This document shows positions 1 through 64,000 of a stretch of 64,000 nucleotides of DNA, in pieces. Within the stretch, counting starts at the first letter, position 1. The number at the start of each line of letters is the position of its first letter. The notes under the pieces are model-generated. The model saw nothing but the letters and a program-made list of their open reading frames with translations, did not search any database and was not told the origin of the DNA. Origin of the DNA: Methylorubrum populi (GTDB lineage Bacteria; Pseudomonadota; Alphaproteobacteria; Rhizobiales; Beijerinckiaceae); contig NZ_AP014809.1 in assembly GCF_002355515.1 (NCBI RefSeq), positions 761,001 through 825,000 on the forward strand, given 5' to 3'. The position numbers and the translations under genes were made by a program.

Positions 1-2
1 CC

Positions 3-857
3 CCCGCCTCGCCCGACGGCCGCGTCGATCCGGCGGCCCTGCGCGCGCTGATCGCTCGGCTCGTGAACGCGGGCGTGGATTCGATCGGACTTCTCGGCAG
101 CACCGGCACCTACGCCTACCTGTCCCGCGACGAGCGCCGCCGTGCCGTCGAGGCCGCCCTGGACGAAGCCGGCGGTCGTGTACCGGTCATCGTCGGCATC
201 GGGGCTCTGCGCACGGACGAGGCGGTCGCCCTGGCGCAAGATGCGCGGGCGGCGGGCGCCGCAGCGGGACTCCTGGCCGCGATGTCCTACACGCCGCTGA
301 CCGACGACGAGGTGTTCGAGCACGTCTCCGCGGTGGCGGCGGGCAGCAGGCTGCCGATCTGCATCTACGACAATCCCGGCACCACGCATTTCCGGTTCAC
401 GCCCTCATTGGTCGGGCGGCTGGCACAGGTGTCCGGTATCCATGCGCTCAAGAGCCCGGCCCCGGACCCCGACGCGGTGGCCGGCCATCTCGACGCCCTG
501 CGCCGGGCGGTGCCCGCCGATTTCCGGCTCGGCTATAGCGGTGACTGGAACGCAGCGGAGGCGCTGCTCGCCGGCGGCGAGGCTTGGTACAGCGTTGCGG
601 CCGGACTGTTCCCGGAACCCTGCCTCGCGATCCTGCGGGCCGCGCAGGCCGGGGACGCCGCGCGGGCGCGGGCGCTCAACGCGCGGATGCAGCCGCTCTG
701 GGACCTCTTCAGGGAGTTCACCAGCCTCCGGGTCGTCTACGCGGCGGTCGACCATCTCGGCCTGTGCCGAGCTGATCCGCCCCGGCCGATCCTGCCGCTC
801 CCGGAAACCCTCCGGATCCGGGTGGCGGATGTCGTGGACCGTCTCGGGCTCGCCTGA
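3..857 (+). CDS. Dihydrodipicolinate synthase/N-acetylneuraminate lyase family aldolase, 5' partial
   Basis: The frame is already open at base 3, so the true start lies before the window; the GTG at 63 is internal. The protein is a class I TIM-barrel lyase of the DapA/NanA family, which forms a Schiff base with a keto acid and cleaves or condenses it. Visible family marks are GLLGSTGTY near the start (substrate loop), IYDNPGTT with the conserved Tyr, and the lysine in HALKSPAPD as the Schiff-base residue. The C-terminal half (YSGDWNAAEALLAGG) matches the usual GDD-type loop region. Genuine DapA enzymes sit in lysine operons; no such context is visible, so the substrate is unknown. Confidence 0.85.
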   Translation, partial: PASPDGRVDPAALRALIARLVNAGVDSIGLLGSTGTYAYLSRDERRRAVEAALDEAGGRVPVIVGIGALRTDEAVALAQDARAAGAAAGLLAAMSYTPLTDDEVFEHVSAVAAGSRLPICIYDNPGTTHFRFTPSLVGRLAQVSGIHALKSPAPDPDAVAGHLDALRRAVPADFRLGYSGDWNAAEALLAGGEAWYSVAAGLFPEPCLAILRAAQAGDAARARALNARMQPLWDLFREFTSLRVVYAAVDHLGLCRADPPRPILPLPETLRIRVADVVDRLGLA

Positions 858-917
858 TCCGGCCGCCGGACAGTCGGCGCGGGACAGTCGCCGTGCGCCG
901 GTCTTAAAGGTCGATTC

Positions 918-957
918 ACGCAGAACTGTTTGACTCACCGCAGAGTAAGTTCTGCGT
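918..957. promoter_or_regulatory. 10-bp inverted repeat around a -35-like hexamer upstream of the DUF2336 gene
   Basis: ACGCAGAACT at 918-927 is the exact reverse complement of AGTTCTGCGT at 948-957, with a 20-bp spacer. A TTGACT hexamer (929-934) lies inside the spacer, and the downstream gene begins at 969, only 11 bases past the second arm. A perfect symmetric pair at this position looks like an operator for a dimeric regulator. The regulator is unknown. Function is inferred from position and symmetry only. Confidence 0.45.
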
Positions 958-968
958 AATCGAGTGCC

Positions 969-1964
969 ATGTCCTCATCGGTCGCCGAAGCGCCGGACCT
1001 GTCCGGCCTCATCGAGCTCTCGCGCGATCCCGCGCTCGACCTGAAGCCCGTGATCCTTCGGGTGCAGACCGACCTGTTCCTGACGGCTCCGGTCCATGAC
1101 CGGGCGATCCTCCAGGCCTTTGAGTCCCTCGCGGCGGGCCTGATCCCGACGGTGGACGCGGACACGCTGCGCATCGTCGCCGAGAAGCTCGACGGCTGCC
1201 CCGACGTGCCGGCCGGCGTCCGCGCCGCGCTGGAAGCGCGCGGATTTCCCCTGGCCCCGCCCCGCGAGCCGGGGACGGAGGCCGAAGCCGACCGGGCGAT
1301 CGCGGCAAATCCCGGCGCGCTGATCGGCACCCGAACCCTGGAGCGCCTCGTCGCCCGCGCCCGCACCGATGCGGCCCTCGCCCACACCCTGCTCGGCCGG
1401 CCCGACATTCCGCCCGCCGACCTTGCGCCCCTCTGGCTCTTCGCGGAGCCGGAGCAGCGCCGCGCCATCGCCGAGGCGGTCGAGGCGACCGCGGCCCTGC
1501 GCCCCTGCCCGTCGACGCCCAGGACGCTGGCGACGAGCCTCGTCGAGCATTCCCACGCCCGCGACGTGCAGGCCTTCGTCACCGCGCTCGGGAACGGGCT
1601 CGGCCTGCCGCCGAACTATCTCAGCGCCGCCATCGATCCGGCCGCCCGCTACGACCTGCTGACGCTCGCCCTGCGGGCGGCGGATCTGCGCGAGGGCGAG
1701 GCGGTCTTCGTCTTCCTCACGCTCAACGACAGCGTGGCGCGCTCGGTCGATCGGGTGTTCGCCCTCGTCACGCTGTTCCGCGAAACGAGCCGGGCCACCG
1801 CCCGCGACCTTCTCTGCGCGATCCTCGGCGTGCCGGTGATGGAGCGCGCGGGCGGCGAGCACCAGCCGCTGCACGGCCCCGAGGCCCGGCGTCCCGCCCC
1901 GGCCGCGGCCGAGCGCGGAGGCTTGCGCACCATTCTCCCGACGCGCCTGCGCCGCACGAGCTGA
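969..1964 (+). CDS. DUF2336 domain-containing protein
   Basis: The product of 331 residues belongs to the DUF2336 family, common in Rhizobiales and other alphaproteobacteria and without an established biochemical role. Typical traits are a repeated helical HEAT-like pattern (LIELSRDPALDLKPVIL, later VARARTDAALAHTLLGRPDIP) and no signal peptide or membrane segment, so it is probably cytosolic. The C-terminal 40 residues are rich in Arg and Ala and look disordered. It stands alone, with a converging DUF1491 gene 18 bases downstream. The inverted repeat at 918-957 suggests regulated expression. Family assignment is from remembered sequence pattern. Confidence 0.8.
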   Translation: MSSSVAEAPDLSGLIELSRDPALDLKPVILRVQTDLFLTAPVHDRAILQAFESLAAGLIPTVDADTLRIVAEKLDGCPDVPAGVRAALEARGFPLAPPREPGTEAEADRAIAANPGALIGTRTLERLVARARTDAALAHTLLGRPDIPPADLAPLWLFAEPEQRRAIAEAVEATAALRPCPSTPRTLATSLVEHSHARDVQAFVTALGNGLGLPPNYLSAAIDPAARYDLLTLALRAADLREGEAVFVFLTLNDSVARSVDRVFALVTLFRETSRATARDLLCAILGVPVMERAGGEHQPLHGPEARRPAPAAAERGGLRTILPTRLRRTS

Positions 1965-1982
1965 CGCGCCTCGGGCGAGACG

Positions 1983-2324
1983 CTACTCCACGAGCGGTAG
2001 GCCGTGCCGGCCCTCGCGGTCGTCGATCTCGACGATCCAGAGATCGGAATCGAAGCGAATCTCACGGGCGATCCGCTCCTCCACATCCGGCGACGGCGCG
2101 GCGGCAAGGATCGCCGTGAACAGGCGGTCGCCCGGATCCTCCGCCTCGATCAGCGCCTGGGGGGCCGGGCCGTAGAGGTCGGCGGTGCCGTCGAGCCGGT
2201 CGACCTTGACGAAGATCGCCCCCGCTTCCGCCGCGCCGCGGCGGCGCTGCACCGCGGGGATGCCCTCGCCGTTGAGGCGGCGCAGCTGCGCGGAGACCCA
2301 GAAATCCGAGCGGAGGCGTGGCAT
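1983..2324 (-). CDS. DUF1491 family protein
   Basis: A 113-residue cytosolic protein of the alphaproteobacterial DUF1491 family. The N-terminal pattern MPRLRSDFWVSAQLRRLN and the central AGAIFVKVDRLDGTADLYGPAP are characteristic, and the C-terminal WIVEIDDREGR completes the short alpha/beta fold. No enzymatic role is known to me. In other alphaproteobacteria it is often near a peptidoglycan-binding protein and a sensor kinase, as here: the next two genes on the same strand are of these types, although gaps of 70 and 142 bases argue against tight coupling. Confidence 0.8.
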   Translation of the reverse strand: MPRLRSDFWVSAQLRRLNGEGIPAVQRRRGAAEAGAIFVKVDRLDGTADLYGPAPQALIEAEDPGDRLFTAILAAAPSPDVEERIAREIRFDSDLWIVEIDDREGRHGLPLVE

Positions 2325-2394
2325 GCCCGGTTCATAGGCGCACGCCGCGCCGATGGCGAGGGCGGCAGGCCATCCGCAAGACCGGCGGATGAGG

Positions 2395-3147
2395 TCAGCC
2401 GCTCGCCTTGGCGGTCATCTCGCGGGTCAGGGCGCGCAGGGTCGGTCCGGCGGCCTCGCCCTTCACCGGCAGCTTGCGGTCGCGCTCGAACTTCTCGATC
2501 GCCGCCTTCGTGCCGGGCCCCATCAGGCCGTCATCCTTGAGCGGGCCGTAGCCGAGCTTGGTCAGCGCGCGCTGGACACGGATCACGGCGGGATCGGGCT
2601 TGGCGGTCTCGGGCTTGGCGGTCTCCGTCTTCGCCACCTCGGCCTTCTCCTTCGCGGCCGGCTTCGGCTCGGGCCTGCGCTCCGCCCTCGGGGTGACCGA
2701 GGCCGTCGTCTCGCCGGAACGGATCATGTCGGCGATCGCGTCACGGGGCGCTGCCGGCACCTCCCGCGCAGGCGCGGGCTTCGGCGTCTCCACCGCGCGA
2801 ACCTCCCGCACCGGCTGCGGCGCAGGCTTTCCCGCCACCGGCTTCGGCTCGACGGTCGGCAGGATCGGCGCCGGATGCGGCCCGGCCTGGAGGCCCATGG
2901 CGTTGACGCAGACATAGATCGCCGCCCCGGCGCCGAGCAGCGTTCCGAACACGCCGCCGGGATAGCGCAGGCAGAACCGTCCGGCCCCGTTCGCCGCAGT
3001 CAGGACGGAGGCCTGCCAGCCGGAGGCCGCGGGTCCGCGCGGAGCCGGCTTGCGGCGCGGCGACTTGGCCGGGCTTCGTCCGACCCGCATGTCACCGGGG
3101 ACGACGATCTCGCGCTGATCCCGTCGGGCGGGCGGCTCGCGCATCAT
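2395..3147 (-). CDS. Membrane-anchored peptidoglycan-binding (PGRP-type, PG_binding_1) protein
   Basis: A product of 250 residues. The N-terminal 60 residues are basic and Pro-rich, followed by one hydrophobic segment (about residues 68-90, VFGTLLGAGAAIYVCVNAMG), a long Pro/Lys/Glu-rich linker, and a C-terminal peptidoglycan-binding domain (about residues 183-240) with the usual VQRALTKLGY and DGLMGPGTKAAIEKF pattern. It is probably anchored in the inner membrane with the domain in the periplasm. The start has AAGGAG five bases upstream; ATG ATG makes 3147 or 3144 equally possible. The partner and exact job are unknown. Confidence 0.8.
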   Translation of the reverse strand: MMREPPARRDQREIVVPGDMRVGRSPAKSPRRKPAPRGPAASGWQASVLTAANGAGRFCLRYPGGVFGTLLGAGAAIYVCVNAMGLQAGPHPAPILPTVEPKPVAGKPAPQPVREVRAVETPKPAPAREVPAAPRDAIADMIRSGETTASVTPRAERRPEPKPAAKEKAEVAKTETAKPETAKPDPAVIRVQRALTKLGYGPLKDDGLMGPGTKAAIEKFERDRKLPVKGEAAGPTLRALTREMTAKASG

Positions 3148-3161
3148 TTCGCTCCTTCACA

Positions 3162-3207
3162 GCATCGTCCCGAAAGCGGGCTTCGCGCTTTTGCAAGCGG
3201 ACGATGC
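3162..3207. repeat. REP-like intergenic hairpin
   Basis: GCATCGTCC at 3162-3170 pairs exactly with GGACGATGC at 3199-3207 and the loop is rich in AAGCGGGCTT-type sequence. Hairpins of this sort (GCATCGTCCCGAAAAG...) are dispersed between genes in Methylobacterium and related genomes, from memory. It lies between the peptidoglycan-binding gene and the sensor kinase, both on the minus strand, so it could attenuate or stabilise a shared transcript. Only one copy is in this window, so the repeat nature cannot be confirmed here. Confidence 0.45.
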
Positions 3208-3289
3208 AGAAACGGGAATCTCGAGCAGGATTCCGGATCGAATGTCCGGATCCGTGCCCGAGGGTTCTGCCGGGCGTCGCGCGAGCGGC

Positions 3290-5230
3290 TCATCCGGCGC
3301 GGCGCATCGGGGCGTCCGCCGAAGGCGGAGCGGGGTCGAACAGGCCGACCGGCAGGCGGATCGGCTCGGGCACCGGCTCCGATACCGCCGCGCCCCGCAC
3401 CGAGGTGCGGATCGGCGCCGGCTGGTTCTGCGCCGGGACGATCTTCGCGCCACCGGAAGCCGCCTTGCCGGCGGTCGCCGCGGCGGCCTTGGCGCGGCTG
3501 CAATCGAGCGGCAGCGTCACGGTGACGGCCGTGCCCTTGCCGGGGGCGCTCTCGACCGAGACGGCGCCGCCATGCAGCCCGGCGAGGCCGCGCACCACGG
3601 AGAGGCCGAGCCCGGTGCCCTCGTGGCTCCGGCCGTAGCCGCCGCCGACCTGGAAGAAGGGGTCGCCGAGCCGCGGCAGGTCGGCCTCGGTGATGCCGAT
3701 GCCGTTGTCGCTCACCACGAGGTCGAGATAGGCCCCGCCCCGGCGCACCATCACCTCGACCCGCCCGCCGCGCGGCGTGAACTTCACCGCGTTCGAGATC
3801 AGGTTGATCAGCATCTGGCGGCAGGCGCGGGCATCGGCCACGAGGGCGCAGCCGGCGGGCACGGGGGCGCTCACCAGGGTGATGCCCGAGGCATCGGCCT
3901 TGAGCCGCATCAGGTCGCAGCAGCTTCGCAGCAGCGCTTCGACATCGACCGGCTCGGGCTGGAAGTCGAAATGCCCGCCGCGGATGCGCGAGATGTCGAG
4001 CAGCGTGTTGACCACGTCGAGCAGGTGACGCCCGGACTGGGCGATGATCCCGGCATATTCGCGCGAGCGCTCCGGCGAGAGGCTCACCGCGCCCTCCCCG
4101 CCCAGCACGTCCGAGAAGCCGATGATGGCGTTGAGGGGCGTGCGCAACTCGTGGCTGACGGTGGCGAGGAAGTGGGTCTTCACCTCGTCGGCGCGCTCGG
4201 CCTCGGCGCGGGCGCGGTCGAGCTCCTGCGCGTGGCGGCGGTGCTCGGACACGTCGCGGGTCACGGCGACGACGGTCGAGCCGTTGGCGCCGGCCAGCCC
4301 CGCCTCGATCCGGTGGGCGCGCATCTCGGCGAAGATGGTGCGGCTGCCGTCGGCGCGGGGCGCGTCGAGGTGCAGGCGGAAGGGCACGGTCGCCGGCGCG
4401 CCGTGGGCGGCGACATCGCTGATTGCCTGGAGCAGCGCCGGACGGTCGCCGATATGCACCCGGTCGAGCAGGCCGTGGCCGCGCAGGCGGCTCGCCTCGG
4501 CGCCGACGAAGCGGGCGGCCGAGCCGCTCGCCTCCAGCACCCGGCCGTTGGCGTCGTGCCACGTCACGAGGTCGTCGATGGCCGAGAGCAGCAGGCGGTC
4601 GCGGGCCTCATTGTCCCGCATGCGCGCGCGCCACTCGCCTTCGCGGCGCATGTGCTCCATGGCCTGCGCCGCGATGTGACCGATGGCGGTCACGGCGAAG
4701 ACCGGCATGACGATGGCGTTGGGCCAGTCGAGGGCGAGGCTGCCGATGGGCAGGTAGCCGCTCAGCGCGATCGCGAAGGCGCCGAGGACGGCGATGACGG
4801 AGGCCGCGATCGTCGCCCGGCGCGAGCCGGAAATCATCGCCTCCAGCGGCACCGCCACGAGCCAGATCGCGGCGGCCGAGCTCGCGCCGCCGGTCAGCGC
4901 GGCGAGGCAGACGACGATGCCGGTCAGGCCGAGCGAGGACAGGGCATGCGCGACCCACAGCGAGCCGGTGCGCGACAGGACGACGGCGGCAAACAGCGGC
5001 AGGAACAGGCTCGCGATGGCGATCGCCTCGATGCCGCTCGGGACCCCGCGCCAGACGAGGTAGGGCGGGAGGCCCGCCATCATCACGACGCCGGTGGCCA
5101 GCCGCGAGATCAGGAAGCGCTCGTGGCGGAACCGCACGCCCGGCTCGGCCACGACGGAGGCGTGGACCAGCCCGGCGAGACGGGCATCGAAGAGGGAGGC
5201 AAGGGCACCGTCTTTACGCAACACCACCAC
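3290..5230 (-). CDS. PAS sensor histidine kinase, DivJ/PleC-like
   Basis: A hybrid-free histidine kinase of 646 residues. The N-terminal part (about residues 40-190) carries several hydrophobic segments (inner membrane), then a PAS domain (about 205-325), a HisKA dimerisation domain with the phosphoacceptor His in ATVSHELRTPLNAIIGFS, and an HATPase domain with N box (NLISNAVKFTP), G1 (DNGIG) and G2 (GTGLGLSVVRGL). The C-terminal tail of about 60 residues is Pro/Ala-rich. Membrane region plus PAS plus this H box resembles the DivJ/PleC/PdhS cell-cycle kinases of alphaproteobacteria, but no response regulator is adjacent, so the assignment is tentative. The start is a GTG in a run of GTGs and may be a few codons off. 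Confidence 0.85.
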   Translation of the reverse strand: MVVLRKDGALASLFDARLAGLVHASVVAEPGVRFRHERFLISRLATGVVMMAGLPPYLVWRGVPSGIEAIAIASLFLPLFAAVVLSRTGSLWVAHALSSLGLTGIVVCLAALTGGASSAAAIWLVAVPLEAMISGSRRATIAASVIAVLGAFAIALSGYLPIGSLALDWPNAIVMPVFAVTAIGHIAAQAMEHMRREGEWRARMRDNEARDRLLLSAIDDLVTWHDANGRVLEASGSAARFVGAEASRLRGHGLLDRVHIGDRPALLQAISDVAAHGAPATVPFRLHLDAPRADGSRTIFAEMRAHRIEAGLAGANGSTVVAVTRDVSEHRRHAQELDRARAEAERADEVKTHFLATVSHELRTPLNAIIGFSDVLGGEGAVSLSPERSREYAGIIAQSGRHLLDVVNTLLDISRIRGGHFDFQPEPVDVEALLRSCCDLMRLKADASGITLVSAPVPAGCALVADARACRQMLINLISNAVKFTPRGGRVEVMVRRGGAYLDLVVSDNGIGITEADLPRLGDPFFQVGGGYGRSHEGTGLGLSVVRGLAGLHGGAVSVESAPGKGTAVTVTLPLDCSRAKAAAATAGKAASGGAKIVPAQNQPAPIRTSVRGAAVSEPVPEPIRLPVGLFDPAPPSADAPMRRAG

Positions 5231-5621
5231 GCACAGCGCGAAACTCGACCCGAAACCCGGGTGTCCCGCGCCCCTCGACTACTCGTTACGATCTTCAGGC
5301 AAACCGTCGCAGAGCCGGTTTAAGCGAGGATGAAAAGGGTCGCTCACTTGCCGCCGACCGCGGCGGTGAGGGGGCCCCTGCAGGGGCCGGTCGAAGTGCC
5401 GATCCCCGTTCTTCACAGCCCCCCGAAACGGCGGAAGCGGCGCTCGGCACAGGGTAAACCGGCGGCCCGAAGGGCGCGCATTGCCGGAAAAAGGCTTCGT
5501 TCACCACGTCGGCGTTTTGGCCTCTCGCGCTTCATCCGGCGGTGCCGGGACGATGGCAGGATCAAGCGATCGTTCCCTGCCGGCCGCGCCGGCGAAGCAG
5601 CGCCTCCTCGGAACCGGATCG
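5231..5621. other. Intergenic stretch with no supported gene
   Basis: About 390 bases between divergently transcribed genes. A frame is open through part of it ahead of the following gene (from an ATG at 5481) but the residues before 5622 look like random GC-rich translation. It must hold the promoters for the kinase (minus) and the small membrane protein (plus). I see no convincing -35/-10 pair or RNA gene. Confidence 0.4.
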
Positions 5622-6014
5622 ATGTCGTTTCTCCTGCGCGCCGCCCTCGTGATCGGTGCCCTCTCGTACCTCGCGCTCCAGCGCCAGGACGGGTCGTCGC
5701 CCGCCCCGCCCCGTCCCGCCACGGCAGGGGTCGCCAAGGGGAACACGGCGGCGAGTACGCTGGGGCTCCCGACGGGGATCGCCGAGGGCGACGCGTTGGA
5801 CAGCCTGACCACCGGCGGCATCGGCGCGCTGGTGAACGCCCTGAACGCGCTGCCGCCCGAGACCCGGGAGGAGATGGTGCGGGCCGGGGCGGACGCTGTC
5901 GCCCGGCGCGTCACCGGGCACGCCCTCGGACCGCTCGCGCCGCAGCGTCCGTCCGCCGACACCCTCTCGGCCAGCGACCGCCAGCCGTCATGGCGCGGAC
6001 CCACATCACACTGA
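5622..6014 (+). CDS. Small membrane-anchored protein of unknown function
   Basis: From ATG 5622 the product has 130 residues and begins MSFLLRAALVIGALSYLAL, a single N-terminal membrane anchor or uncleaved signal. The rest is Ala/Thr-rich with a helical stretch (GIGALVNALNALPPETREEMV). Earlier ATGs at 5481 and 5553 are in frame, but the residues they add look non-coding. I do not recognise a family. It precedes the cydB-like gene by 69 bases on the same strand but shows no similarity to cydA. Confidence 0.5.
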   Translation: MSFLLRAALVIGALSYLALQRQDGSSPAPPRPATAGVAKGNTAASTLGLPTGIAEGDALDSLTTGGIGALVNALNALPPETREEMVRAGADAVARRVTGHALGPLAPQRPSADTLSASDRQPSWRGPTSH

Positions 6015-6083
6015 GCGCGGTTCTGGCCTGATGAGGCGGCGCTCCTATAACGGACGGGCGCCACCGACCGGGAAGGAGCGACG

Positions 6084-7127
6084 ATGTTCGGCTTCGGAAG
6101 CGAGTACGAGGGCTTGGCCTTCTGGCTGCCGCTGGTTTGGGCTGGCCTGCTGGCGCTCGCGGTGGCGATGTATGTCGTCATCGACGGGTTCGACCTCGGG
6201 GTCGGCATCCTCTTCACCGCCGCACGGCCCGGCAACTGGCGCGACCGGATGATGCTCTCGGTGGCACCGATCTGGGACGGCAACGAGACCTGGCTCGTGC
6301 TCGGCGGCGGCGGGCTGTTCGCGGTGTTCTCGGTCGCCTACGCGATCCTGCTTCCGGCACTCTACCTGCCGATCATCCTGATGCTGATCGCGCTGATCTT
6401 CCGCGGGGTCGCCTTCGAGTTCCGCTTCAAGGCCGAGCGCTCGCAGGTGGTCTGGGACAACGCGTTCCACTACGGCTCGCTGGTCGCGACCTTCGCGCAG
6501 GGCATGGTGCTCGGCGCCTTCGTCCAGGGTTTCCAGACCGAAGGACGGGGCTTCTCCGGCGGCACCTTCGATTGGCTGACCCCCTTCAGCGTCATGACCG
6601 GCATCGGCCTCGTCTGCGGCTACGGGCTGCTCGGCGCGACGTGGTGCGTGATGAAGACCTCGGGCGAACTGGAGATCTGGTCGCGGATCAAGGCCAAGCA
6701 GTTCCTGATCGGCACCGTCGTCTCGATGGCGATCGTCAGCGCCTGGGTGCCGTTCCTGGGACTGCACATCCAGTGGCGCTGGTTCTCCTGGCCGAACGTT
6801 CTGTTCGTGGCCCCCGTGCCGCTGCTGACCGCCTTCGTCTGCTGGCGGATCTGGAAGGCGATCGAGGACGGGCGCGAGGTCGCACCCTTCCTCCTCTCGA
6901 TCGCCCTGTTCCTGCTCGGCTTCCTCGGCCTCGCGATCAGCCTGTTCCCCTACATCGTGCCGCCCAAGCTCACGATCTGGCAGGCGGCCAACGCGACCTC
7001 GGCCCTGCAATTCGCCCTGGTCGGCTACGCGGTGGTGATGCCGCTGACGCTGGCCTACACGGCCTATGCCTACTGGGTCTTCCGGGGGAAGATCGAGGAG
7101 AACCCGAACGCGGCGAGCTATCATTGA
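6084..7127 (+). CDS. cydB: Cytochrome bd-type ubiquinol oxidase subunit II (CydB/CioB-like)
   Basis: The protein of 347 residues is an integral membrane protein of the CydB family, which with CydA forms the bd-type quinol oxidase that reduces oxygen to water. Family marks are VVIDGFDLGVGIL in the first membrane helix, WDGNETWLVLGGGGLFAVFS, LILPALYLP-like LLPALYLPIILM, and FRGVAFEFRFKAE. Eight to nine hydrophobic helices are visible. The start has GGAAGGAGCG upstream. No cydA gene precedes it, which is unusual; CydA with its haem ligands must be encoded elsewhere or be absent. A DUF2474-type small subunit overlaps its stop. Confidence 0.93.
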   Translation: MFGFGSEYEGLAFWLPLVWAGLLALAVAMYVVIDGFDLGVGILFTAARPGNWRDRMMLSVAPIWDGNETWLVLGGGGLFAVFSVAYAILLPALYLPIILMLIALIFRGVAFEFRFKAERSQVVWDNAFHYGSLVATFAQGMVLGAFVQGFQTEGRGFSGGTFDWLTPFSVMTGIGLVCGYGLLGATWCVMKTSGELEIWSRIKAKQFLIGTVVSMAIVSAWVPFLGLHIQWRWFSWPNVLFVAPVPLLTAFVCWRIWKAIEDGREVAPFLLSIALFLLGFLGLAISLFPYIVPPKLTIWQAANATSALQFALVGYAVVMPLTLAYTAYAYWVFRGKIEENPNAASYH

Positions 7128-7222
7128 GCGCCCGGCGCATCCTCTGGTTCGTCGTCCTCTACGGCCTGAGCCTCATCGCCTTCACGGCGCTCGTCTATTT
7201 CATCCGCGCCATCGCGCGGTGA
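7124..7222 (+). CDS. DUF2474/CydX-like 32-residue membrane protein
   Basis: A TTG start at 7124 overlaps the cydB stop (TTGA, 4 bases). The 32-residue product, MSARRILWFVVLYGLSLIAF at its start, has short basic ends and one membrane helix. DUF2474 and CydX-type peptides are single-helix subunits found directly after cydB in cyanide-insensitive (Cio) and bd oxidases, where they stabilise the complex. The size, the TTGA coupling and the Trp plus hydrophobic helix fit DUF2474. Such short genes are often missed. Recognition is by context and pattern. Confidence 0.7.
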   Translation: MSARRILWFVVLYGLSLIAFTALVYFIRAIAR

Positions 7223-7235
7223 GATGGGCGCCGGC

Positions 7236-7361
7236 TCAGAGGCATAGCGTCAGGGCGGCGTGAAGCCAGAGCGTCACCCCCTCCCGGGCCCAGAGCAGCG
7301 CGCCGACCAGCGTCAGCGCGCCGAGAAGGGCGAGGACGACGAGTTCGTCCCGTCCGCTCAT
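7236..7361 (-). CDS. 41-residue single-pass membrane peptide, translationally coupled to the MFS gene
   Basis: An ATG at 7361 overlaps the MFS transporter stop as ATGA and opens a 41-codon frame beginning MSGRDELVVLALLGALTLVG and ending with an amphipathic helix. One clear membrane segment is followed by WAREGVTLWLHAALTL. The exact stop-start overlap and the coherent hydrophobic pattern support a real gene. No family is recognised. It could be an accessory peptide of the transporter. Confidence 0.55.
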   Translation of the reverse strand: MSGRDELVVLALLGALTLVGALLWAREGVTLWLHAALTLCL

Positions 7362-8629
7362 GCCGGACTCGCCTGCGCGTTCCGGGGCGCCAGCGAGACG
7401 TCGCGGATCGGCAGATTGAGGAGGCCGGCGAGGAGCGCGAGGCCGATCGAGAGGCTCCAAGCCACGTCGTAGGACCCGGTATGGGCGAAGATGAAGCCCG
7501 CGCCCCAGGCGCCGAAGAAGGCGCCGACCTGATGGCTCATGAAGACGATGCCGAACAGCGTCGAGAGATAGCGCACGCCGAAGATCTGCCCGACGAGACC
7601 GCTCGTCAACGGGACGGTGCCGAGCCAGAGAAAGCCGATGGCGCAGGCAAACAGCGTCGCGGTGAGCGGGGTGAAGGGGCTCACGAGAAACAGCCCCATC
7701 ACGGCGGCGCGGGCGAAGTAGATCCAGGACAGCACGTATTTCTTGCGCAACCGGTCCGCGGCGACGCCGAAGGCGTAGGAGCCGAGAATGTTGAACAGCC
7801 CGATCAAGGCCAGCGCGCGGGCGCCGATGCCTGCGTCGAGGCCGGCATCGGTCAGGACGGCCGGCAGGTGGGTCGAGACGAAGGCGATGTGGAAGCCGCA
7901 GACGAAGAAGCCGGCATTGAGCAGCCAGTAGCCGCGATGGGCCGCCGCCAGCCGCAGGGCGGCACCGAACGGGATCTCGTCGGGCGTCGCGGCCGGCCGC
8001 ACCGCCCCGAAGGCGACCTTTCGGGCGATGCCGAGGGCGAGTGGCACCATCAGCGCGGCGAGCCCCGCGGCGGCGAGGAGCGCCCCGCGCCAGCCGAGTT
8101 CGTCCACCGCGATCTGGGTGGCCGGAACCAGCAGGAACTGACCGACCGAGCCGCCCGCGGTGACGATGCCCGCGGCCGCGCCCCGCCGCCCCGGCGGCAT
8201 CAGCGGCACGACCGCGCCGAGCACGACGACGAAGGTGACGCCGGTCATGGCGAGCCCGACCAGGAAACCGAGCGTGACGGTGAGGCCGAGCGCCGAGGCC
8301 ACGGAGGCCGCCAGCGCGAGGCCGACGGCATAAAGGAGGCCGCCGCCGCCGGCGACGCGCCCGGGGCCGTAGCGGTCCACCAGTGCCCCGACGAAGGGCT
8401 GAGCGAGGCCGAAAATCAGATTCTGCACGGCCATGGCGAAGCCGAAGCTCTCGCGCCCGACGCCGAGATCCAGCTCGACCGGTCGCATGAACAGACCGAA
8501 GCCCTGGCGGATGCCCATGGCGATCGTCACGATCACCGCACCGCAGGCGAGCGCGACCCAGGCAGGGGATTGTCGATGAAGCGGGGAGCGGATCAAGGTC
8601 GCGTGTCCAGGAAAGCCGGCCGGGATCAT
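7358..8629 (-). CDS. MFS transporter
   Basis: A 12-helix major facilitator protein of about 423 residues. The loop 2-3 motif appears as ALVDRYGPGRVAGGGG, the N half begins VALACGAVIVTIAMGIRQGFGLFMRP, and the C half contains VAADRLRKKY, the second copy of the loop motif. The GIRQGFGLFMRP helix recalls the oxalate/formate antiporter-like MFS group, but the substrate is not predictable. A GTG at 8680 would add 17 residues; the ATG at 8629 is preferred because the added residues look non-coding. The 41-residue peptide follows by ATGA overlap. Confidence 0.88.
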   Translation of the reverse strand: MIPAGFPGHATLIRSPLHRQSPAWVALACGAVIVTIAMGIRQGFGLFMRPVELDLGVGRESFGFAMAVQNLIFGLAQPFVGALVDRYGPGRVAGGGGLLYAVGLALAASVASALGLTVTLGFLVGLAMTGVTFVVVLGAVVPLMPPGRRGAAAGIVTAGGSVGQFLLVPATQIAVDELGWRGALLAAAGLAALMVPLALGIARKVAFGAVRPAATPDEIPFGAALRLAAAHRGYWLLNAGFFVCGFHIAFVSTHLPAVLTDAGLDAGIGARALALIGLFNILGSYAFGVAADRLRKKYVLSWIYFARAAVMGLFLVSPFTPLTATLFACAIGFLWLGTVPLTSGLVGQIFGVRYLSTLFGIVFMSHQVGAFFGAWGAGFIFAHTGSYDVAWSLSIGLALLAGLLNLPIRDVSLAPRNAQASPA

Positions 8630-8828
8630 ATTCCGGATCGCGGGCTCGGAAGAACCGGCCCGTGCCGCATGGCGGATCACGCGATGGACGCGGTGCCCGA
8701 GCGTGTCGCCGGGGCCACCCCTCGGCCCCGTTCGCCATCCTCCACTTCCGCACGCGTAGCCTTGCCGGTCCCCGCTCCGCTAAGGTCCGCCCGATGGATG
8801 ATTTCCGGCGGGCGGCGAACGGTTCGGG

Positions 8829-11309
8829 ATGACGGCGCAGGGACCGGACAGGCCGGACGAGGACGGAACCGAGACGAGGGCGGCGGCGCGCGAAGCGGCG
8901 CGGGCGGCCGGCCTGCTCGCGCGCCAGCTCGGCCGGCTCGCCGGAAGTGCCGGACGCAGCGCCTGGCGCAGCGGGACCGCAGCGGCCAGGGGCGTGGCGA
9001 AAGGGTCCGCGCCGGTCTTGTCACGGGCCGCGGACCGCCTCCGCCCGTCCGGGCCACACGCCGCGCCGGCAGCCCCCGCTGCGGACCCGGCGCCGGTCGA
9101 CGGATCAGGCGGGCGAGGTCGACGCGTCGGCCCCCTCCCCGGCCGCTCGTCGCGCCGCCGGCGCACCTGGCTCATCGCGGGGGCCGCTCTCGTCGGCCTG
9201 CCGCTGGTGATCCTGGCCGGATATGTCTTCGCCGCCTTCGCCACGCTGCCTCCGCTCGGCGGCGTGGCGCCGGAGGCCGCCCAGCGCGCCCTCGTGGTCG
9301 AGGCCGAGGACGGCCGCTCCTTCGCCACCCGGGGCGCGTTCCAGGGCGAGAAGCTGACCGAGAAGACGCTGCCGCCCCGGCTCGCCCAGGCGATCGTCGC
9401 GATCGAGGACCGGCGCTTCTCCAGCCATTGGGGGATCGACCTGCGCGGCCTGATCCGCGCCGCGTGGCGCAACGCGACCGGCGGCGGCGTGCGCGAGGGC
9501 GGCTCGACCCTCACCCAGCAATATGCCCGCCTCACCTCGCTCACACAGGAGAAGACGCTCAGGCGCAAGATCCAGGAGGCGTTCCTGGCGCTGCGTCTGG
9601 AGAGCACGCTGACGAAGCCCGAGATCCTCACCGGCTATCTCAACACCGCCTATTTCGGCGCCGGCGCCTACGGGGCCGATGCGGCGTCGCGGCGCTATTT
9701 CGGGCATGGGGCCGCCGGCCTGACCCTGCCGGAGGCGGCGATGCTGGCCGGCCTCGTGCGCGCGCCCTCGCAACTCGCCCCGACCCGCAATTTCGGCGGC
9801 GCCAAGGAGCGGGCCGATCTCGTGCTCCAGGCCATGGTCGAGACCGGCGCGATCAGCCAGACCGAGGCCGACAAGGCGCGGGCGGAGAAGCTGACGCTCC
9901 ACACCCCGCCCGAGACGCCGCCGGGCACCAACTACTTCCTCGACGCGCTCCAGGGCGAGGTGAAGCGGCTGACCGAGGCGGCCGGCGACGTCACCGTGCG
10001 CTCGACGCTCAACCTCGAACTCCAAAGCCTCGCCGAGGGCGTGCTCGCCCGCCGCCTCGACGCGGAGGGCGGAAAGAAGAAGGTCGGCCAGGGGGCGCTG
10101 GTGGCGCTGGCCCCGGACGGGGCGATCCTCGCCATGGTCGGCGGGCGCGACTACGAGGACAGCCAGTTCAACCGGGCGACCCAGGCGAAACGCCAGGCCG
10201 GCTCACTGTTCAAGCTCTTCGTCTATCTCGCGGCCTACGGACGGGGCTACTTCCCCGACAGCGTGCTCGTCGACCGCCCGACCCAGATCGGCGAGTGGGA
10301 GCCGCAGAACTCCAACAACCGCTTCCGCGGCGCGCTGCCGCTGCGCTCGGCCTTCGCACTCTCGGTCAACACCATCGCCGCCCAGCTCGGCGAGGAGGTC
10401 GGGATCGCCGCCATCGCCGCCGAGGCGCGGCGTCTCGGCGTGCAATCGGACCTGCCGGAGGTGCCGAGCCTCGCCCTCGGCACGGCGGACGTGACGCTTC
10501 TCGAGATGACCCGCGCCTATGCCGGGGTGCTCGGCTCGGGCGTCCCGGTGGAGCCCTATCTCGTCCGAACGGTCCGTGGAAACACGCCGCAACCGCTCTT
10601 TCAGCGCCCGGCGCCGAAGCCCGGCGCGGCCATGGATGCGCAGGTCCAGTCGATGATGCTCGACTCGCTCCAGGCGGTGGTCGAATCCGGCACCGGAAAG
10701 GCGGCGCGGATCAACGGCCTCGCCGTCGGCGGCAAGACCGGCACCAGTCAAGACTACCGCGACGCGTGGTTCGTCGGGCTGACGCCGGACATGATCGTCG
10801 GCGTGTGGGTCGGCAACGACGACAACGCGCCGATGAACAAGGTGACCGGCGGCGACATCCCGGCCCGCGTCTTCCACGACTTCGTGGAGCGGGCGCAGAA
10901 GGTGCTGAAGGGCCGCAAACGCCCCGCCCCCTCCGCCGCGCGGGCGGAGCCGGTCCCGGCCAACGCCGTGGCTCCCGCGCCGACGCCCGCCGCCGGCGAG
11001 GTGCGCGGCGTGCCCGAAGTGGTCGATACCGGCACGCTGGCGATCCGCGGGCGTACCGTGCATCTGCTCGGCGTCGTCGGCGAGGGCGGCGCGCTCGCCC
11101 GCCAGCTCGCGCGCTACCTGCGCCGCCGCGAGGTCGTCTGCTCCGGCGACCCGGCCTCCGCCCGCTGCCGCCTGGACGGCGACGATCTCGCCGCCCTGAT
11201 CGTCACCGCCGGCGGCGCGCGGGTGAGCGAGGATGCGCCGTCCGACCTAATCGAGGCCGAGGATCAGGCCCGGGCCGAGCGCGCGGGCCTTTGGCAGCGG
11301 GAGCGGTGA
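8829..11309 (+). CDS. Class A penicillin-binding protein (PBP1A family) with C-terminal SNase-like domain
   Basis: A bifunctional peptidoglycan synthase of 826 residues. After a basic, Arg-rich cytosolic N-terminus there is one membrane anchor (about 115-140), a GT51 glycosyltransferase domain with the catalytic Glu in IEDRRFSSHWGID and GGSTLTQQYARL, and a transpeptidase with SLFK (active Ser), SVN and KTGTSQDYRDAWFVG. The last 90 residues (about 735-826) do not belong to PBPs: VHLLGVVG, RRREVVC, ARCRLDGDDLAALIVTAGGA and AEDQARAERAGLW follow the order of staphylococcal-nuclease-like proteins. The usual SNase catalytic Arg and Glu are not evident, so it may be a binding module. The start has no strong ribosome binding site. 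Confidence 0.92.
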   Translation: MTAQGPDRPDEDGTETRAAAREAARAAGLLARQLGRLAGSAGRSAWRSGTAAARGVAKGSAPVLSRAADRLRPSGPHAAPAAPAADPAPVDGSGGRGRRVGPLPGRSSRRRRTWLIAGAALVGLPLVILAGYVFAAFATLPPLGGVAPEAAQRALVVEAEDGRSFATRGAFQGEKLTEKTLPPRLAQAIVAIEDRRFSSHWGIDLRGLIRAAWRNATGGGVREGGSTLTQQYARLTSLTQEKTLRRKIQEAFLALRLESTLTKPEILTGYLNTAYFGAGAYGADAASRRYFGHGAAGLTLPEAAMLAGLVRAPSQLAPTRNFGGAKERADLVLQAMVETGAISQTEADKARAEKLTLHTPPETPPGTNYFLDALQGEVKRLTEAAGDVTVRSTLNLELQSLAEGVLARRLDAEGGKKKVGQGALVALAPDGAILAMVGGRDYEDSQFNRATQAKRQAGSLFKLFVYLAAYGRGYFPDSVLVDRPTQIGEWEPQNSNNRFRGALPLRSAFALSVNTIAAQLGEEVGIAAIAAEARRLGVQSDLPEVPSLALGTADVTLLEMTRAYAGVLGSGVPVEPYLVRTVRGNTPQPLFQRPAPKPGAAMDAQVQSMMLDSLQAVVESGTGKAARINGLAVGGKTGTSQDYRDAWFVGLTPDMIVGVWVGNDDNAPMNKVTGGDIPARVFHDFVERAQKVLKGRKRPAPSAARAEPVPANAVAPAPTPAAGEVRGVPEVVDTGTLAIRGRTVHLLGVVGEGGALARQLARYLRRREVVCSGDPASARCRLDGDDLAALIVTAGGARVSEDAPSDLIEAEDQARAERAGLWQRER

Positions 11310-11353
11310 GACGGCGCGTCGGGGAGGTGCCGCGCGGCGATCGACGGCCGCGC

Positions 11354-12226
11354 TCACGGCTCAGGCACGGCTCGAAGCTCCGCCGTGCTGGCCAGGATCG
11401 TCTCCTTCAATGCCGTCGCGATCGGATGCTGGTGGCCTGAGCCGAGCACCACGAACTCGACCTCGCCGATCGGCGGCAGCCCGGCCGATTTCGGGATCGG
11501 TGCCAGCCCCGGCGGCATGACCCTGGCCGAGTGCGGCGCGAAGCCCAGACCTGCTTCGACGGCGGCGCGCAGCCCCATCAGGCTGCCGCTGGTGCAGGCG
11601 ATTCGCCAGGAGCGCCCCGCCGCTTCGAGCGCATCGAGCGCGAGCGCCCGCGTCATCGAGGGCGGCGGATAGAGGATCAGCGGCACCGGCAGCACCGGAT
11701 CGGGGACAGAACCGGGGCGCCCTGCCCAGATCAGCTCCTCCGCCCACACCAGTTCGCCGCGGGGATCGCCGCGGCGGCGCTTGCAGAAGATCACGTCCAG
11801 CTCGCCCGCATCGTAGCCCTGGTAGAGCGTCCGGCTGAGCCCGACCGTCAGCTGTATGTCCACGGAAGGGTGGCGGTCGGCGAAACGGGCGAGGACCTGG
11901 GCCAGGGCAGACAGGGTGTAGTCCTCGGAGACGCCGAGGCGGATGCGACCGCGCAGGCCGCTCGGCGAGAAGAAGGCGCGAAGCCGGTCGTGCGCCTCCA
12001 GCAGGTCGCGGGCGAAGCCGATCATGGCTTGGCCGTCCGGCGTCGCGGCGACCCGGTGCGTGTCCCGCATGAGGAGGGGGCGGTCCAGCGCCTGTTCGAG
12101 CCGCGCGATATGCCCGCTGACCGTGGATTGCCGCACGCCCAGCACCTGCGCGGCGGCGGTGAAGCTGCCGTTGTCGAGGACGGCCAGGAAGGAGCGGATC
12201 TGATCGAGGTTCAGGTTGCTCATCAT
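11354..12226 (-). CDS. LysR-family transcriptional regulator
   Basis: A 290-residue LysR protein: an N-terminal winged helix-turn-helix (LDQIRSFLAVLDNGSFTAAAQVLGVRQSTVSGHIARLEQAL) and a periplasmic-binding-like effector domain beginning at about residue 92 (GRIRLGVSEDY). It is transcribed divergently from the small membrane protein gene at 12321, so that gene and the DUF1275 gene after it are plausible targets. ATG ATG leaves the start at 12226 or 12223. The inducer is unknown. Confidence 0.9.
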   Translation of the reverse strand: MMSNLNLDQIRSFLAVLDNGSFTAAAQVLGVRQSTVSGHIARLEQALDRPLLMRDTHRVAATPDGQAMIGFARDLLEAHDRLRAFFSPSGLRGRIRLGVSEDYTLSALAQVLARFADRHPSVDIQLTVGLSRTLYQGYDAGELDVIFCKRRRGDPRGELVWAEELIWAGRPGSVPDPVLPVPLILYPPPSMTRALALDALEAAGRSWRIACTSGSLMGLRAAVEAGLGFAPHSARVMPPGLAPIPKSAGLPPIGEVEFVVLGSGHQHPIATALKETILASTAELRAVPEP

Positions 12227-12320
12227 GGTTCGTGATAGCCGATATCCCTATCGGCCTGGAGCCCGGCGGGCGTAGGATCGAGGCCGAACCCAACCTTCCG
12301 CCCAGCGCGAAGCCTCGCCG

Positions 12321-12539
12321 ATGACCGCACCCGTCGCCATCACCATGATCTTCCTCGGCGGCTTCGTCGCCATCCCGGCCTTCGGCCGGTGGGCGCATCA
12401 GGTGACGGAGGCGCTCGCCTTCGTTCTGGCGACCGTCCTCGTCGTCACCATCATCCTGTTTCTCTGCAATCGTTGGCCTGAATATTACGCCAACCCGCGC
12501 AACCCGGTGGCCATCACCGATCCGCCTCTCGACGATTAG
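12321..12539 (+). CDS. 72-residue hydrophobic protein, unknown function
   Basis: The product has two predicted membrane segments (VAITMIFLGGFVAIPAF and LAFVLATVLVVTIILFL) and a polar C-terminus (PEYYANPRNPVAITDPPLDD). It lies 94 bases from the divergent LysR gene and 43 bases ahead of the DUF1275 gene, so it may form an operon with the latter. I do not recognise a family. Confidence 0.55.
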   Translation: MTAPVAITMIFLGGFVAIPAFGRWAHQVTEALAFVLATVLVVTIILFLCNRWPEYYANPRNPVAITDPPLDD

Positions 12540-12582
12540 CCCATCGCGCCGCCTTCATCGTTTGCGACTTAGGGAAAATCTC

Positions 12583-13329
12583 GTGAAACTGCAGATTAAG
12601 AGTGGCGGCACGTCCGCCGCAACCGGCCTCGCCTTTGTCGCCGGCTTCGTCGATGCCGCCGCCTTCATCGCGCTGACGGGCCTGTTCACGGCGCACATCA
12701 CGGGTAACTTCGTTCTCATCGGTGCCGAGTTGGTCGCGAGTTCGAGCGGCGTCTTGGCGAAACTCCTGGCGCTGCCGGTCTTCGTGGGTGCGGTGGCGGG
12801 GGCGCGCATCCTCGCTTTGCTCCTGGAACGGCGGGACGGCGATCCGCTGCCCTGGCTGCTTGCCGTCGAGGCAGGCCTCCTCGCGGGCTTCGCTCTGTGC
12901 GGGACGCTGTGGTCGCCGCTGGTCGCGCCCGACGGCGCCCCGGCCCTGATCGTCGGCATGCTCGCCGTCGCGGCCATGGGCGTGCAGAACGCGATCGGCC
13001 GTCTCTCGCTCGGCCATCTCGCTCCAACCACGGTGATGACCGTGAGCGTGAGCCAAGCCGTCATCGACGCGACCGATCTCGCCCTGAGAACCTCCGGAAA
13101 TCCGGCTCAGACCCGCGCGCGGTTTCTGCGCGTGCTGCCGGCCATCGCCGCCTTCGCCGCGGGCGCCCTCTGCGGCGCGTTCGGGATCGCCTATCTGGCC
13201 TTCGGCAGCGTCGCGCTGCCGATCGTGATTCTCGTCGGCCTGGTCGTCCTCGCGACGGCGCCCACGGCAACCCGCAAGGACGGATTGCCGGAAGCGGCGC
13301 GCGGCCTCGTCTCCGCGCCCGAGCGATAG
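12583..13329 (+). CDS. DUF1275 (YoaK-like) membrane protein
   Basis: A 248-residue integral membrane protein of the DUF1275/YoaK family. The N-terminal AGFVDAAAFIALTGLFTAHITGNFV is the family signature. Six or seven hydrophobic helices are visible. The GTG at 12583 is chosen over the in-frame TTG at 12562 because AGGG lies eight bases before it. No function is established for the family. The LysR gene upstream may regulate it. Confidence 0.85.
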   Translation: MKLQIKSGGTSAATGLAFVAGFVDAAAFIALTGLFTAHITGNFVLIGAELVASSSGVLAKLLALPVFVGAVAGARILALLLERRDGDPLPWLLAVEAGLLAGFALCGTLWSPLVAPDGAPALIVGMLAVAAMGVQNAIGRLSLGHLAPTTVMTVSVSQAVIDATDLALRTSGNPAQTRARFLRVLPAIAAFAAGALCGAFGIAYLAFGSVALPIVILVGLVVLATAPTATRKDGLPEAARGLVSAPER

Positions 13330-13377
13330 GGCAAGTCGCTCTGCCCCCCGCCCGCTGCGGCACGCTCTCGGATCGGC

Positions 13378-14865
13378 CTATCGGAACGGCGGCTCGTCGA
13401 AGCTCCTGAGCTTCCTCGAATGCAGGCCCGCCCGGTCGGCACGCAGCGCGTCGAGGGTGGCGAGCCCGATCTGGAGGTGCTCGGCCACCGCCCGCTCGTA
13501 GAAGGCATTGGCCGCACCCGGCAGCTTGATCTCGCCGTGCAGCGGCTTGTCGGAGACGCAGAGCAGGGTGCCGTAGGGAACCCGCAGGCGAAAACCCTGC
13601 GCGGCGATGGTGCCGCTCTCCATGTCCACCGCGATCGCCCGCGAGAGGTTGATCTGGCGCCGCTCCTGGCTGAAGCGGAGCTCCCAGTTGCGGTCGTCGT
13701 AGGTCACGACGGTGCCGGTGCGCAGGCGGCGCTTCAGTGCGTCGGCCCGCTCGCCGGTGACGGCGGCGGCGGCCGATTGCAGGGCGATCTGCACCTCGGC
13801 GAGCGCCGGCACCGGGATTTCCGGCGGCACGAGATCATCGAGGATGCGGTCGCGCCGCAGATATCCGTGGGCGAGCACGTAGTCGCCGATGGTCTGCGAC
13901 TGGCGCAGGCCGCCGCAATGCCCGACCATCAGCCAGCAATGCGGGCGCAGAACCGCGAGGTGGTCGGTGATCGTCTTGGCGTTGGAAGGGCCGACGCCGA
14001 TATTGACCAGCGTCGTGCCCTGGGGCGCGCCGTCCGGCCCGCGCCCGACGAGGTGGTAGGCCGGCATCTGAAACTTGTGCCAGGGCGAGGCGGCGATCAG
14101 CGCCGCCGGATCGGCCGAGGCCGCCTCGGCCTGCGCGACCACGATCCCGCCGGGCAGCACCAGCCGCTCGCCCTCTCCCGCCGCGAGACGCTCCAGCCCG
14201 TAGCGGACGAAGCCGTCGACGTAGCGGTGGTAGTTGGTGAGCAGGATCCAGGGCTGGATCTCGCGCCAGTCCGAACCCGTGTAGTGGACGAGCCGGCGCA
14301 GCGAATAGTCGGTGCGCACTCCGTCGAACAGGGCGAGCGGGCGCGGATCGCCCGGGTTCTCCAGCCACAGCCCGTCGGCCACCTCGTCGCCGACGACGGA
14401 GAGCAGCGGCACCGGAAACAGGCTGGCAAGGTCGCTGGCGCTGACGCCGCTGCCGCCGAGATCGGTGCCGGGCTCGACGATGTAGGGGTAGGGGATTTCC
14501 TGGCCCGAGAGACCGACCTCGATGCCGGCGCCGTAATCGCGCACCAGCGGCCGCAACTGCTCCAGCAGGTAGGGCCGGAAGTAGCCGGGCTGCGTCACCG
14601 TCGTGGCGTAGAGCCCCGGCGCCTGGAACTTGGCGGTGGCGCGGTTGAGCCGCGGCAGCGGCCCCGTGGGCTGGTAGGTCAGGCGCAGTTCGGGATAGCG
14701 GAACTGGAGCCGCTCGGTCGCGTCGGGCGGGATCCGGTGTTCGAGGTAGCGGGCCAGCGCCGTCTGGAGCGCCTGGGTCGCGCCGGCGTGCAGCGCTTCC
14801 AGCCGCTCCACGGCCGTCTCCGCGTCGGGAACAGCCTCCATCGGCCGCAACTCTTCGATGACCAT
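13378..14865 (-). CDS. amn: AMP nucleosidase
   Basis: An enzyme of 495 residues that hydrolyses AMP to adenine and ribose 5-phosphate. The N-terminal AMN domain (TYQPTGPLPRLNRATAKFQAPGLYATTVTQP) precedes a nucleoside phosphorylase-like domain with IGVGPSNAKTITDHLAVLRPHCWLMVGHCGGLR and VDMESGTIAAQGFR, the phosphate- and purine-binding segments. GGGGAGG before the ATG fixes the start. It stands alone, in divergent orientation to trmO, and converges on the DUF1275 gene. Confidence 0.95.
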   Translation of the reverse strand: MVIEELRPMEAVPDAETAVERLEALHAGATQALQTALARYLEHRIPPDATERLQFRYPELRLTYQPTGPLPRLNRATAKFQAPGLYATTVTQPGYFRPYLLEQLRPLVRDYGAGIEVGLSGQEIPYPYIVEPGTDLGGSGVSASDLASLFPVPLLSVVGDEVADGLWLENPGDPRPLALFDGVRTDYSLRRLVHYTGSDWREIQPWILLTNYHRYVDGFVRYGLERLAAGEGERLVLPGGIVVAQAEAASADPAALIAASPWHKFQMPAYHLVGRGPDGAPQGTTLVNIGVGPSNAKTITDHLAVLRPHCWLMVGHCGGLRQSQTIGDYVLAHGYLRRDRILDDLVPPEIPVPALAEVQIALQSAAAAVTGERADALKRRLRTGTVVTYDDRNWELRFSQERRQINLSRAIAVDMESGTIAAQGFRLRVPYGTLLCVSDKPLHGEIKLPGAANAFYERAVAEHLQIGLATLDALRADRAGLHSRKLRSFDEPPFR

Positions 14866-15048
14866 ATCGCCTCCCCGTTCACCCCTGGGTGTCTACACTG
14901 ACCGGGACGGCGAGACGAGCAAGCGGCATGCGAGGGATCGGTTTGCCTCCCTTTCCCGCCCGCCTTCTCGGCTGCCTTCTCGCCTGCCTTGCGGCGGCGG
15001 CGCGCCGGGGCGACAAGGCCTCGTCGGCGAACAGGAGCGCGAGGGCGG

Positions 15049-15555
15049 ATGAACGAGGATGTCGAGCGGCGCCCCGGCGAGGAGGCGATCCCGCTGCCCG
15101 CCGACTACGATGCCGGCCTCTACTTCATCGGCCGGATCCGCACGCCCTGGAAGGCTCGCGCCGAGTGCCCGAAGAACGGCACCCAGACCGATGCGGTCTG
15201 CACGCTCGACGTCGATGCGCGCTACCACGCCGCCCTGCAGAACCTGGAGGGCGCCACACACCTGATCGTGCTCTACTGGATGGACCGGGCGGCGCGCGAC
15301 CTCGTGCGCCAGCAACCGCGCCATGCCGAGGGCAGCCGCGGCACCTTCTCGCTCCGTTCGCCGGCGCGGCCGAACCCGATCGCCCTCGCCGTGGTCGAGC
15401 GGCTCACGATCTCCGACGGCACCGTGAGCGTGCGCGGGCTCGACTGCCTCGATGGAACGCCGCTCCTCGACATCAAGCCCTACTATGCCTCGACCGACAG
15501 CCGGCCGGAGGCACGGGTCGACCGCGCCGGGACCGAGACGCGGACGGCGTCCTGA
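15049..15555 (+). CDS. trmO: tRNA m6t6A37 methyltransferase, TrmO/TsaA family
   Basis: A 168-residue protein of the UPF0066/TsaA family. TrmO uses S-adenosylmethionine to N6-methylate t6A37 in tRNA-Thr. Family marks are YFIGRIRTPWK, LIVLYWMDRA, RSPARPNPIALAVVERL and VRGLDCLDGTPLLDIKPYY. An earlier in-frame ATG at 14989 is rejected: it adds only an Arg-rich stretch, and AGGAGCGCGAGGG precedes the ATG at 15049. Family members in some bacteria act in other pathways, so substrate identity is inferred. Confidence 0.85.
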   Translation: MNEDVERRPGEEAIPLPADYDAGLYFIGRIRTPWKARAECPKNGTQTDAVCTLDVDARYHAALQNLEGATHLIVLYWMDRAARDLVRQQPRHAEGSRGTFSLRSPARPNPIALAVVERLTISDGTVSVRGLDCLDGTPLLDIKPYYASTDSRPEARVDRAGTETRTAS

Positions 15556-15777
15556 CCGGACCCTCCGCTGGATCGAAGCGGATACCGTATCGGCGTGAAG
15601 GCGCGATGGCGCCTGGGCGACGTGCGGACCCCGCTCTGCGGAGCTATCGACCGGATCGGGTCCGGGCCGGTCAGGATCGGGGGCCGATCGCTCCACCTCT
15701 CCCGGTCGCGCTGTCTCGGATCCGGTCTTTCTCAGCCGAGCGAGTGCGCCCAGGTAAACCGGTTTGACGTGGGCCTC

Positions 15778-17025
15778 TTACGTCCGCCGAGCCAAGCCGC
15801 GCCCCTGCCGGAAGACCCGTTCGACGAGAGCCGTCAGCCGGCCGCGCAAGGAGCCGCCGGGAGTCACGTCGATCAGGAAATCCGCGATCGCGCGGCGCTC
15901 CGGCCAAATCTGCGCCAGCGCCGCCGACCTGTCCCGCTCGCAGGAATCGATGGTGTCGATGTCCCCGTTCGCGAACACCGTCTCGGGCATCGCATCCATT
16001 AGCAGCGAGCCGGGTCCCGATTTCGCGTAGTCCTCGTCGTAGGCCATCTTCCAGCCGAACGCCGTGCGGCCGGACCGCAGCCAGATGTTCATCGCGATCG
16101 CCCGGCCGTCCAGGCGCAGAGCCTCGATGCCGGCACACCCGTCCCGCGCCAGTCCGACGATCATCGTCTCGGCGAAGGCGCGCAGCGACGGCGCGTTGCG
16201 GATCGCCCGCCCCTGCCGGCTTGCCCGGCCCTTCCAGCCGGCGGCCTCCAGGTCGAGGAACTCCTGAAACGCCGCGCGCACCTCCTCCGGCTTGCGATAG
16301 CTGACATGGCGCAGGTCGCCGCGCTCGGCGAGTCGCTTGCGGTGCCGCCGCAACTCGGCGCGCCGCTTCGATGAGAGGGGCTGGGCTGGTGCTGTCTGCC
16401 CTGCCTTCGGCGCATCGAACCGCGCCCGCTGCCGATGCTCGAGGGCGACGATGCGCCCCCCCTGCCGTTCGACCGCAGCGACGAGCGCGAGGAACACCGC
16501 CCCATCGGTCGGGATCTGATTGGCGCAGATCAGCCTCGGCAGGGCGGGATCGCGCGCGACGGCCCCCAGCATCGCCGACAGGGCCTCGACCGCGCGGTCG
16601 CGGTCGAGCACGGGCGAGCCGAGGAATGTCAGCCCGTTGCAGGGGGCCTCCAGCGTCCGGATCGGCAGGCCCGACGAGGGACGGGTGGTCACGAGGAGCC
16701 ACACGCCGATCAGGCTGGCTCCTCCGCCGCGGTGACGGGCCCAGGCGAGGAGGACGTGCAGCGGCGTCTCGGTCACCGTGAACATCGCACCGGCGACGGC
16801 GGGCTCCATGAACACGTTCGGCTCGGCGCAGCGCTGAACCAAGCGGCGCCATTCCGCGGCGAGCGCGCGGAAGCGCGGCGCGGCGGCGACCTCGACGACG
16901 ATTTCCGTGGGGTCCGGTGATCGGACTGGCGGCGCGTCGTCCGGGGCCGGGGCGGAGGCGGACTCGGCCGGGTGCCCCCTCTTGAAGTCGCCGCTCGAAT
17001 CCATGGACGGCCCCTTCGCTTGCAT
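15778..17025 (-). CDS. GNAT-like acetyltransferase (BioF2/CelD type)
   Basis: The product is about 415 residues from the ATG at 17025; a second ATG at 17004 is equally acceptable. Upstream frame residues look non-coding. It shows the two-lobed arrangement of the BioF2/FemAB-like acetyltransferases seen in CelD: N lobe EWRRLVQRCAEPNVFMEPA with an acyl-CoA-type pocket, C lobe EFLDLEAAGWKGRAS, IEALRLDGRAIAMNIWLRSG and KMAYDEDYAKSGPGSLLM. Such proteins acylate sugars or other surface polymers. No polysaccharide cluster is adjacent, so the acceptor is unknown. Confidence 0.8.
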   Translation of the reverse strand: MQAKGPSMDSSGDFKRGHPAESASAPAPDDAPPVRSPDPTEIVVEVAAAPRFRALAAEWRRLVQRCAEPNVFMEPAVAGAMFTVTETPLHVLLAWARHRGGGASLIGVWLLVTTRPSSGLPIRTLEAPCNGLTFLGSPVLDRDRAVEALSAMLGAVARDPALPRLICANQIPTDGAVFLALVAAVERQGGRIVALEHRQRARFDAPKAGQTAPAQPLSSKRRAELRRHRKRLAERGDLRHVSYRKPEEVRAAFQEFLDLEAAGWKGRASRQGRAIRNAPSLRAFAETMIVGLARDGCAGIEALRLDGRAIAMNIWLRSGRTAFGWKMAYDEDYAKSGPGSLLMDAMPETVFANGDIDTIDSCERDRSAALAQIWPERRAIADFLIDVTPGGSLRGRLTALVERVFRQGRGLARRT

Positions 17026-17714
17026 CGCCGTCTCGGCGACGTCGCCTCTGTCCCGTCCGAGAACGACGACAAAGCTACGCTCGAAGCACGCATTCTTGCG
17101 GGGTACATCCGGATGAGCAGACCGCAGGCTGCGGCGCGGCGTGCTCCGCCGGCCGTTGAAGCAAGTGCCCGCCGGCGAGGCGGCGAGCGGATCTCGAGCG
17201 TCTCGGGAGCCGCTGGACCGCTCTCCGCATCGCGCAGACGGCAACCGAGGGTCACAAAGTTCAGGCCCGCCAGCATGGCCGCCTCCATGTGGCACCAGAA
17301 GCGCGGGTTGCGCCCGATGAAGGCAATGCAGCCGTCCTATTGCCGCACCGGAATATTTTCAGGAGGTATGCATCATCCTGACCCAAAACATAGACCTCAT
17401 CGAGGCATTCACTCGCGCATCGCAGAACTCGACACCGGATGCGCGGGCCAATGGCCAGGACAAGCGCGCTTCCGTGCAAAGCCTCATGTCCGACCAATCT
17501 CTGTTCAAGCAGTGAACGGACTCATCCTTGTGTTTTATGATCCCCGACCCAAAATTATCGATGGTTATGCAGAATATATTCAAAAAATTTCGCCGAATGA
17601 GAAGGATTTCGCATCAAACCCATATTGATGCGCAAGGGTGATATATTGAATTAGAGACCAATTGCCGCTTTCCGGCCCCGTCGAGAGTTGGCCCGATCGG
17701 TCGCCGGTCCGCGA
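17026..17714. other. Intergenic region with an AT-rich patch, no firmly supported gene
   Basis: About 690 bases between two minus-strand genes. The first part is GC-rich upstream sequence. From about 17345 to 17660 composition drops sharply. An AGGAGG at 17361-17366 sits one base from an ATG at 17368 that opens an 86-codon frame to 17628, too close for good initiation. A second frame (from about 17372 to 17515, LTQNIDLIEAFTRASQNS) has protein-like content but only ATC codons at the right distance. It may be a decayed small gene. Confidence 0.35.
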
Positions 17715-18143
17715 TCATCGCTCCGACAGCCTTTCCAGGGTAAGAGGGTCGGGCTGTCCGCCGAAGAACGTCGCGAGGGCGCGGGCGAAGTCCGGCGACT
17801 CCGGATCGGCCCGCGCGAACAACGTCATGGAGGAGCGGAATTTCATGTCGTCGGGCGTGCCGAACAGGTCGTGGGCCGAGCGGTCCTCCCAGGCGTTGGC
17901 GGCCCGCGTGCAGGCCAGAAGCCTCTGGCCGAGCAGCGGGTGGGCGAGATAAGCCCGCGCCTCGGCGAGCGATCCGATCGCGTAGCGCCGGGCCATGGCG
18001 CTGGAGCCGAGCCCGGCGATCTGAGGGAAGACGAACCACATCCAGTGGCTCCGCTTGTGCCCGTTCCGCAGTTCCGCGAGCGCGTTCTCGTAGACGCCCT
18101 CCTGAGCTTCCACGAAACGGTTCAGGTCGAACGCGTCGTTCAT
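17715..18143 (-). CDS. DUF1810 family protein
   Basis: A 142-residue soluble protein of the DUF1810 family (calpastatin-named in some databases). Family marks are FDLNRFVEAQEGVYENALAELRNGHKRSHWMWFVFPQI, GLGSSAMARRYAI and HDLFGTPDDMKFRSSMTLFA. No enzymatic role is established. The start at 18143 is chosen because upstream frame residues are non-coding in character. The next gene on this strand begins 55 bases upstream at its own stop, so the two may be co-transcribed. Confidence 0.85.
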   Translation of the reverse strand: MNDAFDLNRFVEAQEGVYENALAELRNGHKRSHWMWFVFPQIAGLGSSAMARRYAIGSLAEARAYLAHPLLGQRLLACTRAANAWEDRSAHDLFGTPDDMKFRSSMTLFARADPESPDFARALATFFGGQPDPLTLERLSER

Positions 18144-18198
18144 CGTCTGCCCCACACCTCGTGAGGCAGGACAAACCGACCGAGCGCGGCGGCGTTCC

Positions 18199-19116
18199 TC
18201 AGGCGGATGCCGCCATCGCCTCGAAAACGAGGGCGTGGCGCGCGGCCAGGGCGTCCACGTCGCTGCCATATCCGCCGCCGATCACGGCGCAGAGCGGAAC
18301 GTTCCGTGCCCGGGCGAGACCGACGACGTAGCGGTCACGGGCGCGCAGACCGTCGTCGGTCAGGCAGAGGCGACCGAGCCGGTCGTCACGGTGCGGATCG
18401 ACGCCGGCATTGTAGAAGATCAGGTCCGGGGCGAAGTTCTGGACGAGGCCGGGCAGGCGCGCCTCCAGCACCGCGAGATACGCCGCGTCCCCCAGCCCGT
18501 CGGGCAGGCCGATATCGAGGTCGCCCGGCACCTTGTCGTGCGGATAGTTGCGCTCGCAGTGAATTGAGAGCGTGAACAGATCCGGCTCTCGGGCAACGCA
18601 GTCGGCGGTGCCGTCGCCCTGATGCACGTCGAGGTCGATGACGAGCGCCCTGGTGATCGCCCCCTCCCGCCTCAGGGCGAGGGCGGCCACCGCGACGTCG
18701 TTGAAGACGCAGAAGCCCGCTCCGCCGGCCCGCCGCGCGTGGTGGCTGCCGCCGGCGGTGCTGCCGGCCAGCCCGTGGCTCAGGGCGAGGCGCGCGGCGC
18801 GCAGCGTCCCCCCGGCCGAGGCGCGGGAGCGGGCGGCGACCGCCTCCGTGACCGGCAGGCCGATCGCCCGCTCGATCGCGCGCGGCACCCGAAGGCTCAG
18901 CACGGCCTCGACGTAGCCCGGATCGTGCGCGCCCGACAGCAGGGCGGCGTCGGCGGGCTCCGGCGTGACGAACCCGTCGGGCGCGAGGCCGCGCGCGCGC
19001 AGGATCTCGGCCAGCCGGCTGTATTTGCGCATCGGAAAGCGGTGATCCGCCGGCAGCTCGGCCTCGTAGGCCGGATGGAAGACGATCGGGATCAAGGGAA
19101 CGGTCCGGGACGGCAT
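18199..19116 (-). CDS. Histone deacetylase family protein (acetoin utilisation/APAH type)
   Basis: A zinc amidohydrolase of about 305 residues in the arginase/deacetylase superfamily. GGSHHARRAGGAGFCVFNDVAVAA provides the catalytic His pair, DLDVHQGDGT and the Asp in YNAGVDPHRDD supply the metal ligands, and IGGGY holds the transition-state stabilising Tyr. Bacterial members deacetylate polyamines or small acetylated substrates. An upstream GTG (19128) is in frame; ATG 19116 is taken. It is divergent from the glycosyltransferase gene at 19222. Confidence 0.9.
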   Translation of the reverse strand: MPSRTVPLIPIVFHPAYEAELPADHRFPMRKYSRLAEILRARGLAPDGFVTPEPADAALLSGAHDPGYVEAVLSLRVPRAIERAIGLPVTEAVAARSRASAGGTLRAARLALSHGLAGSTAGGSHHARRAGGAGFCVFNDVAVAALALRREGAITRALVIDLDVHQGDGTADCVAREPDLFTLSIHCERNYPHDKVPGDLDIGLPDGLGDAAYLAVLEARLPGLVQNFAPDLIFYNAGVDPHRDDRLGRLCLTDDGLRARDRYVVGLARARNVPLCAVIGGGYGSDVDALAARHALVFEAMAASA

Positions 19117-19221
19117 TCGAAGTGTCACACGCCTGATAAGGCGGCGCTGCTAGGGGCGTGATGGGACGCGCCGTCGCGCCCAGACACGCGTCAGACACAC
19201 GATCGACGGGAGACGCCGCGC

Positions 19222-20382
19222 ATGATCGCCCTGCCGGAGAGCGGCGCCTCCGCCGCCCTCGCGCTCTGCGCGGCCCTCGCTGCGGTCAACCTCGCCAGCC
19301 TGGCGGTGGCGGCCCTGCGCATCGGGCGCAAGGGCAAACCTTCGGCCTTCCCCGCGGGCGCCCCCGTCTCGGTGGTGCGGCCCCTGCGCGGCCTGGAGGC
19401 CTTCAGCGAAGAGACCCTGCTGGCAAGCTTCCGGCTCGACTATCCGGCCTACGAGTTGATCTTCTGCGTGGCGGATGCAGGCGATCCGATCCTGCCGCTG
19501 CTGGAGCGGATGCGGGCGGCGCATCCGCAGGTCCCGTCGCGCCTGATCCTCGGCGACGAGCGCATCGGCGGCAATCCGAAGCTCAACAACTGCGTGCGCG
19601 GCTGGGACGCCGCCCGGTACGACTGGGTGATCCTGGCCGATTCCAACGTCCTGATGCCGCGCGACTATATCCAGCAGATGCAGGCGGCATGGCGCTCCGA
19701 CAGCGGCCTCGTCTGCTCGACACCGATCGGGTCGCGGCCGGCAAACTTCTTCGCCGAGGTGGAGTGCGCCTTTCTCAACACCCTCCAGGCTCGCTGGCAA
19801 TATGCCGGCGAGGCGCTCGGCCTCGGCTTCGCCCAGGGCAAGAGCATGCTCTGGAACAAGCCGTTCCTCGAAACGCGGGGCGGCATCCGCGCGCTGAACG
19901 CCGAGATCGCCGAGGATGCCGCCGCGACCAAGCTCGTGCGTGCCGCGGGCAAGCGGGTCCACCTCGTCGCCGCCCCCTTCCGGCAGCCGCTCGGGCGCCG
20001 CGACCTGGCGGAGGTCTGGTCGCGGCAGGTGCGCTGGGCGCGGCTGCGACGGGTGACCTTCCCGCTCTTCTTCGCACCCGAGATCGGCATCGGCGCCCTG
20101 CTGCCGCTGGTGCTGACGGGCCTCGTGGCGGGCACCGTCGAGGCCGCGCTCTGGCTCATCGGGGCGGGCGCGCTCTGGTACGGCGCGGAAATGGCGCTGG
20201 CGTTCCGCGCCGGCTGGCACCGTTCGCCGAGGATGCTCGCTGCGTTTCTCGTGCGCGACGCCCTGCTGCCGGCGATCTGGGCCAGCGCCTGGGCGCGCAC
20301 CGCCATCGTCTGGCGCGGCAACGCCATGGACATCCGCACCCGCGACGCGGCTGCGCTGGAGACCGGACCGACCGCTGCCTGA
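19222..20382 (+). CDS. GT21-like glycosyltransferase (ceramide glucosyltransferase/HpnI type)
   Basis: A membrane glycosyltransferase of 386 residues. One N-terminal helix (ALALCAALAAVNLASLAVAAL), then a GT-A domain with VSVVRPLRGLE, the first Asp motif CVADAGD, LADSNVLM as second, AEDAAATKLV as third, and RQVRWARLRR as the (Q/R)xxRW motif; two or three C-terminal helices follow. This order is that of ceramide glucosyltransferases and of the hopanoid-associated HpnI. No hopanoid genes are adjacent, so the acceptor lipid is open. Confidence 0.85.
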   Translation: MIALPESGASAALALCAALAAVNLASLAVAALRIGRKGKPSAFPAGAPVSVVRPLRGLEAFSEETLLASFRLDYPAYELIFCVADAGDPILPLLERMRAAHPQVPSRLILGDERIGGNPKLNNCVRGWDAARYDWVILADSNVLMPRDYIQQMQAAWRSDSGLVCSTPIGSRPANFFAEVECAFLNTLQARWQYAGEALGLGFAQGKSMLWNKPFLETRGGIRALNAEIAEDAAATKLVRAAGKRVHLVAAPFRQPLGRRDLAEVWSRQVRWARLRRVTFPLFFAPEIGIGALLPLVLTGLVAGTVEAALWLIGAGALWYGAEMALAFRAGWHRSPRMLAAFLVRDALLPAIWASAWARTAIVWRGNAMDIRTRDAAALETGPTAA

Positions 20383-20583
20383 CCGCCGCGTCCCGCTTCG
20401 AGGGACCCGCAACCGGGATCGCCTCACGCTGCCGTCGAGTCAGGCGGCCCGGCCTCCAAAATGCGAGCGGGTCGCACATTGAGCATTGCCCTGCGCAATC
20501 CGGCAGCGGCTGCACCATGGAAGGCTGTTGAAACGGCCTCAAGCGCTGAAAATTCGCGGTGTCGTGAGGGGGAGCATACCGCG

Positions 20584-21000
20584 ATGGCTTGGATGCCGTT
20601 CCGAAGCGTGCTGCCGACGTCATCCGTTGCGCGCGGAAAGGATGTCGAGCAACGGATTCCGGCCCCCCATCCGGCCTCCTCGCCGCGGCTGTCGAAAGTC
20701 GTTGTGCCTGACTTCACGGACGGGGCGCGTCCCCCCCGCCCGACGCCCGAGCCCACCACTCTCGATGCTATCGGCCAGCGGGACGAAGTCGTCCGCGAGC
20801 GCATCGACGCCAGGGTCGGGCGGCTGGACGACCTGCGGAGCCTTCAGGACGATTTCCCGCTGATCCTGCAGCCGCTGGCGAGCATCAGCAACGAGCGGTC
20901 CAAGGCCAGCTTGCGGATCGCTGAACTCGAGAACACGCTGTCGCACGAGGTGACCGGCATCAGCCCGCGCTGCGCCGTCCGCGGTGCTCCGCCGGCATAG
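20584..21000 (+). CDS. Possible truncated coiled-coil protein
   Basis: An open frame of 139 codons from ATG 20584 (in frame also from 20461). The central part, LDAIGQRDEVVRERIDARVG onward, then RLDDLRSLQDDFPLILQPLASI and SKASLRIAELENTLSHE, has heptad-like spacing and recalls the N-terminal region of crescentin-like or SMC-like proteins of Methylobacterium, from memory. It ends abruptly 50 residues later in what looks like out-of-frame sequence, so it may be the remnant of a longer gene. The following permease starts 133 bases downstream. Confidence 0.35.
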   Translation: MAWMPFRSVLPTSSVARGKDVEQRIPAPHPASSPRLSKVVVPDFTDGARPPRPTPEPTTLDAIGQRDEVVRERIDARVGRLDDLRSLQDDFPLILQPLASISNERSKASLRIAELENTLSHEVTGISPRCAVRGAPPA

Positions 21001-21133
21001 GACGCCCGGAGCGCCGCGTGTCCCAGGCGCGGTGACGCTGCGGCAACGCTCTTGCTTGGCCTTCGGTCCCACGGCCCGCGTACGGATGACTCGTCGGACG
21101 CCGCTTCCCGGGCCGGGCATGCGGAGATGCAGG

Positions 21134-22498
21134 ATGCCAACGCCTTCGACCGCGCTCGATAAGAGCCTCAACGCCTTCCATCTCTGGGGAATCGCCGTCG
21201 GGCTCGTGATCTCGGGCGAGTATTTCGGATGGAGTTACGGCTGGGCTCAGGCCGGCACCCTCGGCTTCCTCGTCACGACGCTGTGCGTCGCCGCGATGTA
21301 CGTCGCCTTCATCTTCAGCTTCACCGAACTCACCACCGCGATCCCGCAGGCCGGTGGCCCCTTCGCCTATTCCCTGCGCGCCTTCGGTCCCACCGGCGCG
21401 GCGATCGCCGGCTACGCCACGCTGATCGAGTTCGTGTTCGCGCCGCCGGCGATCTCGCTCGCCATCGGTGCCTATCTCAACGTCCAGTTTCCGGGTCTCG
21501 ACCCGAAACACGCGGCGCTCGGAGCCTACCTGCTGTTCATGGGGCTCAACATCGTCGGCGTGCGCATCGCCGCCACTTTCGAGCTGTTCGTCACCGTGCT
21601 GGCGGTGGGTGAATTGCTGGTCTTCATGGGCGTCGTCGCACCGGCCTTCAGCCTCGCGAGCTTCACCGCCGGCGGCTGGGCGGGACAGGACGCGTTCGGC
21701 CTAGCGGCCATCGGCGGAATCTTCGCGGCGATCCCCTTCGCGATCTGGTTCTTTCTCGCCATCGAGGGGGTCGCCATGGCCGCCGAAGAGGCGAAGGACC
21801 CTCAACGCACCATTCCCATCGCCTACATCACCGGCGTGCTGACGCTCACCGTGCTCGCTTTCGGGGTGATGCTGTTCGCGGGTGCGGCCGGAGACTGGAA
21901 GAGCCTGTCCGACCTCAACGATCCCCTGCCCCAGGCGATGAAGCGGGTGGTGGGCGAGTCGAGCGGCTGGCTGCACATGCTGGTCTGGCTCGGCCTGTTC
22001 GGCCTCGTCGCCTCCTTCCACGGCATCATCATGGGCTATGCCCGCCAGATCTTCGCGCTCGCCCGCGCCGGCTTCCTGCCGGCGGTGTTCGCGCGGGTGC
22101 ATCCGCGCTTCCAGACTCCCCATGTCGCGACGTTGGCGGGCGGGATCGTCGGCATCGCCGCGATCTACAGCGACAACCTGATCAGCGTCGCCGGCCAGTC
22201 GCTCACCGCCAGCATCGTGACGATGGCGGTGTTCGGCGCCCTCACCATGTACGTGATGAGCATGGCGGCCCTGTTCTGGCTCCGGTGGAGCGAACCCGAT
22301 CTCGCCCGTCCCTATCGGGCGCCGCTCTATCCCTACGCGCCGGCCTTCGCGCTGGCCATGGCCCTGATCTGCCTCGTAGCGCTCGTGGTCTACAATCCGC
22401 TGATCTTCTCGATCTTCGCCGCAGTGATGGGCGCGGCCGTCCTCTTGGTGCGGCTCGTGGCAAAACCGGCGGTGCCGGCCCCGGCCCCCGCCGCCTGA
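21134..22498 (+). CDS. Amino acid/ethanolamine permease (APC family)
   Basis: A 454-residue, 12-helix APC transporter. LWGIAVGLVISGEYFGWSYG and the conserved TTAIPQAGGPFAYSLRAFG and AIEGVAMAAEEAKDPQRTIP match ethanolamine permeases (Eat/EutP type), which import ethanolamine as a carbon or nitrogen source. ATG 21134 is chosen over the in-frame ATG at 21119 because GGAG lies seven bases before it and the length then fits the family. No ethanolamine ammonia-lyase genes (eutBC) are adjacent. Confidence 0.85.
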   Translation: MPTPSTALDKSLNAFHLWGIAVGLVISGEYFGWSYGWAQAGTLGFLVTTLCVAAMYVAFIFSFTELTTAIPQAGGPFAYSLRAFGPTGAAIAGYATLIEFVFAPPAISLAIGAYLNVQFPGLDPKHAALGAYLLFMGLNIVGVRIAATFELFVTVLAVGELLVFMGVVAPAFSLASFTAGGWAGQDAFGLAAIGGIFAAIPFAIWFFLAIEGVAMAAEEAKDPQRTIPIAYITGVLTLTVLAFGVMLFAGAAGDWKSLSDLNDPLPQAMKRVVGESSGWLHMLVWLGLFGLVASFHGIIMGYARQIFALARAGFLPAVFARVHPRFQTPHVATLAGGIVGIAAIYSDNLISVAGQSLTASIVTMAVFGALTMYVMSMAALFWLRWSEPDLARPYRAPLYPYAPAFALAMALICLVALVVYNPLIFSIFAAVMGAAVLLVRLVAKPAVPAPAPAA

Positions 22499-22697
22499 TC
22501 CGTTGCCGCAGCCGCGCGAAGTCGGTCTCGAACGGTCCCGGCCGTTCGAAGAAAAACGGGTTTCAAAGGCGCCGCGACGTATGCCGCCGCGCCCGGCATG
22601 ATTTGCATAGGAGACACAAAATCAGCTTAGCCTGGAGATCGTCCGGCCTGTGTCGATTTCAGGTGGCCGGAGTTCTGAAAAATCGCTCAGGTCATCA

Positions 22698-24761
22698 ATG
22701 CATTTTCGTGCATGGGCACTCGCCGGACTGCTGGGTTCGAGCGTCATCGCAACTCCGGGGCGCGCGGACGAAGCGACCTTCTATCGCGGCACGCATATCT
22801 GTAACGGCGAACGGCTGCTCGATGACTGGGAATTCCAGCCGAGTGGGTCGCGCTTCAGGGTCTTCTATCGAAAGGTCGAGGGAACATCCTTCCAGACACT
22901 GGAGCTGACCGCTTCGCCGGCGGGTGAGGAGGTCGTTCTGTCGGACCAGCGCGGCCGTCCTTGGGTCGCGGCGCGGATCGCATCGGGCGGCGACCGGATC
23001 CAGGGCCGATGGCTGACCTACCAGGGCCGCCCCCAGAGCGAGTGCGAGCCGTTCACGCTCGAACGCACGAGGAGCGCCAAGGCGCGTATGGATGCGCTGT
23101 TCACGCTCCTCGGCACCGCCGATCCGACCGTCGAAACGGCGCGGAAGGTCGCGACCGAGCAGCAGCGCCTGCCGCCGATCGCGCTGCTGCCCGAACTCGA
23201 CCAGCAGATCGATCGCCAACACTACGCCGAGGCCGCCCCGGCCTTCTGGAAGCGCTACTACGAAGCGGAGCGGAAGCGGCTCTCGGAGAGCCCGATCGAG
23301 ACGCAGGCCGACCGGGAACGGCTCGTGGCGGCGATGCGGGCGGCGACCACGGCCGAGGTGACGCCCCAGGATTCGTTGGACCGGGACGGCACCGCCCGCG
23401 AGGCCGCCCTCGCCTTCCTCCGCACCGTCGCCGACCGCCTCGCCGCCGGCGGCCGGCCCCTGGAGGCCCTGCCTGCCGACGGCCTGTGCGAACGGCTGGC
23501 GGGCTTCGGGTATATCGACACCGACCGGCTCGAACTCGCGGTCGGCCTGCCCGCCGAGTACTGGGACCGGGCCTTCACCGAGGATCTGATCCGCAAGGCG
23601 CAGGTCTGCCGGGAGGGGCGCGCCGTCGTCCAGCTCCTGACCCAGACCTATCCGGAAATCGAGAAGCGCCGGAAGGTGGCGGCCTGGCTTCGGGAGCAGC
23701 GCAACCGCCTGCTCGCTCTGCCGCTGTCGCTGTCGAGCTTCCGCGAAACGAGCGGACTGAGCCTGAGCCACGAGGAGTTGAGGCGGAACGACGTCACCCG
23801 GGCGGCTTACGAGCGCTTCATCGGCGCATCGCTCGAGCCGCGCCGCAAAGCGTTGGAGGAGGCGGCCGCCCGCGAGATCCAGGCCTCGTTTGCCGCGGAC
23901 AATCCCGCGAGCCTTCCCCTGGGCCAAGCACGCTCCCGCTGCGAACAGTGGGTCGGTCGGCAATGGGGCAACGACGCGTTGGCAAGGCTCTACAGAACCT
24001 GCACGAACGCGGCCGACACCTATGTCGAGGGCGCGATCCGCCGGTCCTTCCAGGCGCAGGTCGAGCGGATCGAGGCCGCCCCGAAGACCTTCGAGGGCCT
24101 GCGCACCCACAATTGGTTCCAGATGGAGACGGGCGATCTCGGCGGGGCCTATCCCTCGGCTGCGGTCTCGGCGGAGTTCAACGGCAAGGTCGCGAGCGCC
24201 CGGGCGGAGGCCGCCCGCACGGCCAAAGGCGAGGTCGAACAGGCCTTCGCCTCGGCCGATCCCCTGGCGGAGGCACCGGAACCGCCGATCCTGCAATGCG
24301 GGCGCGACCTGATGACATCGGACGACACGTTGCGCCCCCTCGTGCAGGCCTGCCGGGAGGGCAGCCAAACCCTCGCCACCCGCCGCGAAGAGGCGCGCTG
24401 CAAGCAGGCGCTCAAAGCATCGGGCGCCGGCGACGGTCTTGCAGCGGGCACGATCCGCACGTCGGCGGCCGCGCAGACCGGTCTCCCGGTGCGCAAGCTC
24501 GTCTGCGGCGGCGCGCGCCAGAGGGTGTCGGTGACCTTCCCGACCTCCGGGATGCTGTGGTGGTCCAAGCAATACATGCAGATTCACCTGCCGGAGGAGG
24601 CCCGGCAAACCCCGTCCGGCACCATCCGCTGGCTGATAGAGCCCGTGGGCGGCAGCAAATCCGATTGGGCCCTCACCAGGATCGAGTCCAAGACGATCGA
24701 CTTGCCGGTTCCGCAGGAGATCCTGCTGGCCTGCCTCGCCCAGCAGGGCTTCTGCCGATGA
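22698..24761 (+). CDS. Large secreted protein of unknown function
   Basis: From ATG 22698 the protein is 687 residues with a signal peptide (MHFRAWALAGLLGSSVIATP, cleavage probably near GRADEA). The mature part has an N-terminal beta-rich domain with a Cys pair (HICNGERLLDDWEF ... SECEPFTL), a long helical middle with many Arg/Glu residues, several spaced Cys pairs (CERL, CREGRAVV; CEQW, YRTCTNA) and a C-terminal beta-like part. Paired cysteines suggest periplasmic disulfides. I do not recognise a family. An ATG at 22650 would add 16 polar residues before the signal. Confidence 0.65.
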   Translation: MHFRAWALAGLLGSSVIATPGRADEATFYRGTHICNGERLLDDWEFQPSGSRFRVFYRKVEGTSFQTLELTASPAGEEVVLSDQRGRPWVAARIASGGDRIQGRWLTYQGRPQSECEPFTLERTRSAKARMDALFTLLGTADPTVETARKVATEQQRLPPIALLPELDQQIDRQHYAEAAPAFWKRYYEAERKRLSESPIETQADRERLVAAMRAATTAEVTPQDSLDRDGTAREAALAFLRTVADRLAAGGRPLEALPADGLCERLAGFGYIDTDRLELAVGLPAEYWDRAFTEDLIRKAQVCREGRAVVQLLTQTYPEIEKRRKVAAWLREQRNRLLALPLSLSSFRETSGLSLSHEELRRNDVTRAAYERFIGASLEPRRKALEEAAAREIQASFAADNPASLPLGQARSRCEQWVGRQWGNDALARLYRTCTNAADTYVEGAIRRSFQAQVERIEAAPKTFEGLRTHNWFQMETGDLGGAYPSAAVSAEFNGKVASARAEAARTAKGEVEQAFASADPLAEAPEPPILQCGRDLMTSDDTLRPLVQACREGSQTLATRREEARCKQALKASGAGDGLAAGTIRTSAAAQTGLPVRKLVCGGARQRVSVTFPTSGMLWWSKQYMQIHLPEEARQTPSGTIRWLIEPVGGSKSDWALTRIESKTIDLPVPQEILLACLAQQGFCR

Positions 24762-24868
24762 CGCCGGAGCGGGGCCGGTCCTGATGTCTGACGGGCGGAC
24801 GGATCGAATGCGAGGCGCGAGGGCCGGGGTGATGCGAGTGGTCTCGCACGAAGATCGAGGCTCCGAGC

Positions 24869-25114
24869 GTGGCAAGATCAGGCTCTCGCGGCTCGGCCGC
24901 CCTCTGCACGTCGTCGCAGCCGGCCTCGCCCTCGGCGGCCTGCTCGCCAGGTCCTGGTCCTGTCGATCGAGGCGGGCGCGTCGATCCCGCGACGACACTG
25001 ATCCAGGGCGACAGGGCGCGCGTGGAGGTTTCCCGACAGGCGCTGCGCTTCGACCTCATCGGCGCCGCCGAAGCGATCCGGGCACAGCGCGCCTGCCTTG
25101 CCGACACGCGCTGA
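24869..25114 (+). pseudogene. Possible remnant of a small secreted protein
   Basis: The last 45 codons of this frame (VDPATTLIQGDRARVEVSRQ, then FDLIGAAEAIRAQRACL) look like the C-terminus of small periplasmic proteins that end in F-x-L-x-G-(S/A)-xx-AI-xx-R-x-CL. The first 35 codons look random, while a neighbouring frame just upstream (LHVVAAGLALGGLLA) could be a signal segment. A frameshift near 24960 would join them. Evidence is weak and no intact homologue is visible here. Confidence 0.25.
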
Positions 25115-25158
25115 CGGACGGTCTTCTTCACGGCCCCTCCCTTGCGCTAGAGGGACCC

Positions 25159-25851
25159 ATGAACATCGCCATCCTCGAAACCGGCCATCCGCCCGATCGG
25201 CTCGGCGGACGCTTTCCCTCCTACGGCGCGATGGTGGAAGCGCTGATCGGCGACGGCCATCGCTTCGCACGCTTCGACGTGACGGCGGATCACTGGCCAG
25301 AGGCGCCGGAATCCTTCGACGCGTTCGTCATTACCGGCTCGCCGGCCTCGGTCTACGATCCGATTCCCTGGGTGGAGAGGCTTCTCGCTCTCCTGCGCAG
25401 CCTCGATCCGTCGACGAAGCTCGTCGGCCTCTGCTTCGGGCATCAGGCCCTGGCCCAGGCCCTCGGCGGGCGGGTCGAGCGATCCGAGCGTGGCTGGGGC
25501 CTCGGACTGCACCGCTACGACGTGGCGGAGCGCGCGCCCTTCATGGACGATGCGGCGGGCATCGCGATTCCCGTGAGTCATCAGGATCAGGTTGTCGCCC
25601 TGCCCCCCGGCGCACGCGTCCTCGCGGGCAGCGCCTTCACGCCCTACGGCGTGCTGGCCTGGAGCGACCGTCCCGTCCTGTCCTTCCAGTGCCACCCGGA
25701 ATTCGCGCCCGACTACGCCCGCGCCCTCACCGACGGTCACCGGGCCGGAGAAACCGATCCGGCCCTGGTGCGGACGGCCCTCGCCTCGCTGGAGGCGCCG
25801 CACGACAGCGCCCGGGTGGGCGGCTGGATCCGGCGCTTTCTGCGGGAATAG
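25159..25851 (+). CDS. Class I glutamine amidotransferase-like protein
   Basis: A 230-residue GATase1 protein with the nucleophile Cys in VGLCFGHQALAQALGG and the catalytic His-x-Glu in FQCHPEFAPDYARAL; ITGSPASVYD is the oxyanion loop. Stand-alone GATases of this type resemble GMP synthase-like or gamma-glutamyl hydrolases acting on small amines. ATG 25159 is used since residues before it are non-coding in character. It converges on the aldo/keto reductase gene, one base apart from its stop. Confidence 0.88.
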   Translation: MNIAILETGHPPDRLGGRFPSYGAMVEALIGDGHRFARFDVTADHWPEAPESFDAFVITGSPASVYDPIPWVERLLALLRSLDPSTKLVGLCFGHQALAQALGGRVERSERGWGLGLHRYDVAERAPFMDDAAGIAIPVSHQDQVVALPPGARVLAGSAFTPYGVLAWSDRPVLSFQCHPEFAPDYARALTDGHRAGETDPALVRTALASLEAPHDSARVGGWIRRFLRE

Positions 25852-25852
25852 C

Positions 25853-26869
25853 TCAGGCCCGGTAGGCGCCCTGCCGCTCCAGCATCCAGCCGGGATATTC
25901 CGGCGGCAGGCGCGTGGCGGCGTCGAGCCGCGCGAGGTCGTCGGCGTCGAGGCGGACGCGCGTCGCGTCGATATTCTCCTGGAGCTGCCCGACGCGCTTG
26001 GCCCCGACGATGACGCTGGTGACCACCTCGCGGTGCAGCAGCCACGCGAGCGCCACTTGCGCCGCGCTGCAGCCCTTGGCCTCGGCGATGGCGCGCATCG
26101 CCTCCAGCGTGCCGGCGCCGCGGGTGCGGTCGACCGGCGGGAAGTCGAAGGTGGTGCGCCGCCCATCCGCGGCCGTGCCCTCGGCGTCGTACTTGCCCGA
26201 GAGATAGCCGCCGGCCAGCGGGCTCCAGACCATCAGCCCGATGTCCTCCGAGGTCAGCATCGGCGCGATCTCGCGTTCGAGGTCGCGCCCGACCAGGGTG
26301 TAGTAGGCCTGGAGCGAGACGATGGGCGCGAGCCGGCGCGCCTCGGCGATGCCTACCGCCTTCATCACCTGCCACGCCGCCCAGTTCGACAGGCCGAGAT
26401 AGCGGACGTGGCCGTGGCGCACGAGGGTGTCGAGCGCCTCCAGCGTCTCGGTGATCGGGGTCGCCGGGTCGAAGCCGTGGATCTGGTAGAGGTCGATATG
26501 GTCGAGGCCGAGTCGGGCGAGGCTCGCCTTGCACTGGCTCAGGATGTGCCCGCGCGAGGCGCCGCGGGCGTTCGGCCCCTCGCCCATCGGACCCAGCACC
26601 TTGGTGGCGATCACCACGTCGTCGCGCGGTATGCCGAGATTTTTGAGCGACTGGCCGAGGATGCGCTCGCTCATCCCGCCCGCATAGACGTTGGCGGTGT
26701 CGATGAAGTTGATGCCGGCGTCGAGCGCGGTCTTCACCAGGGCGTCGGCCTCGTCCTGGCCGAGCCGGCCGATCTGGCCCCAGAAGCCTTCGCTGCCGCC
26801 GAAGGTCATGGTGCCGAGGCAGAGTTCGGACACGAACAGGCCGCTGCGGCCGAGGGAGCGCATGCGCAT
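25853..26869 (-). CDS. Aldo/keto reductase
   Basis: An NAD(P)H-dependent oxidoreductase of 338 residues with a TIM-barrel fold. The catalytic tetrad is visible: Asp in NFIDTANVYAGGMSE, Tyr in the same motif, Lys in VIATKV and His in YQIHGFDPATP. SPLAGGYLSGKY and VIVGAKRVGQLQEN are the cofactor-binding segments of the AKR11/12-like group. An AraC-type gene is divergent (159-bp gap), and probably controls it. Confidence 0.93.
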   Translation of the reverse strand: MRMRSLGRSGLFVSELCLGTMTFGGSEGFWGQIGRLGQDEADALVKTALDAGINFIDTANVYAGGMSERILGQSLKNLGIPRDDVVIATKVLGPMGEGPNARGASRGHILSQCKASLARLGLDHIDLYQIHGFDPATPITETLEALDTLVRHGHVRYLGLSNWAAWQVMKAVGIAEARRLAPIVSLQAYYTLVGRDLEREIAPMLTSEDIGLMVWSPLAGGYLSGKYDAEGTAADGRRTTFDFPPVDRTRGAGTLEAMRAIAEAKGCSAAQVALAWLLHREVVTSVIVGAKRVGQLQENIDATRVRLDADDLARLDAATRLPPEYPGWMLERQGAYRA

Positions 26870-27028
26870 GGAGGAATCTCCGTCGGGTTGGAACGGCCCT
26901 CTGTTACGGCCGTCGCGGCCCCCGCGCGGCGGCCGATCCTCTCAAGCTCTTGCCCGATCCTCTCAAAACCGCCGTGTGGCGACCACGCACGGATGCGCGG
27001 GCGGCACGGGCGCGCTAGGGTCGCCGGC

Positions 27029-27940
27029 ATGACGACGGACCTGTCCGGCCTCGCGGCGCTGATCGAACGGCAATGGCATCGCTACGGCCGGGAGACGCCG
27101 GCCGACGGGCTGCTCCTGAACCGCGCCGAGACGCCGAGCGGCCCGATCCGCACGGTCTATCGCCCCCCCTTCTGCGTCGTGGTGCAGGGCGCCAAGACGA
27201 CGCTTCTCGGCGTTTCCGCCTACCGCTACGCCGCGGGCCAGGCGCTGCTCGCCTCCCTCGATCTCGCGGTCACGTCCCGGATCACCGAGGCGAGCCCGGC
27301 GCGGCCCTATCTCGCGCTCAGCCTCGCGATCGACCTGGATGCCCTGACAGACCTGCTCAGTGCGCAGGCGGACACCCTCGCGGCGGGGATGGATTCCGCT
27401 CCCGCCTTCGCGGCCCTGCGCACCGTCGCCCTCGATCCGGACCTGTGCGATCCTCTCGCGCGCCTCCTCGCCCTGCTCGATCACCCCCGCGACCTGCCGG
27501 TGCTGGCTCCGCTGATTAATCGGGAGATCGTCTGGCGCCTGCTCGGCGGGCCGCTCGGCCCGGCGCTGCGGCAGGCCGGCCTGCCCGAGAGCCACGCCGC
27601 GCGGATCGGGCGGACGACGGCCTGGATCCGCGCGCATTACGCGGAACCGCTGCGCGTGGCCGATCTCGCTGCGCTCGCGCGCATGAGCGCCGCGAGCTTC
27701 CATCGCCATTTCAAGGCGGTGACGACGATGACGCCGGTGCAGTTCCAGAAGCAGGTCCGGCTCCACGAGGCGCGGCGCCTGCTGCTCGCGGCCGGGGATG
27801 TGGCCGGCGTGGGCTACGCCATCGGCTACGAGAGTCCGTCGCAGTTCAGCCGCGACTACCGCCGCCTGTTCGGCGCCCCGCCGGGGCGCGACGCCGCCGC
27901 GATCCGCGCCCGCCTCGCTCCCGAGCCGGCGCTGCCGTGA
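27029..27940 (+). CDS. AraC-family transcriptional regulator
   Basis: A 303-residue regulator. The N-terminal AraC_N domain (VYRPPFCVVVQGAKTTLLG, YAAGQALLASLDLAVTSRI) is followed by two helix-turn-helix motifs at about residues 205-300 (LAALARMSAASFHRHFKAVT; GYESPSQFSRDYRRLFG). The AraC_N type often regulates neighbouring oxidoreductases, which fits the divergent aldo/keto reductase. The tRNA-Leu gene converges on it 20 bases downstream. Confidence 0.93.
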   Translation: MTTDLSGLAALIERQWHRYGRETPADGLLLNRAETPSGPIRTVYRPPFCVVVQGAKTTLLGVSAYRYAAGQALLASLDLAVTSRITEASPARPYLALSLAIDLDALTDLLSAQADTLAAGMDSAPAFAALRTVALDPDLCDPLARLLALLDHPRDLPVLAPLINREIVWRLLGGPLGPALRQAGLPESHAARIGRTTAWIRAHYAEPLRVADLAALARMSAASFHRHFKAVTTMTPVQFQKQVRLHEARRLLLAAGDVAGVGYAIGYESPSQFSRDYRRLFGAPPGRDAAAIRARLAPEPALP

Positions 27941-27960
27941 CCGGCTCCGATCGGGGCGGC

Positions 27961-28045
27961 TGGTGCGGGTAGAGGGAATCGAACCCCCACGCCTTTCGGC
28001 TGGCGATTTTGAGTCGCCCGCGTCTACCAATTCCGCCATACCCGC
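27961..28045 (-). tRNA. tRNA-Leu (anticodon CAA)
   Basis: On the minus strand the sequence starts GCGGGTATGGCGGAATTGG and ends TACCCGCACCA; the seven-base acceptor stem pairs fully, the T arm contains GGTTCGATTCC, the anticodon stem GGCGA/TCGCC encloses CTCAAAA with anticodon CAA, and the variable arm is long (class II) as expected for Leu. The CCA end is encoded in the DNA (27961-27963). Confidence 0.95.
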
Positions 28046-28164
28046 GACGCACGCGCCTCTTGGCACAAGCCGGGGCAACGGGCCAGAGCCAATTTTCCGC
28101 CGGGCACGTGAGGCTGGTGGCACCGCGCCGCATCGGATGCCCGGACCCGCCCCGCGTCCTCGTC

Positions 28165-29373
28165 TCAAGAGACGCGATCGGCCTCAAGGGCCCGGTAGGG
28201 GGACAGATCCGGCTCAAGGGGCGGCCGGGCGAAAGCCCGCGCGGCGAGGCTGCGCAGGCGCGGAGTGCTCACCACGCGCAGGGCCTCGTGCAGAAGGCGG
28301 ATGCCGAGGCGGCTATGCGGGTTCATCAGCCGCGGCGCGATCTTCGGCACGCCCTGGGCCTTGTCCACCATCGGGCGCATCGCCCGCTCGTAGCCGGCGA
28401 ACGCGCCCGCGACATCGCCGCCGCGGGACAACTCGCCGGCCAGGACGTAGGCGCCGGTCAGCGCCAGGGTCGTGCCGATGCCGGCGAGCGGGGTGACGCA
28501 CCAGGCGGCATCGCCCGTCAGAACGACGCGCCCCTTCGACCAGGTCTTCATCCGCACCTGACGCAGCACGTCGAAATAGAAGTCGTCGGTTTGGTCGAGC
28601 GCGGCGAGCACGCGCGGCGCCTCCCATCCCACATCCGCGAACCGCGCGCGCAGGAAGGCCCGCTGCCGGTCGGGCGCCCAGTCCTGCTCGCCGCCCGGCG
28701 GTTGCTGGATCATCAGCATCGCCCGCGTCGTGCCGTGCCGATCGGGGCGCAGCGACACGCCCCGGCCCTCCGTCGCGTTGAACCAGCGCCACATCCGGTC
28801 GTCGTCCGCGGTACGGGGTATCGTCAGATAGGCGATCGTCAGGTCCATCCAGCGCGGCGCGTTCTCGCCGGGGAAGACGCGCTCGCGGGTCGACGAGCCG
28901 ACGCCCTCGGCGACGATCACGGCGTCGTAGCGTTCGCTCCCTCCGCCGGTGAAGCCGACGGTGACGCCCTCCGCGTCCTGCTCGATCCGCTCCACGCGGT
29001 CGCCGAAACGGAAGGCGGCACCGGCGCGGGCGGCATCGTAGAGCAGGCGGGCCAGATCGCCGCGCAGGATCTCCATCTCGGCCGTCGGACCGTCCCCCTC
29101 GATGTCGGCGGTGGCGAAGCGGGCGACGACCCGGCCCCGCCCGTCGACCCACGCCGTCCCTTCCTCGCCGGTGCCGCAGGCCAGGGCCGCCTGCTCCAGG
29201 CCCATCCGCCGCATTACCTCGCGCCCGACGCCGCGCACGTCGATATTCTGGCCGCCGTCGCGGAAACCGGGTGCTCGCTCGACGACGGTGACGTCGAAGC
29301 CCGTGCGCCCGAGCCAGAACGCGGCGGTGTTGCCGGCCACGCTGGCTCCCGTGATCAAGATGCGGCGCGTCAT
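28165..29373 (-). CDS. FAD-dependent monooxygenase (PHBH-like)
   Basis: A flavoprotein of 402 residues. It starts with the dinucleotide-binding motif ILITGASVAGNTAAFWLGRTG, has the second FAD motif YDAVIVAEGVGSSTR and the third GDAAWCVTPLAGIGTTLALTGAYVLA. This is the pattern of single-component aromatic-ring or antibiotic-modifying hydroxylases. ATG 29373 is chosen; the frame stays open further upstream without coding character. A proline-rich linker is absent. Substrate unknown. Confidence 0.9.
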   Translation of the reverse strand: MTRRILITGASVAGNTAAFWLGRTGFDVTVVERAPGFRDGGQNIDVRGVGREVMRRMGLEQAALACGTGEEGTAWVDGRGRVVARFATADIEGDGPTAEMEILRGDLARLLYDAARAGAAFRFGDRVERIEQDAEGVTVGFTGGGSERYDAVIVAEGVGSSTRERVFPGENAPRWMDLTIAYLTIPRTADDDRMWRWFNATEGRGVSLRPDRHGTTRAMLMIQQPPGGEQDWAPDRQRAFLRARFADVGWEAPRVLAALDQTDDFYFDVLRQVRMKTWSKGRVVLTGDAAWCVTPLAGIGTTLALTGAYVLAGELSRGGDVAGAFAGYERAMRPMVDKAQGVPKIAPRLMNPHSRLGIRLLHEALRVVSTPRLRSLAARAFARPPLEPDLSPYRALEADRVS

Positions 29374-29601
29374 CGGCAGGATCCGTTTCCATTGAGCCGA
29401 CGCGCTCTCCGCCGCGGCGAGGGGGATATGGAGAGTCGCGCGGGAAGGCCCAGCGAGAGGCCCACCGGGCGATCGCTCACGACATCGCGACGGCCCGACC
29501 GCGCTGTCGGGCGCCGCTGCACCGGCCGTCGCCATCCGGCCTCGCCTCGGGGCCGCATCTGTGCTGAAAGGGCTCCGCTTTCCGGACCCCGACGAGGCCC
29601 C

Positions 29602-30183
29602 ATGATCCGCCGGCTCTACGAGTGGATACTCGCGCTCGCCGCCAAGCCCTCCGCGCCCTGGGCGCTCGGGGCGGTGGCCTTCGCCGAGAGTTCGTTCTTC
29701 CCCGTGCCGCCGGACGCGATGCTGGTGCCGATGGCGGTGAGCCGGCCGGATCGGGTCTGGCTCTACGCCACCATCGCCACCGTCGCCTCGGTGCTCGGCG
29801 GGCTGCTCGGCTACGCCATCGGCGCGCTGCTGTTCGATTCGGTCGGGCTCTGGCTGTTCAACCTCTACGGGCTCGCCGACAAGGCCGAGACCTTCCAGGC
29901 CTCCTACGCCACCTACGGACACTGGGTGATCCTGCTCAAGGGGCTCACCCCGATCCCCTACAAGCTCGTCACCATCACCTCGGGCTTCGCCCATTACTCG
30001 CTGTTCTGGTTCGTTCTGCTCTCGGTCGTCACCCGCGGGGCGCGCTTCTTCCTGCTGGCCTGGCTGCTCGGGCGCTACGGCATCGGCATCCGCGCGGTGC
30101 TCGACCGCCACCTCAACGTGGTGGCGGGGCTGTTCGCGGTGGTGGTGATTCTCGGCTTCGTCGCCTTCAAGGTGATGCTGTGA
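29602..30183 (+). CDS. DedA/YqaA family membrane protein (SNARE-associated)
   Basis: A 193-residue inner-membrane protein. FAESSFFPVPPDAMLVPMA carries the conserved Glu and Pro of the family and GLTPIPYKLVTITSGF the second re-entrant motif with Arg/Lys. Members flip undecaprenyl phosphate or other lipids. The downstream dsbB-like gene starts inside its stop (GTGA), so the two are coupled. No ribosome binding site is strong. Confidence 0.9.
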   Translation: MIRRLYEWILALAAKPSAPWALGAVAFAESSFFPVPPDAMLVPMAVSRPDRVWLYATIATVASVLGGLLGYAIGALLFDSVGLWLFNLYGLADKAETFQASYATYGHWVILLKGLTPIPYKLVTITSGFAHYSLFWFVLLSVVTRGARFFLLAWLLGRYGIGIRAVLDRHLNVVAGLFAVVVILGFVAFKVML

Positions 30184-30695
30184 CCCGCCTCCTCACCCTG
30201 CGGAGCGCCGCCCTTGCCGTGGCGCTCGGCGCCGCGCTCACCGTCGGCGGCGCCCTCGTGTTCGAGCACGGTCTCGGCTACGTGCCGTGCAAGCTCTGCC
30301 TGACCGAGCGGGTACCCTACTACGCCGCCGCGCCCCTTGCGCTGGTTGCCGCCTTGCTCCCGCCGCGGCCTGCGCGCTTCCTCCTCGGACTCGTGGCCGT
30401 GATCCTGATCTACGGGGCCGGTCTCGGCGTCTACCATGCGGGCGCCGAATGGGGGTTCTGGCCGGGGCCCAACGATTGCGGCGGCGGTTCCGGGGCCGGG
30501 CCGGCGGACGTGGCCGACTTCCTGAAGAACCTCGAGACCGTGCGGCCGGTCGACTGCACCGCCGCGGCGTGGCGCTTCCTCGGCCTCTCGCTCGCCGGCT
30601 GGAACGCCGTGATCGCGGCCGGCCTCGGCCTCTTCGCCGCGGCGGCCGCGGGCCTGGCTCAGCCGTCGAGAGGCCCGCACCAGCCCGGTAGGTAG
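30180..30695 (+). CDS. dsbB: Disulfide bond formation protein B (DsbB family)
   Basis: A four-helix inner-membrane protein of 171 residues that passes electrons from DsbA to quinones. The first catalytic pair is CKLC in YVPCKLCLTER and the second pair is C...C in NDCGGGSG and RPVDCTAA. GTG 30180 overlaps the DedA stop by four bases. Its 3' end overlaps the ParB-like gene on the other strand by 37 bases. Confidence 0.88.
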   Translation: MTRLLTLRSAALAVALGAALTVGGALVFEHGLGYVPCKLCLTERVPYYAAAPLALVAALLPPRPARFLLGLVAVILIYGAGLGVYHAGAEWGFWPGPNDCGGGSGAGPADVADFLKNLETVRPVDCTAAAWRFLGLSLAGWNAVIAAGLGLFAAAAAGLAQPSRGPHQPGR

Positions 30696-31276
30696 CCAGC
30701 TTCCGGCGCCTTCGCGAGGCGCAGCGCGCTCTCGATGGCCTTGGTGAAATCGCGTTCGATCGCCTTCCGCTTCAGGTTGCGCCGGAGGTAGTCGGCCCAC
30801 AGGAACTCGCTGAAGGGCGTCGTGTCCTTGGCGAAGCCGCCGGCCCGGCGCAGCTCGCCCGCGAGGCTGCGGAACGGGTCGTCGGGCAGGTCCGCGATCG
30901 CCTTCGGGATCTCGTCGAAGCCGACCCGCTTGCCGTCCGCATCGTAGGGATGGACCCAGGCCTTATGGTCGGCCACCGTCCAGAAGGCGTCCTTGTCGAG
31001 CTTGTGCAGGTCGGCGACGACGGTCACCAGCACGTTCTCCTCCCCCTCCTCCTGCAGCGCGCGGGCGAGGTGGTGGTGATCGATCACGTAGTGCTTCTTC
31101 TTCGGGCCCAGCAGCACCGGGATCATGTGCGAGCCGAGGAAGGCCGCCTTCTTCTCCGAATCGTGATCACGCCAGCGTCGGCGCTTCTCCTCCACCTCGC
31201 GATAGCCGACCGTGATCTGCGTCGGGCGCAGTTCAGCGATCGGTATGGAGATGAGCAAGGGTTCGCGCGGCGCCAT
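30659..31276 (-). CDS. ParB-like nuclease/ParBc_2 domain protein
   Basis: The product of 205 residues has the ParB-like fold of the ParBc_2 family: ISIPIAELRPTQITVGYREV, then VIDHHHLARALQEEG containing the conserved His-His, and VTVVADLHKL. These are not partitioning ParB proteins; the function is unknown. It converges on and overlaps the dsbB gene. The start at 31276 fits the family. Confidence 0.8.
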   Translation of the reverse strand: MAPREPLLISIPIAELRPTQITVGYREVEEKRRRWRDHDSEKKAAFLGSHMIPVLLGPKKKHYVIDHHHLARALQEEGEENVLVTVVADLHKLDKDAFWTVADHKAWVHPYDADGKRVGFDEIPKAIADLPDDPFRSLAGELRRAGGFAKDTTPFSEFLWADYLRRNLKRKAIERDFTKAIESALRLAKAPEAGYLPGWCGPLDG

Positions 31277-31637
31277 CGGTGTCTCCCATCCTGTTCAGGC
31301 CCTGTCCGTGAAGCGCCGTGCCGTCGGCTCAGTCCGCTATCCCGGTCCGGACACGGCGGAGACAGGCTGCCGGAAAGATGCCGACCGTCGGTGCCGAGGT
31401 CACCGGACCTGCGGGAGCGAAGCATCGCTCGACCGACCTCGATCCATCGGCCCCGCTTCACAGTTCGACGAAAACTAGGGTCGCATTTTCAGTGTCAAGC
31501 TCGAGGAACGGGCTGAAAAATGACAGATATCGGTATTTTGATCCCGTTGTCCCGAAGAGAAATTTGCCGGAAGACCAGTCACGCGCGCGGCAACGCCGGT
31601 GACAGGAAGGCCGCGCTCCTGCGATTGGACAACAGGC
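31277..31637. other. Intergenic region between divergent genes
   Basis: About 360 bases with no supported gene. Around 31470-31560 the composition is AT-richer and contains TTTTCAG (31486-31492) and CTGAAAA (31513-31519), a 7-bp inverted repeat 20 bases apart that could be a regulatory site for the acyltransferase gene. Nothing else is seen. Confidence 0.4.
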
Positions 31638-32828
31638 ATGGCATCCGTCTCGACCGGGATTGAACCATCGGCGGCTGGGCGCCCGCATGCGCCGCGCCCC
31701 CTGATCGGGCTCGACCTGCTGCGCTTCGGCGCGGCGTGCCTCGTCATGCTGTATCACCTCGCCTGCACGGCCTGGATGGTCCCGTCGAGCGAGGCGGCCG
31801 AACTCCTCGGATCGCCGATTCCGTTTCCGACCCTGCTGCCCGTCAGCTCGGAGGGCTGGGTCGGGGTGCAGATGTTCTTCGTGATCTCGGGCTACGTCAT
31901 CGCCTATTCCGCCTCCCAGGCCAGCGCGGCGCGCTTCCTCACCGGGCGCATCCTGCGCCTGATGCCGGGCATCTGGTTCTGCGCCACCGTCTCCTTCGGC
32001 CTCGCGCTGCTGTTCTTCCCGGAGACCGTGTGGGTTCTGTTCGAGCGCTATATCCGCACGCTGATCCTGTTCCCGGTCCCGCGCTGGATCGACGGCGTCT
32101 ACTGGACGCTCGGGATCGAGATCGTGTTCTACGGGCTGGTCTATGCCCTGCTCTGCATGAATCGGTTCGAACGACTGGAGCCGGTGATCCTGGCGGTCGG
32201 CATCATCAGCGCGCTCGCGTGGTGTCTGGCGACGGCCCCTCTCTGGCCGGATTTCGACCGGATCATCAGCACACGGATCGCCAAGCTCCTCCTTCTCACC
32301 CATGGCTGCCACTTCGCCCTCGGCGTCGTGCTGTGGAGCGCGGTGCGGCGGGGTCTGACGGGATACCGCCTGGCCGGTCTCGCCGTGTGCCTGACGGGGG
32401 CCTTCCTGCAGATCCGCTACGATGCCGGCTTCGTGGGCAGCTCGCTCGGCCTCGACCGGAGCCCCACGGTGCCATGGCTCCTTTACGCCGTCTTCCTACT
32501 CCTGTTCTGCCTGTCGATCCGCGTGAACGCCGCGCTGACAGACGCCCTTCCCGGCCTCGGGCGGCGCTTTCGCGATCTCGGCCTCGCGACCTATCCGCTC
32601 TATTTGCTGCACACCTTCGTCGGCGCGCTGTCGATGCGCTTCCTGGCCGCCTACGGCCTGCCGCCGGCCGCGAGTCTCGCGGGCGGCATCCTGACGGCCG
32701 TGGCCGCATCCCTGCTGGTGTCGCGGCAGATCGAACCGCCCCTGCGCGCAGGCCTCGGCGGCATCATCGGCGCAATCGGCGCGCGGCTGCGCAGCCGCGG
32801 TCTGATGCCCGGGGCGCTCACCCGCTGA
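31638..32828 (+). CDS. Acyltransferase 3 family membrane protein
   Basis: An integral membrane acyltransferase of 396 residues with about ten helices. LIGLDLLRFGAACLVMLYHLA carries the conserved RFxxA..V...H signature and WVGVQMFFVISGYVIAYSA the second. Such proteins O-acylate exopolysaccharide, peptidoglycan or Nod-factor-like substrates. ATG 31638 is used. It stands alone so the acceptor is unknown. Confidence 0.88.
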   Translation: MASVSTGIEPSAAGRPHAPRPLIGLDLLRFGAACLVMLYHLACTAWMVPSSEAAELLGSPIPFPTLLPVSSEGWVGVQMFFVISGYVIAYSASQASAARFLTGRILRLMPGIWFCATVSFGLALLFFPETVWVLFERYIRTLILFPVPRWIDGVYWTLGIEIVFYGLVYALLCMNRFERLEPVILAVGIISALAWCLATAPLWPDFDRIISTRIAKLLLLTHGCHFALGVVLWSAVRRGLTGYRLAGLAVCLTGAFLQIRYDAGFVGSSLGLDRSPTVPWLLYAVFLLLFCLSIRVNAALTDALPGLGRRFRDLGLATYPLYLLHTFVGALSMRFLAAYGLPPAASLAGGILTAVAASLLVSRQIEPPLRAGLGGIIGAIGARLRSRGLMPGALTR

Positions 32829-32870
32829 GACAGGCCGGTCCGGTCCGGCAGACCCGCGCGAAAGACTGCC

Positions 32871-33293
32871 TCAGCGGGCGTCGAACCCGCCCATGGCGCA
32901 CACCTCGGCCCATTCCGCCGCCGTCACCGGCTGGACCGAGAGGCGCGAATTGGTGACGAGAGCCATCTCCTTGAGCGCGGCCTCCGCCTTGATGGCGTCG
33001 AGGGTCACAGGGCGCGGCATCGGCGCCACAGCCCGCACATCGACCATGCCGAAGCGTCCGCTCTCGTCGGTATGGTCGGGATAATAGGGCTTGATCACCT
33101 CGACGATGCCGACGACGGCCTTGCCCTCATTGGAATGGTAGAAGAAGCCGCGCTCGCCGACCTGCATCGCCTGCATCTGCTTCTTGGCGAGGTGGTTGCG
33201 CACACCGTTCCAGAAGGTCCCCTCCTCCCCCGCTTCGACCTGCTGGTCCCATGACCAGGTCGAGGGTTCGGACTTGAACAGCCAGTAGGCCAT
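32871..33293 (-). CDS. EVE domain-containing protein
   Basis: A 140-residue protein of the EVE/Thyn1 family, a PUA-like fold that binds modified nucleotides. MAYWLFKSEPSTWSWD, GEEGTFWNGVRNHLAKKQM, FFYHSNEGKAVVGIVEV and PVTLDAIKAEAALKEMALV follow the family closely. It sits 117 bases downstream of gpsA on the same strand. Confidence 0.92.
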   Translation of the reverse strand: MAYWLFKSEPSTWSWDQQVEAGEEGTFWNGVRNHLAKKQMQAMQVGERGFFYHSNEGKAVVGIVEVIKPYYPDHTDESGRFGMVDVRAVAPMPRPVTLDAIKAEAALKEMALVTNSRLSVQPVTAAEWAEVCAMGGFDAR

Positions 33294-33410
33294 GGCGCGG
33301 GACGGCTCCGTCGGAAGGGCGCCCTCGCTTATCGAAAATCCGGCCGCGCTTGAAGGGCGTGCATCGCTTCGCCCTCATCCGGTCGGCGGACGGCCGGGCA
33401 GGGCGGCCGC

Positions 33411-34424
33411 TCACGCCGTCTCCGCCTTGAGAGGCCGCGACAGCAGGCGGACCATCGCCTCATCGACCGTCAGCGCGCCGGCCACCACGGCCGCCACCGC
33501 CTCGGCCACGGGCATCTCGATCTCCCGCGTCCGAGCGAGGTCGATCAAGGCCTGCGCGGTGAAGGCGCCTTCCACGAGCTTGCCGCCCGCGGCCTCCTCG
33601 GGCGAGGCGCCCTTCCCCAGGCGCTCGCCGAAGGCGAAATTGCGCGATTGCGGCGAGGACGCCGTGAGAACGAGGTCGCCCAGGCCCGACAGACCCATCA
33701 ACGTCTCCGCCCGGCCGCCATAGGCACGGGCAAAGCGCATCAGCTCGGCGAAGGCACGGGCGATCAGCGCGGCGCGGGCACTCTCGCCGAGCCCGCGGCC
33801 CGCGACGATGCCGGCCGCGATCGCGAGCACGTTCTTGCCCGCTCCTCCCACCTCGACCCCGCGCACGTCGTCGGTGTGGTAGAGCCGGAACGCCGGTCCC
33901 GAGAGCAGGCCGGCGAGCCGCGCCGCCGCCGCACCGTCCGCCGCCGCAAGCGTTACGGCCGTGGGCAGGCCGCGGGCGACATCGGAGGCGAAGCTCGGTC
34001 CCGACAGCACCGCGATCGGCCTATCCGCCGGCAGCACCTCCGCCGCCACCGCGCTCATGAAGGCGTCGCTGCCGCGCTCGATCCCCTTGGCGCAGAGCAC
34101 CACCGCGGCACCGGGCGAAAGCGAGGGCGCGAGCGCCGCGAGTACACCGCGCAGGGTCTGTGCCGGCACGACGAGCAGAACCGTGCCCGCTGGCTTCAGG
34201 TCGGCGGCCTCGGCGGTCGCCCGCACGCCCGGATGCAGGGGGACACCGGGCAGATAGCGCTCGTTGGCGCGCATCTGCTCCATCCGCGCAGCGGCCTCGG
34301 AATCGCGCATCCAGAGCGTGACCGGGCGTCCCGCCGCGGCGGCGGCGTTGGCCAGCGCCGTTCCCCAGGAACCGCCACCGACGACGGCGACGACCTCGTC
34401 CCGCCGCTGCGTGCCTGACTTCAT
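33411..34424 (-). CDS. gpsA: Glycerol-3-phosphate dehydrogenase [NAD(P)+]
   Basis: A 337-residue cytosolic enzyme making sn-glycerol 3-phosphate from dihydroxyacetone phosphate for phospholipids. VVAVVGGGSWGTALANAAA is the NAD(P) loop, LSGPSFASDVARGLPTAVTLA the mid motif, GVEVGGAGKNVLAIAAGI contains the catalytic Lys, and LSGLGDLVLT follows. GGAGG five bases before ATG 34424 favours it over the ATG at 34436. An EVE gene follows. Confidence 0.95.
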   Translation of the reverse strand: MKSGTQRRDEVVAVVGGGSWGTALANAAAAAGRPVTLWMRDSEAAARMEQMRANERYLPGVPLHPGVRATAEAADLKPAGTVLLVVPAQTLRGVLAALAPSLSPGAAVVLCAKGIERGSDAFMSAVAAEVLPADRPIAVLSGPSFASDVARGLPTAVTLAAADGAAAARLAGLLSGPAFRLYHTDDVRGVEVGGAGKNVLAIAAGIVAGRGLGESARAALIARAFAELMRFARAYGGRAETLMGLSGLGDLVLTASSPQSRNFAFGERLGKGASPEEAAGGKLVEGAFTAQALIDLARTREIEMPVAEAVAAVVAGALTVDEAMVRLLSRPLKAETA

Positions 34425-34978
34425 GTCCGCCTCCATCGGGAACCCGGTTCATCCCGGCCGGTGACAGCCAAGGTGTCGGCCCGGCGCCACATCGTCAGAC
34501 CCGCGATAACGACCTGTCGGCGGAAGAGCGAGCACCGATCCACGATCCTGCGCGATCCGTGCCCGCACCGGCGATGCGCGGTCATCGCAGGCATGGAAGC
34601 CGATACACATCGGTTTCCAGCCGTGACCGCATCGATGTGCGAAAGCATTTTCCGTTACGGACCTGCGTCGAAAGGTCTTCGCGGCACAACCCCGGCCAGA
34701 GCTGGCAATTGGTTCCCTACGATTGCACCGGTTCGATCTTCGCTGCCGAGCCGCATACGATCAGAGGCTTGCTCTCAACCCAGTCTTGATTTTCAAATCA
34801 CCAAACTCATCATAACAATTGCTATAAAATATTTATATTTTCATTCCAATGAATTTCTTGATCTTTGACTGGTGTCATTGCGTCGCATACTGGTCGAAAG
34901 TTGCGAAATTAACGGTCAATTAACAACATTCTGCAAGAACATTTTTGCCGAAACACATGATGCCTGGGACATTCAGCC
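34425..34978. other. Long intergenic region, AT-rich towards the chemoreceptor
   Basis: About 550 bases between divergent genes. No frame has convincing coding character. Composition falls from about 34760 to 34950 (TATAAAATATTTATATTTTC). It contains the CtrA-type box at 34909-34924 and must hold the chemoreceptor promoter. I see no RNA gene. Confidence 0.5.
34909..34924. promoter_or_regulatory. CtrA-type binding box TTAA-N7-TTAAC
   Basis: TTAA (34909-34912), seven bases, then TTAAC (34920-34924) is an exact full-length match to the CtrA consensus TTAA-N7-TTAAC of alphaproteobacteria. It ends 54 bases upstream of the GTG start of the chemoreceptor, within an AT-rich promoter region. CtrA controls motility and chemotaxis genes in many alphaproteobacteria. 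Binding is inferred from the motif. Confidence 0.55.
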
Positions 34979-36454
34979 GTGGCGATCTTCCATTCCGAAC
35001 AAGATTCGGTCCTTGCCGCCGTCGACCGTGCTCAAGGCCGTATCGAATTCGCGATGGACGGAACCATCACGAACGCCAACGCCAACTTCCTCAACCTTGT
35101 CGGCTACACACTCGATGAGGTGCGCGGCCGCCCGCACGCGATCTTCATGCCGCCGGAACAGCGCGAGAGCCCGGAATACAAGGCCTTCTGGGAAGCGCTT
35201 CGCCGCGGCGAGTTCCAGGCCCGCGAGTTCCGCCGGATCGCCAAGGGAGGCCGGTCGGTCTGGATTCAGGCCTCCTACAACCCGATCCTCGATCGACGTG
35301 GGCGGCCCTACAAGGTGGTGAAGTTCGCCAGCGACATCACCGCCCAGACCCAGCGCAACGCGGGCTATGAGGGGCAGATCGCCGCGATCAACCGTTCCCA
35401 GGCGGTGATCCATTTCGGCCTCGACGGCACGATCACGGATGCCAACGAGAATTTCCTGAACGCGATGGGCTACAGGCTCGACGAGATCCGCGGGCGGCAT
35501 CACAGCATGTTCGTCGATCCCGCCGAGGCCCGGACTCAAGCCTACGGCAACTTCTGGAAGGATCTGGGCAGCGGCACCTATCAGGCCGGCGAGTTCCGGC
35601 GGATCGCCAAGGGCGGGCGCGAGATCTGGATCTACGGCTCGTACAACCCGGTCTACGACCAGGAGGGGCGGCCCTGTGCCGTGGTGAAGTTCGCCAGCGA
35701 CGTGACGCAGGCGGTCGCCGACCGGCTGCGACGCGCCGAAGGCCAGCGCATGATCGAAACCGATCTCGGTGCCATCACGGAAGCGATGTCGGACGTCAAC
35801 CGGCAAGCCAGAGACACGGCGGCAGCCGTCGCGGTCACCTCCAGCAACGTCCAGGCGGTCGCCGCCGGCGCCGAGGAATTCGCGGCCTCGATCTCGGAAT
35901 TGAGCCGCCACGCCTCGCAGGCCAAGACCGCCGCCGACGCGGCCGTGACCCGCGCCGAGGAGGCGGGCGGCATCGTCAGCGGCCTGACCGCCACCGCCGA
36001 GCGCATCGGCGAGGTGGTCTCCGTGATCCGCTCGATCGCCGACCAGACCAACCTGCTCGCCCTCAATGCCACGATCGAGGCGGCCCGCGCCGGAGCGGCC
36101 GGCCGCGGCTTCGCGGTGGTCGCCACCGAGGTGAAGGCGCTGGCGAGCCAGTCCTCGCGCGCCACCGAGGATATCGGCCAGCAGATCGCCGCCGTGCAGG
36201 ATTCCTCCGCCCGGGCCGTCGAGGCGATCCGCGCGATCGTCTCGACCATCACCGATCTGAGCGAGATCTCGATGAGCGTCTCCTCCGCCGTCACCGAGCA
36301 GGCGGCGGTCACGCAGGAGATCGCGACCAACATGCAGACCGCCGCGCGAAGCGTGGAATCCGTCCGCGGCAATGCCGACGGCATCGCCTATGCCGCGAGC
36401 GAGGTCGATCAATCCGTGCAGAAGGTGACCGCCTCCGCCCGCGCGCTCGCCTGA
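34979..36454 (+). CDS. Soluble methyl-accepting chemotaxis protein with two PAS domains
   Basis: A 491-residue receptor without membrane segments. Two tandem PAS domains (about 15-125 and 135-245) share the same motifs (DGTIT-ANx[22 protein letters not shown]) and look like a duplication. The C-terminal signalling domain contains the conserved hairpin [35 protein letters not shown] that contacts CheW and CheA. PAS receptors of this kind sense redox or internal energy. The GTG is the only start after the in-frame stop at 34958; a CtrA box precedes it. Confidence 0.93.
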
Positions 36455-36456
36455 TC

Positions 36457-37500
36457 TCAGGCGGCCGGTGCGGCCTCCGCGAAGGGCCAGCGGGCGCGGG
36501 CCGGCACGGTGAGGTCGTCGACGAGGCCGAGCCGCAGGCGCTCCAGCCCGGCCCAGGCGATCATCGCCCCGTTATCGCCGCACAGCGGCAGCGGCGGGGC
36601 GACGAAGCTCAGCCCGACCTCTCCCGCCTGCGCGGCGAGAGCCCGGCGGATGGCCCCGTTGGCGGCCACGCCGCCGGCGGCGACGAGCGCGGTCGGATGC
36701 CCGGCGACACCTGCGAAGGCGCGCAGGGCGACGCGGACGCGGTCCACCACCACATCCACCACCGCCGCCTGGAAGCTCGCGCAGAGATCCGCCACGTCCT
36801 GCGAGGCGAGCGGCTCGAGCCGTTCGGCCTCGATGCGCAGGGCCGTCTTGAGCCCGGAGAGCGAGAAATCCGCCTGCCGTCGACCCAGCATCGGCCGCGG
36901 CAACGCGAAGCGCTCCGGGTCCCCGCTCTGGGCCTGCCGCTCCACCTCCGGGCCGCCGGGATAGCCGAGCCCCAATAGCTTGGCGACCTTGTCGAACGCC
37001 TCGCCGACGGCATCGTCGATGGTGGTGCCGAGCCGGACGTAGTCGCCCACCCCCTTCACCGCGACGAGCTGGGTGTGGCCGCCGGAGGCGAGAAGCAGCA
37101 GGTAGGGGAAGGCGAGCCCATCGGTGAGCCGCGGCGTCAGCGCGTGCGCCTCCAAGTGGTTGACCGCCAGGAGCGGCTTGCGGGCGACGAGGGCGAGGGT
37201 CTTGGCGGTGACGAGGCCGATCAGGACGCCGCCGATCAGGCCGGGCCCGGCGGCAACCGCGATGCCGTCGATCTCGTTCAGCGTCGTTCCCGCCCGCTGG
37301 AGTGCCCGGGCGATCAGCCGGTCGAGCACCTCGACATGGGCGCGGGCGGCGATCTCGGGCACGACACCGCCATAGGCCGCGTGCTCGGCGATCTGGCTCA
37401 AGACCTCGTTGGCGAGGATCTGCCCGCGCTCGTCCTCCCCGAGCGTCACGACCGCGGCGGCGGTCTCGTCGCAGGTGGTCTCGATGCCGAGGATCTTCAT
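36457..37500 (-). CDS. tsaD: tRNA threonylcarbamoyladenosine synthase subunit TsaD
   Basis: The essential Kae1/TsaD enzyme (347 residues) transfers the threonylcarbamoyl group to A37 of tRNAs. [18 protein letters not shown] is the N-terminal ATP-binding part, [13 protein letters not shown] holds the metal-binding His residues, [11 protein letters not shown] the phosphate loop and [17 protein letters not shown] the C-terminal motif. ATG 37500 gives the usual N-terminus. It diverges from hemD. Confidence 0.96.
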
Positions 37501-37691
37501 GAGTGTCACGCTGACGTCCACGCACCGTTGCGCGCCGGGGGCCGGCCCGCCTACTCCATGTCTCGCGAAAGCTGGCTCGGACCGCTCGCGCGGACACGTC
37601 TACGACGAAACCGGCGGCGGATACAGGTGATGCATGCGGCCGACGGATTCTGTGGACGGCGTGAGGGGATGACGTGAGGAATGGCGGGCGC

Positions 37692-38405
37692 ATGCGGATC
37701 TGGGTGTCGCGGCCCGAGCCGGGCGCGGGACGCACGGCGCGGCACTTGGCCGAACTCGGCCACGAGCCGCTCCTGGCCCCCGTGCTCCGGATCGGACCGG
37801 GCGACGACCCGCCGCCCGCCGGCCGCTTCGACGGCCTGATCCTGACGAGCGCCAACGCGGCCCTGCCGCTCGCCGGGGCGGCCCTGCCCGTGGCGCCGGT
37901 CTTCGCCGTCGGCCGCCGCACCGCCGAGCGGGCGGCGCAGGCGGGCCTGCACTCCGTCCTCTGCGCCGATGGGGACGCCGCCGATCTGGCCCGGCTGATC
38001 GCGGCGCATGTGAGGCCGGGCGGCGCGCTCCTCCACGCCGCGGGCGAGGATCGCAAGGCGGAGCCGGCCGCGCGTCTCACGGCCGACGGCTACCGCGTCA
38101 CGACCTGGACCGCCTACGCGGCCCGGGCCGAGGCGGCGCTGCCCGACCCGGTGGGCCGGGCGCTCGCGGGCCGGGACGGCGCCCCACCGCTCACGGCCGC
38201 CTTGCACTTCTCCCGGCGCAGCGCCGAAATCGCCGGTCGGCTGTGTCGTGAGGCGGGTCTGAGCGGAGCGTTTCGGGCGCTGGCGCATTACTGCCTGTCC
38301 CCGGACGTGGCCGCAGGACTGGTCGAGCTCGGCATTGCGGCCCATTTTGTGGCGGCGCGCCCGAGCGAGGAGGCACTCCTCGCCGGTCTTGCGGCTTCGG
38401 ACTGA
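37692..38405 (+). CDS. hemD: Uroporphyrinogen-III synthase
   Basis: A product of 237 residues of the HemD family that cyclises hydroxymethylbilane to uroporphyrinogen III in haem synthesis. The N-terminus MRIWVSRPEPGAGRTARHLA and the central LILTSANAALPLAG and FAVGRRTAERAAQAG are diagnostic. A GTG at 37674 with GAGGGG upstream could add six residues. In related genomes hemC usually precedes hemD; it is not here. Downstream lie the Mic60-like gene and hemY. Confidence 0.85.
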   Translation: MRIWVSRPEPGAGRTARHLAELGHEPLLAPVLRIGPGDDPPPAGRFDGLILTSANAALPLAGAALPVAPVFAVGRRTAERAAQAGLHSVLCADGDAADLARLIAAHVRPGGALLHAAGEDRKAEPAARLTADGYRVTTWTAYAARAEAALPDPVGRALAGRDGAPPLTAALHFSRRSAEIAGRLCREAGLSGAFRALAHYCLSPDVAAGLVELGIAAHFVAARPSEEALLAGLAASD

Positions 38406-38546
38406 ACGCCCTCGTGACGCCCTGCGGGCCGCTGCGAAGGGTGAGATGGGCCGGAGTGTCTGAGAAGGAGCCCGCAAGCGGTTCCAATGGATGACGGCGC
38501 GGTTCCGCTCTTTTATGGGAGCAGATTGCGCCGGTGCGGCGGCTGA

Positions 38547-40973
38547 ATGGAGCGAACGCCCGTGACTTCACCCAAGGACGGCCCCAGGGACGGTGCCAAG
38601 TCTCCCGAGCAAGGCAGGTCTCTCCAGCAAGGCAAGGAGCCGGCCAAGGACTCGACGAAGGATTCGGCCCGGCCTGCCGACTCCAAGGTGACGGGCAAGC
38701 CGGCCGAGCCGTCCGCAACCGCCTCCGCCGCGAAGCCCGACCCGACCAAGGCCGGGCCGGCCGCGGCTGAGCCGACCAAGTCAGAGCCTGTGAAGTCCGA
38801 ACCGGTGAAGCCCGGGCCGACCGGCAGCAGCGCCCTGTCCGGCAGCGGGCCGACAGGAGCCTCGGGCCGTCCGCAGGACGTGAGGGCGGACGCGCCGGTC
38901 AAGCCGGGGCCGACCGGCAGCAGCGCCGTTCCTCCCGCCGGCCCCGCCATGGCCACTGGACCGATGTCGGGCAAGCCCACCGAGCCGGGACGGCCGTCGG
39001 CCGGGTCCGCCTCCCCGACCGCCGCCGGCTCCACGACCTCCGGTCCTACGAACTCCGCTTCGGCCGGGGGCAGCGCCCCGTTGAAGCCGGGCACGACCGG
39101 AAGCAGCGCCGTGCCGCCGAGCGCGGCCGGGACCAAGCCCGCCGACGCGAAGCCGGAAGCCCCCCTCAAAGCCGGCGCGACCGGAAGCAGCGCCGTGAAG
39201 CCGGAGACCCCGGCTTCGGGAAGCGCCAAGCCACAAGATACCAAGCCTCAGGACGCCAAGCCTCAGGACGCCAAGCCTCAGGACGCCAAGCCTCAGGACG
39301 CCAAGCCTCAGGACGCCAAGCCTCAGGACGCCAAGCCTCAGGACGCCAAGCCTCAGGACACCAAGCCGGATGCGAAGTCCGGAACGGCGCAGGGGGCCAC
39401 CCGGGTGACGGAGACGGCCTCGCTCACCGACGGGCCGATCCTCGACCTGAAGGCCAAGCGCCTCTCCGACCCGGCGGAGGCCGCGAAGCCGGGCGCAAAA
39501 CCCGATACCGGCAAGGCGGGGGCGGGCCCCTCCGCCTCGCCCAAAGCCACGCCCGGTGACGCGCCCAAGACGGCCCCGCCGGCGGCGCGCAGCGGTCCGG
39601 GCTTCGGTTCGGTGGCCGCCTCAGGGCTGCTCGGCGGTCTGATCGGTGCCGGGCTGCTCTACGGCGTCACCACCTACCAGCGGGGAGCCGATCCGCGGCT
39701 GGCCGCGTTCGATCAGTCGATCGCCGGCCTCGCCACGAAGGATGCCGTGGCGGGCCTCGACAAGCGCCTCGCCGCCAACGAACAGGCCCTCAAGCCCTTG
39801 CCCGACGCGGTTGCCCGGGCGGAGGCGGCCGCGAAAGCCGCGACGGAGCGCGCCAACGAGGCGCTGCAGAAGGCGGGTGTCACACCGGCCGCCGACGGCT
39901 CGGCCCCGGCGCCCGCCGCTGTTCCCGCGGATCTCGTGGCCCGTCTCGACGCCCTCGACCAGCGCGTCTCGGCCCTGCAGGAGGAGCCCGGCCGCGACGG
40001 CACCGCGGAGGTGAAGACCGCGCCCGCGGCCGATCCGGCGGCGCTCTCGGCCCTCGACGACCGGATCAAGGCGCTCGAAGCGAACGGCAGCAAGACCGCG
40101 TCGTCCGATCTCTCGGACAAGATCGCGGCGCTGCAGAGCGAGGTCGCGTCCCGCACCAAGGCCGACGAGGAGGCCGAGGCCGCGCTCGGCAAGCGCCTGG
40201 ACGAGGTGCAGAAGGCTCTCGAGAGCCGCATCGCCGCCGCGAGCCAGGCCGCGCAGGAGGCGACGCAGGCGGGCAAACAGGCCGCCGACGCGGCCCGGAC
40301 CCGCACCGACGAGACCGTGCAGGGCCTGGAGCGCAAACTTCAGGACAAGCTGCAGGAGCAGTCGGAGCGGATCGCCAGCCTCGACAAGGCGGTCGATCAG
40401 AGCGCCAAGCAGGCCACGGTGCAATCGGCCCTGCGCATCGTCGCGGCCGACCGGATCGCCTCGGCGCTGGAGGCGGGCCAGCCCTATCCGGACGCGCTCG
40501 CGAGCCTGCGCAACCTCGAGCCGGCCGATTCCAAGCGCCTCGACGCGCTTGCGCCCTTCGCCGACAAGGGCGCGCCGACTGCGGCCGGTCTCGCGGCGGA
40601 GTTCCGCCGGATCTCCGAGAAGATCGCCGACGCCAAGCGCGCGGCCCAGGCGAAGGCCGTGGCCGAAACCGGCAATGTGGGCGACCGGCTGATGAGCATG
40701 GCCAGTTCCCTGGTGCAGGTGAAGCGAGTCGAGGGACCGGCTTCGGGCGGCGCACCGTCGAGTACGGGCAGCGAGGCCTCGACCGCGCAGGTCCAGGCGG
40801 CCCTCGACCGCGGCGACCTCGCCGAGGCGGCCAAGGCCTATGCCGCCCTGCCCGAAGAGGCGCGGGCCCTGGGCGGCGATTTCGGCGCCCGGCTCTCAGC
40901 GCGGGCCGAGGCGGGCCGCGCGGCGCAAGGCCTGCTGGCCGACGCCTTCACCGGCCTGCCGCCCGCACGCTGA
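38547..40973 (+). CDS. Mic60/mitofilin-like inner-membrane protein (COG4223) with repeat-rich N-terminus
   Basis: An 808-residue protein. Residues 1-345 are a low-complexity Pro/Lys/Ala/Ser region with four degenerate LKPGxTGSSAV units and, at about 233-272, a run of KPQDA units encoded by the tandem repeat at 39243-39362. A membrane helix (GLLGGLIGAGLLYGVTTY) follows, then a long periplasmic coiled coil (about 385-660) and a C-terminal mitofilin-like domain (ALDRGDLAEAAKAYAALPEE). Alphaproteobacterial Mic60 shapes membranes and is typically encoded between hemD and hemY, as here. Confidence 0.85.
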   Translation: MERTPVTSPKDGPRDGAKSPEQGRSLQQGKEPAKDSTKDSARPADSKVTGKPAEPSATASAAKPDPTKAGPAAAEPTKSEPVKSEPVKPGPTGSSALSGSGPTGASGRPQDVRADAPVKPGPTGSSAVPPAGPAMATGPMSGKPTEPGRPSAGSASPTAAGSTTSGPTNSASAGGSAPLKPGTTGSSAVPPSAAGTKPADAKPEAPLKAGATGSSAVKPETPASGSAKPQDTKPQDAKPQDAKPQDAKPQDAKPQDAKPQDAKPQDAKPQDTKPDAKSGTAQGATRVTETASLTDGPILDLKAKRLSDPAEAAKPGAKPDTGKAGAGPSASPKATPGDAPKTAPPAARSGPGFGSVAASGLLGGLIGAGLLYGVTTYQRGADPRLAAFDQSIAGLATKDAVAGLDKRLAANEQALKPLPDAVARAEAAAKAATERANEALQKAGVTPAADGSAPAPAAVPADLVARLDALDQRVSALQEEPGRDGTAEVKTAPAADPAALSALDDRIKALEANGSKTASSDLSDKIAALQSEVASRTKADEEAEAALGKRLDEVQKALESRIAAASQAAQEATQAGKQAADAARTRTDETVQGLERKLQDKLQEQSERIASLDKAVDQSAKQATVQSALRIVAADRIASALEAGQPYPDALASLRNLEPADSKRLDALAPFADKGAPTAAGLAAEFRRISEKIADAKRAAQAKAVAETGNVGDRLMSMASSLVQVKRVEGPASGGAPSSTGSEASTAQVQAALDRGDLAEAAKAYAALPEEARALGGDFGARLSARAEAGRAAQGLLADAFTGLPPAR
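39243..39362 (+). repeat. In-frame 15-bp tandem repeat (8 units) in the Mic60-like gene
   Basis: Eight head-to-tail copies of AAGCCTCAGGACGCC, seven identical and the last with G to A (GACACC). A diverged copy lies just before (39228-39242). Each encodes KPQDA, the last KPQDT. The unit is a multiple of three, so copy-number change would lengthen or shorten the cytosolic N-terminal region without breaking the frame. Exact identity indicates recent expansion by slippage. Confidence 0.95.
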
Positions 40974-41091
40974 CCGGCGGGAGCTTTTCGCGATGACGAT
41001 GAACGAGCCGCGCCCCGTGCGGCGTTCCCCCCTTCCACTCTGCCCGGGCCGCGTGCGCCCGCTCCCCGTGCTTCCAAGGAGGCCCTGACCC

Positions 41092-42621
41092 ATGTGGCGC
41101 GCCCTCGTCTTCCTGGCCCTCCTGGCCGTCGCCGCCTACGGCGCGGTGTGGATCGCCGACCATCCGGGCACCGTGACCGTCGTCTGGAACGGCTACGAGA
41201 TCGGCATGAGCCTCGCCATCGCGCTCACCGGCGTGCTGGTGGCGGCGATCGTCCTCGGCCTCATCTGGGCGATCGTCACCGGCGTGATCGGTCTGCCGGC
41301 CAGCATCAGCCGCTCCACCCGCGAGCGCCGCCGCAACAAGGGTCTCGCCTCGCTCTCGCGCGGCATGATCGCCGTCGGCTCCGGTGACCCGCTCGCGGCC
41401 CGGCGCCATGCCGGCGACGCCGAGCGCCTGCTCGGCAGCCAGCCGCTGACCCTGCTTCTCAAGGCCCAGGCCGCCCAGATCTCCGGCGACCGGGACGCGG
41501 CCGAGCAGGCGTTCAAGCGGATGGCGGACGATCCCGAGACCCGGGTGCTGGGCCTGCGCGGCCTGTTCGTGGAGGCCCGTCGCCGCGAGGACGACGGGGC
41601 GGCCCGCGCCTACGCCGCCGAGGCCGCCCGGCTCGCGCCGAGCGTCACCTGGGCGAACGAGGCGGTTCTGGAGGCGCAATGCGCCGACGGCGAGTGGTCG
41701 GCTGCGACCGAGACCGTGGAGCGCCGCGCCGCTCTCGGCCTGATGGACAAGCACGCCGCGCGCCGCCAGCGTGCGGTCCTGCTCACGGCGGCGGCGCAGC
41801 GCCACGAGGCCGGCGAGCCCGACACCGCGACCGAGCAGGCGCTGAAGGCGGTCAAGCTCGCCCCGGACCTCGTGCCGGCGGCGGTCATCGCTGGCCGGCT
41901 GCTCGCCCGGCGCAACGACCTGCGCAAGGCCGCAAAGATCGTCGAGGCGGCCTGGAAGGCGACCCCGCATCCGGAACTCGCCAAGGTTTACCTGAATCTG
42001 CGCACCGGTGATTCCGCCCGCGACCGTCTGGCCCGCGCCGAGAACCTCGCCAAGCTCTCGTCCTGGGATCCGGAATCGCGCCTCGTGATCGCCCAGGCCG
42101 CGACCGAGGCCAAGGATTTCGCGCGTGCCCGCGAGGCGCTCGCACCGTTGGCCGACGACCGGCCGACGGCGCGCGTCTGCCGGATGATGGCGCGAATTGA
42201 GGCCGCCGAGAACGGGGCCGAGAGCGGGCGCTCCCGCGAGTGGCTCGCCCGCGCCGCCCGCGCTCCGCGCGACCCGGCCTGGATTGCCGACGGCGTCATC
42301 TCCGAACGCTGGGCACCGGTCTCGCCGGTCACGGGCCGCCTCGACGCCTTCGTGTGGAAGACGCCGCCCGAGATCCTGGCCGGTCCCGAGGAGGATGACG
42401 CGCCGGCTCCGACCGCGCAGACCGCGCCGACCGAGGTTCCGGCAGTGCTCACACCGGCTCCGGTCACGGCCGACAGCCCGGCGCCCTCGACGCCCGGTTT
42501 CCTCCAGACCGGTGCCGGTACCCCGTCGGCGCTACCGACGCCGGCACCGGTCAACGCCCCGGCCGGTCCGTCACCGGCCCCGCAAGCGACCGCCGCGGAC
42601 CGGCCTCGCCGCATCGCGTGA
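41092..42621 (+). CDS. hemY: HemY-type TPR membrane protein
   Basis: A 509-residue protein with two N-terminal membrane helices (LVFLALLAVAAYGAVWI and LAIALTGVLVAAIVLGLIW), the HemY_N arrangement, then helical repeats of TPR type (about 95-400) and a Pro/Ala/Thr-rich tail. AAGGAGG precedes the ATG. The family is named from enteric haem gene clusters, but no enzymatic function is established. It forms an operon with the Mic60-like gene upstream (118-base gap). Confidence 0.88.
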   Translation: MWRALVFLALLAVAAYGAVWIADHPGTVTVVWNGYEIGMSLAIALTGVLVAAIVLGLIWAIVTGVIGLPASISRSTRERRRNKGLASLSRGMIAVGSGDPLAARRHAGDAERLLGSQPLTLLLKAQAAQISGDRDAAEQAFKRMADDPETRVLGLRGLFVEARRREDDGAARAYAAEAARLAPSVTWANEAVLEAQCADGEWSAATETVERRAALGLMDKHAARRQRAVLLTAAAQRHEAGEPDTATEQALKAVKLAPDLVPAAVIAGRLLARRNDLRKAAKIVEAAWKATPHPELAKVYLNLRTGDSARDRLARAENLAKLSSWDPESRLVIAQAATEAKDFARAREALAPLADDRPTARVCRMMARIEAAENGAESGRSREWLARAARAPRDPAWIADGVISERWAPVSPVTGRLDAFVWKTPPEILAGPEEDDAPAPTAQTAPTEVPAVLTPAPVTADSPAPSTPGFLQTGAGTPSALPTPAPVNAPAGPSPAPQATAADRPRRIA

Positions 42622-42790
42622 GTCCCTGCGCCGCTCGGTCATGCACCGGGCGGCGGTCCGGCGGCGCAGACGACACGCATTCTGTGGCATTCTTCGCCTT
42701 GCCAGATGTCGGCGCCCCGGCTACAGACCCGCCACCTGCCGCAAGTGACCACCGCCCGCGCCGAGCGCGCGTCGGTCCCCGGCGGGTTCC

Positions 42791-42880
42791 GGAGGGGTGG
42801 CCGAGTGGTTGAAGGCGCACGCCTGGAAAGTGTGTATACCGGAAACGGTATCGCGGGTTCGAATCCCGCTCCCTCCGCCA
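42791..42880 (+). tRNA. tRNA-Ser (anticodon GGA), attachment site of the integrated element
   Basis: The sequence runs from GGAGGGGTGGCCGAGTGG to CTCCCTCCGCCA. The anticodon arm GCACG-CCTGGAAA-GTGTG-type loop carries GGA, the extra arm is long (class II), and GGTTCGAATCC is the T arm. The last pair of the acceptor stem is a G-T wobble. CCA is encoded. Its 3' end (42867-42880) is the attL core of the element, and the integrase gene starts 143 bases downstream, so insertion leaves the tRNA intact. Confidence 0.96.
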
Positions 42881-42881
42881 G
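42867..42881. repeat. attL core, direct repeat with attR
   Basis: CGCTCCCTCCGCCAG at the end of tRNA-Ser and one base beyond. The same 15 bases occur at 63817-63831. The first 7 (CGCTCCC) fit a tyrosine-recombinase overlap region and the last 8 (TCCGCCAG) one arm. Left of it is the tRNA T arm, so this junction carries the chromosomal left arm. Confidence 0.75.
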
Positions 42882-43022
42882 ATACCTGTTCGCAGCCATT
42901 CGCTGCTAACCGCTAAAGCCTTCAAATCATTGCGAGTTCGACAGCCTGCCGTTCGCGGCGGGCCGCTGGCGCTTGTCCAAATTCGCGATTACGATGTGGG
43001 TAGCATCGTGGGAACGGATCGG

Positions 43023-44201
43023 ATGCAGGGCAAACTCACAGCCCTTGGCGTGGCTAAGCTGAAGACGCCGGGCATGTACGGCGACGGCGGCGGTCTCTGG
43101 CTCCAAGTCACCGGAAAGGGCGGGAAGTCGTGGATCTTCCGCTTCACCCTCGATGGCAAGGCTCGCGAGATGGGCCTTGGCTCTGCCATGACGTTCTCTC
43201 TGGCCGAGGCGCGGGATAAGGCGCTCACCTGTCGGAAGTTCTGCGCCGAAGGCATCGACCCGATCGAGGCACGAAATGCCCGACGTGACGCGGCGCGCAT
43301 TGAGGCGGCGAAGGCGATCACCTTCCGCCAGTGCGCCACCACCTATATCGAGGCGCACAGGGCCGGCTGGCGCAATGCCAAGCATGCGGCGCAGTGGGCG
43401 GCCACGCTCGACACCTACGCCCATCCCGCTTTCGGTGACCTGCCCGTGCAGGCGGTCGATACCGCGCTCGTCATGAAGGCTGTGGAGCCGATCTGGGCAA
43501 CGAAGCCTGAGACGGCGATCCGCGTGCGGGGGCGAATCGAATCGATCCTTGATTGGGCGGCGACCCGCGGCTTTCGACGCGGGGAGAACCCGGCACGGTG
43601 GAAGGGGCACCTAGCCAACCTGCTGCCGAAGCGCTCGCGCGTGAAGAAGGTCGAGCACCACGCCGCGCTGCCCTTCACGGAGGTGCCAGCGTTCATGGAT
43701 GCCTTGGCCGAGCAGCCCGGCGTCTCCGCCAGGGCGCTCGCCTTCACGATCCTCACGGCAGCGCGGACAGGTGAGACCATCGGCGCCACGTGGTCGGAGA
43801 TCGACCTCGATGCGGGCGCGTGGACGGTACCGGCCGAGCGCATGAAGGCCGGCGCCGAGCACCGCGTACCGCTCTCCGACCCTGCGCTTCAGATCCTGCG
43901 CGAAATGGCAGCGATCCGATCGGGCGACTTCGTGTTCCCCGGCGGCAAGCGCGGGCGACCACTCTCCAACATGGCGATGCTGAAGACGCTGGAGCGCATG
44001 GGCCGAGATGACCTCACGGTGCACGGCTTCCGCAGCTCGTTCCGCGACTGGGCCAGCGAGACGACAGCCTTCCCGTCCGAGGTGGTCGAGGCGGCGCTGG
44101 CGCACACCATCGAGAGCAAGGTTGAGCGGGCCTACCGGCGCGGCGACCTGTTCCAGAAGCGACGAGAGCTAATGGGCGCGTGGGCGCAACATTGTCGGTG
44201 A
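43023..44201 (+). CDS. int: Tyrosine-type site-specific integrase (P4/DUF4102 type)
   Basis: The product is about 392 residues from ATG 43023; an in-frame GTG at 43008 is an alternative. The N-terminal DUF4102 domain has YGDGGGLWLQVTGKGGKSW, the core-binding domain follows (about 100-190), and the catalytic domain shows Arg in AARTGETIGATW, HGFRSSFRDWA (His-x-x-Arg), His in LAHTIESKVE and the nucleophile Tyr in AYRRGD. It should catalyse integration at tRNA-Ser next to it and excision with an AlpA-like factor. Confidence 0.95.
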   Translation: MQGKLTALGVAKLKTPGMYGDGGGLWLQVTGKGGKSWIFRFTLDGKAREMGLGSAMTFSLAEARDKALTCRKFCAEGIDPIEARNARRDAARIEAAKAITFRQCATTYIEAHRAGWRNAKHAAQWAATLDTYAHPAFGDLPVQAVDTALVMKAVEPIWATKPETAIRVRGRIESILDWAATRGFRRGENPARWKGHLANLLPKRSRVKKVEHHAALPFTEVPAFMDALAEQPGVSARALAFTILTAARTGETIGATWSEIDLDAGAWTVPAERMKAGAEHRVPLSDPALQILREMAAIRSGDFVFPGGKRGRPLSNMAMLKTLERMGRDDLTVHGFRSSFRDWASETTAFPSEVVEAALAHTIESKVERAYRRGDLFQKRRELMGAWAQHCR

Positions 44202-44231
44202 TCGAGCGCTCGGCAACCAAGGGATCTCTCA

Positions 44232-44810
44232 ATGCCTAGGCCATTTCATGATCTCGCGCTCCTCGTTGCAAGCGGATTCGAAACTGAGTCCGAGGTTGAG
44301 GAAGCTGTCAGCGCAGCGTTCAATCGACTTTCATGCGAGCTACTTGCTTCCCCGAAACTTGATCCACACGGCAGGCTGGAACTCAAAAGTCGGCTCGACG
44401 ACATGCATGTCATTTATGATGATTTCATAAAACTCTTCGCAGCTCTGCCAGTGGATAAAGAGAGCAGAGAAATCTATAAATTTCGGATCGCAAGGTTCCT
44501 CGATAGCGCGCTGATAATTGGAAGCATTTGCGGAAACAATGAGGCCGATCTTATAAAAGCATTCATAGCAAATAGAACTCGAATGCAAGAAGCAGAGGCA
44601 AAAAACTCTGCACTTCGCACGGCTATAATTGAGGAAGTCAACGCTGCAGGCTTGAGGCTTCGTAAGAGCGAAGCGTTCGCTCGCCGCATAGAAGAGGGTG
44701 TGTGGAAGCGGGCCGGTGTCGAAAGTGGGACCGAAGGGTTTGGCTACGCCAGCATTCTCAGGGAGATCAAAGCGATCCTGAAAGAGAAAGAGGGTCAGAC
44801 CTCGGCGTGA
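44232..44810 (+). CDS. Unknown helical protein of the element
   Basis: A 192-residue soluble protein that is predominantly helical with charged residues (MQEAEAKNSALRTAIIEEVN; SILREIKAILKEKE). Composition is AT-richer than its neighbours, suggesting separate origin. No family recognised. It follows the integrase by 30 bases, and a hairpin covers its stop. Confidence 0.55.
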   Translation: MPRPFHDLALLVASGFETESEVEEAVSAAFNRLSCELLASPKLDPHGRLELKSRLDDMHVIYDDFIKLFAALPVDKESREIYKFRIARFLDSALIIGSICGNNEADLIKAFIANRTRMQEAEAKNSALRTAIIEEVNAAGLRLRKSEAFARRIEEGVWKRAGVESGTEGFGYASILREIKAILKEKEGQTSA

Positions 44811-44817
44811 CCCTCTT
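44788..44817 (+). terminator. Hairpin over the stop codon of the unknown gene, terminator-like
   Basis: AAGAGGGTCA (44788-44797) and TGACCCTCTT (44808-44817) pair perfectly over 10 bases with a 10-base loop. No U run follows, so factor-independent termination is uncertain. It separates the integrase transcript from the AlpA gene. Confidence 0.4.
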
Positions 44818-44899
44818 CAACGCTTGAGGCAGCAAACTAGCCCGCGCAGTATTCTCTGGCCTTCGCCGCACAACCGGTGAATTCCTAGGGACAGCAGCC

Positions 44900-45127
44900 A
44901 TGAACTTGCAAAATGTTCAGGGCGCCGCAGAGAACCTGCGCGCGTCAACGGGGAAGCTTTTGCATCGTCCGAACGATGTGAAAGACGCTCTCGGCATCGG
45001 AACGACTACGCTCTACCGCCTAATCGGCGAGGGCAAGCTGAAGGTCGTCAAGATCGGTTCGGCCACCCGGATCACGGATGAGTCGATGCGCGCCTTTGTT
45101 GCCTCTCTGGAGCGGGAGGCGGCGTAG
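44900..45127 (+). CDS. AlpA-like helix-turn-helix regulator/excisionase
   Basis: A 75-residue DNA-binding protein with a MerR-like winged helix: LHRPNDVKDALGIGTTTLYRLIGEGKLKVVKIGSATRIT then DESMRAFVASLE. Such proteins act as AlpA activators or excisionase in P4-like satellites and integrative elements. The position between integrase and primase genes supports it. It is separated from the next gene by three bases. Confidence 0.85.
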   Translation: MNLQNVQGAAENLRASTGKLLHRPNDVKDALGIGTTTLYRLIGEGKLKVVKIGSATRITDESMRAFVASLEREAA

Positions 45128-45130
45128 CGG

Positions 45131-45334
45131 ATGGCCTTCAGACAGAGCGAAGCCCGCGCGGCGGTGGCACGCCGGCGGGCCTCGGAAATTGTCGCTTGGA
45201 CGGCTGACAATTCCGACGATATCGCGCTCCCCCTCGTTCTTCAAGCGGATTGGCTCCGCCGTCGGCACGGCCTAAGCGCCGAGCAGGCGCGTGTTGTCGC
45301 CAGTCTCGCCTTCGCTACCGGGAGGCGCGCATGA
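45131..45334 (+). CDS. 67-residue helical protein, unknown
   Basis: A small soluble protein with IVAWTADNSDDIALPLVLQADWLRRRHG and a C-terminal EQARVVASLAFATGRR. It overlaps the next gene as ATGA. Probably part of the early operon. No family known. Confidence 0.6.
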   Translation: MAFRQSEARAAVARRRASEIVAWTADNSDDIALPLVLQADWLRRRHGLSAEQARVVASLAFATGRRA

Positions 45335-45624
45335 GCGTGTCCCCCTCTACCCTGATCCCAGCTTCCGATCGCTGGGGACCGTTCGCGGATGACCTCGATC
45401 TAGCCGAGCGACGTGCCCGTCTGCGCGCGTTGCGGAGTGTCGTCCATCTCCTGATCGGCCCCCGCGCTGGTCAGTTGAGAGCGTTGCTCAAGGAAGCGGA
45501 AAACGATGCGGCGTTACTATCAGCTGCCTTGAAGGCTCTCGATGCGCTTGCGCCGCTGGACCGGCGCCGCGTGCTCGCCTCGTACGCTGCAATCGAACGG
45601 CCCAGCCCGGAGGTGCGCCGATGA
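45331..45624 (+). CDS. 97-residue helical protein, unknown
   Basis: The start ATG 45331 overlaps the previous stop, and its stop overlaps the following ATG (45621), so it lies in a coupled early operon. The product is helical and rich in Leu and Arg (ERRARLRALRSVVHLLIG). No family assigned; a small replication accessory is possible. Confidence 0.6.
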   Translation: MSVSPSTLIPASDRWGPFADDLDLAERRARLRALRSVVHLLIGPRAGQLRALLKEAENDAALLSAALKALDALAPLDRRRVLASYAAIERPSPEVRR

Positions 45625-46538
45625 TGGACCTCCGCACCGCTGCGCATCGGCTCGGCGGCGAGGTGTCGGGCCGGGGCATTGTCTGCCCTGGCGTCGGCCA
45701 CAGCGCCCGCGACCGCTCTCTCAGTGTCGTCTTCAGCCCGTCGGCACCGGGTGGCTTCTTGACCTTCAGCCATGCCGGCGACGACCCACTCGCCGCAAAG
45801 GACTTTGTACGGCAAAGGTTGGGGCTTTCGCTCAGCTGTGAGCAGAAGGTGTTCACGGAGGTCAGGCAGGCCGCATCGGCGCAGCCGCTCGATCCGGAAG
45901 CCGGAAAGCGCCCAGCCGATCACTCGGCACTTGCCCTCCGCATCTGGCGTGAGGCTCGAAACCCGGCAGGCACACCTGTCGAGAGCTACTTAGCGCGTCG
46001 TGGACTTGGCCTGCCTGCCAATCCGGGCGAAGTGCTGCGCTATCACGATGGCTGCCCCTTCGCAGGCACTTATACGCCGGCAATGGTTGCACTGGTCCGC
46101 AACATCCGCACGGACCGACCGCAGGCGATCCACCGAACCGCACTCTCCCTCGATGGCCATAAGATTCAAGTGGCAGGTCGGGACCGTGCCGCCCTCGGAC
46201 CGATAGCCGGCGGCGCCGTGAAGTGGACCCCCGACGCCGAGGTGACGACCTGCCTCGGCATCGGCGAGGGCATCGAGAGCACGGCATCGCTTCAGCACCT
46301 CCCCGAGTTCGGGGCCTCGCCGATCTGGTCGGTGCTGAACGAGGGCGGCATCTCAGCCTTTCCGGCCCTGGCCGGCATCGAGTGCCTCTGGATCGCGGTC
46401 GATCATGATTCCGCCGGCGAGCGTGCCGCCCGCGCCTGCGCAGGCCGGTGGCGCTCCGACGACAGGGAGGTGTTCGCCGTGAAGGCGAAGGCGCCCGGCA
46501 GCGACCTCAACGACATCCTGCAGGTGCACCATGTCTGA
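45621..46538 (+). CDS. Toprim domain (DnaG-like primase) protein
   Basis: A 305-residue protein of the DUF7146/Toprim type. N-terminal CPGVGHSARDRSLSVVFS resembles a zinc-finger-less DnaG N-domain; the Toprim part has IGEGIESTAS (Glu motif) and LWIAVDHDSAGERAARAC (DxD motif). It would make primers or process ends at the element's replication origin. The AAA ATPase gene overlaps its 3' end by eight bases. Confidence 0.85.
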   Translation: MMDLRTAAHRLGGEVSGRGIVCPGVGHSARDRSLSVVFSPSAPGGFLTFSHAGDDPLAAKDFVRQRLGLSLSCEQKVFTEVRQAASAQPLDPEAGKRPADHSALALRIWREARNPAGTPVESYLARRGLGLPANPGEVLRYHDGCPFAGTYTPAMVALVRNIRTDRPQAIHRTALSLDGHKIQVAGRDRAALGPIAGGAVKWTPDAEVTTCLGIGEGIESTASLQHLPEFGASPIWSVLNEGGISAFPALAGIECLWIAVDHDSAGERAARACAGRWRSDDREVFAVKAKAPGSDLNDILQVHHV

Positions 46539-47739
46539 GCCTGCCTACTCCATCGAGCGCCTGAGGCCCCGAGCCGCCGACCTTCCTCGCCCGCGGCAGA
46601 GCACGCCAATCGAGCTGCGCTGGCATGGCGATGCCGATCCGAATGCCGACCGGGCGTGGCTGATCCGCGAGATGATCGGCCAGACCGGCAAGGGCTTGCT
46701 CGCCGGGCAGTGGGGCGGCGGCAAGACCTTCGGCGCCCTCGATCTCAGCGCATCCGTGATGACGGGGCTGCCTTTCGCGGGCCGAAAGGTCATGCGGCAG
46801 GGCGGTGTCTTGTTCATCGCCCCCGAGGGCGCCTTCGAGATCCCGATCCGCCTCCGCGGCATCGTTCAAGGCAAGCTCGCCGAGCATGCACCCGAACGCC
46901 TGCCGTTCGCCTGGATAGAGGAATGCCCCCGGCTCCTCGATGGGGATGCGGTTCCGCAGCTCGTTGAGACCGCGAAGGTTGCCGCCGAGCACCTGGCTGA
47001 GGCGTTCGACCTCCCGCTGGCGCTGATCATCATCGACACGATGGCAGCCGGTGCTGGCTTCATGGATGAAAACAGTGCCGCCGAGGCACAGCGGGTGATG
47101 AACGCCATGGAGGCCCTGAGTCACCAGACGGGTGCCTTCGTCCTCGGGGTCGATCACTTCGGCAAGGCGGTCGAGACTGGAACGCGGGGCTCCTCAGCCA
47201 AGGAAGCCGCCGCAGATGTGGTCCTCGCCATGCTGGCCGAACGCGATCCTGCCGGTAGCATCAGCAAAACACGCATGGCCGTGAGGAAGGTGCGAGGCGG
47301 CCGTTGCGGCTACGAGATCCCCTACGAGTTGGAAGTCGTCACCGTCGGCGAGACCTACGACCGGGAGCCGATCACGACCTGCATCGTGCAGTGGCAGACG
47401 GATCGGACCTCAGCAGCAGCCGCCGCAGCAGTGAAGGAGCGGTGGCCCACGTCTCTCAAGGTCTTCAGGGAGGCGCTGAACACCGGCCTCGCAGACCACA
47501 GCATTCGCGCTTGGCCATTCGGCGCCGGGGGGCAGGAAGTCAAAGCCGTCGCCGTCGAGCGGGTTCGCGAGGCATTCTATGCCACTTACCCTGCAGACGG
47601 CAGCGATGAGGCCAAGCGGGCGGAGACCAAGCGGCGCACCTTTAACCGAGCCCTTTCTGGCGTCACCGGAAGAGGGTTGGTAGGATCTATCGAGCTGAGC
47701 GGAGTCGATCATCTGTGGCTGAAGCTCGACTCCGCGTAG
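46531..47739 (+). CDS. AAA family ATPase (RepA/DnaB-like helicase of the element)
   Basis: The product of 402 residues is a RecA-fold ATPase of the AAA_25/RepA group. Walker A is GQWGGGKTF (near residue 60), Walker B is LALIIIDTM, and FVLGVDHFGK provides a following sensor His. The C-terminal part (about 290-402) is a likely DNA-binding region. With the Toprim protein it forms the replication module. In plasmid and satellite systems this class is the replicative helicase. Confidence 0.85.
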   Translation: MSEPAYSIERLRPRAADLPRPRQSTPIELRWHGDADPNADRAWLIREMIGQTGKGLLAGQWGGGKTFGALDLSASVMTGLPFAGRKVMRQGGVLFIAPEGAFEIPIRLRGIVQGKLAEHAPERLPFAWIEECPRLLDGDAVPQLVETAKVAAEHLAEAFDLPLALIIIDTMAAGAGFMDENSAAEAQRVMNAMEALSHQTGAFVLGVDHFGKAVETGTRGSSAKEAAADVVLAMLAERDPAGSISKTRMAVRKVRGGRCGYEIPYELEVVTVGETYDREPITTCIVQWQTDRTSAAAAAAVKERWPTSLKVFREALNTGLADHSIRAWPFGAGGQEVKAVAVERVREAFYATYPADGSDEAKRAETKRRTFNRALSGVTGRGLVGSIELSGVDHLWLKLDSA

Positions 47740-47811
47740 GGTTAAAACCTACTCAGCCTGACCATGCCAATTATCTTCTCCGACCTAAGACAGATGCGCA
47801 GTGATCAACGT

Positions 47812-48438
47812 TCAACGACCTTGCTTCTGTGGCATCAGATCTTGAGCTTGCTTGACTGCCTCTCGGCAGCCCTGATCACCCTTAGCGTTCAGGTCCACAG
47901 CACGCTGAAGAGCCATCTTGGCCTGAGAAACCTTGTCTTCGGAGGAACGCTCCGATGAAGCCTTAGCGTCTCCGCCTTTCGCTGCGTCCGCCGCAGCAGT
48001 CGGACGATTCTCTGACTGCCGGCGTACATCCTCAGGCGAGGTCGCAACGCGTCCGGCCGCAACGCTATCAGCTTGGCCCGTACCAGTGGCAGCGCCGACT
48101 GGTCCCGATACGCCGCCAACCGTGCCCGGAGACCCCCCGCTCTCACGGGATGCGCCGCCTTGCTGTGCCCGATCCGTCTCAGAACTTCCAACTGGCTTGG
48201 CCGTGTTGCCGGTCGCGGTGCCCGTTGTGGCGCTCTTACCAACTGTATCGTTGGGGCCTTTCTGCTGACCGTAATCTGGCTCCGAGACCGGCGCACCCAG
48301 GCCGACCTGCGTACCAAGTTCGCGCTTCAGTTTGGCGATGTCGTCCGTGCAGGGGCCGCCTTCCTGAGCGAATGCGGTAGGGGCAAAGCTGATGGCGGTC
48401 AGCGCTACAGCCCCGCAAAGTAGGTGCAGTCGGGACAT
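47812..48438 (-). CDS. Secreted low-complexity protein (cargo)
   Basis: A 208-residue protein with a signal peptide (MSRLHLLCGAVALTAISFAP, cleavage likely at AFA-QE). The mature part is Gly/Ser/Thr/Asp-rich and disordered, with one Cys pair (GPCTDDIAK... and GCREAV). GGAGG stands five bases before the ATG. It faces against the early operon and the IS21 lies just upstream of its start, so its promoter may be affected. Function unknown; typical moron position. Confidence 0.7.
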   Translation of the reverse strand: MSRLHLLCGAVALTAISFAPTAFAQEGGPCTDDIAKLKRELGTQVGLGAPVSEPDYGQQKGPNDTVGKSATTGTATGNTAKPVGSSETDRAQQGGASRESGGSPGTVGGVSGPVGAATGTGQADSVAAGRVATSPEDVRRQSENRPTAAADAAKGGDAKASSERSSEDKVSQAKMALQRAVDLNAKGDQGCREAVKQAQDLMPQKQGR

Positions 48439-48495
48439 TGGTTTCCTCCAAGGCTTCTTGGGTATCGGCGTGGAAAAAGGACCCGGCTGAGGGGC

Positions 48496-48518
48496 TGATC
48501 GGCGCCCAATAGGGACCC
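48496..48518. repeat. Left terminal inverted repeat of the IS21 element
   Basis: ATCGGCGCCCAATAGGGACCC at 48498-48518 is complementary to GGGTCCCTATTGGACGCCGAT at 50964-50984 with a single mismatch (C versus T). Confidence 0.85.
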
Positions 48519-48576
48519 ACCCCGCCCCCGTGCATCTCTTGCTCCCTACCGCTCACGGTCAGGGAGCCAGCCGGGG

Positions 48577-50082
48577 ATGTTGATCGTGGAGACCATCGCC
48601 AAGATCCGACGCTTGTTTCGTGAGCACCGGAGCATCCGGGAGATCTCGCGCGAGCTGCGCCTATCCCGCAAAGTCGTGCGCAAGGCGCTGCGCTCGGACA
48701 AGACCGCCTTCGCCTACAAGCGCCAGCACCAGCCCCGGCCGCAACTCGACGGACACATCGCGCGCCTCGACGTCCTGCTGGCCGAGGAGTTGATCAAGCC
48801 CAAACGCGAGCGCCTCAGCCTCACGCGCCTGTTTGAGGGGCTACGGGCGGAGGGCTATGCCGGCGGCTACGACGCGGTGCGCCGCTACGCGCAACGCTGG
48901 TTTGCGGAGCATGTCGCCACCGCCGCTGGTGTGTTCGTGCCGCTCGCCTTCGCGCCGGGTGAGGCCTACCAGTTCGACTGGAGCCACGAGACCATCCGAC
49001 TTGCCGGCATCACCACGCAGGTCAAAGTCGCCCATATCCGGCTCTGCCACAGCCGGCTCTTCCTGCTGCGAGCCTACCCGCGTGAGACGCAGGAGATGGT
49101 CTTCGACGCCCATGAGCACGCCTTCCGGTTCTTCGGCGGCTCCTGCAGGCGCGGCATCTACGACAACATGCGCACCGCCGTCTCGGCAATCTTCGTGGGT
49201 CGCCAGCGCACCTTCAACCGCCGCTTCCTTCAGCTCTGCTCGCATCACCTGACCGAGCCCACCGCCTGCAACCCCAGCGCGGGCTGGGAGAAGGGACAGG
49301 TCGAGAACCAGGTGCGCACCGCCCGCAACCGCTTCTTCAAGCCGGTCCTGCGTTTCGAGACGCTGGTCGACCTCAACCACTGGCTCGAGCAGCAGTGCCG
49401 GCTCTGGGCTTCCACCGCGGTCCATCCGGTTCAACGCGACCGCACCGTCCAAGCGGTCTTCGAGACCGAGGACCAGCCGGCGCTGATCCCCTACCGCGGC
49501 GCGTTCGACGGCTTCCACGAGGTCGAGGTGGTCACCTCCAAGACCTGCCTCGTGCGCTACGACTCCAACCGCTACTCGGTGGCCGCCCGCGCCGCCGGGC
49601 GACACGTGCAGCTGCGTGCCTATGCCGACCGGATCGCCATCTTCCTCACCGGCCAGATCGTGGCCGAGCATGCGCGTTGCTTCGGCCGCTACCAGACCGT
49701 CTACGATCCCTGGCACTACCTGCCCGTGCTGGCCCGCAAGCCCGGAGCGTTGCGCAACGGCGAGCCCTTCCGTGAGTGGGACCTGCCCGGCGGCTTGGCT
49801 CAGATCCGCGAGCGGTTGCGTGCACATGCCGATGGCGATCGGCAGTTCGTCGCGATCCTCTCGGCCGTGCCCGAGGCAGGCCTGGGGGCGGTCGAGGCTG
49901 CATGCACCGCCGCCTTGGCCGCGCGTCTGTTCAGCGCCGATGCGGTGCTCAACCTGCTCGCGCGCAGCCGCGAGAGCGTCCCCCCTGCGCCGGTGCCAAC
50001 ACCCGCCAGCTTGACGCTTGGGGTCGAGCCTGCGGCGGATTGCGCGCGCTACGACGGCCTGCGCGCTCTGGAGGCGATCTGA
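48577..50082 (+). CDS. istA: IS21-family transposase IstA
   Basis: A 501-residue DDE transposase. An N-terminal helix-turn-helix ([19 protein letters not shown]) binds the ends; the catalytic core has Asp in YQFDWSHE, Asp in IYDNMRTAV and Glu in [16 protein letters not shown]-terminal Mu-type beta domain ([21 protein letters not shown]) follows. The gene is intact, with istB starting at its stop (TGATG). Confidence 0.95.
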
Positions 50083-50813
50083 TGGAGCGACACACCGTCG
50101 TCGACCTGATGGTCAAGCTCAAGCTGCGCGGCATGCGCGCCGCCTACGACGAGATCATCACGCAAGCTGGCAAGCGCGGACATGCGCCAGAGCGGGTCGT
50201 GGGGGATTTGCTGGCCGCGCAACTGGCTGACGTGGAGAGTCGGGCCACGGCCTACCGCATGGGCAACGCGAAGTTCCCGGTCCTGAAGACGCTGGCCGAG
50301 TTTGACCTGACCGCCTCGCCGGTGAACGCGGCGATGGTGCGCGACCTGCACCAGGGCAACTTCCTGACTGACAGCCGCAACGCGGTGCTGATCGGCGGCA
50401 CGGGCTCGGGTAAGACGCATCTGGCCATCGCGATCGGGGCGAACTGTGTGCGGGAGCGGGAGGCGCGGGTGCGCTTCTTCAACACGGTCGATCTGGTCAA
50501 CCAGCTTGAGGCAGAGGCGCGGGCAGGCAAGGCCGGCCGGCTGGCCTCACAGCTGGCACGGATGGACCTCGTGATCCTGGACGAACTCGGCTACCTACCG
50601 TTCCCGCGCGCTGGCGGGCAGATGCTGTTCCATCTGGTCAGCCGGCTCTACGAGCGAACCTCGATGATCGTGACGACGAACCTGCCGTTTGGCGAGTGGC
50701 CGAGCGTGTTCGGGGACGCGAAGATGACAACGGCGCTACTCGACCGGCTCACGCACCACTGCGATATCCTGGAAACGGGCAATGCCAGCTGGCGGCTGAA
50801 GACGCGCAGCTGA
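50082..50813 (+). CDS. istB: IS21-family ATP-binding protein IstB
   Basis: A 243-residue AAA+ ATPase that helps IstA target. Walker [16 protein letters not shown], Walker [14 protein letters not shown] and [12 protein letters not shown] sensor 1 are all present. Its start overlaps the istA stop by one base. The gene is intact, so the IS is probably active. Confidence 0.95.
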
Positions 50814-50939
50814 GTGCCGATTGTCTCAAAGAGCCGAGGCCCGATCCGCCGTCAGGCTGGAGACGAGGCCGATGCCGCTCCGCTGACCCGACCGGCTGCG
50901 CGGCATCGGCCTCTGCGTCGGCGCTCATACGCGGCGGGT

Positions 50940-50989
50940 GGGTCCCTTTTGGACGCCGATCCTGGGTCCCTATTGGACGCCGATTGACA
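50940..50989. repeat. Right end of the IS21 element with two tandem end repeats
   Basis: GGGTCCCTTTTGGACGCCGAT (50940-50960) and GGGTCCCTATTGGACGCCGA(T) (50964-50984) are direct copies three bases apart with one difference, followed by TGACA (50985-50989). IstA binding sites of IS21 are arranged like this. Confidence 0.8.
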
Positions 50990-51594
50990 CTTCTCGTTGG
51001 CTCCTGCTCAACCTCGCATGCTGACGCAGGTTCAGTTGCCGGAACCGGAACGAAGAGAGACGAGCGTCGGCTTTCCGGTCATGTTGGCTTCCATTCGCCT
51101 TGCCGATTGCGCTTTTATCCTAGCTGGACATCCACCGGGACAAACGGGACACTCCTTAGTGTCCGTGTCCCGTTTGTCCCGCTCTGGACCCCGGACAAAC
51201 AGGACAAATGTCCCGAATGTCCCGTTTGTCCCGGCATCGCCGGCGCCTCGGAAGCGTGGAGGGGATGAATCGCTCAGGACCCGGTTGAGATTGGGTGCGG
51301 TGCGGGTTCGGATGGACCGTACACCGGTAAGACAGCAGTACGGTCATAGGGGCGTACCGTGGATTTCAGGGGCCTGATGAGGGCAGCGTGCATAGTCAGC
51401 GCCGCTGGAAAAATCCGTTAGGAGGAAACAGCGGCGCCGGAAGACTGCATTGGCGGAAACGCTCTCCGCCCGCTAACCCAATTTAGGTAGTTGTGTGAGC
51501 AACTTGCGCGTGGAAGATATTCCCTACCCACGGCGCGACCCACATTGCGAGGCAATTCTGCTCTCGATCGCGGCTCTGGGCGGAGATCGCGGTC
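50990..51594. other. Non-coding region of the element
   Basis: About 600 bases right of the IS21 without a supported gene. It includes the GGGACA palindromes (51136-51234). Frames running through it give repetitive RDKRD or TNRTNVPNVP translations, artefacts of the repeats. It may be the replication origin and promoter region of the element. Confidence 0.45.
51136..51234. repeat. Palindromic GGGACA/TGTCCC repeat array (possible origin)
   Basis: CGGGACAAACGGGACAC (51136-51152) and GTGTCCCGTTTGTCCCG (51165-51181) form a perfect 17-bp inverted repeat, with an inner hairpin GGACACT-CCTT-AGTGTCC (51147-51164). A second imperfect palindrome, GGACAAACAGGACA against TGTCCCGTTTGTCC, follows at 51193-51231. 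About ten hexamers GGGACA or its near forms lie in 100 bases. Iteron-like arrays next to rep genes are typical origins; function is inferred. Confidence 0.55.
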
Positions 51595-51846
51595 ATGTTC
51601 GCCCGATCGAAGGAACTGCCTGCTGACAGCATGCAGGCGCATATCATCCAAGTGTACAGCTTCAATGAAGCGCAACCGCCGGCCTTCCGGTACGCGGTGC
51701 TGGCCACAGACACTCGGGAAGCGATGGCTGCCGTCATCCGCAAGCTGGATTTCTGCGACACGGCAGAAGTCACGCACGATGTGCTCGACCCGGTTATTGC
51801 CGAGCAGATCGGCTTACAACCGGGCCAGCCTCATCGCCTCCCATAG
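51595..51846 (+). CDS. 83-residue protein of unknown function
   Basis: From ATG 51595 (GGAGA nine bases upstream) a small protein with MQAHIIQVYSFNEAQPPAFR and a helical MAAVIRKLDF. It looks like a compact alpha/beta fold. No family recognised. It ends 15 bases before the convergent gene. Confidence 0.5.
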   Translation: MFARSKELPADSMQAHIIQVYSFNEAQPPAFRYAVLATDTREAMAAVIRKLDFCDTAEVTHDVLDPVIAEQIGLQPGQPHRLP

Positions 51847-51861
51847 GTCTGCTCAGCAGGA

Positions 51862-52077
51862 TCACCCTGCTCCGTAGCCGCCTTTGGCGTTGTCGGACGA
51901 GTGATCCGGCGACTGCTGATCGTACCCACCGGTCTGCGGGCCGGGCTTCTCGCCCTCTACCGTCGCCGGTCCGGTCGGCCCAAGATCCGGCTCTTCATCC
52001 GGTTTGCTGACCTCGCCAAGCGGGCGGCCAGGCGGCACTGAACCTGTCGCCTCTGTATGCACCTTCGAACCTGACAC
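51862..52077 (-). CDS. 71-residue disordered protein, unknown
   Basis: A GTG start at 52077 with AAGGAGG six bases upstream is a strong initiation site. The product is Pro/Gly/Asp/Ser-rich (SKPDEEPDLGPTGPATVEG) without secondary structure. It lies opposite to the late operon. Probably a lysogenic cargo gene. Confidence 0.55.
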   Translation of the reverse strand: MSGSKVHTEATGSVPPGRPLGEVSKPDEEPDLGPTGPATVEGEKPGPQTGGYDQQSPDHSSDNAKGGYGAG

Positions 52078-52309
52078 GGCGAACCTCCTTGGCTTCGATC
52101 AAGGTAAGGTCGCGGTCCGCTGCGGGGTTCCGGCCAACAGAAGGCCGACAGACGCGCCACAGAAATCGTTGAGATGAGGGCTAGTTGAACGCCAGCGAAC
52201 CCTGGCGAATTACTACGAACAATAATCGTCCAGATTAGACTCTTGGAACGATTTCGACTATATTGGCTTGATATCGTGAACCATCGCGAGATTTGGCGAA
52301 GATCATCGG

Positions 52310-52699
52310 ATGTCGCGTCACCCGAAACAGCGCAGTGCCCTGACCAATGGCGCCCGGCCGTTCCTTCTTCCCGTGCCCGGCACGACGGAGGCCGCTCGCC
52401 GCTACAAGGACGTCCTGGATGCCCTGGAGGCTGAGCGCGGAGGCGCTGTGGCCATGACAGTGACCCAGCGCGAGGCAGCCCGCGCCTATGCTGGGCTCTC
52501 GGTCCAACTGGCCCTGATGCACGCCGACGTCGCGGCCGGGCGCCCCGTCGATCCCGAGGCCATGGGGCAGATCGGCGACCGGATGGACCGGCAGGCCCGC
52601 CGGATGGGTCCACCTCAGTCCCCAGCCCGGCAAACCTTCGAACAGCGCCTTGAGGTGCGGAGGGTTCGAACTCTCGCCGCCCCCGGCCTGGCCAGCTGA
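52310..52699 (+). CDS. Possible terminase small subunit or DNA-recognition protein
   Basis: A 129-residue protein, helical in the centre (RRYKDVLDALEAERGG, REAARAYAGLSVQLALMHADVAAGR). Its size, its place at the head of the late operon and its early SALTNGARPFL start resemble small terminases, but there is no clear helix-turn-helix. The large terminase is four genes downstream. Call from context. Confidence 0.4.
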   Translation: MSRHPKQRSALTNGARPFLLPVPGTTEAARRYKDVLDALEAERGGAVAMTVTQREAARAYAGLSVQLALMHADVAAGRPVDPEAMGQIGDRMDRQARRMGPPQSPARQTFEQRLEVRRVRTLAAPGLAS

Positions 52700-52712
52700 C
52701 TAGGAGCGCCTC

Positions 52713-53237
52713 ATGGCACCCACACCGATCAACATCACATTCGGCACCATCGCGGGCTACACGGTCCGCGCATCAAAGCGAGCCGCATCAGCAGGCGATA
52801 GCGTTGGCGGACGCACGGCCATCGTCGTCACGCTCAGCAACGGCACGAACACCTATGAGGCTGCCGTCTACAACGACGACACGGACGGCAGCGGCAAGGC
52901 GCTCGCAGCCGGCTATGCTCTTATCCGGGGCTTCGCGGCCATCGGGGCATCGACGTCGCTTGGCGCTCCCGGCGGCACGCCCGCGCAGGCATCGAGCAGC
53001 ACATCGCCGTTGCTGGTCTACACGAGTTCGGCCCCGCTCACCCCTGGCATGCCCCTGCCGGCCGGCCGTGGCGCCTTGGTGAAGGCGAGCGGCACTGTGC
53101 TGCTCAAGCTCGCGGGCGGCGGCACCTATCCCGTGTCTGACGAGACAGGCGGCTCAGGAACGCGGTTCGACAACCTCGCCGTGATCGATGCGGACGTGTC
53201 GGGCTCCCCCGGCGCGACCGTCTCCATCCTCTACTGA
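52713..53237 (+). CDS. Phage-like structural protein (beta-rich), unknown
   Basis: A 174-residue protein rich in Gly, Thr, Ser and Ala with alternating beta pattern (INITFGTIAGYTVRASKRA; VDADV-like FDNLAVIDADVSGS). It resembles small decoration or fibre proteins of phages in composition. GGAGC precedes the ATG by six bases. It is not long enough to be a major capsid protein of usual size. Confidence 0.45.
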   Translation: MAPTPINITFGTIAGYTVRASKRAASAGDSVGGRTAIVVTLSNGTNTYEAAVYNDDTDGSGKALAAGYALIRGFAAIGASTSLGAPGGTPAQASSSTSPLLVYTSSAPLTPGMPLPAGRGALVKASGTVLLKLAGGGTYPVSDETGGSGTRFDNLAVIDADVSGSPGATVSILY

Positions 53238-53248
53238 CGGGGGAGAGC

Positions 53249-53479
53249 ATGTCATTCGAGTATGCTCCGAAAGACCGCCCCATCGACATCTGCGCACGTC
53301 GGGCTGGCATTGACGATGCCGCTCCCGTGCGTTGGTTCCTCCGCTGCAAGTGGGTGCCGGGCGGCAACTCGTCCAACGATGCTGCCCTCGGCGCCTGGGG
53401 CGTGTCCTACAAGCCCGGCCACTGGCGCGGCCTCGCCTCGGGCTACGTCCCGACCGGCTGGCGGGAGGCGTCGCGATGA
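53249..53479 (+). CDS. 76-residue protein of the late operon, unknown
   Basis: GGGGGAG before the ATG is a strong ribosome binding site. The product is Trp-rich and compact (RWFLRCKWVPGGN; GAWGVSYKPGHWRGLASGY). It is followed by ATGA overlap with the next gene. No family recognised. Confidence 0.5.
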   Translation: MSFEYAPKDRPIDICARRAGIDDAAPVRWFLRCKWVPGGNSSNDAALGAWGVSYKPGHWRGLASGYVPTGWREASR

Positions 53480-53817
53480 CCGACACCCTCGCCCTATGCC
53501 GGACCGTCCAGCGACAAGCCGAGCGCGCGTTGCAGGATGTGCTTGTCAGGCGTGGCGATGCGATGCCCGAGGCGGACCTGCGCGAGCTTGCAGAGGCAAC
53601 GACCGCGCCCTTATGGCGACTGCCCCTGATGGCAGCGGCGATACTGCCGCCGTCCGCTCGCATGAAGGCTTTCGAGGCCGCGCGCGACGCTGCTGCGCTG
53701 GCCTACCGCAACGCCACGGGCCGGGAGCTTGAGCCTGCCATTGCGACAGCACTTGCCGAGGACGCGGTTGCGGCGTTCGGACGGGAGGCGTCGGCTTTGG
53801 CGGTGAAGGCCGGCTGA
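53476..53817 (+). CDS. 113-residue helical protein of the late operon, unknown
   Basis: The ATG at 53476 overlaps the previous stop and its own stop TGA shares one base with the terminase ATG (TGATG). Helical Ala-rich protein (LRELAEATTAPLWRLPLMAA). Such a coupled small gene directly ahead of the large terminase could be an accessory or small terminase. Confidence 0.5.
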   Translation: MTDTLALCRTVQRQAERALQDVLVRRGDAMPEADLRELAEATTAPLWRLPLMAAAILPPSARMKAFEAARDAAALAYRNATGRELEPAIATALAEDAVAAFGREASALAVKAG

Positions 53818-55307
53818 TGCGGCGCCTGATCTCCATGCGCGAGGCTCTGGAAGATCCCGAGGTGTTCGGGAAGATCCTTCCGGGCGACTCCTGGGCCTAT
53901 TGGCGCGCGGTACTGATCGCGAGCCAGGGCGAGCCGCTGAAGCCCGAAGAGCTTGAGATCTACCGCGAGCTGTCGGGCCGCTCCGTGGCGCCAACGAAGC
54001 CGTTCAAGGAGCTTTGGGCCGTCTGCGGGCGCCGTGCCGGCAAGACCCGCGCCCTCGCAGTTGGCGCCTCCTACTTTGCGCGCCTGATCGACTACAGCGA
54101 CAGCTTCGGCCCCGGTCAGCGTGGGCGCCTTCCGATCATGGCTGCCGCGAAGGACACGGCTCGCGAAGCCTTCAACTACCTGCTCGGCATTTTCCTTGAG
54201 GTGCCGTGCTTCACGGAAATGCTCGACGGGGAGCCGACGGCGGACACGATCCGCCTGCTGAACCGTGTCGATATTCAGGTGATGACGGCGAACTATCGCA
54301 CGGTGCGCGGCCCGACCCCTGTGGCGGCCATCTGCGACGAGATCGCCTTCTGGCACATCGAGGGCGCCGCCAACCCCGACAAAGCGGTTCTGAATGCCCT
54401 CCGGCCGGGTCTCGCGACGCTCGGCTCGCCACTGTTCGTTCTGTCCAGCCCCTACGCGCGCAAAGGTGAGCTGTGGCGGGCCTACGATCGGCACTACGGC
54501 AACGACGCCAGCAGCCGCGTGCTCGTCGTTCAGGCGCCGACGCTCACGATGCACAAGAGCGAGACGCTGGCTGACGAGAGAGCTGAAGCCTTCACGGACG
54601 ATCCGGCATCGGCGGCGGCCGAGTGGGATGCCGAGTTCCGCAAGGACATCGAGGCGTTCGTCTCCATCGAACAGGTGCGGGCCTGCATTGAGGGAAAGGC
54701 GACGGAGCATCCCCCGGAGCCCGGCAGGCGGTATCAGGCGTTCGTGGACGTCTCCGGCGGCGGTGCCGATGCGATGGACCTCGCGATCGCGCACCGCGAA
54801 GGCAAGCTGGCAGTGCTCGACGTTGTGCGGGAGGTTCCGCCCGGCACCTCCCCCGCGAAAGTGGTCGAGACCTTCGCCGAGATCCTGAAGGCTTATGGCG
54901 TCCGGCGGGTCCGTGGCGACCGCTACGGCAAGGAGTGGGTGCAGGAGCGCTTCCGCGAGGCCGGCATCACCTACGAAGAGAGCACCCTGTCGAAGTCGCA
55001 GATCTACGCGGCATGGCTCCCGGTGCTGAACAGCCAGATGTGTAGGCTGCTGCCGATCCCGAAGCTGGAGCAGCAGCTCGTCTCGCTGGAGCGCAAGACC
55101 TCGCGCGGCACCGGTCAGGACATCATCGACCATCCCCAGCGCAAGGGCGCGCACGACGACATGGCGAACGCAGCCTGTGGCGCCATCGTCATGTGCTCAC
55201 AGGGGGCGCAGCCGCTCATCGTCACCAAAGAACAAGCTGCAGCCTTCGGAGTGGCTAAGCGGCGCATATCCATCCGCCCGAATGCAAGGATGCGCTCAGC
55301 TTACTGA
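53817..55307 (+). CDS. terL: Phage terminase large subunit
   Basis: A 496-residue packaging motor. The ATPase half has Walker A CGRRAGKTRALA and Walker B VAAICDEIAFW, the nuclease half has Asp in FVDVSGGGADAMDL, Asp in RGDRYGKEW and Asp pair in KGAHDDMANAA, as in RNase H-like terminase nucleases. It cuts and translocates DNA into a prohead. This is the clearest phage hallmark of the element. No portal gene follows. Confidence 0.93.
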   Translation: MRRLISMREALEDPEVFGKILPGDSWAYWRAVLIASQGEPLKPEELEIYRELSGRSVAPTKPFKELWAVCGRRAGKTRALAVGASYFARLIDYSDSFGPGQRGRLPIMAAAKDTAREAFNYLLGIFLEVPCFTEMLDGEPTADTIRLLNRVDIQVMTANYRTVRGPTPVAAICDEIAFWHIEGAANPDKAVLNALRPGLATLGSPLFVLSSPYARKGELWRAYDRHYGNDASSRVLVVQAPTLTMHKSETLADERAEAFTDDPASAAAEWDAEFRKDIEAFVSIEQVRACIEGKATEHPPEPGRRYQAFVDVSGGGADAMDLAIAHREGKLAVLDVVREVPPGTSPAKVVETFAEILKAYGVRRVRGDRYGKEWVQERFREAGITYEESTLSKSQIYAAWLPVLNSQMCRLLPIPKLEQQLVSLERKTSRGTGQDIIDHPQRKGAHDDMANAACGAIVMCSQGAQPLIVTKEQAAAFGVAKRRISIRPNARMRSAY

Positions 55308-55333
55308 AAAAAGCCAACGCAGGAGAAAATACT

Positions 55334-55663
55334 ATGACACCCAAAAATCTGACGCCCAAAATGATGGACCGCATCCTTGAGCTTTGCGTTCCCAAGCTCA
55401 GCGAAGAGGATCTGCTGATTTTGGAGGGGAAGCTTGCGAAGATGATCCCGGCGGAAACGCTTGCCGCCGACAGTGCTCTCAAGCGGAGAACATTGCTCGC
55501 GATGGATAGCCGCAAGCGCGGTACTGCTTCACATCGGCAGTATGCCGGCCGAGCACTCTCCGTGACGGAGCAGAAGGCCCTCGCCAAGGACGCTTCGCCA
55601 ATCCCGGCGGTCGATGTCGGTGTCCTTGAGGCCATGTTCCCGAACATGAAGCGGATGCAGTGA
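55334..55663 (+). CDS. 109-residue protein of the late operon, unknown
   Basis: GGAGA precedes the ATG. The product starts MTPKNLTPKMMDRILELCVP and has a helical centre (LSEEDLLILEGKLAKMI). No family recognised. It precedes a coiled-coil gene by overlap of the stop and start. Confidence 0.5.
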   Translation: MTPKNLTPKMMDRILELCVPKLSEEDLLILEGKLAKMIPAETLAADSALKRRTLLAMDSRKRGTASHRQYAGRALSVTEQKALAKDASPIPAVDVGVLEAMFPNMKRMQ

Positions 55664-56346
55664 TGAGCCGCCTCGCACTCAAGCAGGAGGGGTCGCGCGA
55701 TCCCTCGCGCGCCGCCCTTGCGGACGCGATCGCCCGTCTGGCCGAGCGCCAGGTCGAGCGCGATCGGATCAAGGCGGCTTTCGATGCCGCTGAGCAGCGC
55801 GGCTTGGACCTTTACCCAGAGATCGACGCGGCCGAGGTAGCGGTCCAAGAGGCGACAGCCCTTCAGCGTGACGAGCTTGTCGCGTCTGTGATGCGCGGCG
55901 ACGAGGTACCGACGAACCGGCGGCTGTCAGAGGCTGAGGCGCGGCTGGCAGCAGCCCACCAGCAGCAGGCTGCCATTCGAGAGGCCAGGAAAGCCTTGCG
56001 CGTCGATCTCGACAGCTTTGAGGAGTCCGTACGCCTCGCCGGGGGGACGGTTGCCGAACACGCTCGCATCGTCCTCTGGCAGGCAATGCCCGACCTCATT
56101 CGTGCGGCTGAGCCGGTTCGGCGGCAGCTTCGCCAGATGGTCGAAGTCCTGAAGCTCATCACGGACAATCGACCTCACACGCTGGTCGCCAATGATCCGC
56201 GCAGCGACTACGAGACCGCGCTGTCTTTCATGCGCCCCGTTCTGATGGTCGCCACAGATAGCCCAAGCGGCGACGCTGCGGCTTGGGCGGCGGTGTTCGA
56301 CAGCCTGCTCACGGACCCGGATGCGCCTCTGCCCACTATCGGCTGA
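55663..56346 (+). CDS. Coiled-coil protein of the late operon, unknown
   Basis: About 227 residues from ATG 55663 (GTG 55660 is also possible). The middle (EARLAAAHQQQAAIREARKAL) is a coiled coil. Length and place fit a scaffold or head-tail assembly factor, but no similarity supports that. Confidence 0.5.
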   Translation: MSRLALKQEGSRDPSRAALADAIARLAERQVERDRIKAAFDAAEQRGLDLYPEIDAAEVAVQEATALQRDELVASVMRGDEVPTNRRLSEAEARLAAAHQQQAAIREARKALRVDLDSFEESVRLAGGTVAEHARIVLWQAMPDLIRAAEPVRRQLRQMVEVLKLITDNRPHTLVANDPRSDYETALSFMRPVLMVATDSPSGDAAAWAAVFDSLLTDPDAPLPTIG

Positions 56347-56485
56347 GGCCCAAGAGATCGGCGCACAGGCGTCGCCGGTAGCGGCTAGTCGGGCAGTGCC
56401 GCCGAACAAGTAACCCCGACAGCCGGCACGCCTCCTTTTCCTGTTGCGGAGGCGGTGGCCGGCACCTCGCACGTGAGTAGCGCCG

Positions 56486-57442
56486 ATGGCTGAGCAGTAC
56501 CTACGCACTGTCCGACTCTTCGCTGATGGCCGCGAGGTTTTCAGCGCGCGTGAGAAGACGGGCGAGGCACCGGGCGCGCTTCGCATCCGGTTCCAAGTCC
56601 AACAGATGGACGCAAGCAAGCCGAATGTCTGTAGTGTCATCGTCACCAACCCTGCACCGTCCAGCGTCAAGACCTTCATGCAGGAGCGGAAGAAGATTAG
56701 CCTGTCCGTCGGCTACCAGAACCACGATCAGGTCGTCTTCAAAGGCGAGATCATCCAGACACGATCCGGCCGCGAGGACATCACCGACACCTACATGCAC
56801 GTCATCGCACGCAGCATGGATCGGGCCCGCAACTATGCAACTGTGAACCAAGCGCTTGCTGCCGGGCACACGTACCGCGACCGCATCGACGTCGCCGTGA
56901 AGGCGATGCGCGAGTACGGCATGGAAGTCGGCCACATCGCGGACCTTGGCAACAAGAAGTTCCCCCGCAACTACATCGCCTTCGGCATGGCGAAAGACCT
57001 GCTGCGCGAGGTTTGTGAGGGTGCTGGCGCATCCTGGAGCATTCAGAACAACGTCTTCCAAGTGGTGAAGAACGATCAAGCGCTGCCTAACTCGCGGGTT
57101 GTTCTGAACAGCAACACTGGCCTCATCGGAAGGCCCGTTCAGACGATCCAAGGCGTCGAAGGCCGCGCCCTGCTCAATCCCATGCTCAAGCCCGGCGGTC
57201 TGGTCGAGATCAACGAGAAAAGCGTCGAGCAAGCGACGATCAATCCCGCCTATCGCGGCGAACAATACAATTCGATGATCCAGCGCATCGCAGCTGATGG
57301 CGTCTATAAGCTGTATGTCGTGGAGCACATAGGCGACACGCGCGGGCTAGAGTTCTACACGGACTTCATCGGCATCGCGAACGGCGATCCTATCTCCAAG
57401 GCGCTCGCCTCCCGCGGCATCAGCGACGCGGAGGGCGCATGA
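56486..57442 (+). CDS. Phage baseplate hub-like protein (gp27/gpD type)
   Basis: A 318-residue beta-rich protein. YLRTVRLFADGREV starts it; the middle DTYMHVIARSMDRARNYATV and LREVCEGAGASWSIQNNVFQVVKN follow the pattern of late-control or hub proteins in tailed phages. The later NPMLKPGGLVEINEKSV and GDTRGLEFYTDFI fit too. It would form the tail tip hub. The call is by pattern and context. Confidence 0.6.
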   Translation: MAEQYLRTVRLFADGREVFSAREKTGEAPGALRIRFQVQQMDASKPNVCSVIVTNPAPSSVKTFMQERKKISLSVGYQNHDQVVFKGEIIQTRSGREDITDTYMHVIARSMDRARNYATVNQALAAGHTYRDRIDVAVKAMREYGMEVGHIADLGNKKFPRNYIAFGMAKDLLREVCEGAGASWSIQNNVFQVVKNDQALPNSRVVLNSNTGLIGRPVQTIQGVEGRALLNPMLKPGGLVEINEKSVEQATINPAYRGEQYNSMIQRIAADGVYKLYVVEHIGDTRGLEFYTDFIGIANGDPISKALASRGISDAEGA

Positions 57443-57762
57443 CCGCCGAGATCGCGCATCTCCCCCTCTGCTGTGCCGGCGAGCATGTCATCCGGCATGA
57501 GTACCGCTACTCGCGGGTTGGCCGCATCGAGATCATGGTGGGCCGCGTGGTCTCGACGGACACGTCGCGGTTCGCAGTCTACTTGCAGGCGCCGGGCGTC
57601 GAAAACCAGCTCGTGGCGACGGTGACAGGCGACGACCTCGACCGCATTGGCGATTTCCTCGACACGCTTTGGAAATCGGTTGAGACCGCGCTGTACTTTG
57701 CGCAGCAGCACTCTGACGATCTGCTTGCCGCTGACGAGCCGCAGCCTTGGGGGGCGGCATGA
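57439..57762 (+). CDS. 107-residue protein of the tail operon, unknown
   Basis: The ATG overlaps the previous stop (ATGA). The product begins MTAEIAHLPLCCAGEHVIRH and includes VGRVVSTDTSRFAVYLQAPG. It lies between a hub-like and a morphogenesis-like gene, so a tail role is likely. No family recognised. Confidence 0.5.
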   Translation: MTAEIAHLPLCCAGEHVIRHEYRYSRVGRIEIMVGRVVSTDTSRFAVYLQAPGVENQLVATVTGDDLDRIGDFLDTLWKSVETALYFAQQHSDDLLAADEPQPWGAA

Positions 57763-58277
57763 CGGTGAAGCGGACATCGAGGAAAGATCCGATCGAGCGC
57801 GTGCTGGCGATGCTGCGGAAGAGCCGCGTTCTCGTTGGCATCCCGGCCGAGGCTGGTCGAGACGGCGGCGGCCCCTCGAATGCCGTCCTCGGCTACCTCC
57901 ACGAGTACGGCGAGCCGGAGCGCAACATTCCGGCCCGGCCGTTCCTCCGTCCGGGCGTGGAGAGCGTCGGAGAGAAGATCGTAGAGGAGCTACAGCGCGG
58001 CGCGCAACGCGCTGTGGCCGTCGTGATTGGTCCCTCCGGTAGCTTCGAGCAGGCCATCCCCGAGGTGGACCAAGCGCTCCACCGGATTGGCCTCGTGGCC
58101 CAGAACGCAGTGCGCGCTCGGATCTCTGAAGGCATCCCGCCGCCCCTGTCGCCCCGAACGATCTACGCGCGGCTGCACCGGAAGAAGGGGCGACGCAGCG
58201 GGGGCGAGATGAAGCCCCTCATCGACAGCGGCCAGCTTAGACGATCCGTGACATATGTAGTCGAGACGAGGCGGTGA
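57759..58277 (+). CDS. Phage virion morphogenesis/tail completion-like protein (HK97 gp10/Mu gpG type)
   Basis: The protein of 172 residues has VLVGIPAEAGRDGGGPSNAVLGYLHEYG, then RNIPARPFLRPGV, the family-typical start, and KPLIDSGQLRRSVTYVV at the end. Such proteins join tails to heads or complete tail tips. The ATG at 57759 overlaps the previous stop by ATGA, and the tape measure gene overlaps the stop. Confidence 0.7.
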   Translation: MTVKRTSRKDPIERVLAMLRKSRVLVGIPAEAGRDGGGPSNAVLGYLHEYGEPERNIPARPFLRPGVESVGEKIVEELQRGAQRAVAVVIGPSGSFEQAIPEVDQALHRIGLVAQNAVRARISEGIPPPLSPRTIYARLHRKKGRRSGGEMKPLIDSGQLRRSVTYVVETRR

Positions 58278-60166
58278 TGGCAGACAAGGTTCTCGAAAGC
58301 TTCTTCCTTTCGCTCGGCTGGAAAGTCGATGAGGAGAGTCAGCGGAAGTTCAACGACAGCGTCAAGGCGGTCAGCAAGGTCGCGACCGGCCTCGCCGCAA
58401 CCTTCACCGGGATGGCGTTGGCCGCTACCGCCGCTGTGGCCAAGGTGGCTGCGAGCTTCGACACGCTGCTCTTCGTCAGCCAGCGAACCGGCTCCTCCGT
58501 TCAGGGCATCAAGAGCCTGCAATATGCGTTCTCGCAGCTCGGCGGCTCGTCGGAGCAGGCGACAGGCTCGATTGAGAGCTTTGCGCGCTCGCTGAGGACC
58601 AATCCCGGCCTGCAGAAGTTCATCGGCGACCTTGGCGTTGCGACCATGGAGGGCGGCAAGGCGCGCGACAGCGTGGAAGTGCTGCTCGACAGCATCGACG
58701 CCATCAAGAAGCGCAATCCGTACTATGTCGGCGCTCAGTACGCCGAACTGCTCGGGATCGACGAAAGCACGTTCAACCTGCTCTCGCGGCAGATGGATCA
58801 GCTGAAGACCTTCCGCGCCGAGTACGACCGAATTGCCAAGGCCATCGCTCTCGACAACGAGGAAGCCGCCAAGGCCGGCGCCAGCTTCCAGCGCTCTCTG
58901 ACGTCGATCTATGCCATCCTTTCAGCGGTTGGACAGAAGTTGCTCATCGAGCTTGCGCCGGGACTGGAGCGAGTAGCGAAGGCACTGCTTGGCTGGTTCG
59001 AGGCACATCCGCAGGAAGTCGCCGAGGCCCTGGCCAGCATCCACCGAGCGGTAGAGACCTTCGCCAAGAGCGTCGAGAACGGTGACCTCGCGCGCGGCTT
59101 GGAGCGGATCGGAACGAGCGTCCTGGCCATCGGCAAGGGGCTCGAATCCATCCTAGGGCTTATGGCGAAGCTCGGGCTTGTCGGCAGCGGCGACAGCGTG
59201 CTCGGCCGTGGCTTCACGCACCTGTTCGGCAGCAAGGAAGAAGTGACGGGCCAGATCGAGCGTGACCTGAACCGGCAGCGGGAGGCCGAGCAGCCCGGCC
59301 TGCTCCGTCGCGGCTACAACTACCTGCGCCGCAAAATCGGCCTTAGCACTGATGAAGGCAGCGGTGCTGGTGCGGGAGCCCCGCAGGATGCGCCTGGCGG
59401 CTCCAAGGCGTCGATCGCAGGCAAGACCTTCCGTGAGAAGGCGCCGGGCGTGATGAAGCGCCTGATTGAGGACTTTGGCCTGTCCAAGGAAGAGGCCGGC
59501 GTCGTGCTCGGCAATCTAGGGCACGAGAGCGCTGGCTTCACCGCTTTCGAGGAAGGGGGCAACGGCCCCGGCCCTGGCTGGGCTCAGTGGACCGATCCCG
59601 GTCGCAAGCGCCGGTTCTTCGAGTACGCAAAGCAGCGGGGGCTCGATCCGAAGAGCGACGAGGCGAACTACGGCTTCCTCCGCTGGGAGCTTCAGAACAC
59701 GCATAAGGGTTCGATCGCCGCGCTCAAGCGAGCCGAGACGACCGAGGAGAAGATGCGCGTCTTCGAGCGCGACTTCGAAGGTGCGGGCGTCAAAGCCTAT
59801 GGAAGCCGCAACAAATATATGCGGGACGCCATCAAAGCGTTTGACGATGCGCAGAACCGCCCGCTGCCGCCGCCTCCCTCGAACGACAACCCCAGCCCGG
59901 CCATATCGCAGGCCCCGCCGCGAAAAATGCAGATGCCGGGCGGCGGCGTGTCGGCGGAGCAGTTCGATCGGATGTTCCTGTCATCCCCGCCCATGGGCGT
60001 CGGCGGCAGCACGACGACCACGAATGATCACCGTAGCATCACCATCCAGAACGACGTGACGCTGCAAGGAACGGGTGACGGGCGGTCAGATACACAGCGG
60101 TGGGAACTTTCAATGGAGCGCTACTCGTCAGGTGCCCTTCGCGACGCTCAGACCGCAATCCGATAG
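58277..60166 (+). CDS. Tape-measure protein with phage tail-tip lysozyme domain
   Basis: A product of about 629 residues. The N-terminal helical part (1-350) is a tail length/tape-measure type with a membrane-like segment (VATGLAATFTGMALAATAAVA). Residues about 385-540 form the tail lysozyme domain (GVVLGNLGHESAGFTAFEEG; GPGWAQWTDPGRKRRFF) with catalytic Glu in GHES. The C-terminus is Pro-rich. It would set tail length and cleave peptidoglycan at entry. GAGG lies five bases before ATG 58277. Confidence 0.8.
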   Translation: MADKVLESFFLSLGWKVDEESQRKFNDSVKAVSKVATGLAATFTGMALAATAAVAKVAASFDTLLFVSQRTGSSVQGIKSLQYAFSQLGGSSEQATGSIESFARSLRTNPGLQKFIGDLGVATMEGGKARDSVEVLLDSIDAIKKRNPYYVGAQYAELLGIDESTFNLLSRQMDQLKTFRAEYDRIAKAIALDNEEAAKAGASFQRSLTSIYAILSAVGQKLLIELAPGLERVAKALLGWFEAHPQEVAEALASIHRAVETFAKSVENGDLARGLERIGTSVLAIGKGLESILGLMAKLGLVGSGDSVLGRGFTHLFGSKEEVTGQIERDLNRQREAEQPGLLRRGYNYLRRKIGLSTDEGSGAGAGAPQDAPGGSKASIAGKTFREKAPGVMKRLIEDFGLSKEEAGVVLGNLGHESAGFTAFEEGGNGPGPGWAQWTDPGRKRRFFEYAKQRGLDPKSDEANYGFLRWELQNTHKGSIAALKRAETTEEKMRVFERDFEGAGVKAYGSRNKYMRDAIKAFDDAQNRPLPPPPSNDNPSPAISQAPPRKMQMPGGGVSAEQFDRMFLSSPPMGVGGSTTTTNDHRSITIQNDVTLQGTGDGRSDTQRWELSMERYSSGALRDAQTAIR

Positions 60167-60206
60167 CAGAAAAGATTTTCATGAAAGCTGGTGAAACCGC
60201 TCCCCG

Positions 60207-61040
60207 CTATGGCACAGACCCAGTACTCGGCTTAGTGTTCATGCCCTTATTCTTTTCTTCGATTGCCTTCTTTTCCTCACTTCGCAGAAGTTCAAGCTGC
60301 TTTGACTGAGCATTCATGCCTTCTTGCAACTGCTTGATCACATCCATATATTTTTCGTGCAATTTCTCGCGCTGAGTAGCTATATCTACTCGCTCCTTAA
60401 TTAATGCATCATTCATCTGCTTTCGCTCTTCTTGCGCCGAATTGTAAACTAAATATGACGCTAGCAGCAGCATCGCTGCCGGCAGCACAAGAGACATATT
60501 GGAAATCCACCACATGCGCTCGACACGAGACTTGGTCGGTGGAGTAGAAGGCTCAACGGCCAATGAGCGATCGACACCGACAGATGCTTCGTAAATTCTT
60601 CCCACCACTTTGGTCTCAATATCTTCATTATCAATGAATACCGACTCGCGCAGAGCGACTGGCGCATAAATCTCGATCAGATCTATAAGATCTTCGCCTT
60701 TGATGCCCAACTTTTCAAAAGCTGCAGTTATGACCTCAAGTGAGATATTAAGACTCGAATATCTTATGCCCCTGTACTTGATGATTAGTGGAACACCAAC
60801 CCCGACATGCGGACGCAGCAACTCTGCTAGAGTGCCACCGAACCGAGATTGAATTCTGTTTTCCTGTCTCCGAACGAAATTATCAAATTGAGCCGGCCCT
60901 TCGGAACTTGGATCAGAAGAATCTAGATCGTACCGACGAGATGCCTGTTGCCAGAAAAGAGACCTACTATCAGACCGCTTAGAGCGATCTAACCCTTCAA
61001 CTCCAGCGAATTTAAACTTTATATCAACAATTATTCGCAT
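60207..61040 (-). CDS. Membrane-anchored coiled-coil protein, unknown (cargo candidate)
   Basis: A 277-residue protein. A basic N-terminus (MRIIVDIKFKFAG), a soluble domain of about 180 residues (RSLFWQQASRRYDLD; IIKYRGIRYSSLNISLEVI), one membrane helix (LVLPAAMLLLASYLVYN) and a coiled coil (ERKQMNDALIKERVDIATQREKL) of Lys/Glu/Gln. Composition is AT-richer than the late operon. AGGGA eight bases before ATG 61040. No family recognised; position at the end of a prophage-like element is typical for defence or conversion genes. Confidence 0.6.
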   Translation of the reverse strand: MRIIVDIKFKFAGVEGLDRSKRSDSRSLFWQQASRRYDLDSSDPSSEGPAQFDNFVRRQENRIQSRFGGTLAELLRPHVGVGVPLIIKYRGIRYSSLNISLEVITAAFEKLGIKGEDLIDLIEIYAPVALRESVFIDNEDIETKVVGRIYEASVGVDRSLAVEPSTPPTKSRVERMWWISNMSLVLPAAMLLLASYLVYNSAQEERKQMNDALIKERVDIATQREKLHEKYMDVIKQLQEGMNAQSKQLELLRSEEKKAIEEKNKGMNTKPSTGSVP

Positions 61041-61092
61041 TCTCAATCCCTGCTATTTATCGAAACTGTGCAAAAACTTTGACCGGCTCAAT

Positions 61093-61431
61093 CTATCGGC
61101 TTGATGGCCAAGCACAAACTTTGGCCCACTCGTTCACCCAGCAGCCGCCACTCTTCCGCATGGTGCCGAGAGGCGACTGTGCGTGAGAGGCCCTTGGCTC
61201 CTCATTCCAGTACCCCTCTGCGGATGCGCCATCAGTCGCGTTCACGATGGCAAAGATCGGTGAGCGACTGGCATCGCCAGTCCCGACCGAGAGACTACCA
61301 TCCTTTTCGCGGTCGGCATTGCACTGTCCAAACGTGAACGCCTTGCCGTCTACCTCAATGAGGCAGCGAGCCTGTTTCGCGTAGACGGCAGCTGGAAAAG
61401 CTATCAGGCAGAACGCAATCGCGAGGCGCAT
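61093..61431 (-). CDS. Secreted protein, 112 residues, unknown
   Basis: Signal peptide MRLAIAFCLIAFPAAVYAK with cleavage at AKQA. The mature 93 residues contain four Cys (ARCLIEV, FGQCNAD, GGCWVNEW, VCAWPS) that likely form two disulfides. No family recognised. It is in the same direction and close to the two neighbouring cargo genes. Confidence 0.6.
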   Translation of the reverse strand: MRLAIAFCLIAFPAAVYAKQARCLIEVDGKAFTFGQCNADREKDGSLSVGTGDASRSPIFAIVNATDGASAEGYWNEEPRASHAQSPLGTMRKSGGCWVNEWAKVCAWPSSR

Positions 61432-61453
61432 GACTTAACCCTCACTACACCAA

Positions 61454-61945
61454 TTATTTCAGGAGCTTGAGATCAGGCACTGACTTGAATGTGTCTCGTC
61501 CAGCTTGGTTAACTTCCATTCCGCACAGGAGCTGCGACACTCGTTTCGAAGCGAAAAATCCAGGCTTATCCCCACCTCCGAGATCATAATGCAGTGTATG
61601 TCCGGCCATGACATGCGCACGCGGATCGTACCGAGGGATTTGCTTGGGCTCGTTGGGAACATCCATGGTGACATGGACAGAGAATTTCCAGCTTTCTGGA
61701 TGATTAGATGCCGGTATTCCGCCGGAATACTCCGCCCGTATTTCTTTTATATCAGATAGATACGTGTTGAGCGGCGCACAGTTTCGAAGAAAAATCTCTA
61801 CGGCCCGCCGGATCTCGTTCTCAGAGGCTCCAGCACCAGTTGATTTGACGACAACGGGCGGACTAGCGGCAAGACTCTGCGAGGCAAACATGAGATTGCT
61901 CGGCACAGCAGCAGTGCCGAGCAGCAGTAAAATCTTCGGAGTCAT
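61454..61945 (-). CDS. Secreted protein, 163 residues, unknown
   Basis: Signal peptide MTPKILLLLGTAAVPSNLMF, cleavage near SLAASP. The mature part carries one Cys (RNCAPL) and FSVHVTMDVPNEPKQIP. No family recognised. It precedes the 112-residue secreted protein by 22 bases and is probably co-transcribed. Confidence 0.6.
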   Translation of the reverse strand: MTPKILLLLGTAAVPSNLMFASQSLAASPPVVVKSTGAGASENEIRRAVEIFLRNCAPLNTYLSDIKEIRAEYSGGIPASNHPESWKFSVHVTMDVPNEPKQIPRYDPRAHVMAGHTLHYDLGGGDKPGFFASKRVSQLLCGMEVNQAGRDTFKSVPDLKLLK

Positions 61946-61993
61946 GGCGTGCCTCAGGATCCTTCACCAACAGCGGGCGCGGTAGAGGCAGCC

Positions 61994-62218
61994 TCAGCTA
62001 GATCCGAGGAGGCCCTTCTGAGAAAGCCATTCAGTAAGGGCACCTCGGATCGCCTCTGGTCGCGATGGCTTCGGATCGGGCTGAGTAGCGATCCATGCAT
62101 CGAGCGGCTCCAGTTGCTCTGCATGTAGCCTGACCTGCACAGGTACGCCCTGGCCGGTGGGAGCCGGGCCGCGCCGTTTCTTTGGTTGCAGGGTTTCTTG
62201 CGCAGCCATGAAAACCAT
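61994..62218 (-). CDS. Ribbon-helix-helix-like DNA-binding protein
   Basis: About 74 residues from ATG 62218 (62209 and 62299 also in frame). The pattern PVQVRLHAEQLEPLDAWIATQ followed by SRPEAIRGALTEWL matches a ribbon-helix-helix fold. It is divergent from 62298 and could act as the regulator of the right-end genes. Sequence-pattern call. Confidence 0.6.
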   Translation of the reverse strand: MVFMAAQETLQPKKRRGPAPTGQGVPVQVRLHAEQLEPLDAWIATQPDPKPSRPEAIRGALTEWLSQKGLLGSS

Positions 62219-62297
62219 GGTACCAGAGATGCGGCCCGACGGGAAGGTGGAAGCTCCCGCATCGGGCCTGACCAGCAACGTCGGTTGAGGACGTCCC

Positions 62298-62621
62298 ATG
62301 GCTACCCATCACCCTACAACACCGGCACGAGCCGGTGAACGGTCTTGCTCGCCCAAACCACAGATCGGCCCCGTCACGCAGGCCCTGCGGGTCATGCTGG
62401 CAGCAGATCCGGACCAGCCCCGCATCCGCGCGCTGCGCCGCGCCATTGCCGATCGCATCGAGGCGGACATCGCGTTGCTCGACGCGCTGATGCCCGACTG
62501 CGATCTCGAAGACGGCCACGACACAGAGGGACTGACCGACGACAACGGCATCGGCGACATGGACGGGCTGAACGAGCAGTTCGCCGGCACCCGCTATGCA
62601 ATCGGCGGGAGGTACGCTTGA
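62298..62621 (+). CDS. 107-residue protein, unknown
   Basis: The start has GAGG upstream. The product is helical (IGPVTQALRVMLAADPDQPRIR; IADRIEADIALLDALM) with an acidic Asp/Glu tail. It begins a coupled set of small genes at the right end. No family recognised. Confidence 0.55.
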   Translation: MATHHPTTPARAGERSCSPKPQIGPVTQALRVMLAADPDQPRIRALRRAIADRIEADIALLDALMPDCDLEDGHDTEGLTDDNGIGDMDGLNEQFAGTRYAIGGRYA

Positions 62622-62833
62622 GAGACGCGGCATCTGCCGTCAGGGGCATGGAATACCTGATCCGCGACTTCGCTCGCTACGGCGATCTCCTGGTGCTCCT
62701 CTCGACTACGGAAGGGGAGATTGACGGCGAGGTGCTTCGCCTCATCGGCTTCAAGATGGCCGTGGACGGCGAGAACCTGAACAAGCATTTCGATGACGCC
62801 TTGAAGCTCTTTCCTGCGGAGGCACGTCGATGA
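62618..62833 (+). CDS. 71-residue protein starting at TTG, unknown
   Basis: TTG 62618 overlaps the previous stop (TTGA) and GGGAGG lies five bases before. The product is helical (MEYLIRDFARYGDLLVLLST from residue 11). An ATG at 62648 is an alternative. No family recognised; the stop overlaps the next ATG. Confidence 0.55.
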   Translation: MRDAASAVRGMEYLIRDFARYGDLLVLLSTTEGEIDGEVLRLIGFKMAVDGENLNKHFDDALKLFPAEARR

Positions 62834-63228
62834 GCGAATCCGCGTCCCGTCGCGGCTTCCTCCGCGATCTCGCCACGCTTCCGCTCATCGGCGGCAGCGT
62901 GACGCTCATCGGCACCCCGACTGCGGTCGCCGCCCCCATCACGGAAAGCCTGCTCGACAGCTACGACGCTTGGCTTGAGTACGAGCGGCGCTGGCTTCAG
63001 TGGGAAAGGAATAAGGGCACCGAAGCCATCTATCGGATGCATCTGCCATTCGTGATGCAGATGTACGACGCCGAGCATCGACCGAAGGGCGAGCCCAGAC
63101 CGTGCGACTACATTCCGGCGGCCAATGCCGGGGCACAGTTCCACGGCATGGGTGAGCCGCCCGCCTCGTCCCGCGCCGCTCTCGTGTTGAGCGCGGTCGG
63201 CTGCAACTGGCGGGAGGGCGGACTATGA
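62830..63228 (+). CDS. Tat-signal-like protein, 132 residues, unknown
   Basis: The N-terminus MSESASRRGFLRDLATLPLI has SRRGFLRD, a Tat twin-arginine signal, followed by a hydrophobic stretch (GGSVTLIGTPTAVAA). The mature region has WLEYERRWLQWERNKG. It is translationally coupled to its neighbours by ATGA overlaps. Function unknown. Confidence 0.55.
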   Translation: MSESASRRGFLRDLATLPLIGGSVTLIGTPTAVAAPITESLLDSYDAWLEYERRWLQWERNKGTEAIYRMHLPFVMQMYDAEHRPKGEPRPCDYIPAANAGAQFHGMGEPPASSRAALVLSAVGCNWREGGL

Positions 63229-63464
63229 GGCTATCTCCAGCCCGAGGAGCTTGGTCTGAAATCGCCGACATGGAAAGCGGCGTGAAGGATGTGGAACGGT
63301 ACGGCCTCATCCTTCAGCACTTGGCCGAGTCCCCTTTCGCGCTTGAAGGGTCGGAATTGCACCTCGTTGCTGACTTGCTCAAAGCGCACGGCCAGAAGCT
63401 CGCTCAGCAGTGGAACGCTGCCCTTGCGGTAGCGGTCAGGTGTGAGGGCCGGTCATGCGATTGA
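63225..63464 (+). CDS. 79-residue protein, unknown
   Basis: The ATG overlaps the preceding stop. The helical protein has VERYGLILQHLAESPFALEG and ELHLVADLLKAHGQ. The next gene begins 10 bases before its stop. No family recognised. Confidence 0.5.
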   Translation: MRLSPARGAWSEIADMESGVKDVERYGLILQHLAESPFALEGSELHLVADLLKAHGQKLAQQWNAALAVAVRCEGRSCD

Positions 63465-63625
63465 TTCGAGCCTATCACGCAATGGCGCACGTCCGGCTGG
63501 CGGTTGGCTTGCTTCACCTCTCGCTGGGCTTCGGCTGGCTCGGCGAGTGGCTGTGGCACCAAGCTAAAGGGCAGATGGACCGTGCTGCCGAGATCGCCAC
63601 TCGAACGGGGATTGCACGTCAATAG
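63455..63625 (+). CDS. 56-residue membrane peptide, unknown
   Basis: From ATG 63455 the product MRLIRAYHAMAHVRLAVGLL continues with one membrane helix (LHLSLGFGWLGEWLW) and a basic tail. It overlaps the previous gene by 10 bases. It could be a holin-like or membrane accessory peptide, but this is a guess. It is followed by a strong hairpin. Confidence 0.5.
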   Translation: MRLIRAYHAMAHVRLAVGLLHLSLGFGWLGEWLWHQAKGQMDRAAEIATRTGIARQ

Positions 63626-63633
63626 CTCATGGC

Positions 63634-63652
63634 CCGGCCGCGCAGCGGCCGG
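63634..63652 (+). terminator. Strong GC hairpin after the last gene of the element
   Basis: CCGGCCGC (63634-63641), loop GCA, GCGGCCGG (63645-63652), 8 perfect pairs nine bases past the last stop. No U run, so it is a possible rho-assisted terminator of the right-end operon. Confidence 0.45.
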
Positions 63653-63816
63653 AGGACTCGCCAACTTGGCGACTGCTTGCTCGGGCCGTCCCAACCTCAC
63701 TGCCGTCCCGGTTCGCACACATCCGACATCGCTTTGTGGGTTCAGATGTGGGTAGAGCTACTGACTAAGGATCTAAACCAATGCAAAACAACAATATTTT
63801 CAGTGAAGCTGGCGGA

Positions 63817-63831
63817 CGCTCCCTCCGCCAG
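63817..63831. repeat. attR core, direct repeat with attL
   Basis: CGCTCCCTCCGCCAG identical to 42867-42881. Immediately left is CTGGCGGA (63809-63816), the reverse complement of the right arm TCCGCCAG, so this junction holds the element's left arm. Right of it the sequence returns to GC-rich chromosome. Confidence 0.75.
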
Positions 63832-64000
63832 TTTCAAGCCAGAGCTTTCGATCCCGACCGTCTCGTATCGACCCGGCAGTCCTGCCGATGCATGAGCCGC
63901 GCGACCTCGCTTCATCGCGAAAGACCGGGCTTCTCCTTCGTCCCCGCGCGCAACCACCTTGCCTTCGGATGGCGTAGGGCAGCGGCGGTCGACCGATCAG
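63832..64000. other. Chromosomal sequence right of the element, no supported gene
   Basis: About 170 bases to the window edge. GC-rich with short frames on both strands; none can be judged because of the cut. It should continue the chromosome downstream of tRNA-Ser. Confidence 0.4.

Follow-up and report, generated by a model that had tools for sequence, protein, structure and literature searches.

Results

An integrated element with satellite-type early genes

A 21-kb element (42867-63831) in Methylorubrum populi carries terminase and tail genes but no recognizable head genes, which raises the question of whether it is a satellite or a prophage that has lost its head. It lies in the window, which is the whole 64,000-nucleotide stretch of DNA analyzed here. 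An earlier note had favored a satellite that brings tails and borrows heads, with a clean head deletion as the alternative. The element is bordered by the end of a tRNA-Ser gene on one side and by a 15-bp repeat on the other. When 42750-43000 was compared with everything to its right in the window, no exact match longer than this repeat was found (others are 12-14 bp). GC content is 0.632 in the element versus 0.709 in the window to its left. The borders, early genes, and minus-strand genes are as follows.

42791..42880, + strand: tRNA-Ser (GGA), attachment gene (ARAGORN; Rfam RF00005)
42867..42881: attL core repeat, 15 bp, exact match to 63817-63831
42930..44201, + strand: tyrosine integrase, Arm-DNA-bind_3/Phage_int_M/Phage_integrase (Pfam)
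44900..45127, + strand: AlpA-like HTH regulator (HTH_17; Pfam 2e-7), kept after the integrase gene in kin
45621..46538, + strand: Toprim primase-like protein, 305 aa (Pfam Toprim_3, DUF7146; phrog_510, DNA primase)
46531..47739, + strand: AAA_25 replication ATPase/helicase, 402 aa (Pfam; phrog_906, phrog_2850)
48489..50990: IS21-type insertion, ends approximate, later arrival (Pfam Mu-transpos_C_2, rve, IstB_IS21; terminal repeats by eye)
48577-50082: istA, within the IS21-type insertion
50079-50813: istB, within the IS21-type insertion
60207..61945, - strand: three genes (279, 112, and 163 aa), probable cargo (ORFs)
63817..63831: attR core repeat, exact match to 42867-42881

The early set in the earlier note (integrase, AlpA-like HTH, Toprim, and AAA proteins) was borne out by Pfam. 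The Pfam domains of the integrase mark P4 integrases, and we presume the HTH_17 protein to be AlpA from its position. By these domains, the element pairs a P4-type integrase with an AlpA-like regulator, as expected of a P4-like element. It also has the makeup of a satellite, with integrase and replication genes at an att site and a complete virion gene set absent. The three minus-strand genes had no Pfam or PHROG family match at an E value of 0.001. Among 24 stretches scanned, tRNA-Ser also adjoins the integrase gene in G001 and in a second, TerL-less element of the G053a contig; five of the remaining stretches contain a gene for tRNA-Glu, -Lys, or -Arg at some position, and no tRNA gene was seen in the others.

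The IS21-type insertion, absent from the earlier note, sits between the early and late genes. With the insertion subtracted, 2,069 bp separate the AAA gene from the small terminase (TerS) gene. In the relative G002 this distance is ~2.1 kb (15270 to 17353), with other content there, including a Neck1 gene. Therefore, the insertion site has lost no stretch as large as a head module, and we rejected a head deletion caused by IS21 on this spacing. The window copy itself may be impaired by the insertion.

The late operon leaves no space for portal and normal capsid genes

The late operon (52310-60166) contains the following genes.

52310..52699, + strand: TerS candidate, adjoins the large terminase (TerL) gene in kin (position and conservation)
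52713..53237, + strand: 174-aa protein rich in beta structure, weak candidate for capsid decoration (kin; AlphaFold; Foldseek)
53249..53479, + strand: 76-aa ORF (tight operon spacing)
53476..53817, + strand: 113-aa ORF, overlapping the preceding ORF by 4 bp and TerL by 1 bp
53817..55307, + strand: TerL (phrog_2, 4e-19; alignment)
55334..55663, + strand: 109-aa homologue of the C-terminal portion of phage head maturation protease (family profile)
55660..56346, + strand: 228-aa long helical hairpin, candidate capsid-assembly (Sid/scaffold-like) factor (family of 39 ORFs; AlphaFold)
56486..57442, + strand: baseplate hub protein (Pfam E217_GP41, 3e-7; phrog_196, 4e-58; PDB Pam3 hub gp19, 8e-13)
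57439..57762, + strand: 107-aa ORF adjoining the tape measure module, present in G001 too
57747..58277, + strand: tail completion/Neck1 protein, HK97 gp10 type (phrog_222, 3e-38)
58274..60166, + strand: tape measure protein (TMP) with Phage_lysozyme2 domain (phrog_2276, 8e-37; Pfam 3.5e-19)

Pfam and PHROG confirmed all four earlier assignments (TerL, hub, gp10-like Neck1, and tape measure). Coding sequence fills 98% of the operon, with no gap longer than 139 bp. Therefore, neither a portal gene nor a capsid gene of normal size would fit, in agreement with the earlier claim that no open frame could hold either.

The TerL motif residues GRxxGK, DE, D311, D368, and HDD were invariant in all 18 aligned sequences. 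The 17 others are 44-62% identical to the TerL of the window. Only 5 of 50,697 phage records matched this TerL, at no more than 29.9% identity and with none covering 80%, and its profile had no match among solved structures. The TerS candidate had no Pfam or PHROG match of its own. Its homologues stay close to TerL: they lie beside it in 30/30 copies in the genus and no more than 1.4 kb upstream in 76 of 80 GTDB loci.

Three other late genes have possible links to the capsid. The 174-aa protein has kin in G049, G055, G053b, G144, L114, and L116. Its AlphaFold model has a pLDDT of 69, and the best Foldseek match (E 0.18) is to a chain of 84 aa in the GTA capsid structure 6tb9; this low-confidence model and match give only a hint of a decoration protein. 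The family profile of the 109-aa protein, which we presume to be scaffold-like, aligns with the protease of the G112 prophage over residues 302-357 (i-Evalue 3e-18). The full protease fusion is retained in G115a. The 228-aa protein belongs to a family of 39 ORFs (154 to 480 aa as called), and a member of one of three families lies near its position after TerL in 28 of 30 copies. It is predicted to be all helix (pLDDT 89.7), and we rejected it as a hidden capsid on this model. Its match to P4 Sid (7jw1_E) had TM-scores of 0.49/0.48 and an E value of 0.55, at rank 24. Structure searching did not establish homology to Sid, since many unrelated coiled coils fit equally well and the matches in VIA were of a generic helical kind. 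A search of viral structures returned nothing at an E value of 0.001 or below, and the best match (E 0.024) was a tape measure.

The tail genes are a partial set. The Neck1 protein had no sequence match in the PDB. The element showed no genes for a sheath, a tube, or a baseplate wedge, and no tail assembly chaperone was recognized; that role was not supported for 57439-57762. Therefore, the element would have to borrow most of the tail as well as the head. The earlier reading of a head-less, satellite-type element is supported, whereas the proposal that it brings tails and borrows heads holds only in part, its tail contribution coming down to TMP, hub, and Neck1.

The head-less layout recurs in the genus

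We searched 111 genomes of the genus for this TerL, and 24 had a match. The earlier note had named a head-less layout elsewhere as a test beforehand, and we found this layout in 30/30 near-full-length copies. None had a recognizable portal, capsid, sheath, tube, or wedge gene in the span of the census (from 2 kb upstream of TerL to 9 kb downstream, with at least 7.7 kb after TerL in 24 of 30 copies). The capsid profiles matched 6/6 contractile prophages, four of which gave seeds. The portal profiles had few seeds; the portal lies within the stretch for only two of the six prophages, which were themselves seed sources.

We also scanned 27 unassigned late ORFs of ~200 aa or more against PHROG; they were drawn from 18 copies with TerL and 9 elements with a hub gene. 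Matches were to 19 families, none of them portal or capsid. This set, a selection from the 146 late ORFs of a wider scan, omits ORFs that had been assigned to protease, TMP, or invertase, as well as a 543-aa ORF upstream of TerS (G055) and a 422-aa minus-strand ORF (G143). The other 12 of the 30 TerL copies were covered by the profile census alone, outside the PHROG scans. Two wider scans, each of which alone does not exclude portals, covered 146 late ORFs (144 of 153 plus two added, with nine tape measures or near-copies omitted; 25 of 56 families listed) and 50 large ORFs near TerL in GTDB relatives (25 of 124 families listed).

A TMP is borne by 19 copies in the genus. Six copies with enough downstream sequence (G036a, G036b, G104, G141, G101, and G099) had no TMP of the tested families, and the hub and Neck1 are in 11/30 and 12/30 copies, respectively. 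Therefore, the tail set is not uniform.

Kin of TerL are many and mostly in Alphaproteobacteria. Two IMG/VR contigs with terminal repeats have unit lengths of 9,705 and 9,338 bp and carry int, TerS, TerL, and (in L195) TMP; they look like complete head-less circles of 9.3-9.7 kb. A portal-like gene lies near this TerL family in 14 of 61 viral contigs, which shows that genuine phages use the family as well. L182, L201, and L205 have a head protease and Neck1 further downstream.

Tail genes are related to those of phages

A contractile prophage in the same genome has a sheath, a probable tube gene, and a baseplate wedge. Its proteins are 50% (hub), 47% (Neck1), and 41-46% (TMP) identical to those of the element, and it could be the helper. 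Sheath-bearing prophages were not enriched in genomes with a TerL match (3/24 versus 6/87; Fisher p 0.40).

In a TMP tree, the TMP of the window (with that of G016) groups beside phage G112, and that of the G140 satellite groups beside phage G147. Starred branches force at least three changes between satellite and phage labels. These relationships indicate that phages and satellites have exchanged TMP and hub genes on more than one occasion. The TMP is of siphovirus type in G055, G049, and G106 and of contractile type in other relatives, and in these three the tail type switches as a set. G055 has a Phage_TAC_15 chaperone. Chaperone-family ORFs occur in six of the 30 TerL copies (G055, G049, G146, G145, G113b, and G115c) and also in the TerL-less G142, G143, G013, and G041.

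Discussion

Comparison with known satellites

Capsid-forming PICIs (cf-PICIs) encode head genes and their own terminase pair and borrow tails. The window element also has its own terminase pair, but it lacks portal and major capsid genes (none in 30 copies by profile or in the 27 chosen unassigned ORFs, and a full late operon). P4 and PICI-type satellites are known to use the helper's TerL and whole helper tails (P4 has Sid and SaPIs have CpmA/B). The element resembles them in its P4-type integrase, AlpA-like regulator, and primase, and in a capsid that would be borrowed and perhaps remodeled; it differs in bringing its own TerL, TMP, hub, and Neck1. Putative tmp genes are noted in some cf-PICIs (PMC12987554, ED Fig. 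10 legend). P4 has a single large alpha-type primase-helicase, given as 777 aa in PMC4936722, whereas the element has separate 305-aa Toprim and 402-aa AAA proteins. That source also describes the ~17-kb Pseudomonas satellite AH14b, which is packaged in the capsid of a resident prophage and shares an integrase, AlpA, and a Toprim primase with the element. Unlike the element, AH14b has no structural genes reported in the portion available, only a tail assembly protein I homologue (PMC4936722).

The closest parallel is in the PLE satellites of Vibrio cholerae phage ICP1, for which chimeric tails were reported in 2026 (PMC12987554). PLEs are head-less and have their own TMP, and PLE11 also has its own baseplate hub, plus a chaperone. 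These proteins are 20-41% identical to those of the helper, a contractile phage that supplies tube, sheath, and fibers (PMC12987554). The window element likewise is head-less, encodes a TMP and a hub, and has neither tube nor sheath genes, and its hub, Neck1, and TMP are 41-50% identical to those of the resident phage. Compared with PLEs by description rather than by sequence, the window family differs in having its own TerS/TerL and a head-protease-derived fragment. It is also mostly in Alphaproteobacteria and includes siphovirus-type versions; for the window element, the candidate helper is a contractile prophage in the same genome. We found no report of this TerS/TerL-bearing satellite family and none on Methylobacterium satellites in literature whose coverage of subscription papers and bioRxiv was thin.

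What the element probably is

The element is probably a head-less phage satellite that makes chimeric virions, with particle formation deduced from its genes. It sits at tRNA-Ser and would excise with its own integrase and AlpA-like pair and be copied by its own Toprim and AAA proteins, as their families suggest. When a contractile-tailed helper grows in the cell, the satellite would take the helper's portal, capsid, sheath, tube, and baseplate, having none. More speculatively, the protease-derived fragment (55334-55663) and the helical hairpin (55660-56346) might bias the borrowed capsid protein toward satellite heads. TerS/TerL would recognize and package satellite DNA. By analogy with PLEs, the hub and TMP would initiate a tail made of helper tube and sheath and set its length; Neck1 would join this chimeric tail to the head. 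Such a tail would then eject satellite DNA and disfavor helper particles.

The tail genes might instead be interference factors, with the whole helper virion borrowed and TMP, hub, and Neck1 acting as dominant-negative decoys that spoil helper tails. Tail-assembly blocking is known for satellites and prophages, as reported for Tai (PMC11364771) and Rta of PLE11 (PMC12987554), and some elements carry only part of the tail set. We consider this unlikely. The TMP of the window is full length and keeps its lysozyme domain, the tail genes travel with TerS/TerL and in some kin with a chaperone, as an assembly set rather than a small inhibitor would, and the set changes tail type together in G055, G049, and G106.

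The other alternatives fare worse. A small phage with a new head, in which the 228-aa protein or its counterparts form an unrecognized shell, would fit the usual place of head genes after TerL, where at least one of the three families is represented in 28 of 30 copies. It is highly improbable, because the window member is confidently predicted to be a helical hairpin rather than a shell fold (one of the three families was modeled), members range from 154 to 480 aa, and there is no portal candidate and no sheath or tube to accompany the hub. Clean deletion of the head module from a prophage would explain a late gene order like that of a phage minus the portal-to-capsid stretch, and an IS is nearby. 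Even so, 30/30 genus copies are head-less with aligned TerLs only 44-62% identical to the window's, and this makes the deletion very unlikely. With many kin in Alphaproteobacteria, terminally redundant head-less contigs, sheath, tube, and wedges missing too, and no large loss at the IS, it is close to refuted. A gene-transfer or tailocin-like host device would likewise have tail genes without head genes. This idea is scarcely tenable, because the element has its own integrase and replication genes and is flanked by att repeats, a tailocin could not form in the absence of sheath and tube, and only 24 of 111 genomes have a TerL match.

For the chimeric-virion satellite, the exchange of TMP and hub genes and the siphovirus-type TMP and chaperone set in kin indicate that the cassette is apparently matched to the helper's tail type. 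A broader proposal, to which we give about even weight, is that this is a widespread satellite family, independent of PLEs, with a hybrid-virion kit. The kit would comprise its own TerS/TerL, a scaffold decoy and hairpin that change the size of capsids taken from the helper, and an exchangeable cassette for the tail core. This cassette, a TMP that may be accompanied by hub, Neck1, and chaperone, would be acquired anew from phages to fit the tail type of the current helper. If so, the 9.3- to 9.7-kb members would be close to a minimal gene set for seizing a tailed virion from both ends.

The genus of the window's host consists mostly of plant and soil bacteria. Chimeric tails were described in 2026 for one satellite family, the PLEs of V. 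cholerae (PMC12987554), and the window family would add 19 TMP-bearing copies. With contractile- or siphovirus-type cassettes among the copies and a possible resident helper, it becomes directly testable what a satellite gains by substituting its own TMP and hub for those of the helper. Regions with TerL and TMP but no capsid, which are easily called degraded prophages, may be intact satellites.

Layout of the element

An exact 15-bp repeat bounds the element at 42867 and 63831, and its GC content is 0.632 versus 0.709 left of the tRNA. Its features are as follows.

42867-42881, left attachment repeat, at the tRNA-Ser 3' end
Early genes (Pfam): tyrosine integrase (Arm-DNA-bind_3), AlpA-like helix-turn-helix protein, Toprim primase-like protein, AAA_25 ATPase
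48489-50990, IS21-type insertion separating the early from the late module: istA (48577-50082) and istB (50079-50813)
52310-60166, late operon, 5' part: small terminase (TerS) candidate of 129 aa; ORFs of 174, 76, and 113 aa; large terminase (TerL)
Late operon, 3' part: ORFs of 109 and 228 aa; baseplate hub; 107-aa ORF; tail completion protein of the HK97 gp10 type (Neck1); tape measure protein (TMP) with a lysozyme domain
60207-61945, minus strand, three lower-GC genes at the right end
63817-63831, right attachment repeat

The late operon is 98% coding, with 139 bp as its widest gap. The IS21-type element may interrupt late transcription in this copy of the satellite. One of the three minus-strand genes encodes a coiled coil and a likely membrane segment, and the other two encode likely signal peptides (by eye). 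None has a family match at E 0.001. They are possible cargo or defence genes.

Recurrence in the genus without head genes

A search of relatives with the window TerL gave matches in 13 of 99, every one in the same genus. A profile of 18 TerL sequences matched 24 of 111 genus genomes. Of these, 22 contain a total of 30 near-full-length copies, and two contain fragments. For each copy, six-frame ORFs of at least 50 aa were compared with iterated profiles seeded from genus prophages and phage contigs, and matches were counted on the TerL strand in a span reaching 2 kb upstream and 9 kb downstream of TerL. At least 7.7 kb of sequence followed TerL in 24 copies, and 0.07-3.8 kb followed it in six (G053a, G053c, G113c, G144c, G128, and G115c).

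A TerS candidate was found in all 30 copies, and portal, capsid, sheath, tube, and baseplate wedge were found in none within this span. Beyond it, two matches turned up in genome G049, to portal at 7 kb upstream and to sheath at 16 kb downstream, where there is another prophage. As controls, the capsid profiles matched all six contractile prophages, although four of these had supplied seeds and the G054c16 match is a 57-aa fragment at the margin of its stretch. The portal profiles matched the two prophage stretches that extend as far as the portal, both of which were seeds, and also a non-seed 333-aa ORF in G049. When 27 late ORFs without an assignment, each about 200 aa or longer, were independently scanned against PHROG, the matches fell in 19 families, none of them portal or capsid. 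We regard the gene content of the element, its conservation, and its lack of recognisable genes for the head and tail shaft as established.

TMP was present in 19 of the 30 copies. Of the 11 without it, five are among those with short downstream sequence, and G036a, G036b, G104, G141, G101, and G099 have no TMP of the tested families despite sufficient sequence. Other parts were hub (11 copies), Neck1 (12), chaperone (6), and a protease-derived fragment (18). Three families were found around where the 228-aa protein is encoded, and 28 copies have a member of one of them.

The genus also holds a second sort of head-less element (loci L093, L096, L097, L103, L104, and L105, in G115b, G054c59, G023, G143, G142, and G041), in which the hub, with TMP where the contig reaches it, faces minus-strand genes. 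These genes include a Toprim-like one in G143 and G142, and no TerL was found in the fetched stretches. A baseplate gene is added in G023, G142, G143, and G041 and also in G013. Genome G053 has three near-full-length TerL copies, and its contig 305 (L022/L023) carries two elements back to back, one with TerL and one without. The latter has an integrase, hub, and TMP and sits at tRNA-Ser.

Head-related pieces

The family profile of the 109-aa protein matched the C-terminal region (residues 302-357) of the head maturation protease of the G112 prophage, with an i-Evalue of 3e-18. It also matched the full-length protease of satellite G115a, and satellite G049 retains a full DUF2213 protease (Pfam 3e-51). 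We take this C-terminal part to be a putative scaffold, from protease-scaffold fusions. The 228-aa protein is predicted to form a long helical hairpin (pLDDT 89.7). Foldseek aligned the model with Sid, the capsid size determinant of satellite P4, at TM 0.49/0.48 (E 0.55, rank 24). Unrelated coiled coils matched equally well or better, and a capsid-remodelling role is therefore a guess.

Exchange of tail genes with phages

The window's genome has a contractile prophage on contig 1, within 5,028,000-5,075,999 (L080, L081, and L100). PHROG assigned it TerL, portal, head protease, capsid, Neck1, sheath, hub, and wedge, and we took the phrog_280 "virion structural protein" beside its sheath for the tube. 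With this full structural gene set, it is a candidate helper. Among its proteins compared, only hub (50% identity), Neck1 (47%), and TMP (41-46%) match those of the satellite.

Satellite and phage TMPs are intermixed in trees, with at least three label changes forced by starred branches. The TMPs of the window and G016 lie beside that of phage G112 (97/97), and that of G140 lies beside phage G147 (100/100). A lysozyme domain like that of the window TMP was found in the G112 TMP, and a search of the resident prophage TMP for this domain gave no match. Satellites G055, G049, and G106 instead have a siphovirus-type TMP, with Phage_TAC_15 also in G055. The family of the gene that precedes TMP in the resident phage includes ORFs in G145 and G146 and in the TerL-less elements of G142, G143, G013, and G041. 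Eight of 146 late ORFs matched phrog_1688 (tail assembly chaperone). TMP and hub have evidently been exchanged with phages repeatedly.

Proposed mechanism

The best-supported reading is that a helper would supply the head, sheath, tube, and baseplate, that the satellite's TMP, hub, and Neck1 would be inserted into the borrowed particle, and that its own terminase would package its own DNA. We infer the particles, the identity of the helper, packaging specificity, and capsid remodelling. There is a precedent in PLE, satellites of the Vibrio cholerae phage ICP1 with chimeric tails. PLE11 virions are reported to contain the PLE TMP and hub alongside most ICP1 tail components, and deletion of the PLE TMP to lower transfer by ~99.9% (PMC12987554). 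Against this mechanism, genomes with the element showed no enrichment of sheath-bearing prophages (3 of 24, versus 6 of 87 without it; p 0.40), six copies have no recognised TMP, and the tail set varies between copies.

The TerL family beyond the genus

Scanning a single genome per species yielded 185 TerL relatives. Judged by record title, about 67 of the best 80 are from Alphaproteobacteria, and 76 of those 80 have a TerS candidate within 1.4 kb upstream. At the 67 loci where sequence continues for at least 5 kb beyond TerL, the commonest order by eye is TerL, a few small genes, and one long ORF. For 50 large unlabelled ORFs at these GTDB-scan loci, the 25 of 124 PHROG families listed were mainly tape measures. 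Viral contigs gave 61 more TerL relatives, and because 14 of these contigs have a portal-like gene, the family includes true phage members. A quick TerL tree places the window in a starred 14-row set (SH-aLRT 96) together with 12 named Methylobacteriaceae and one viral contig, and no row of the set carries a portal flag.

Two viral contigs, L195 and L196, begin and end with direct repeats of 114 bp and 60 bp, respectively, which points to DNA that is circular or terminally redundant. Minus one repeat, they are 9,705 bp and 9,338 bp. Both have an integrase and TerL and, by profile, a TerS candidate and a protein of family c56. Reading through their listed ORFs showed no head genes. Pfam PF06791 is present in all 120 listed homologues of a 698-aa protein of L195, several of them named tail length tape measure protein. 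L196 has a 132-aa ORF that is HK97 gp10-like by eye only, and no intact TMP frame was found among its listed ORFs. At 9.3-9.7 kb, these contigs may be the family's smallest complete members.

The chimeric-tail satellite as a kind is already known, from one family. In the literature searched, we found no account of an own TerS and TerL combined with a swappable tail core, of this spread across Alphaproteobacteria, or of the tail-type variants. This type of element is old and wide.
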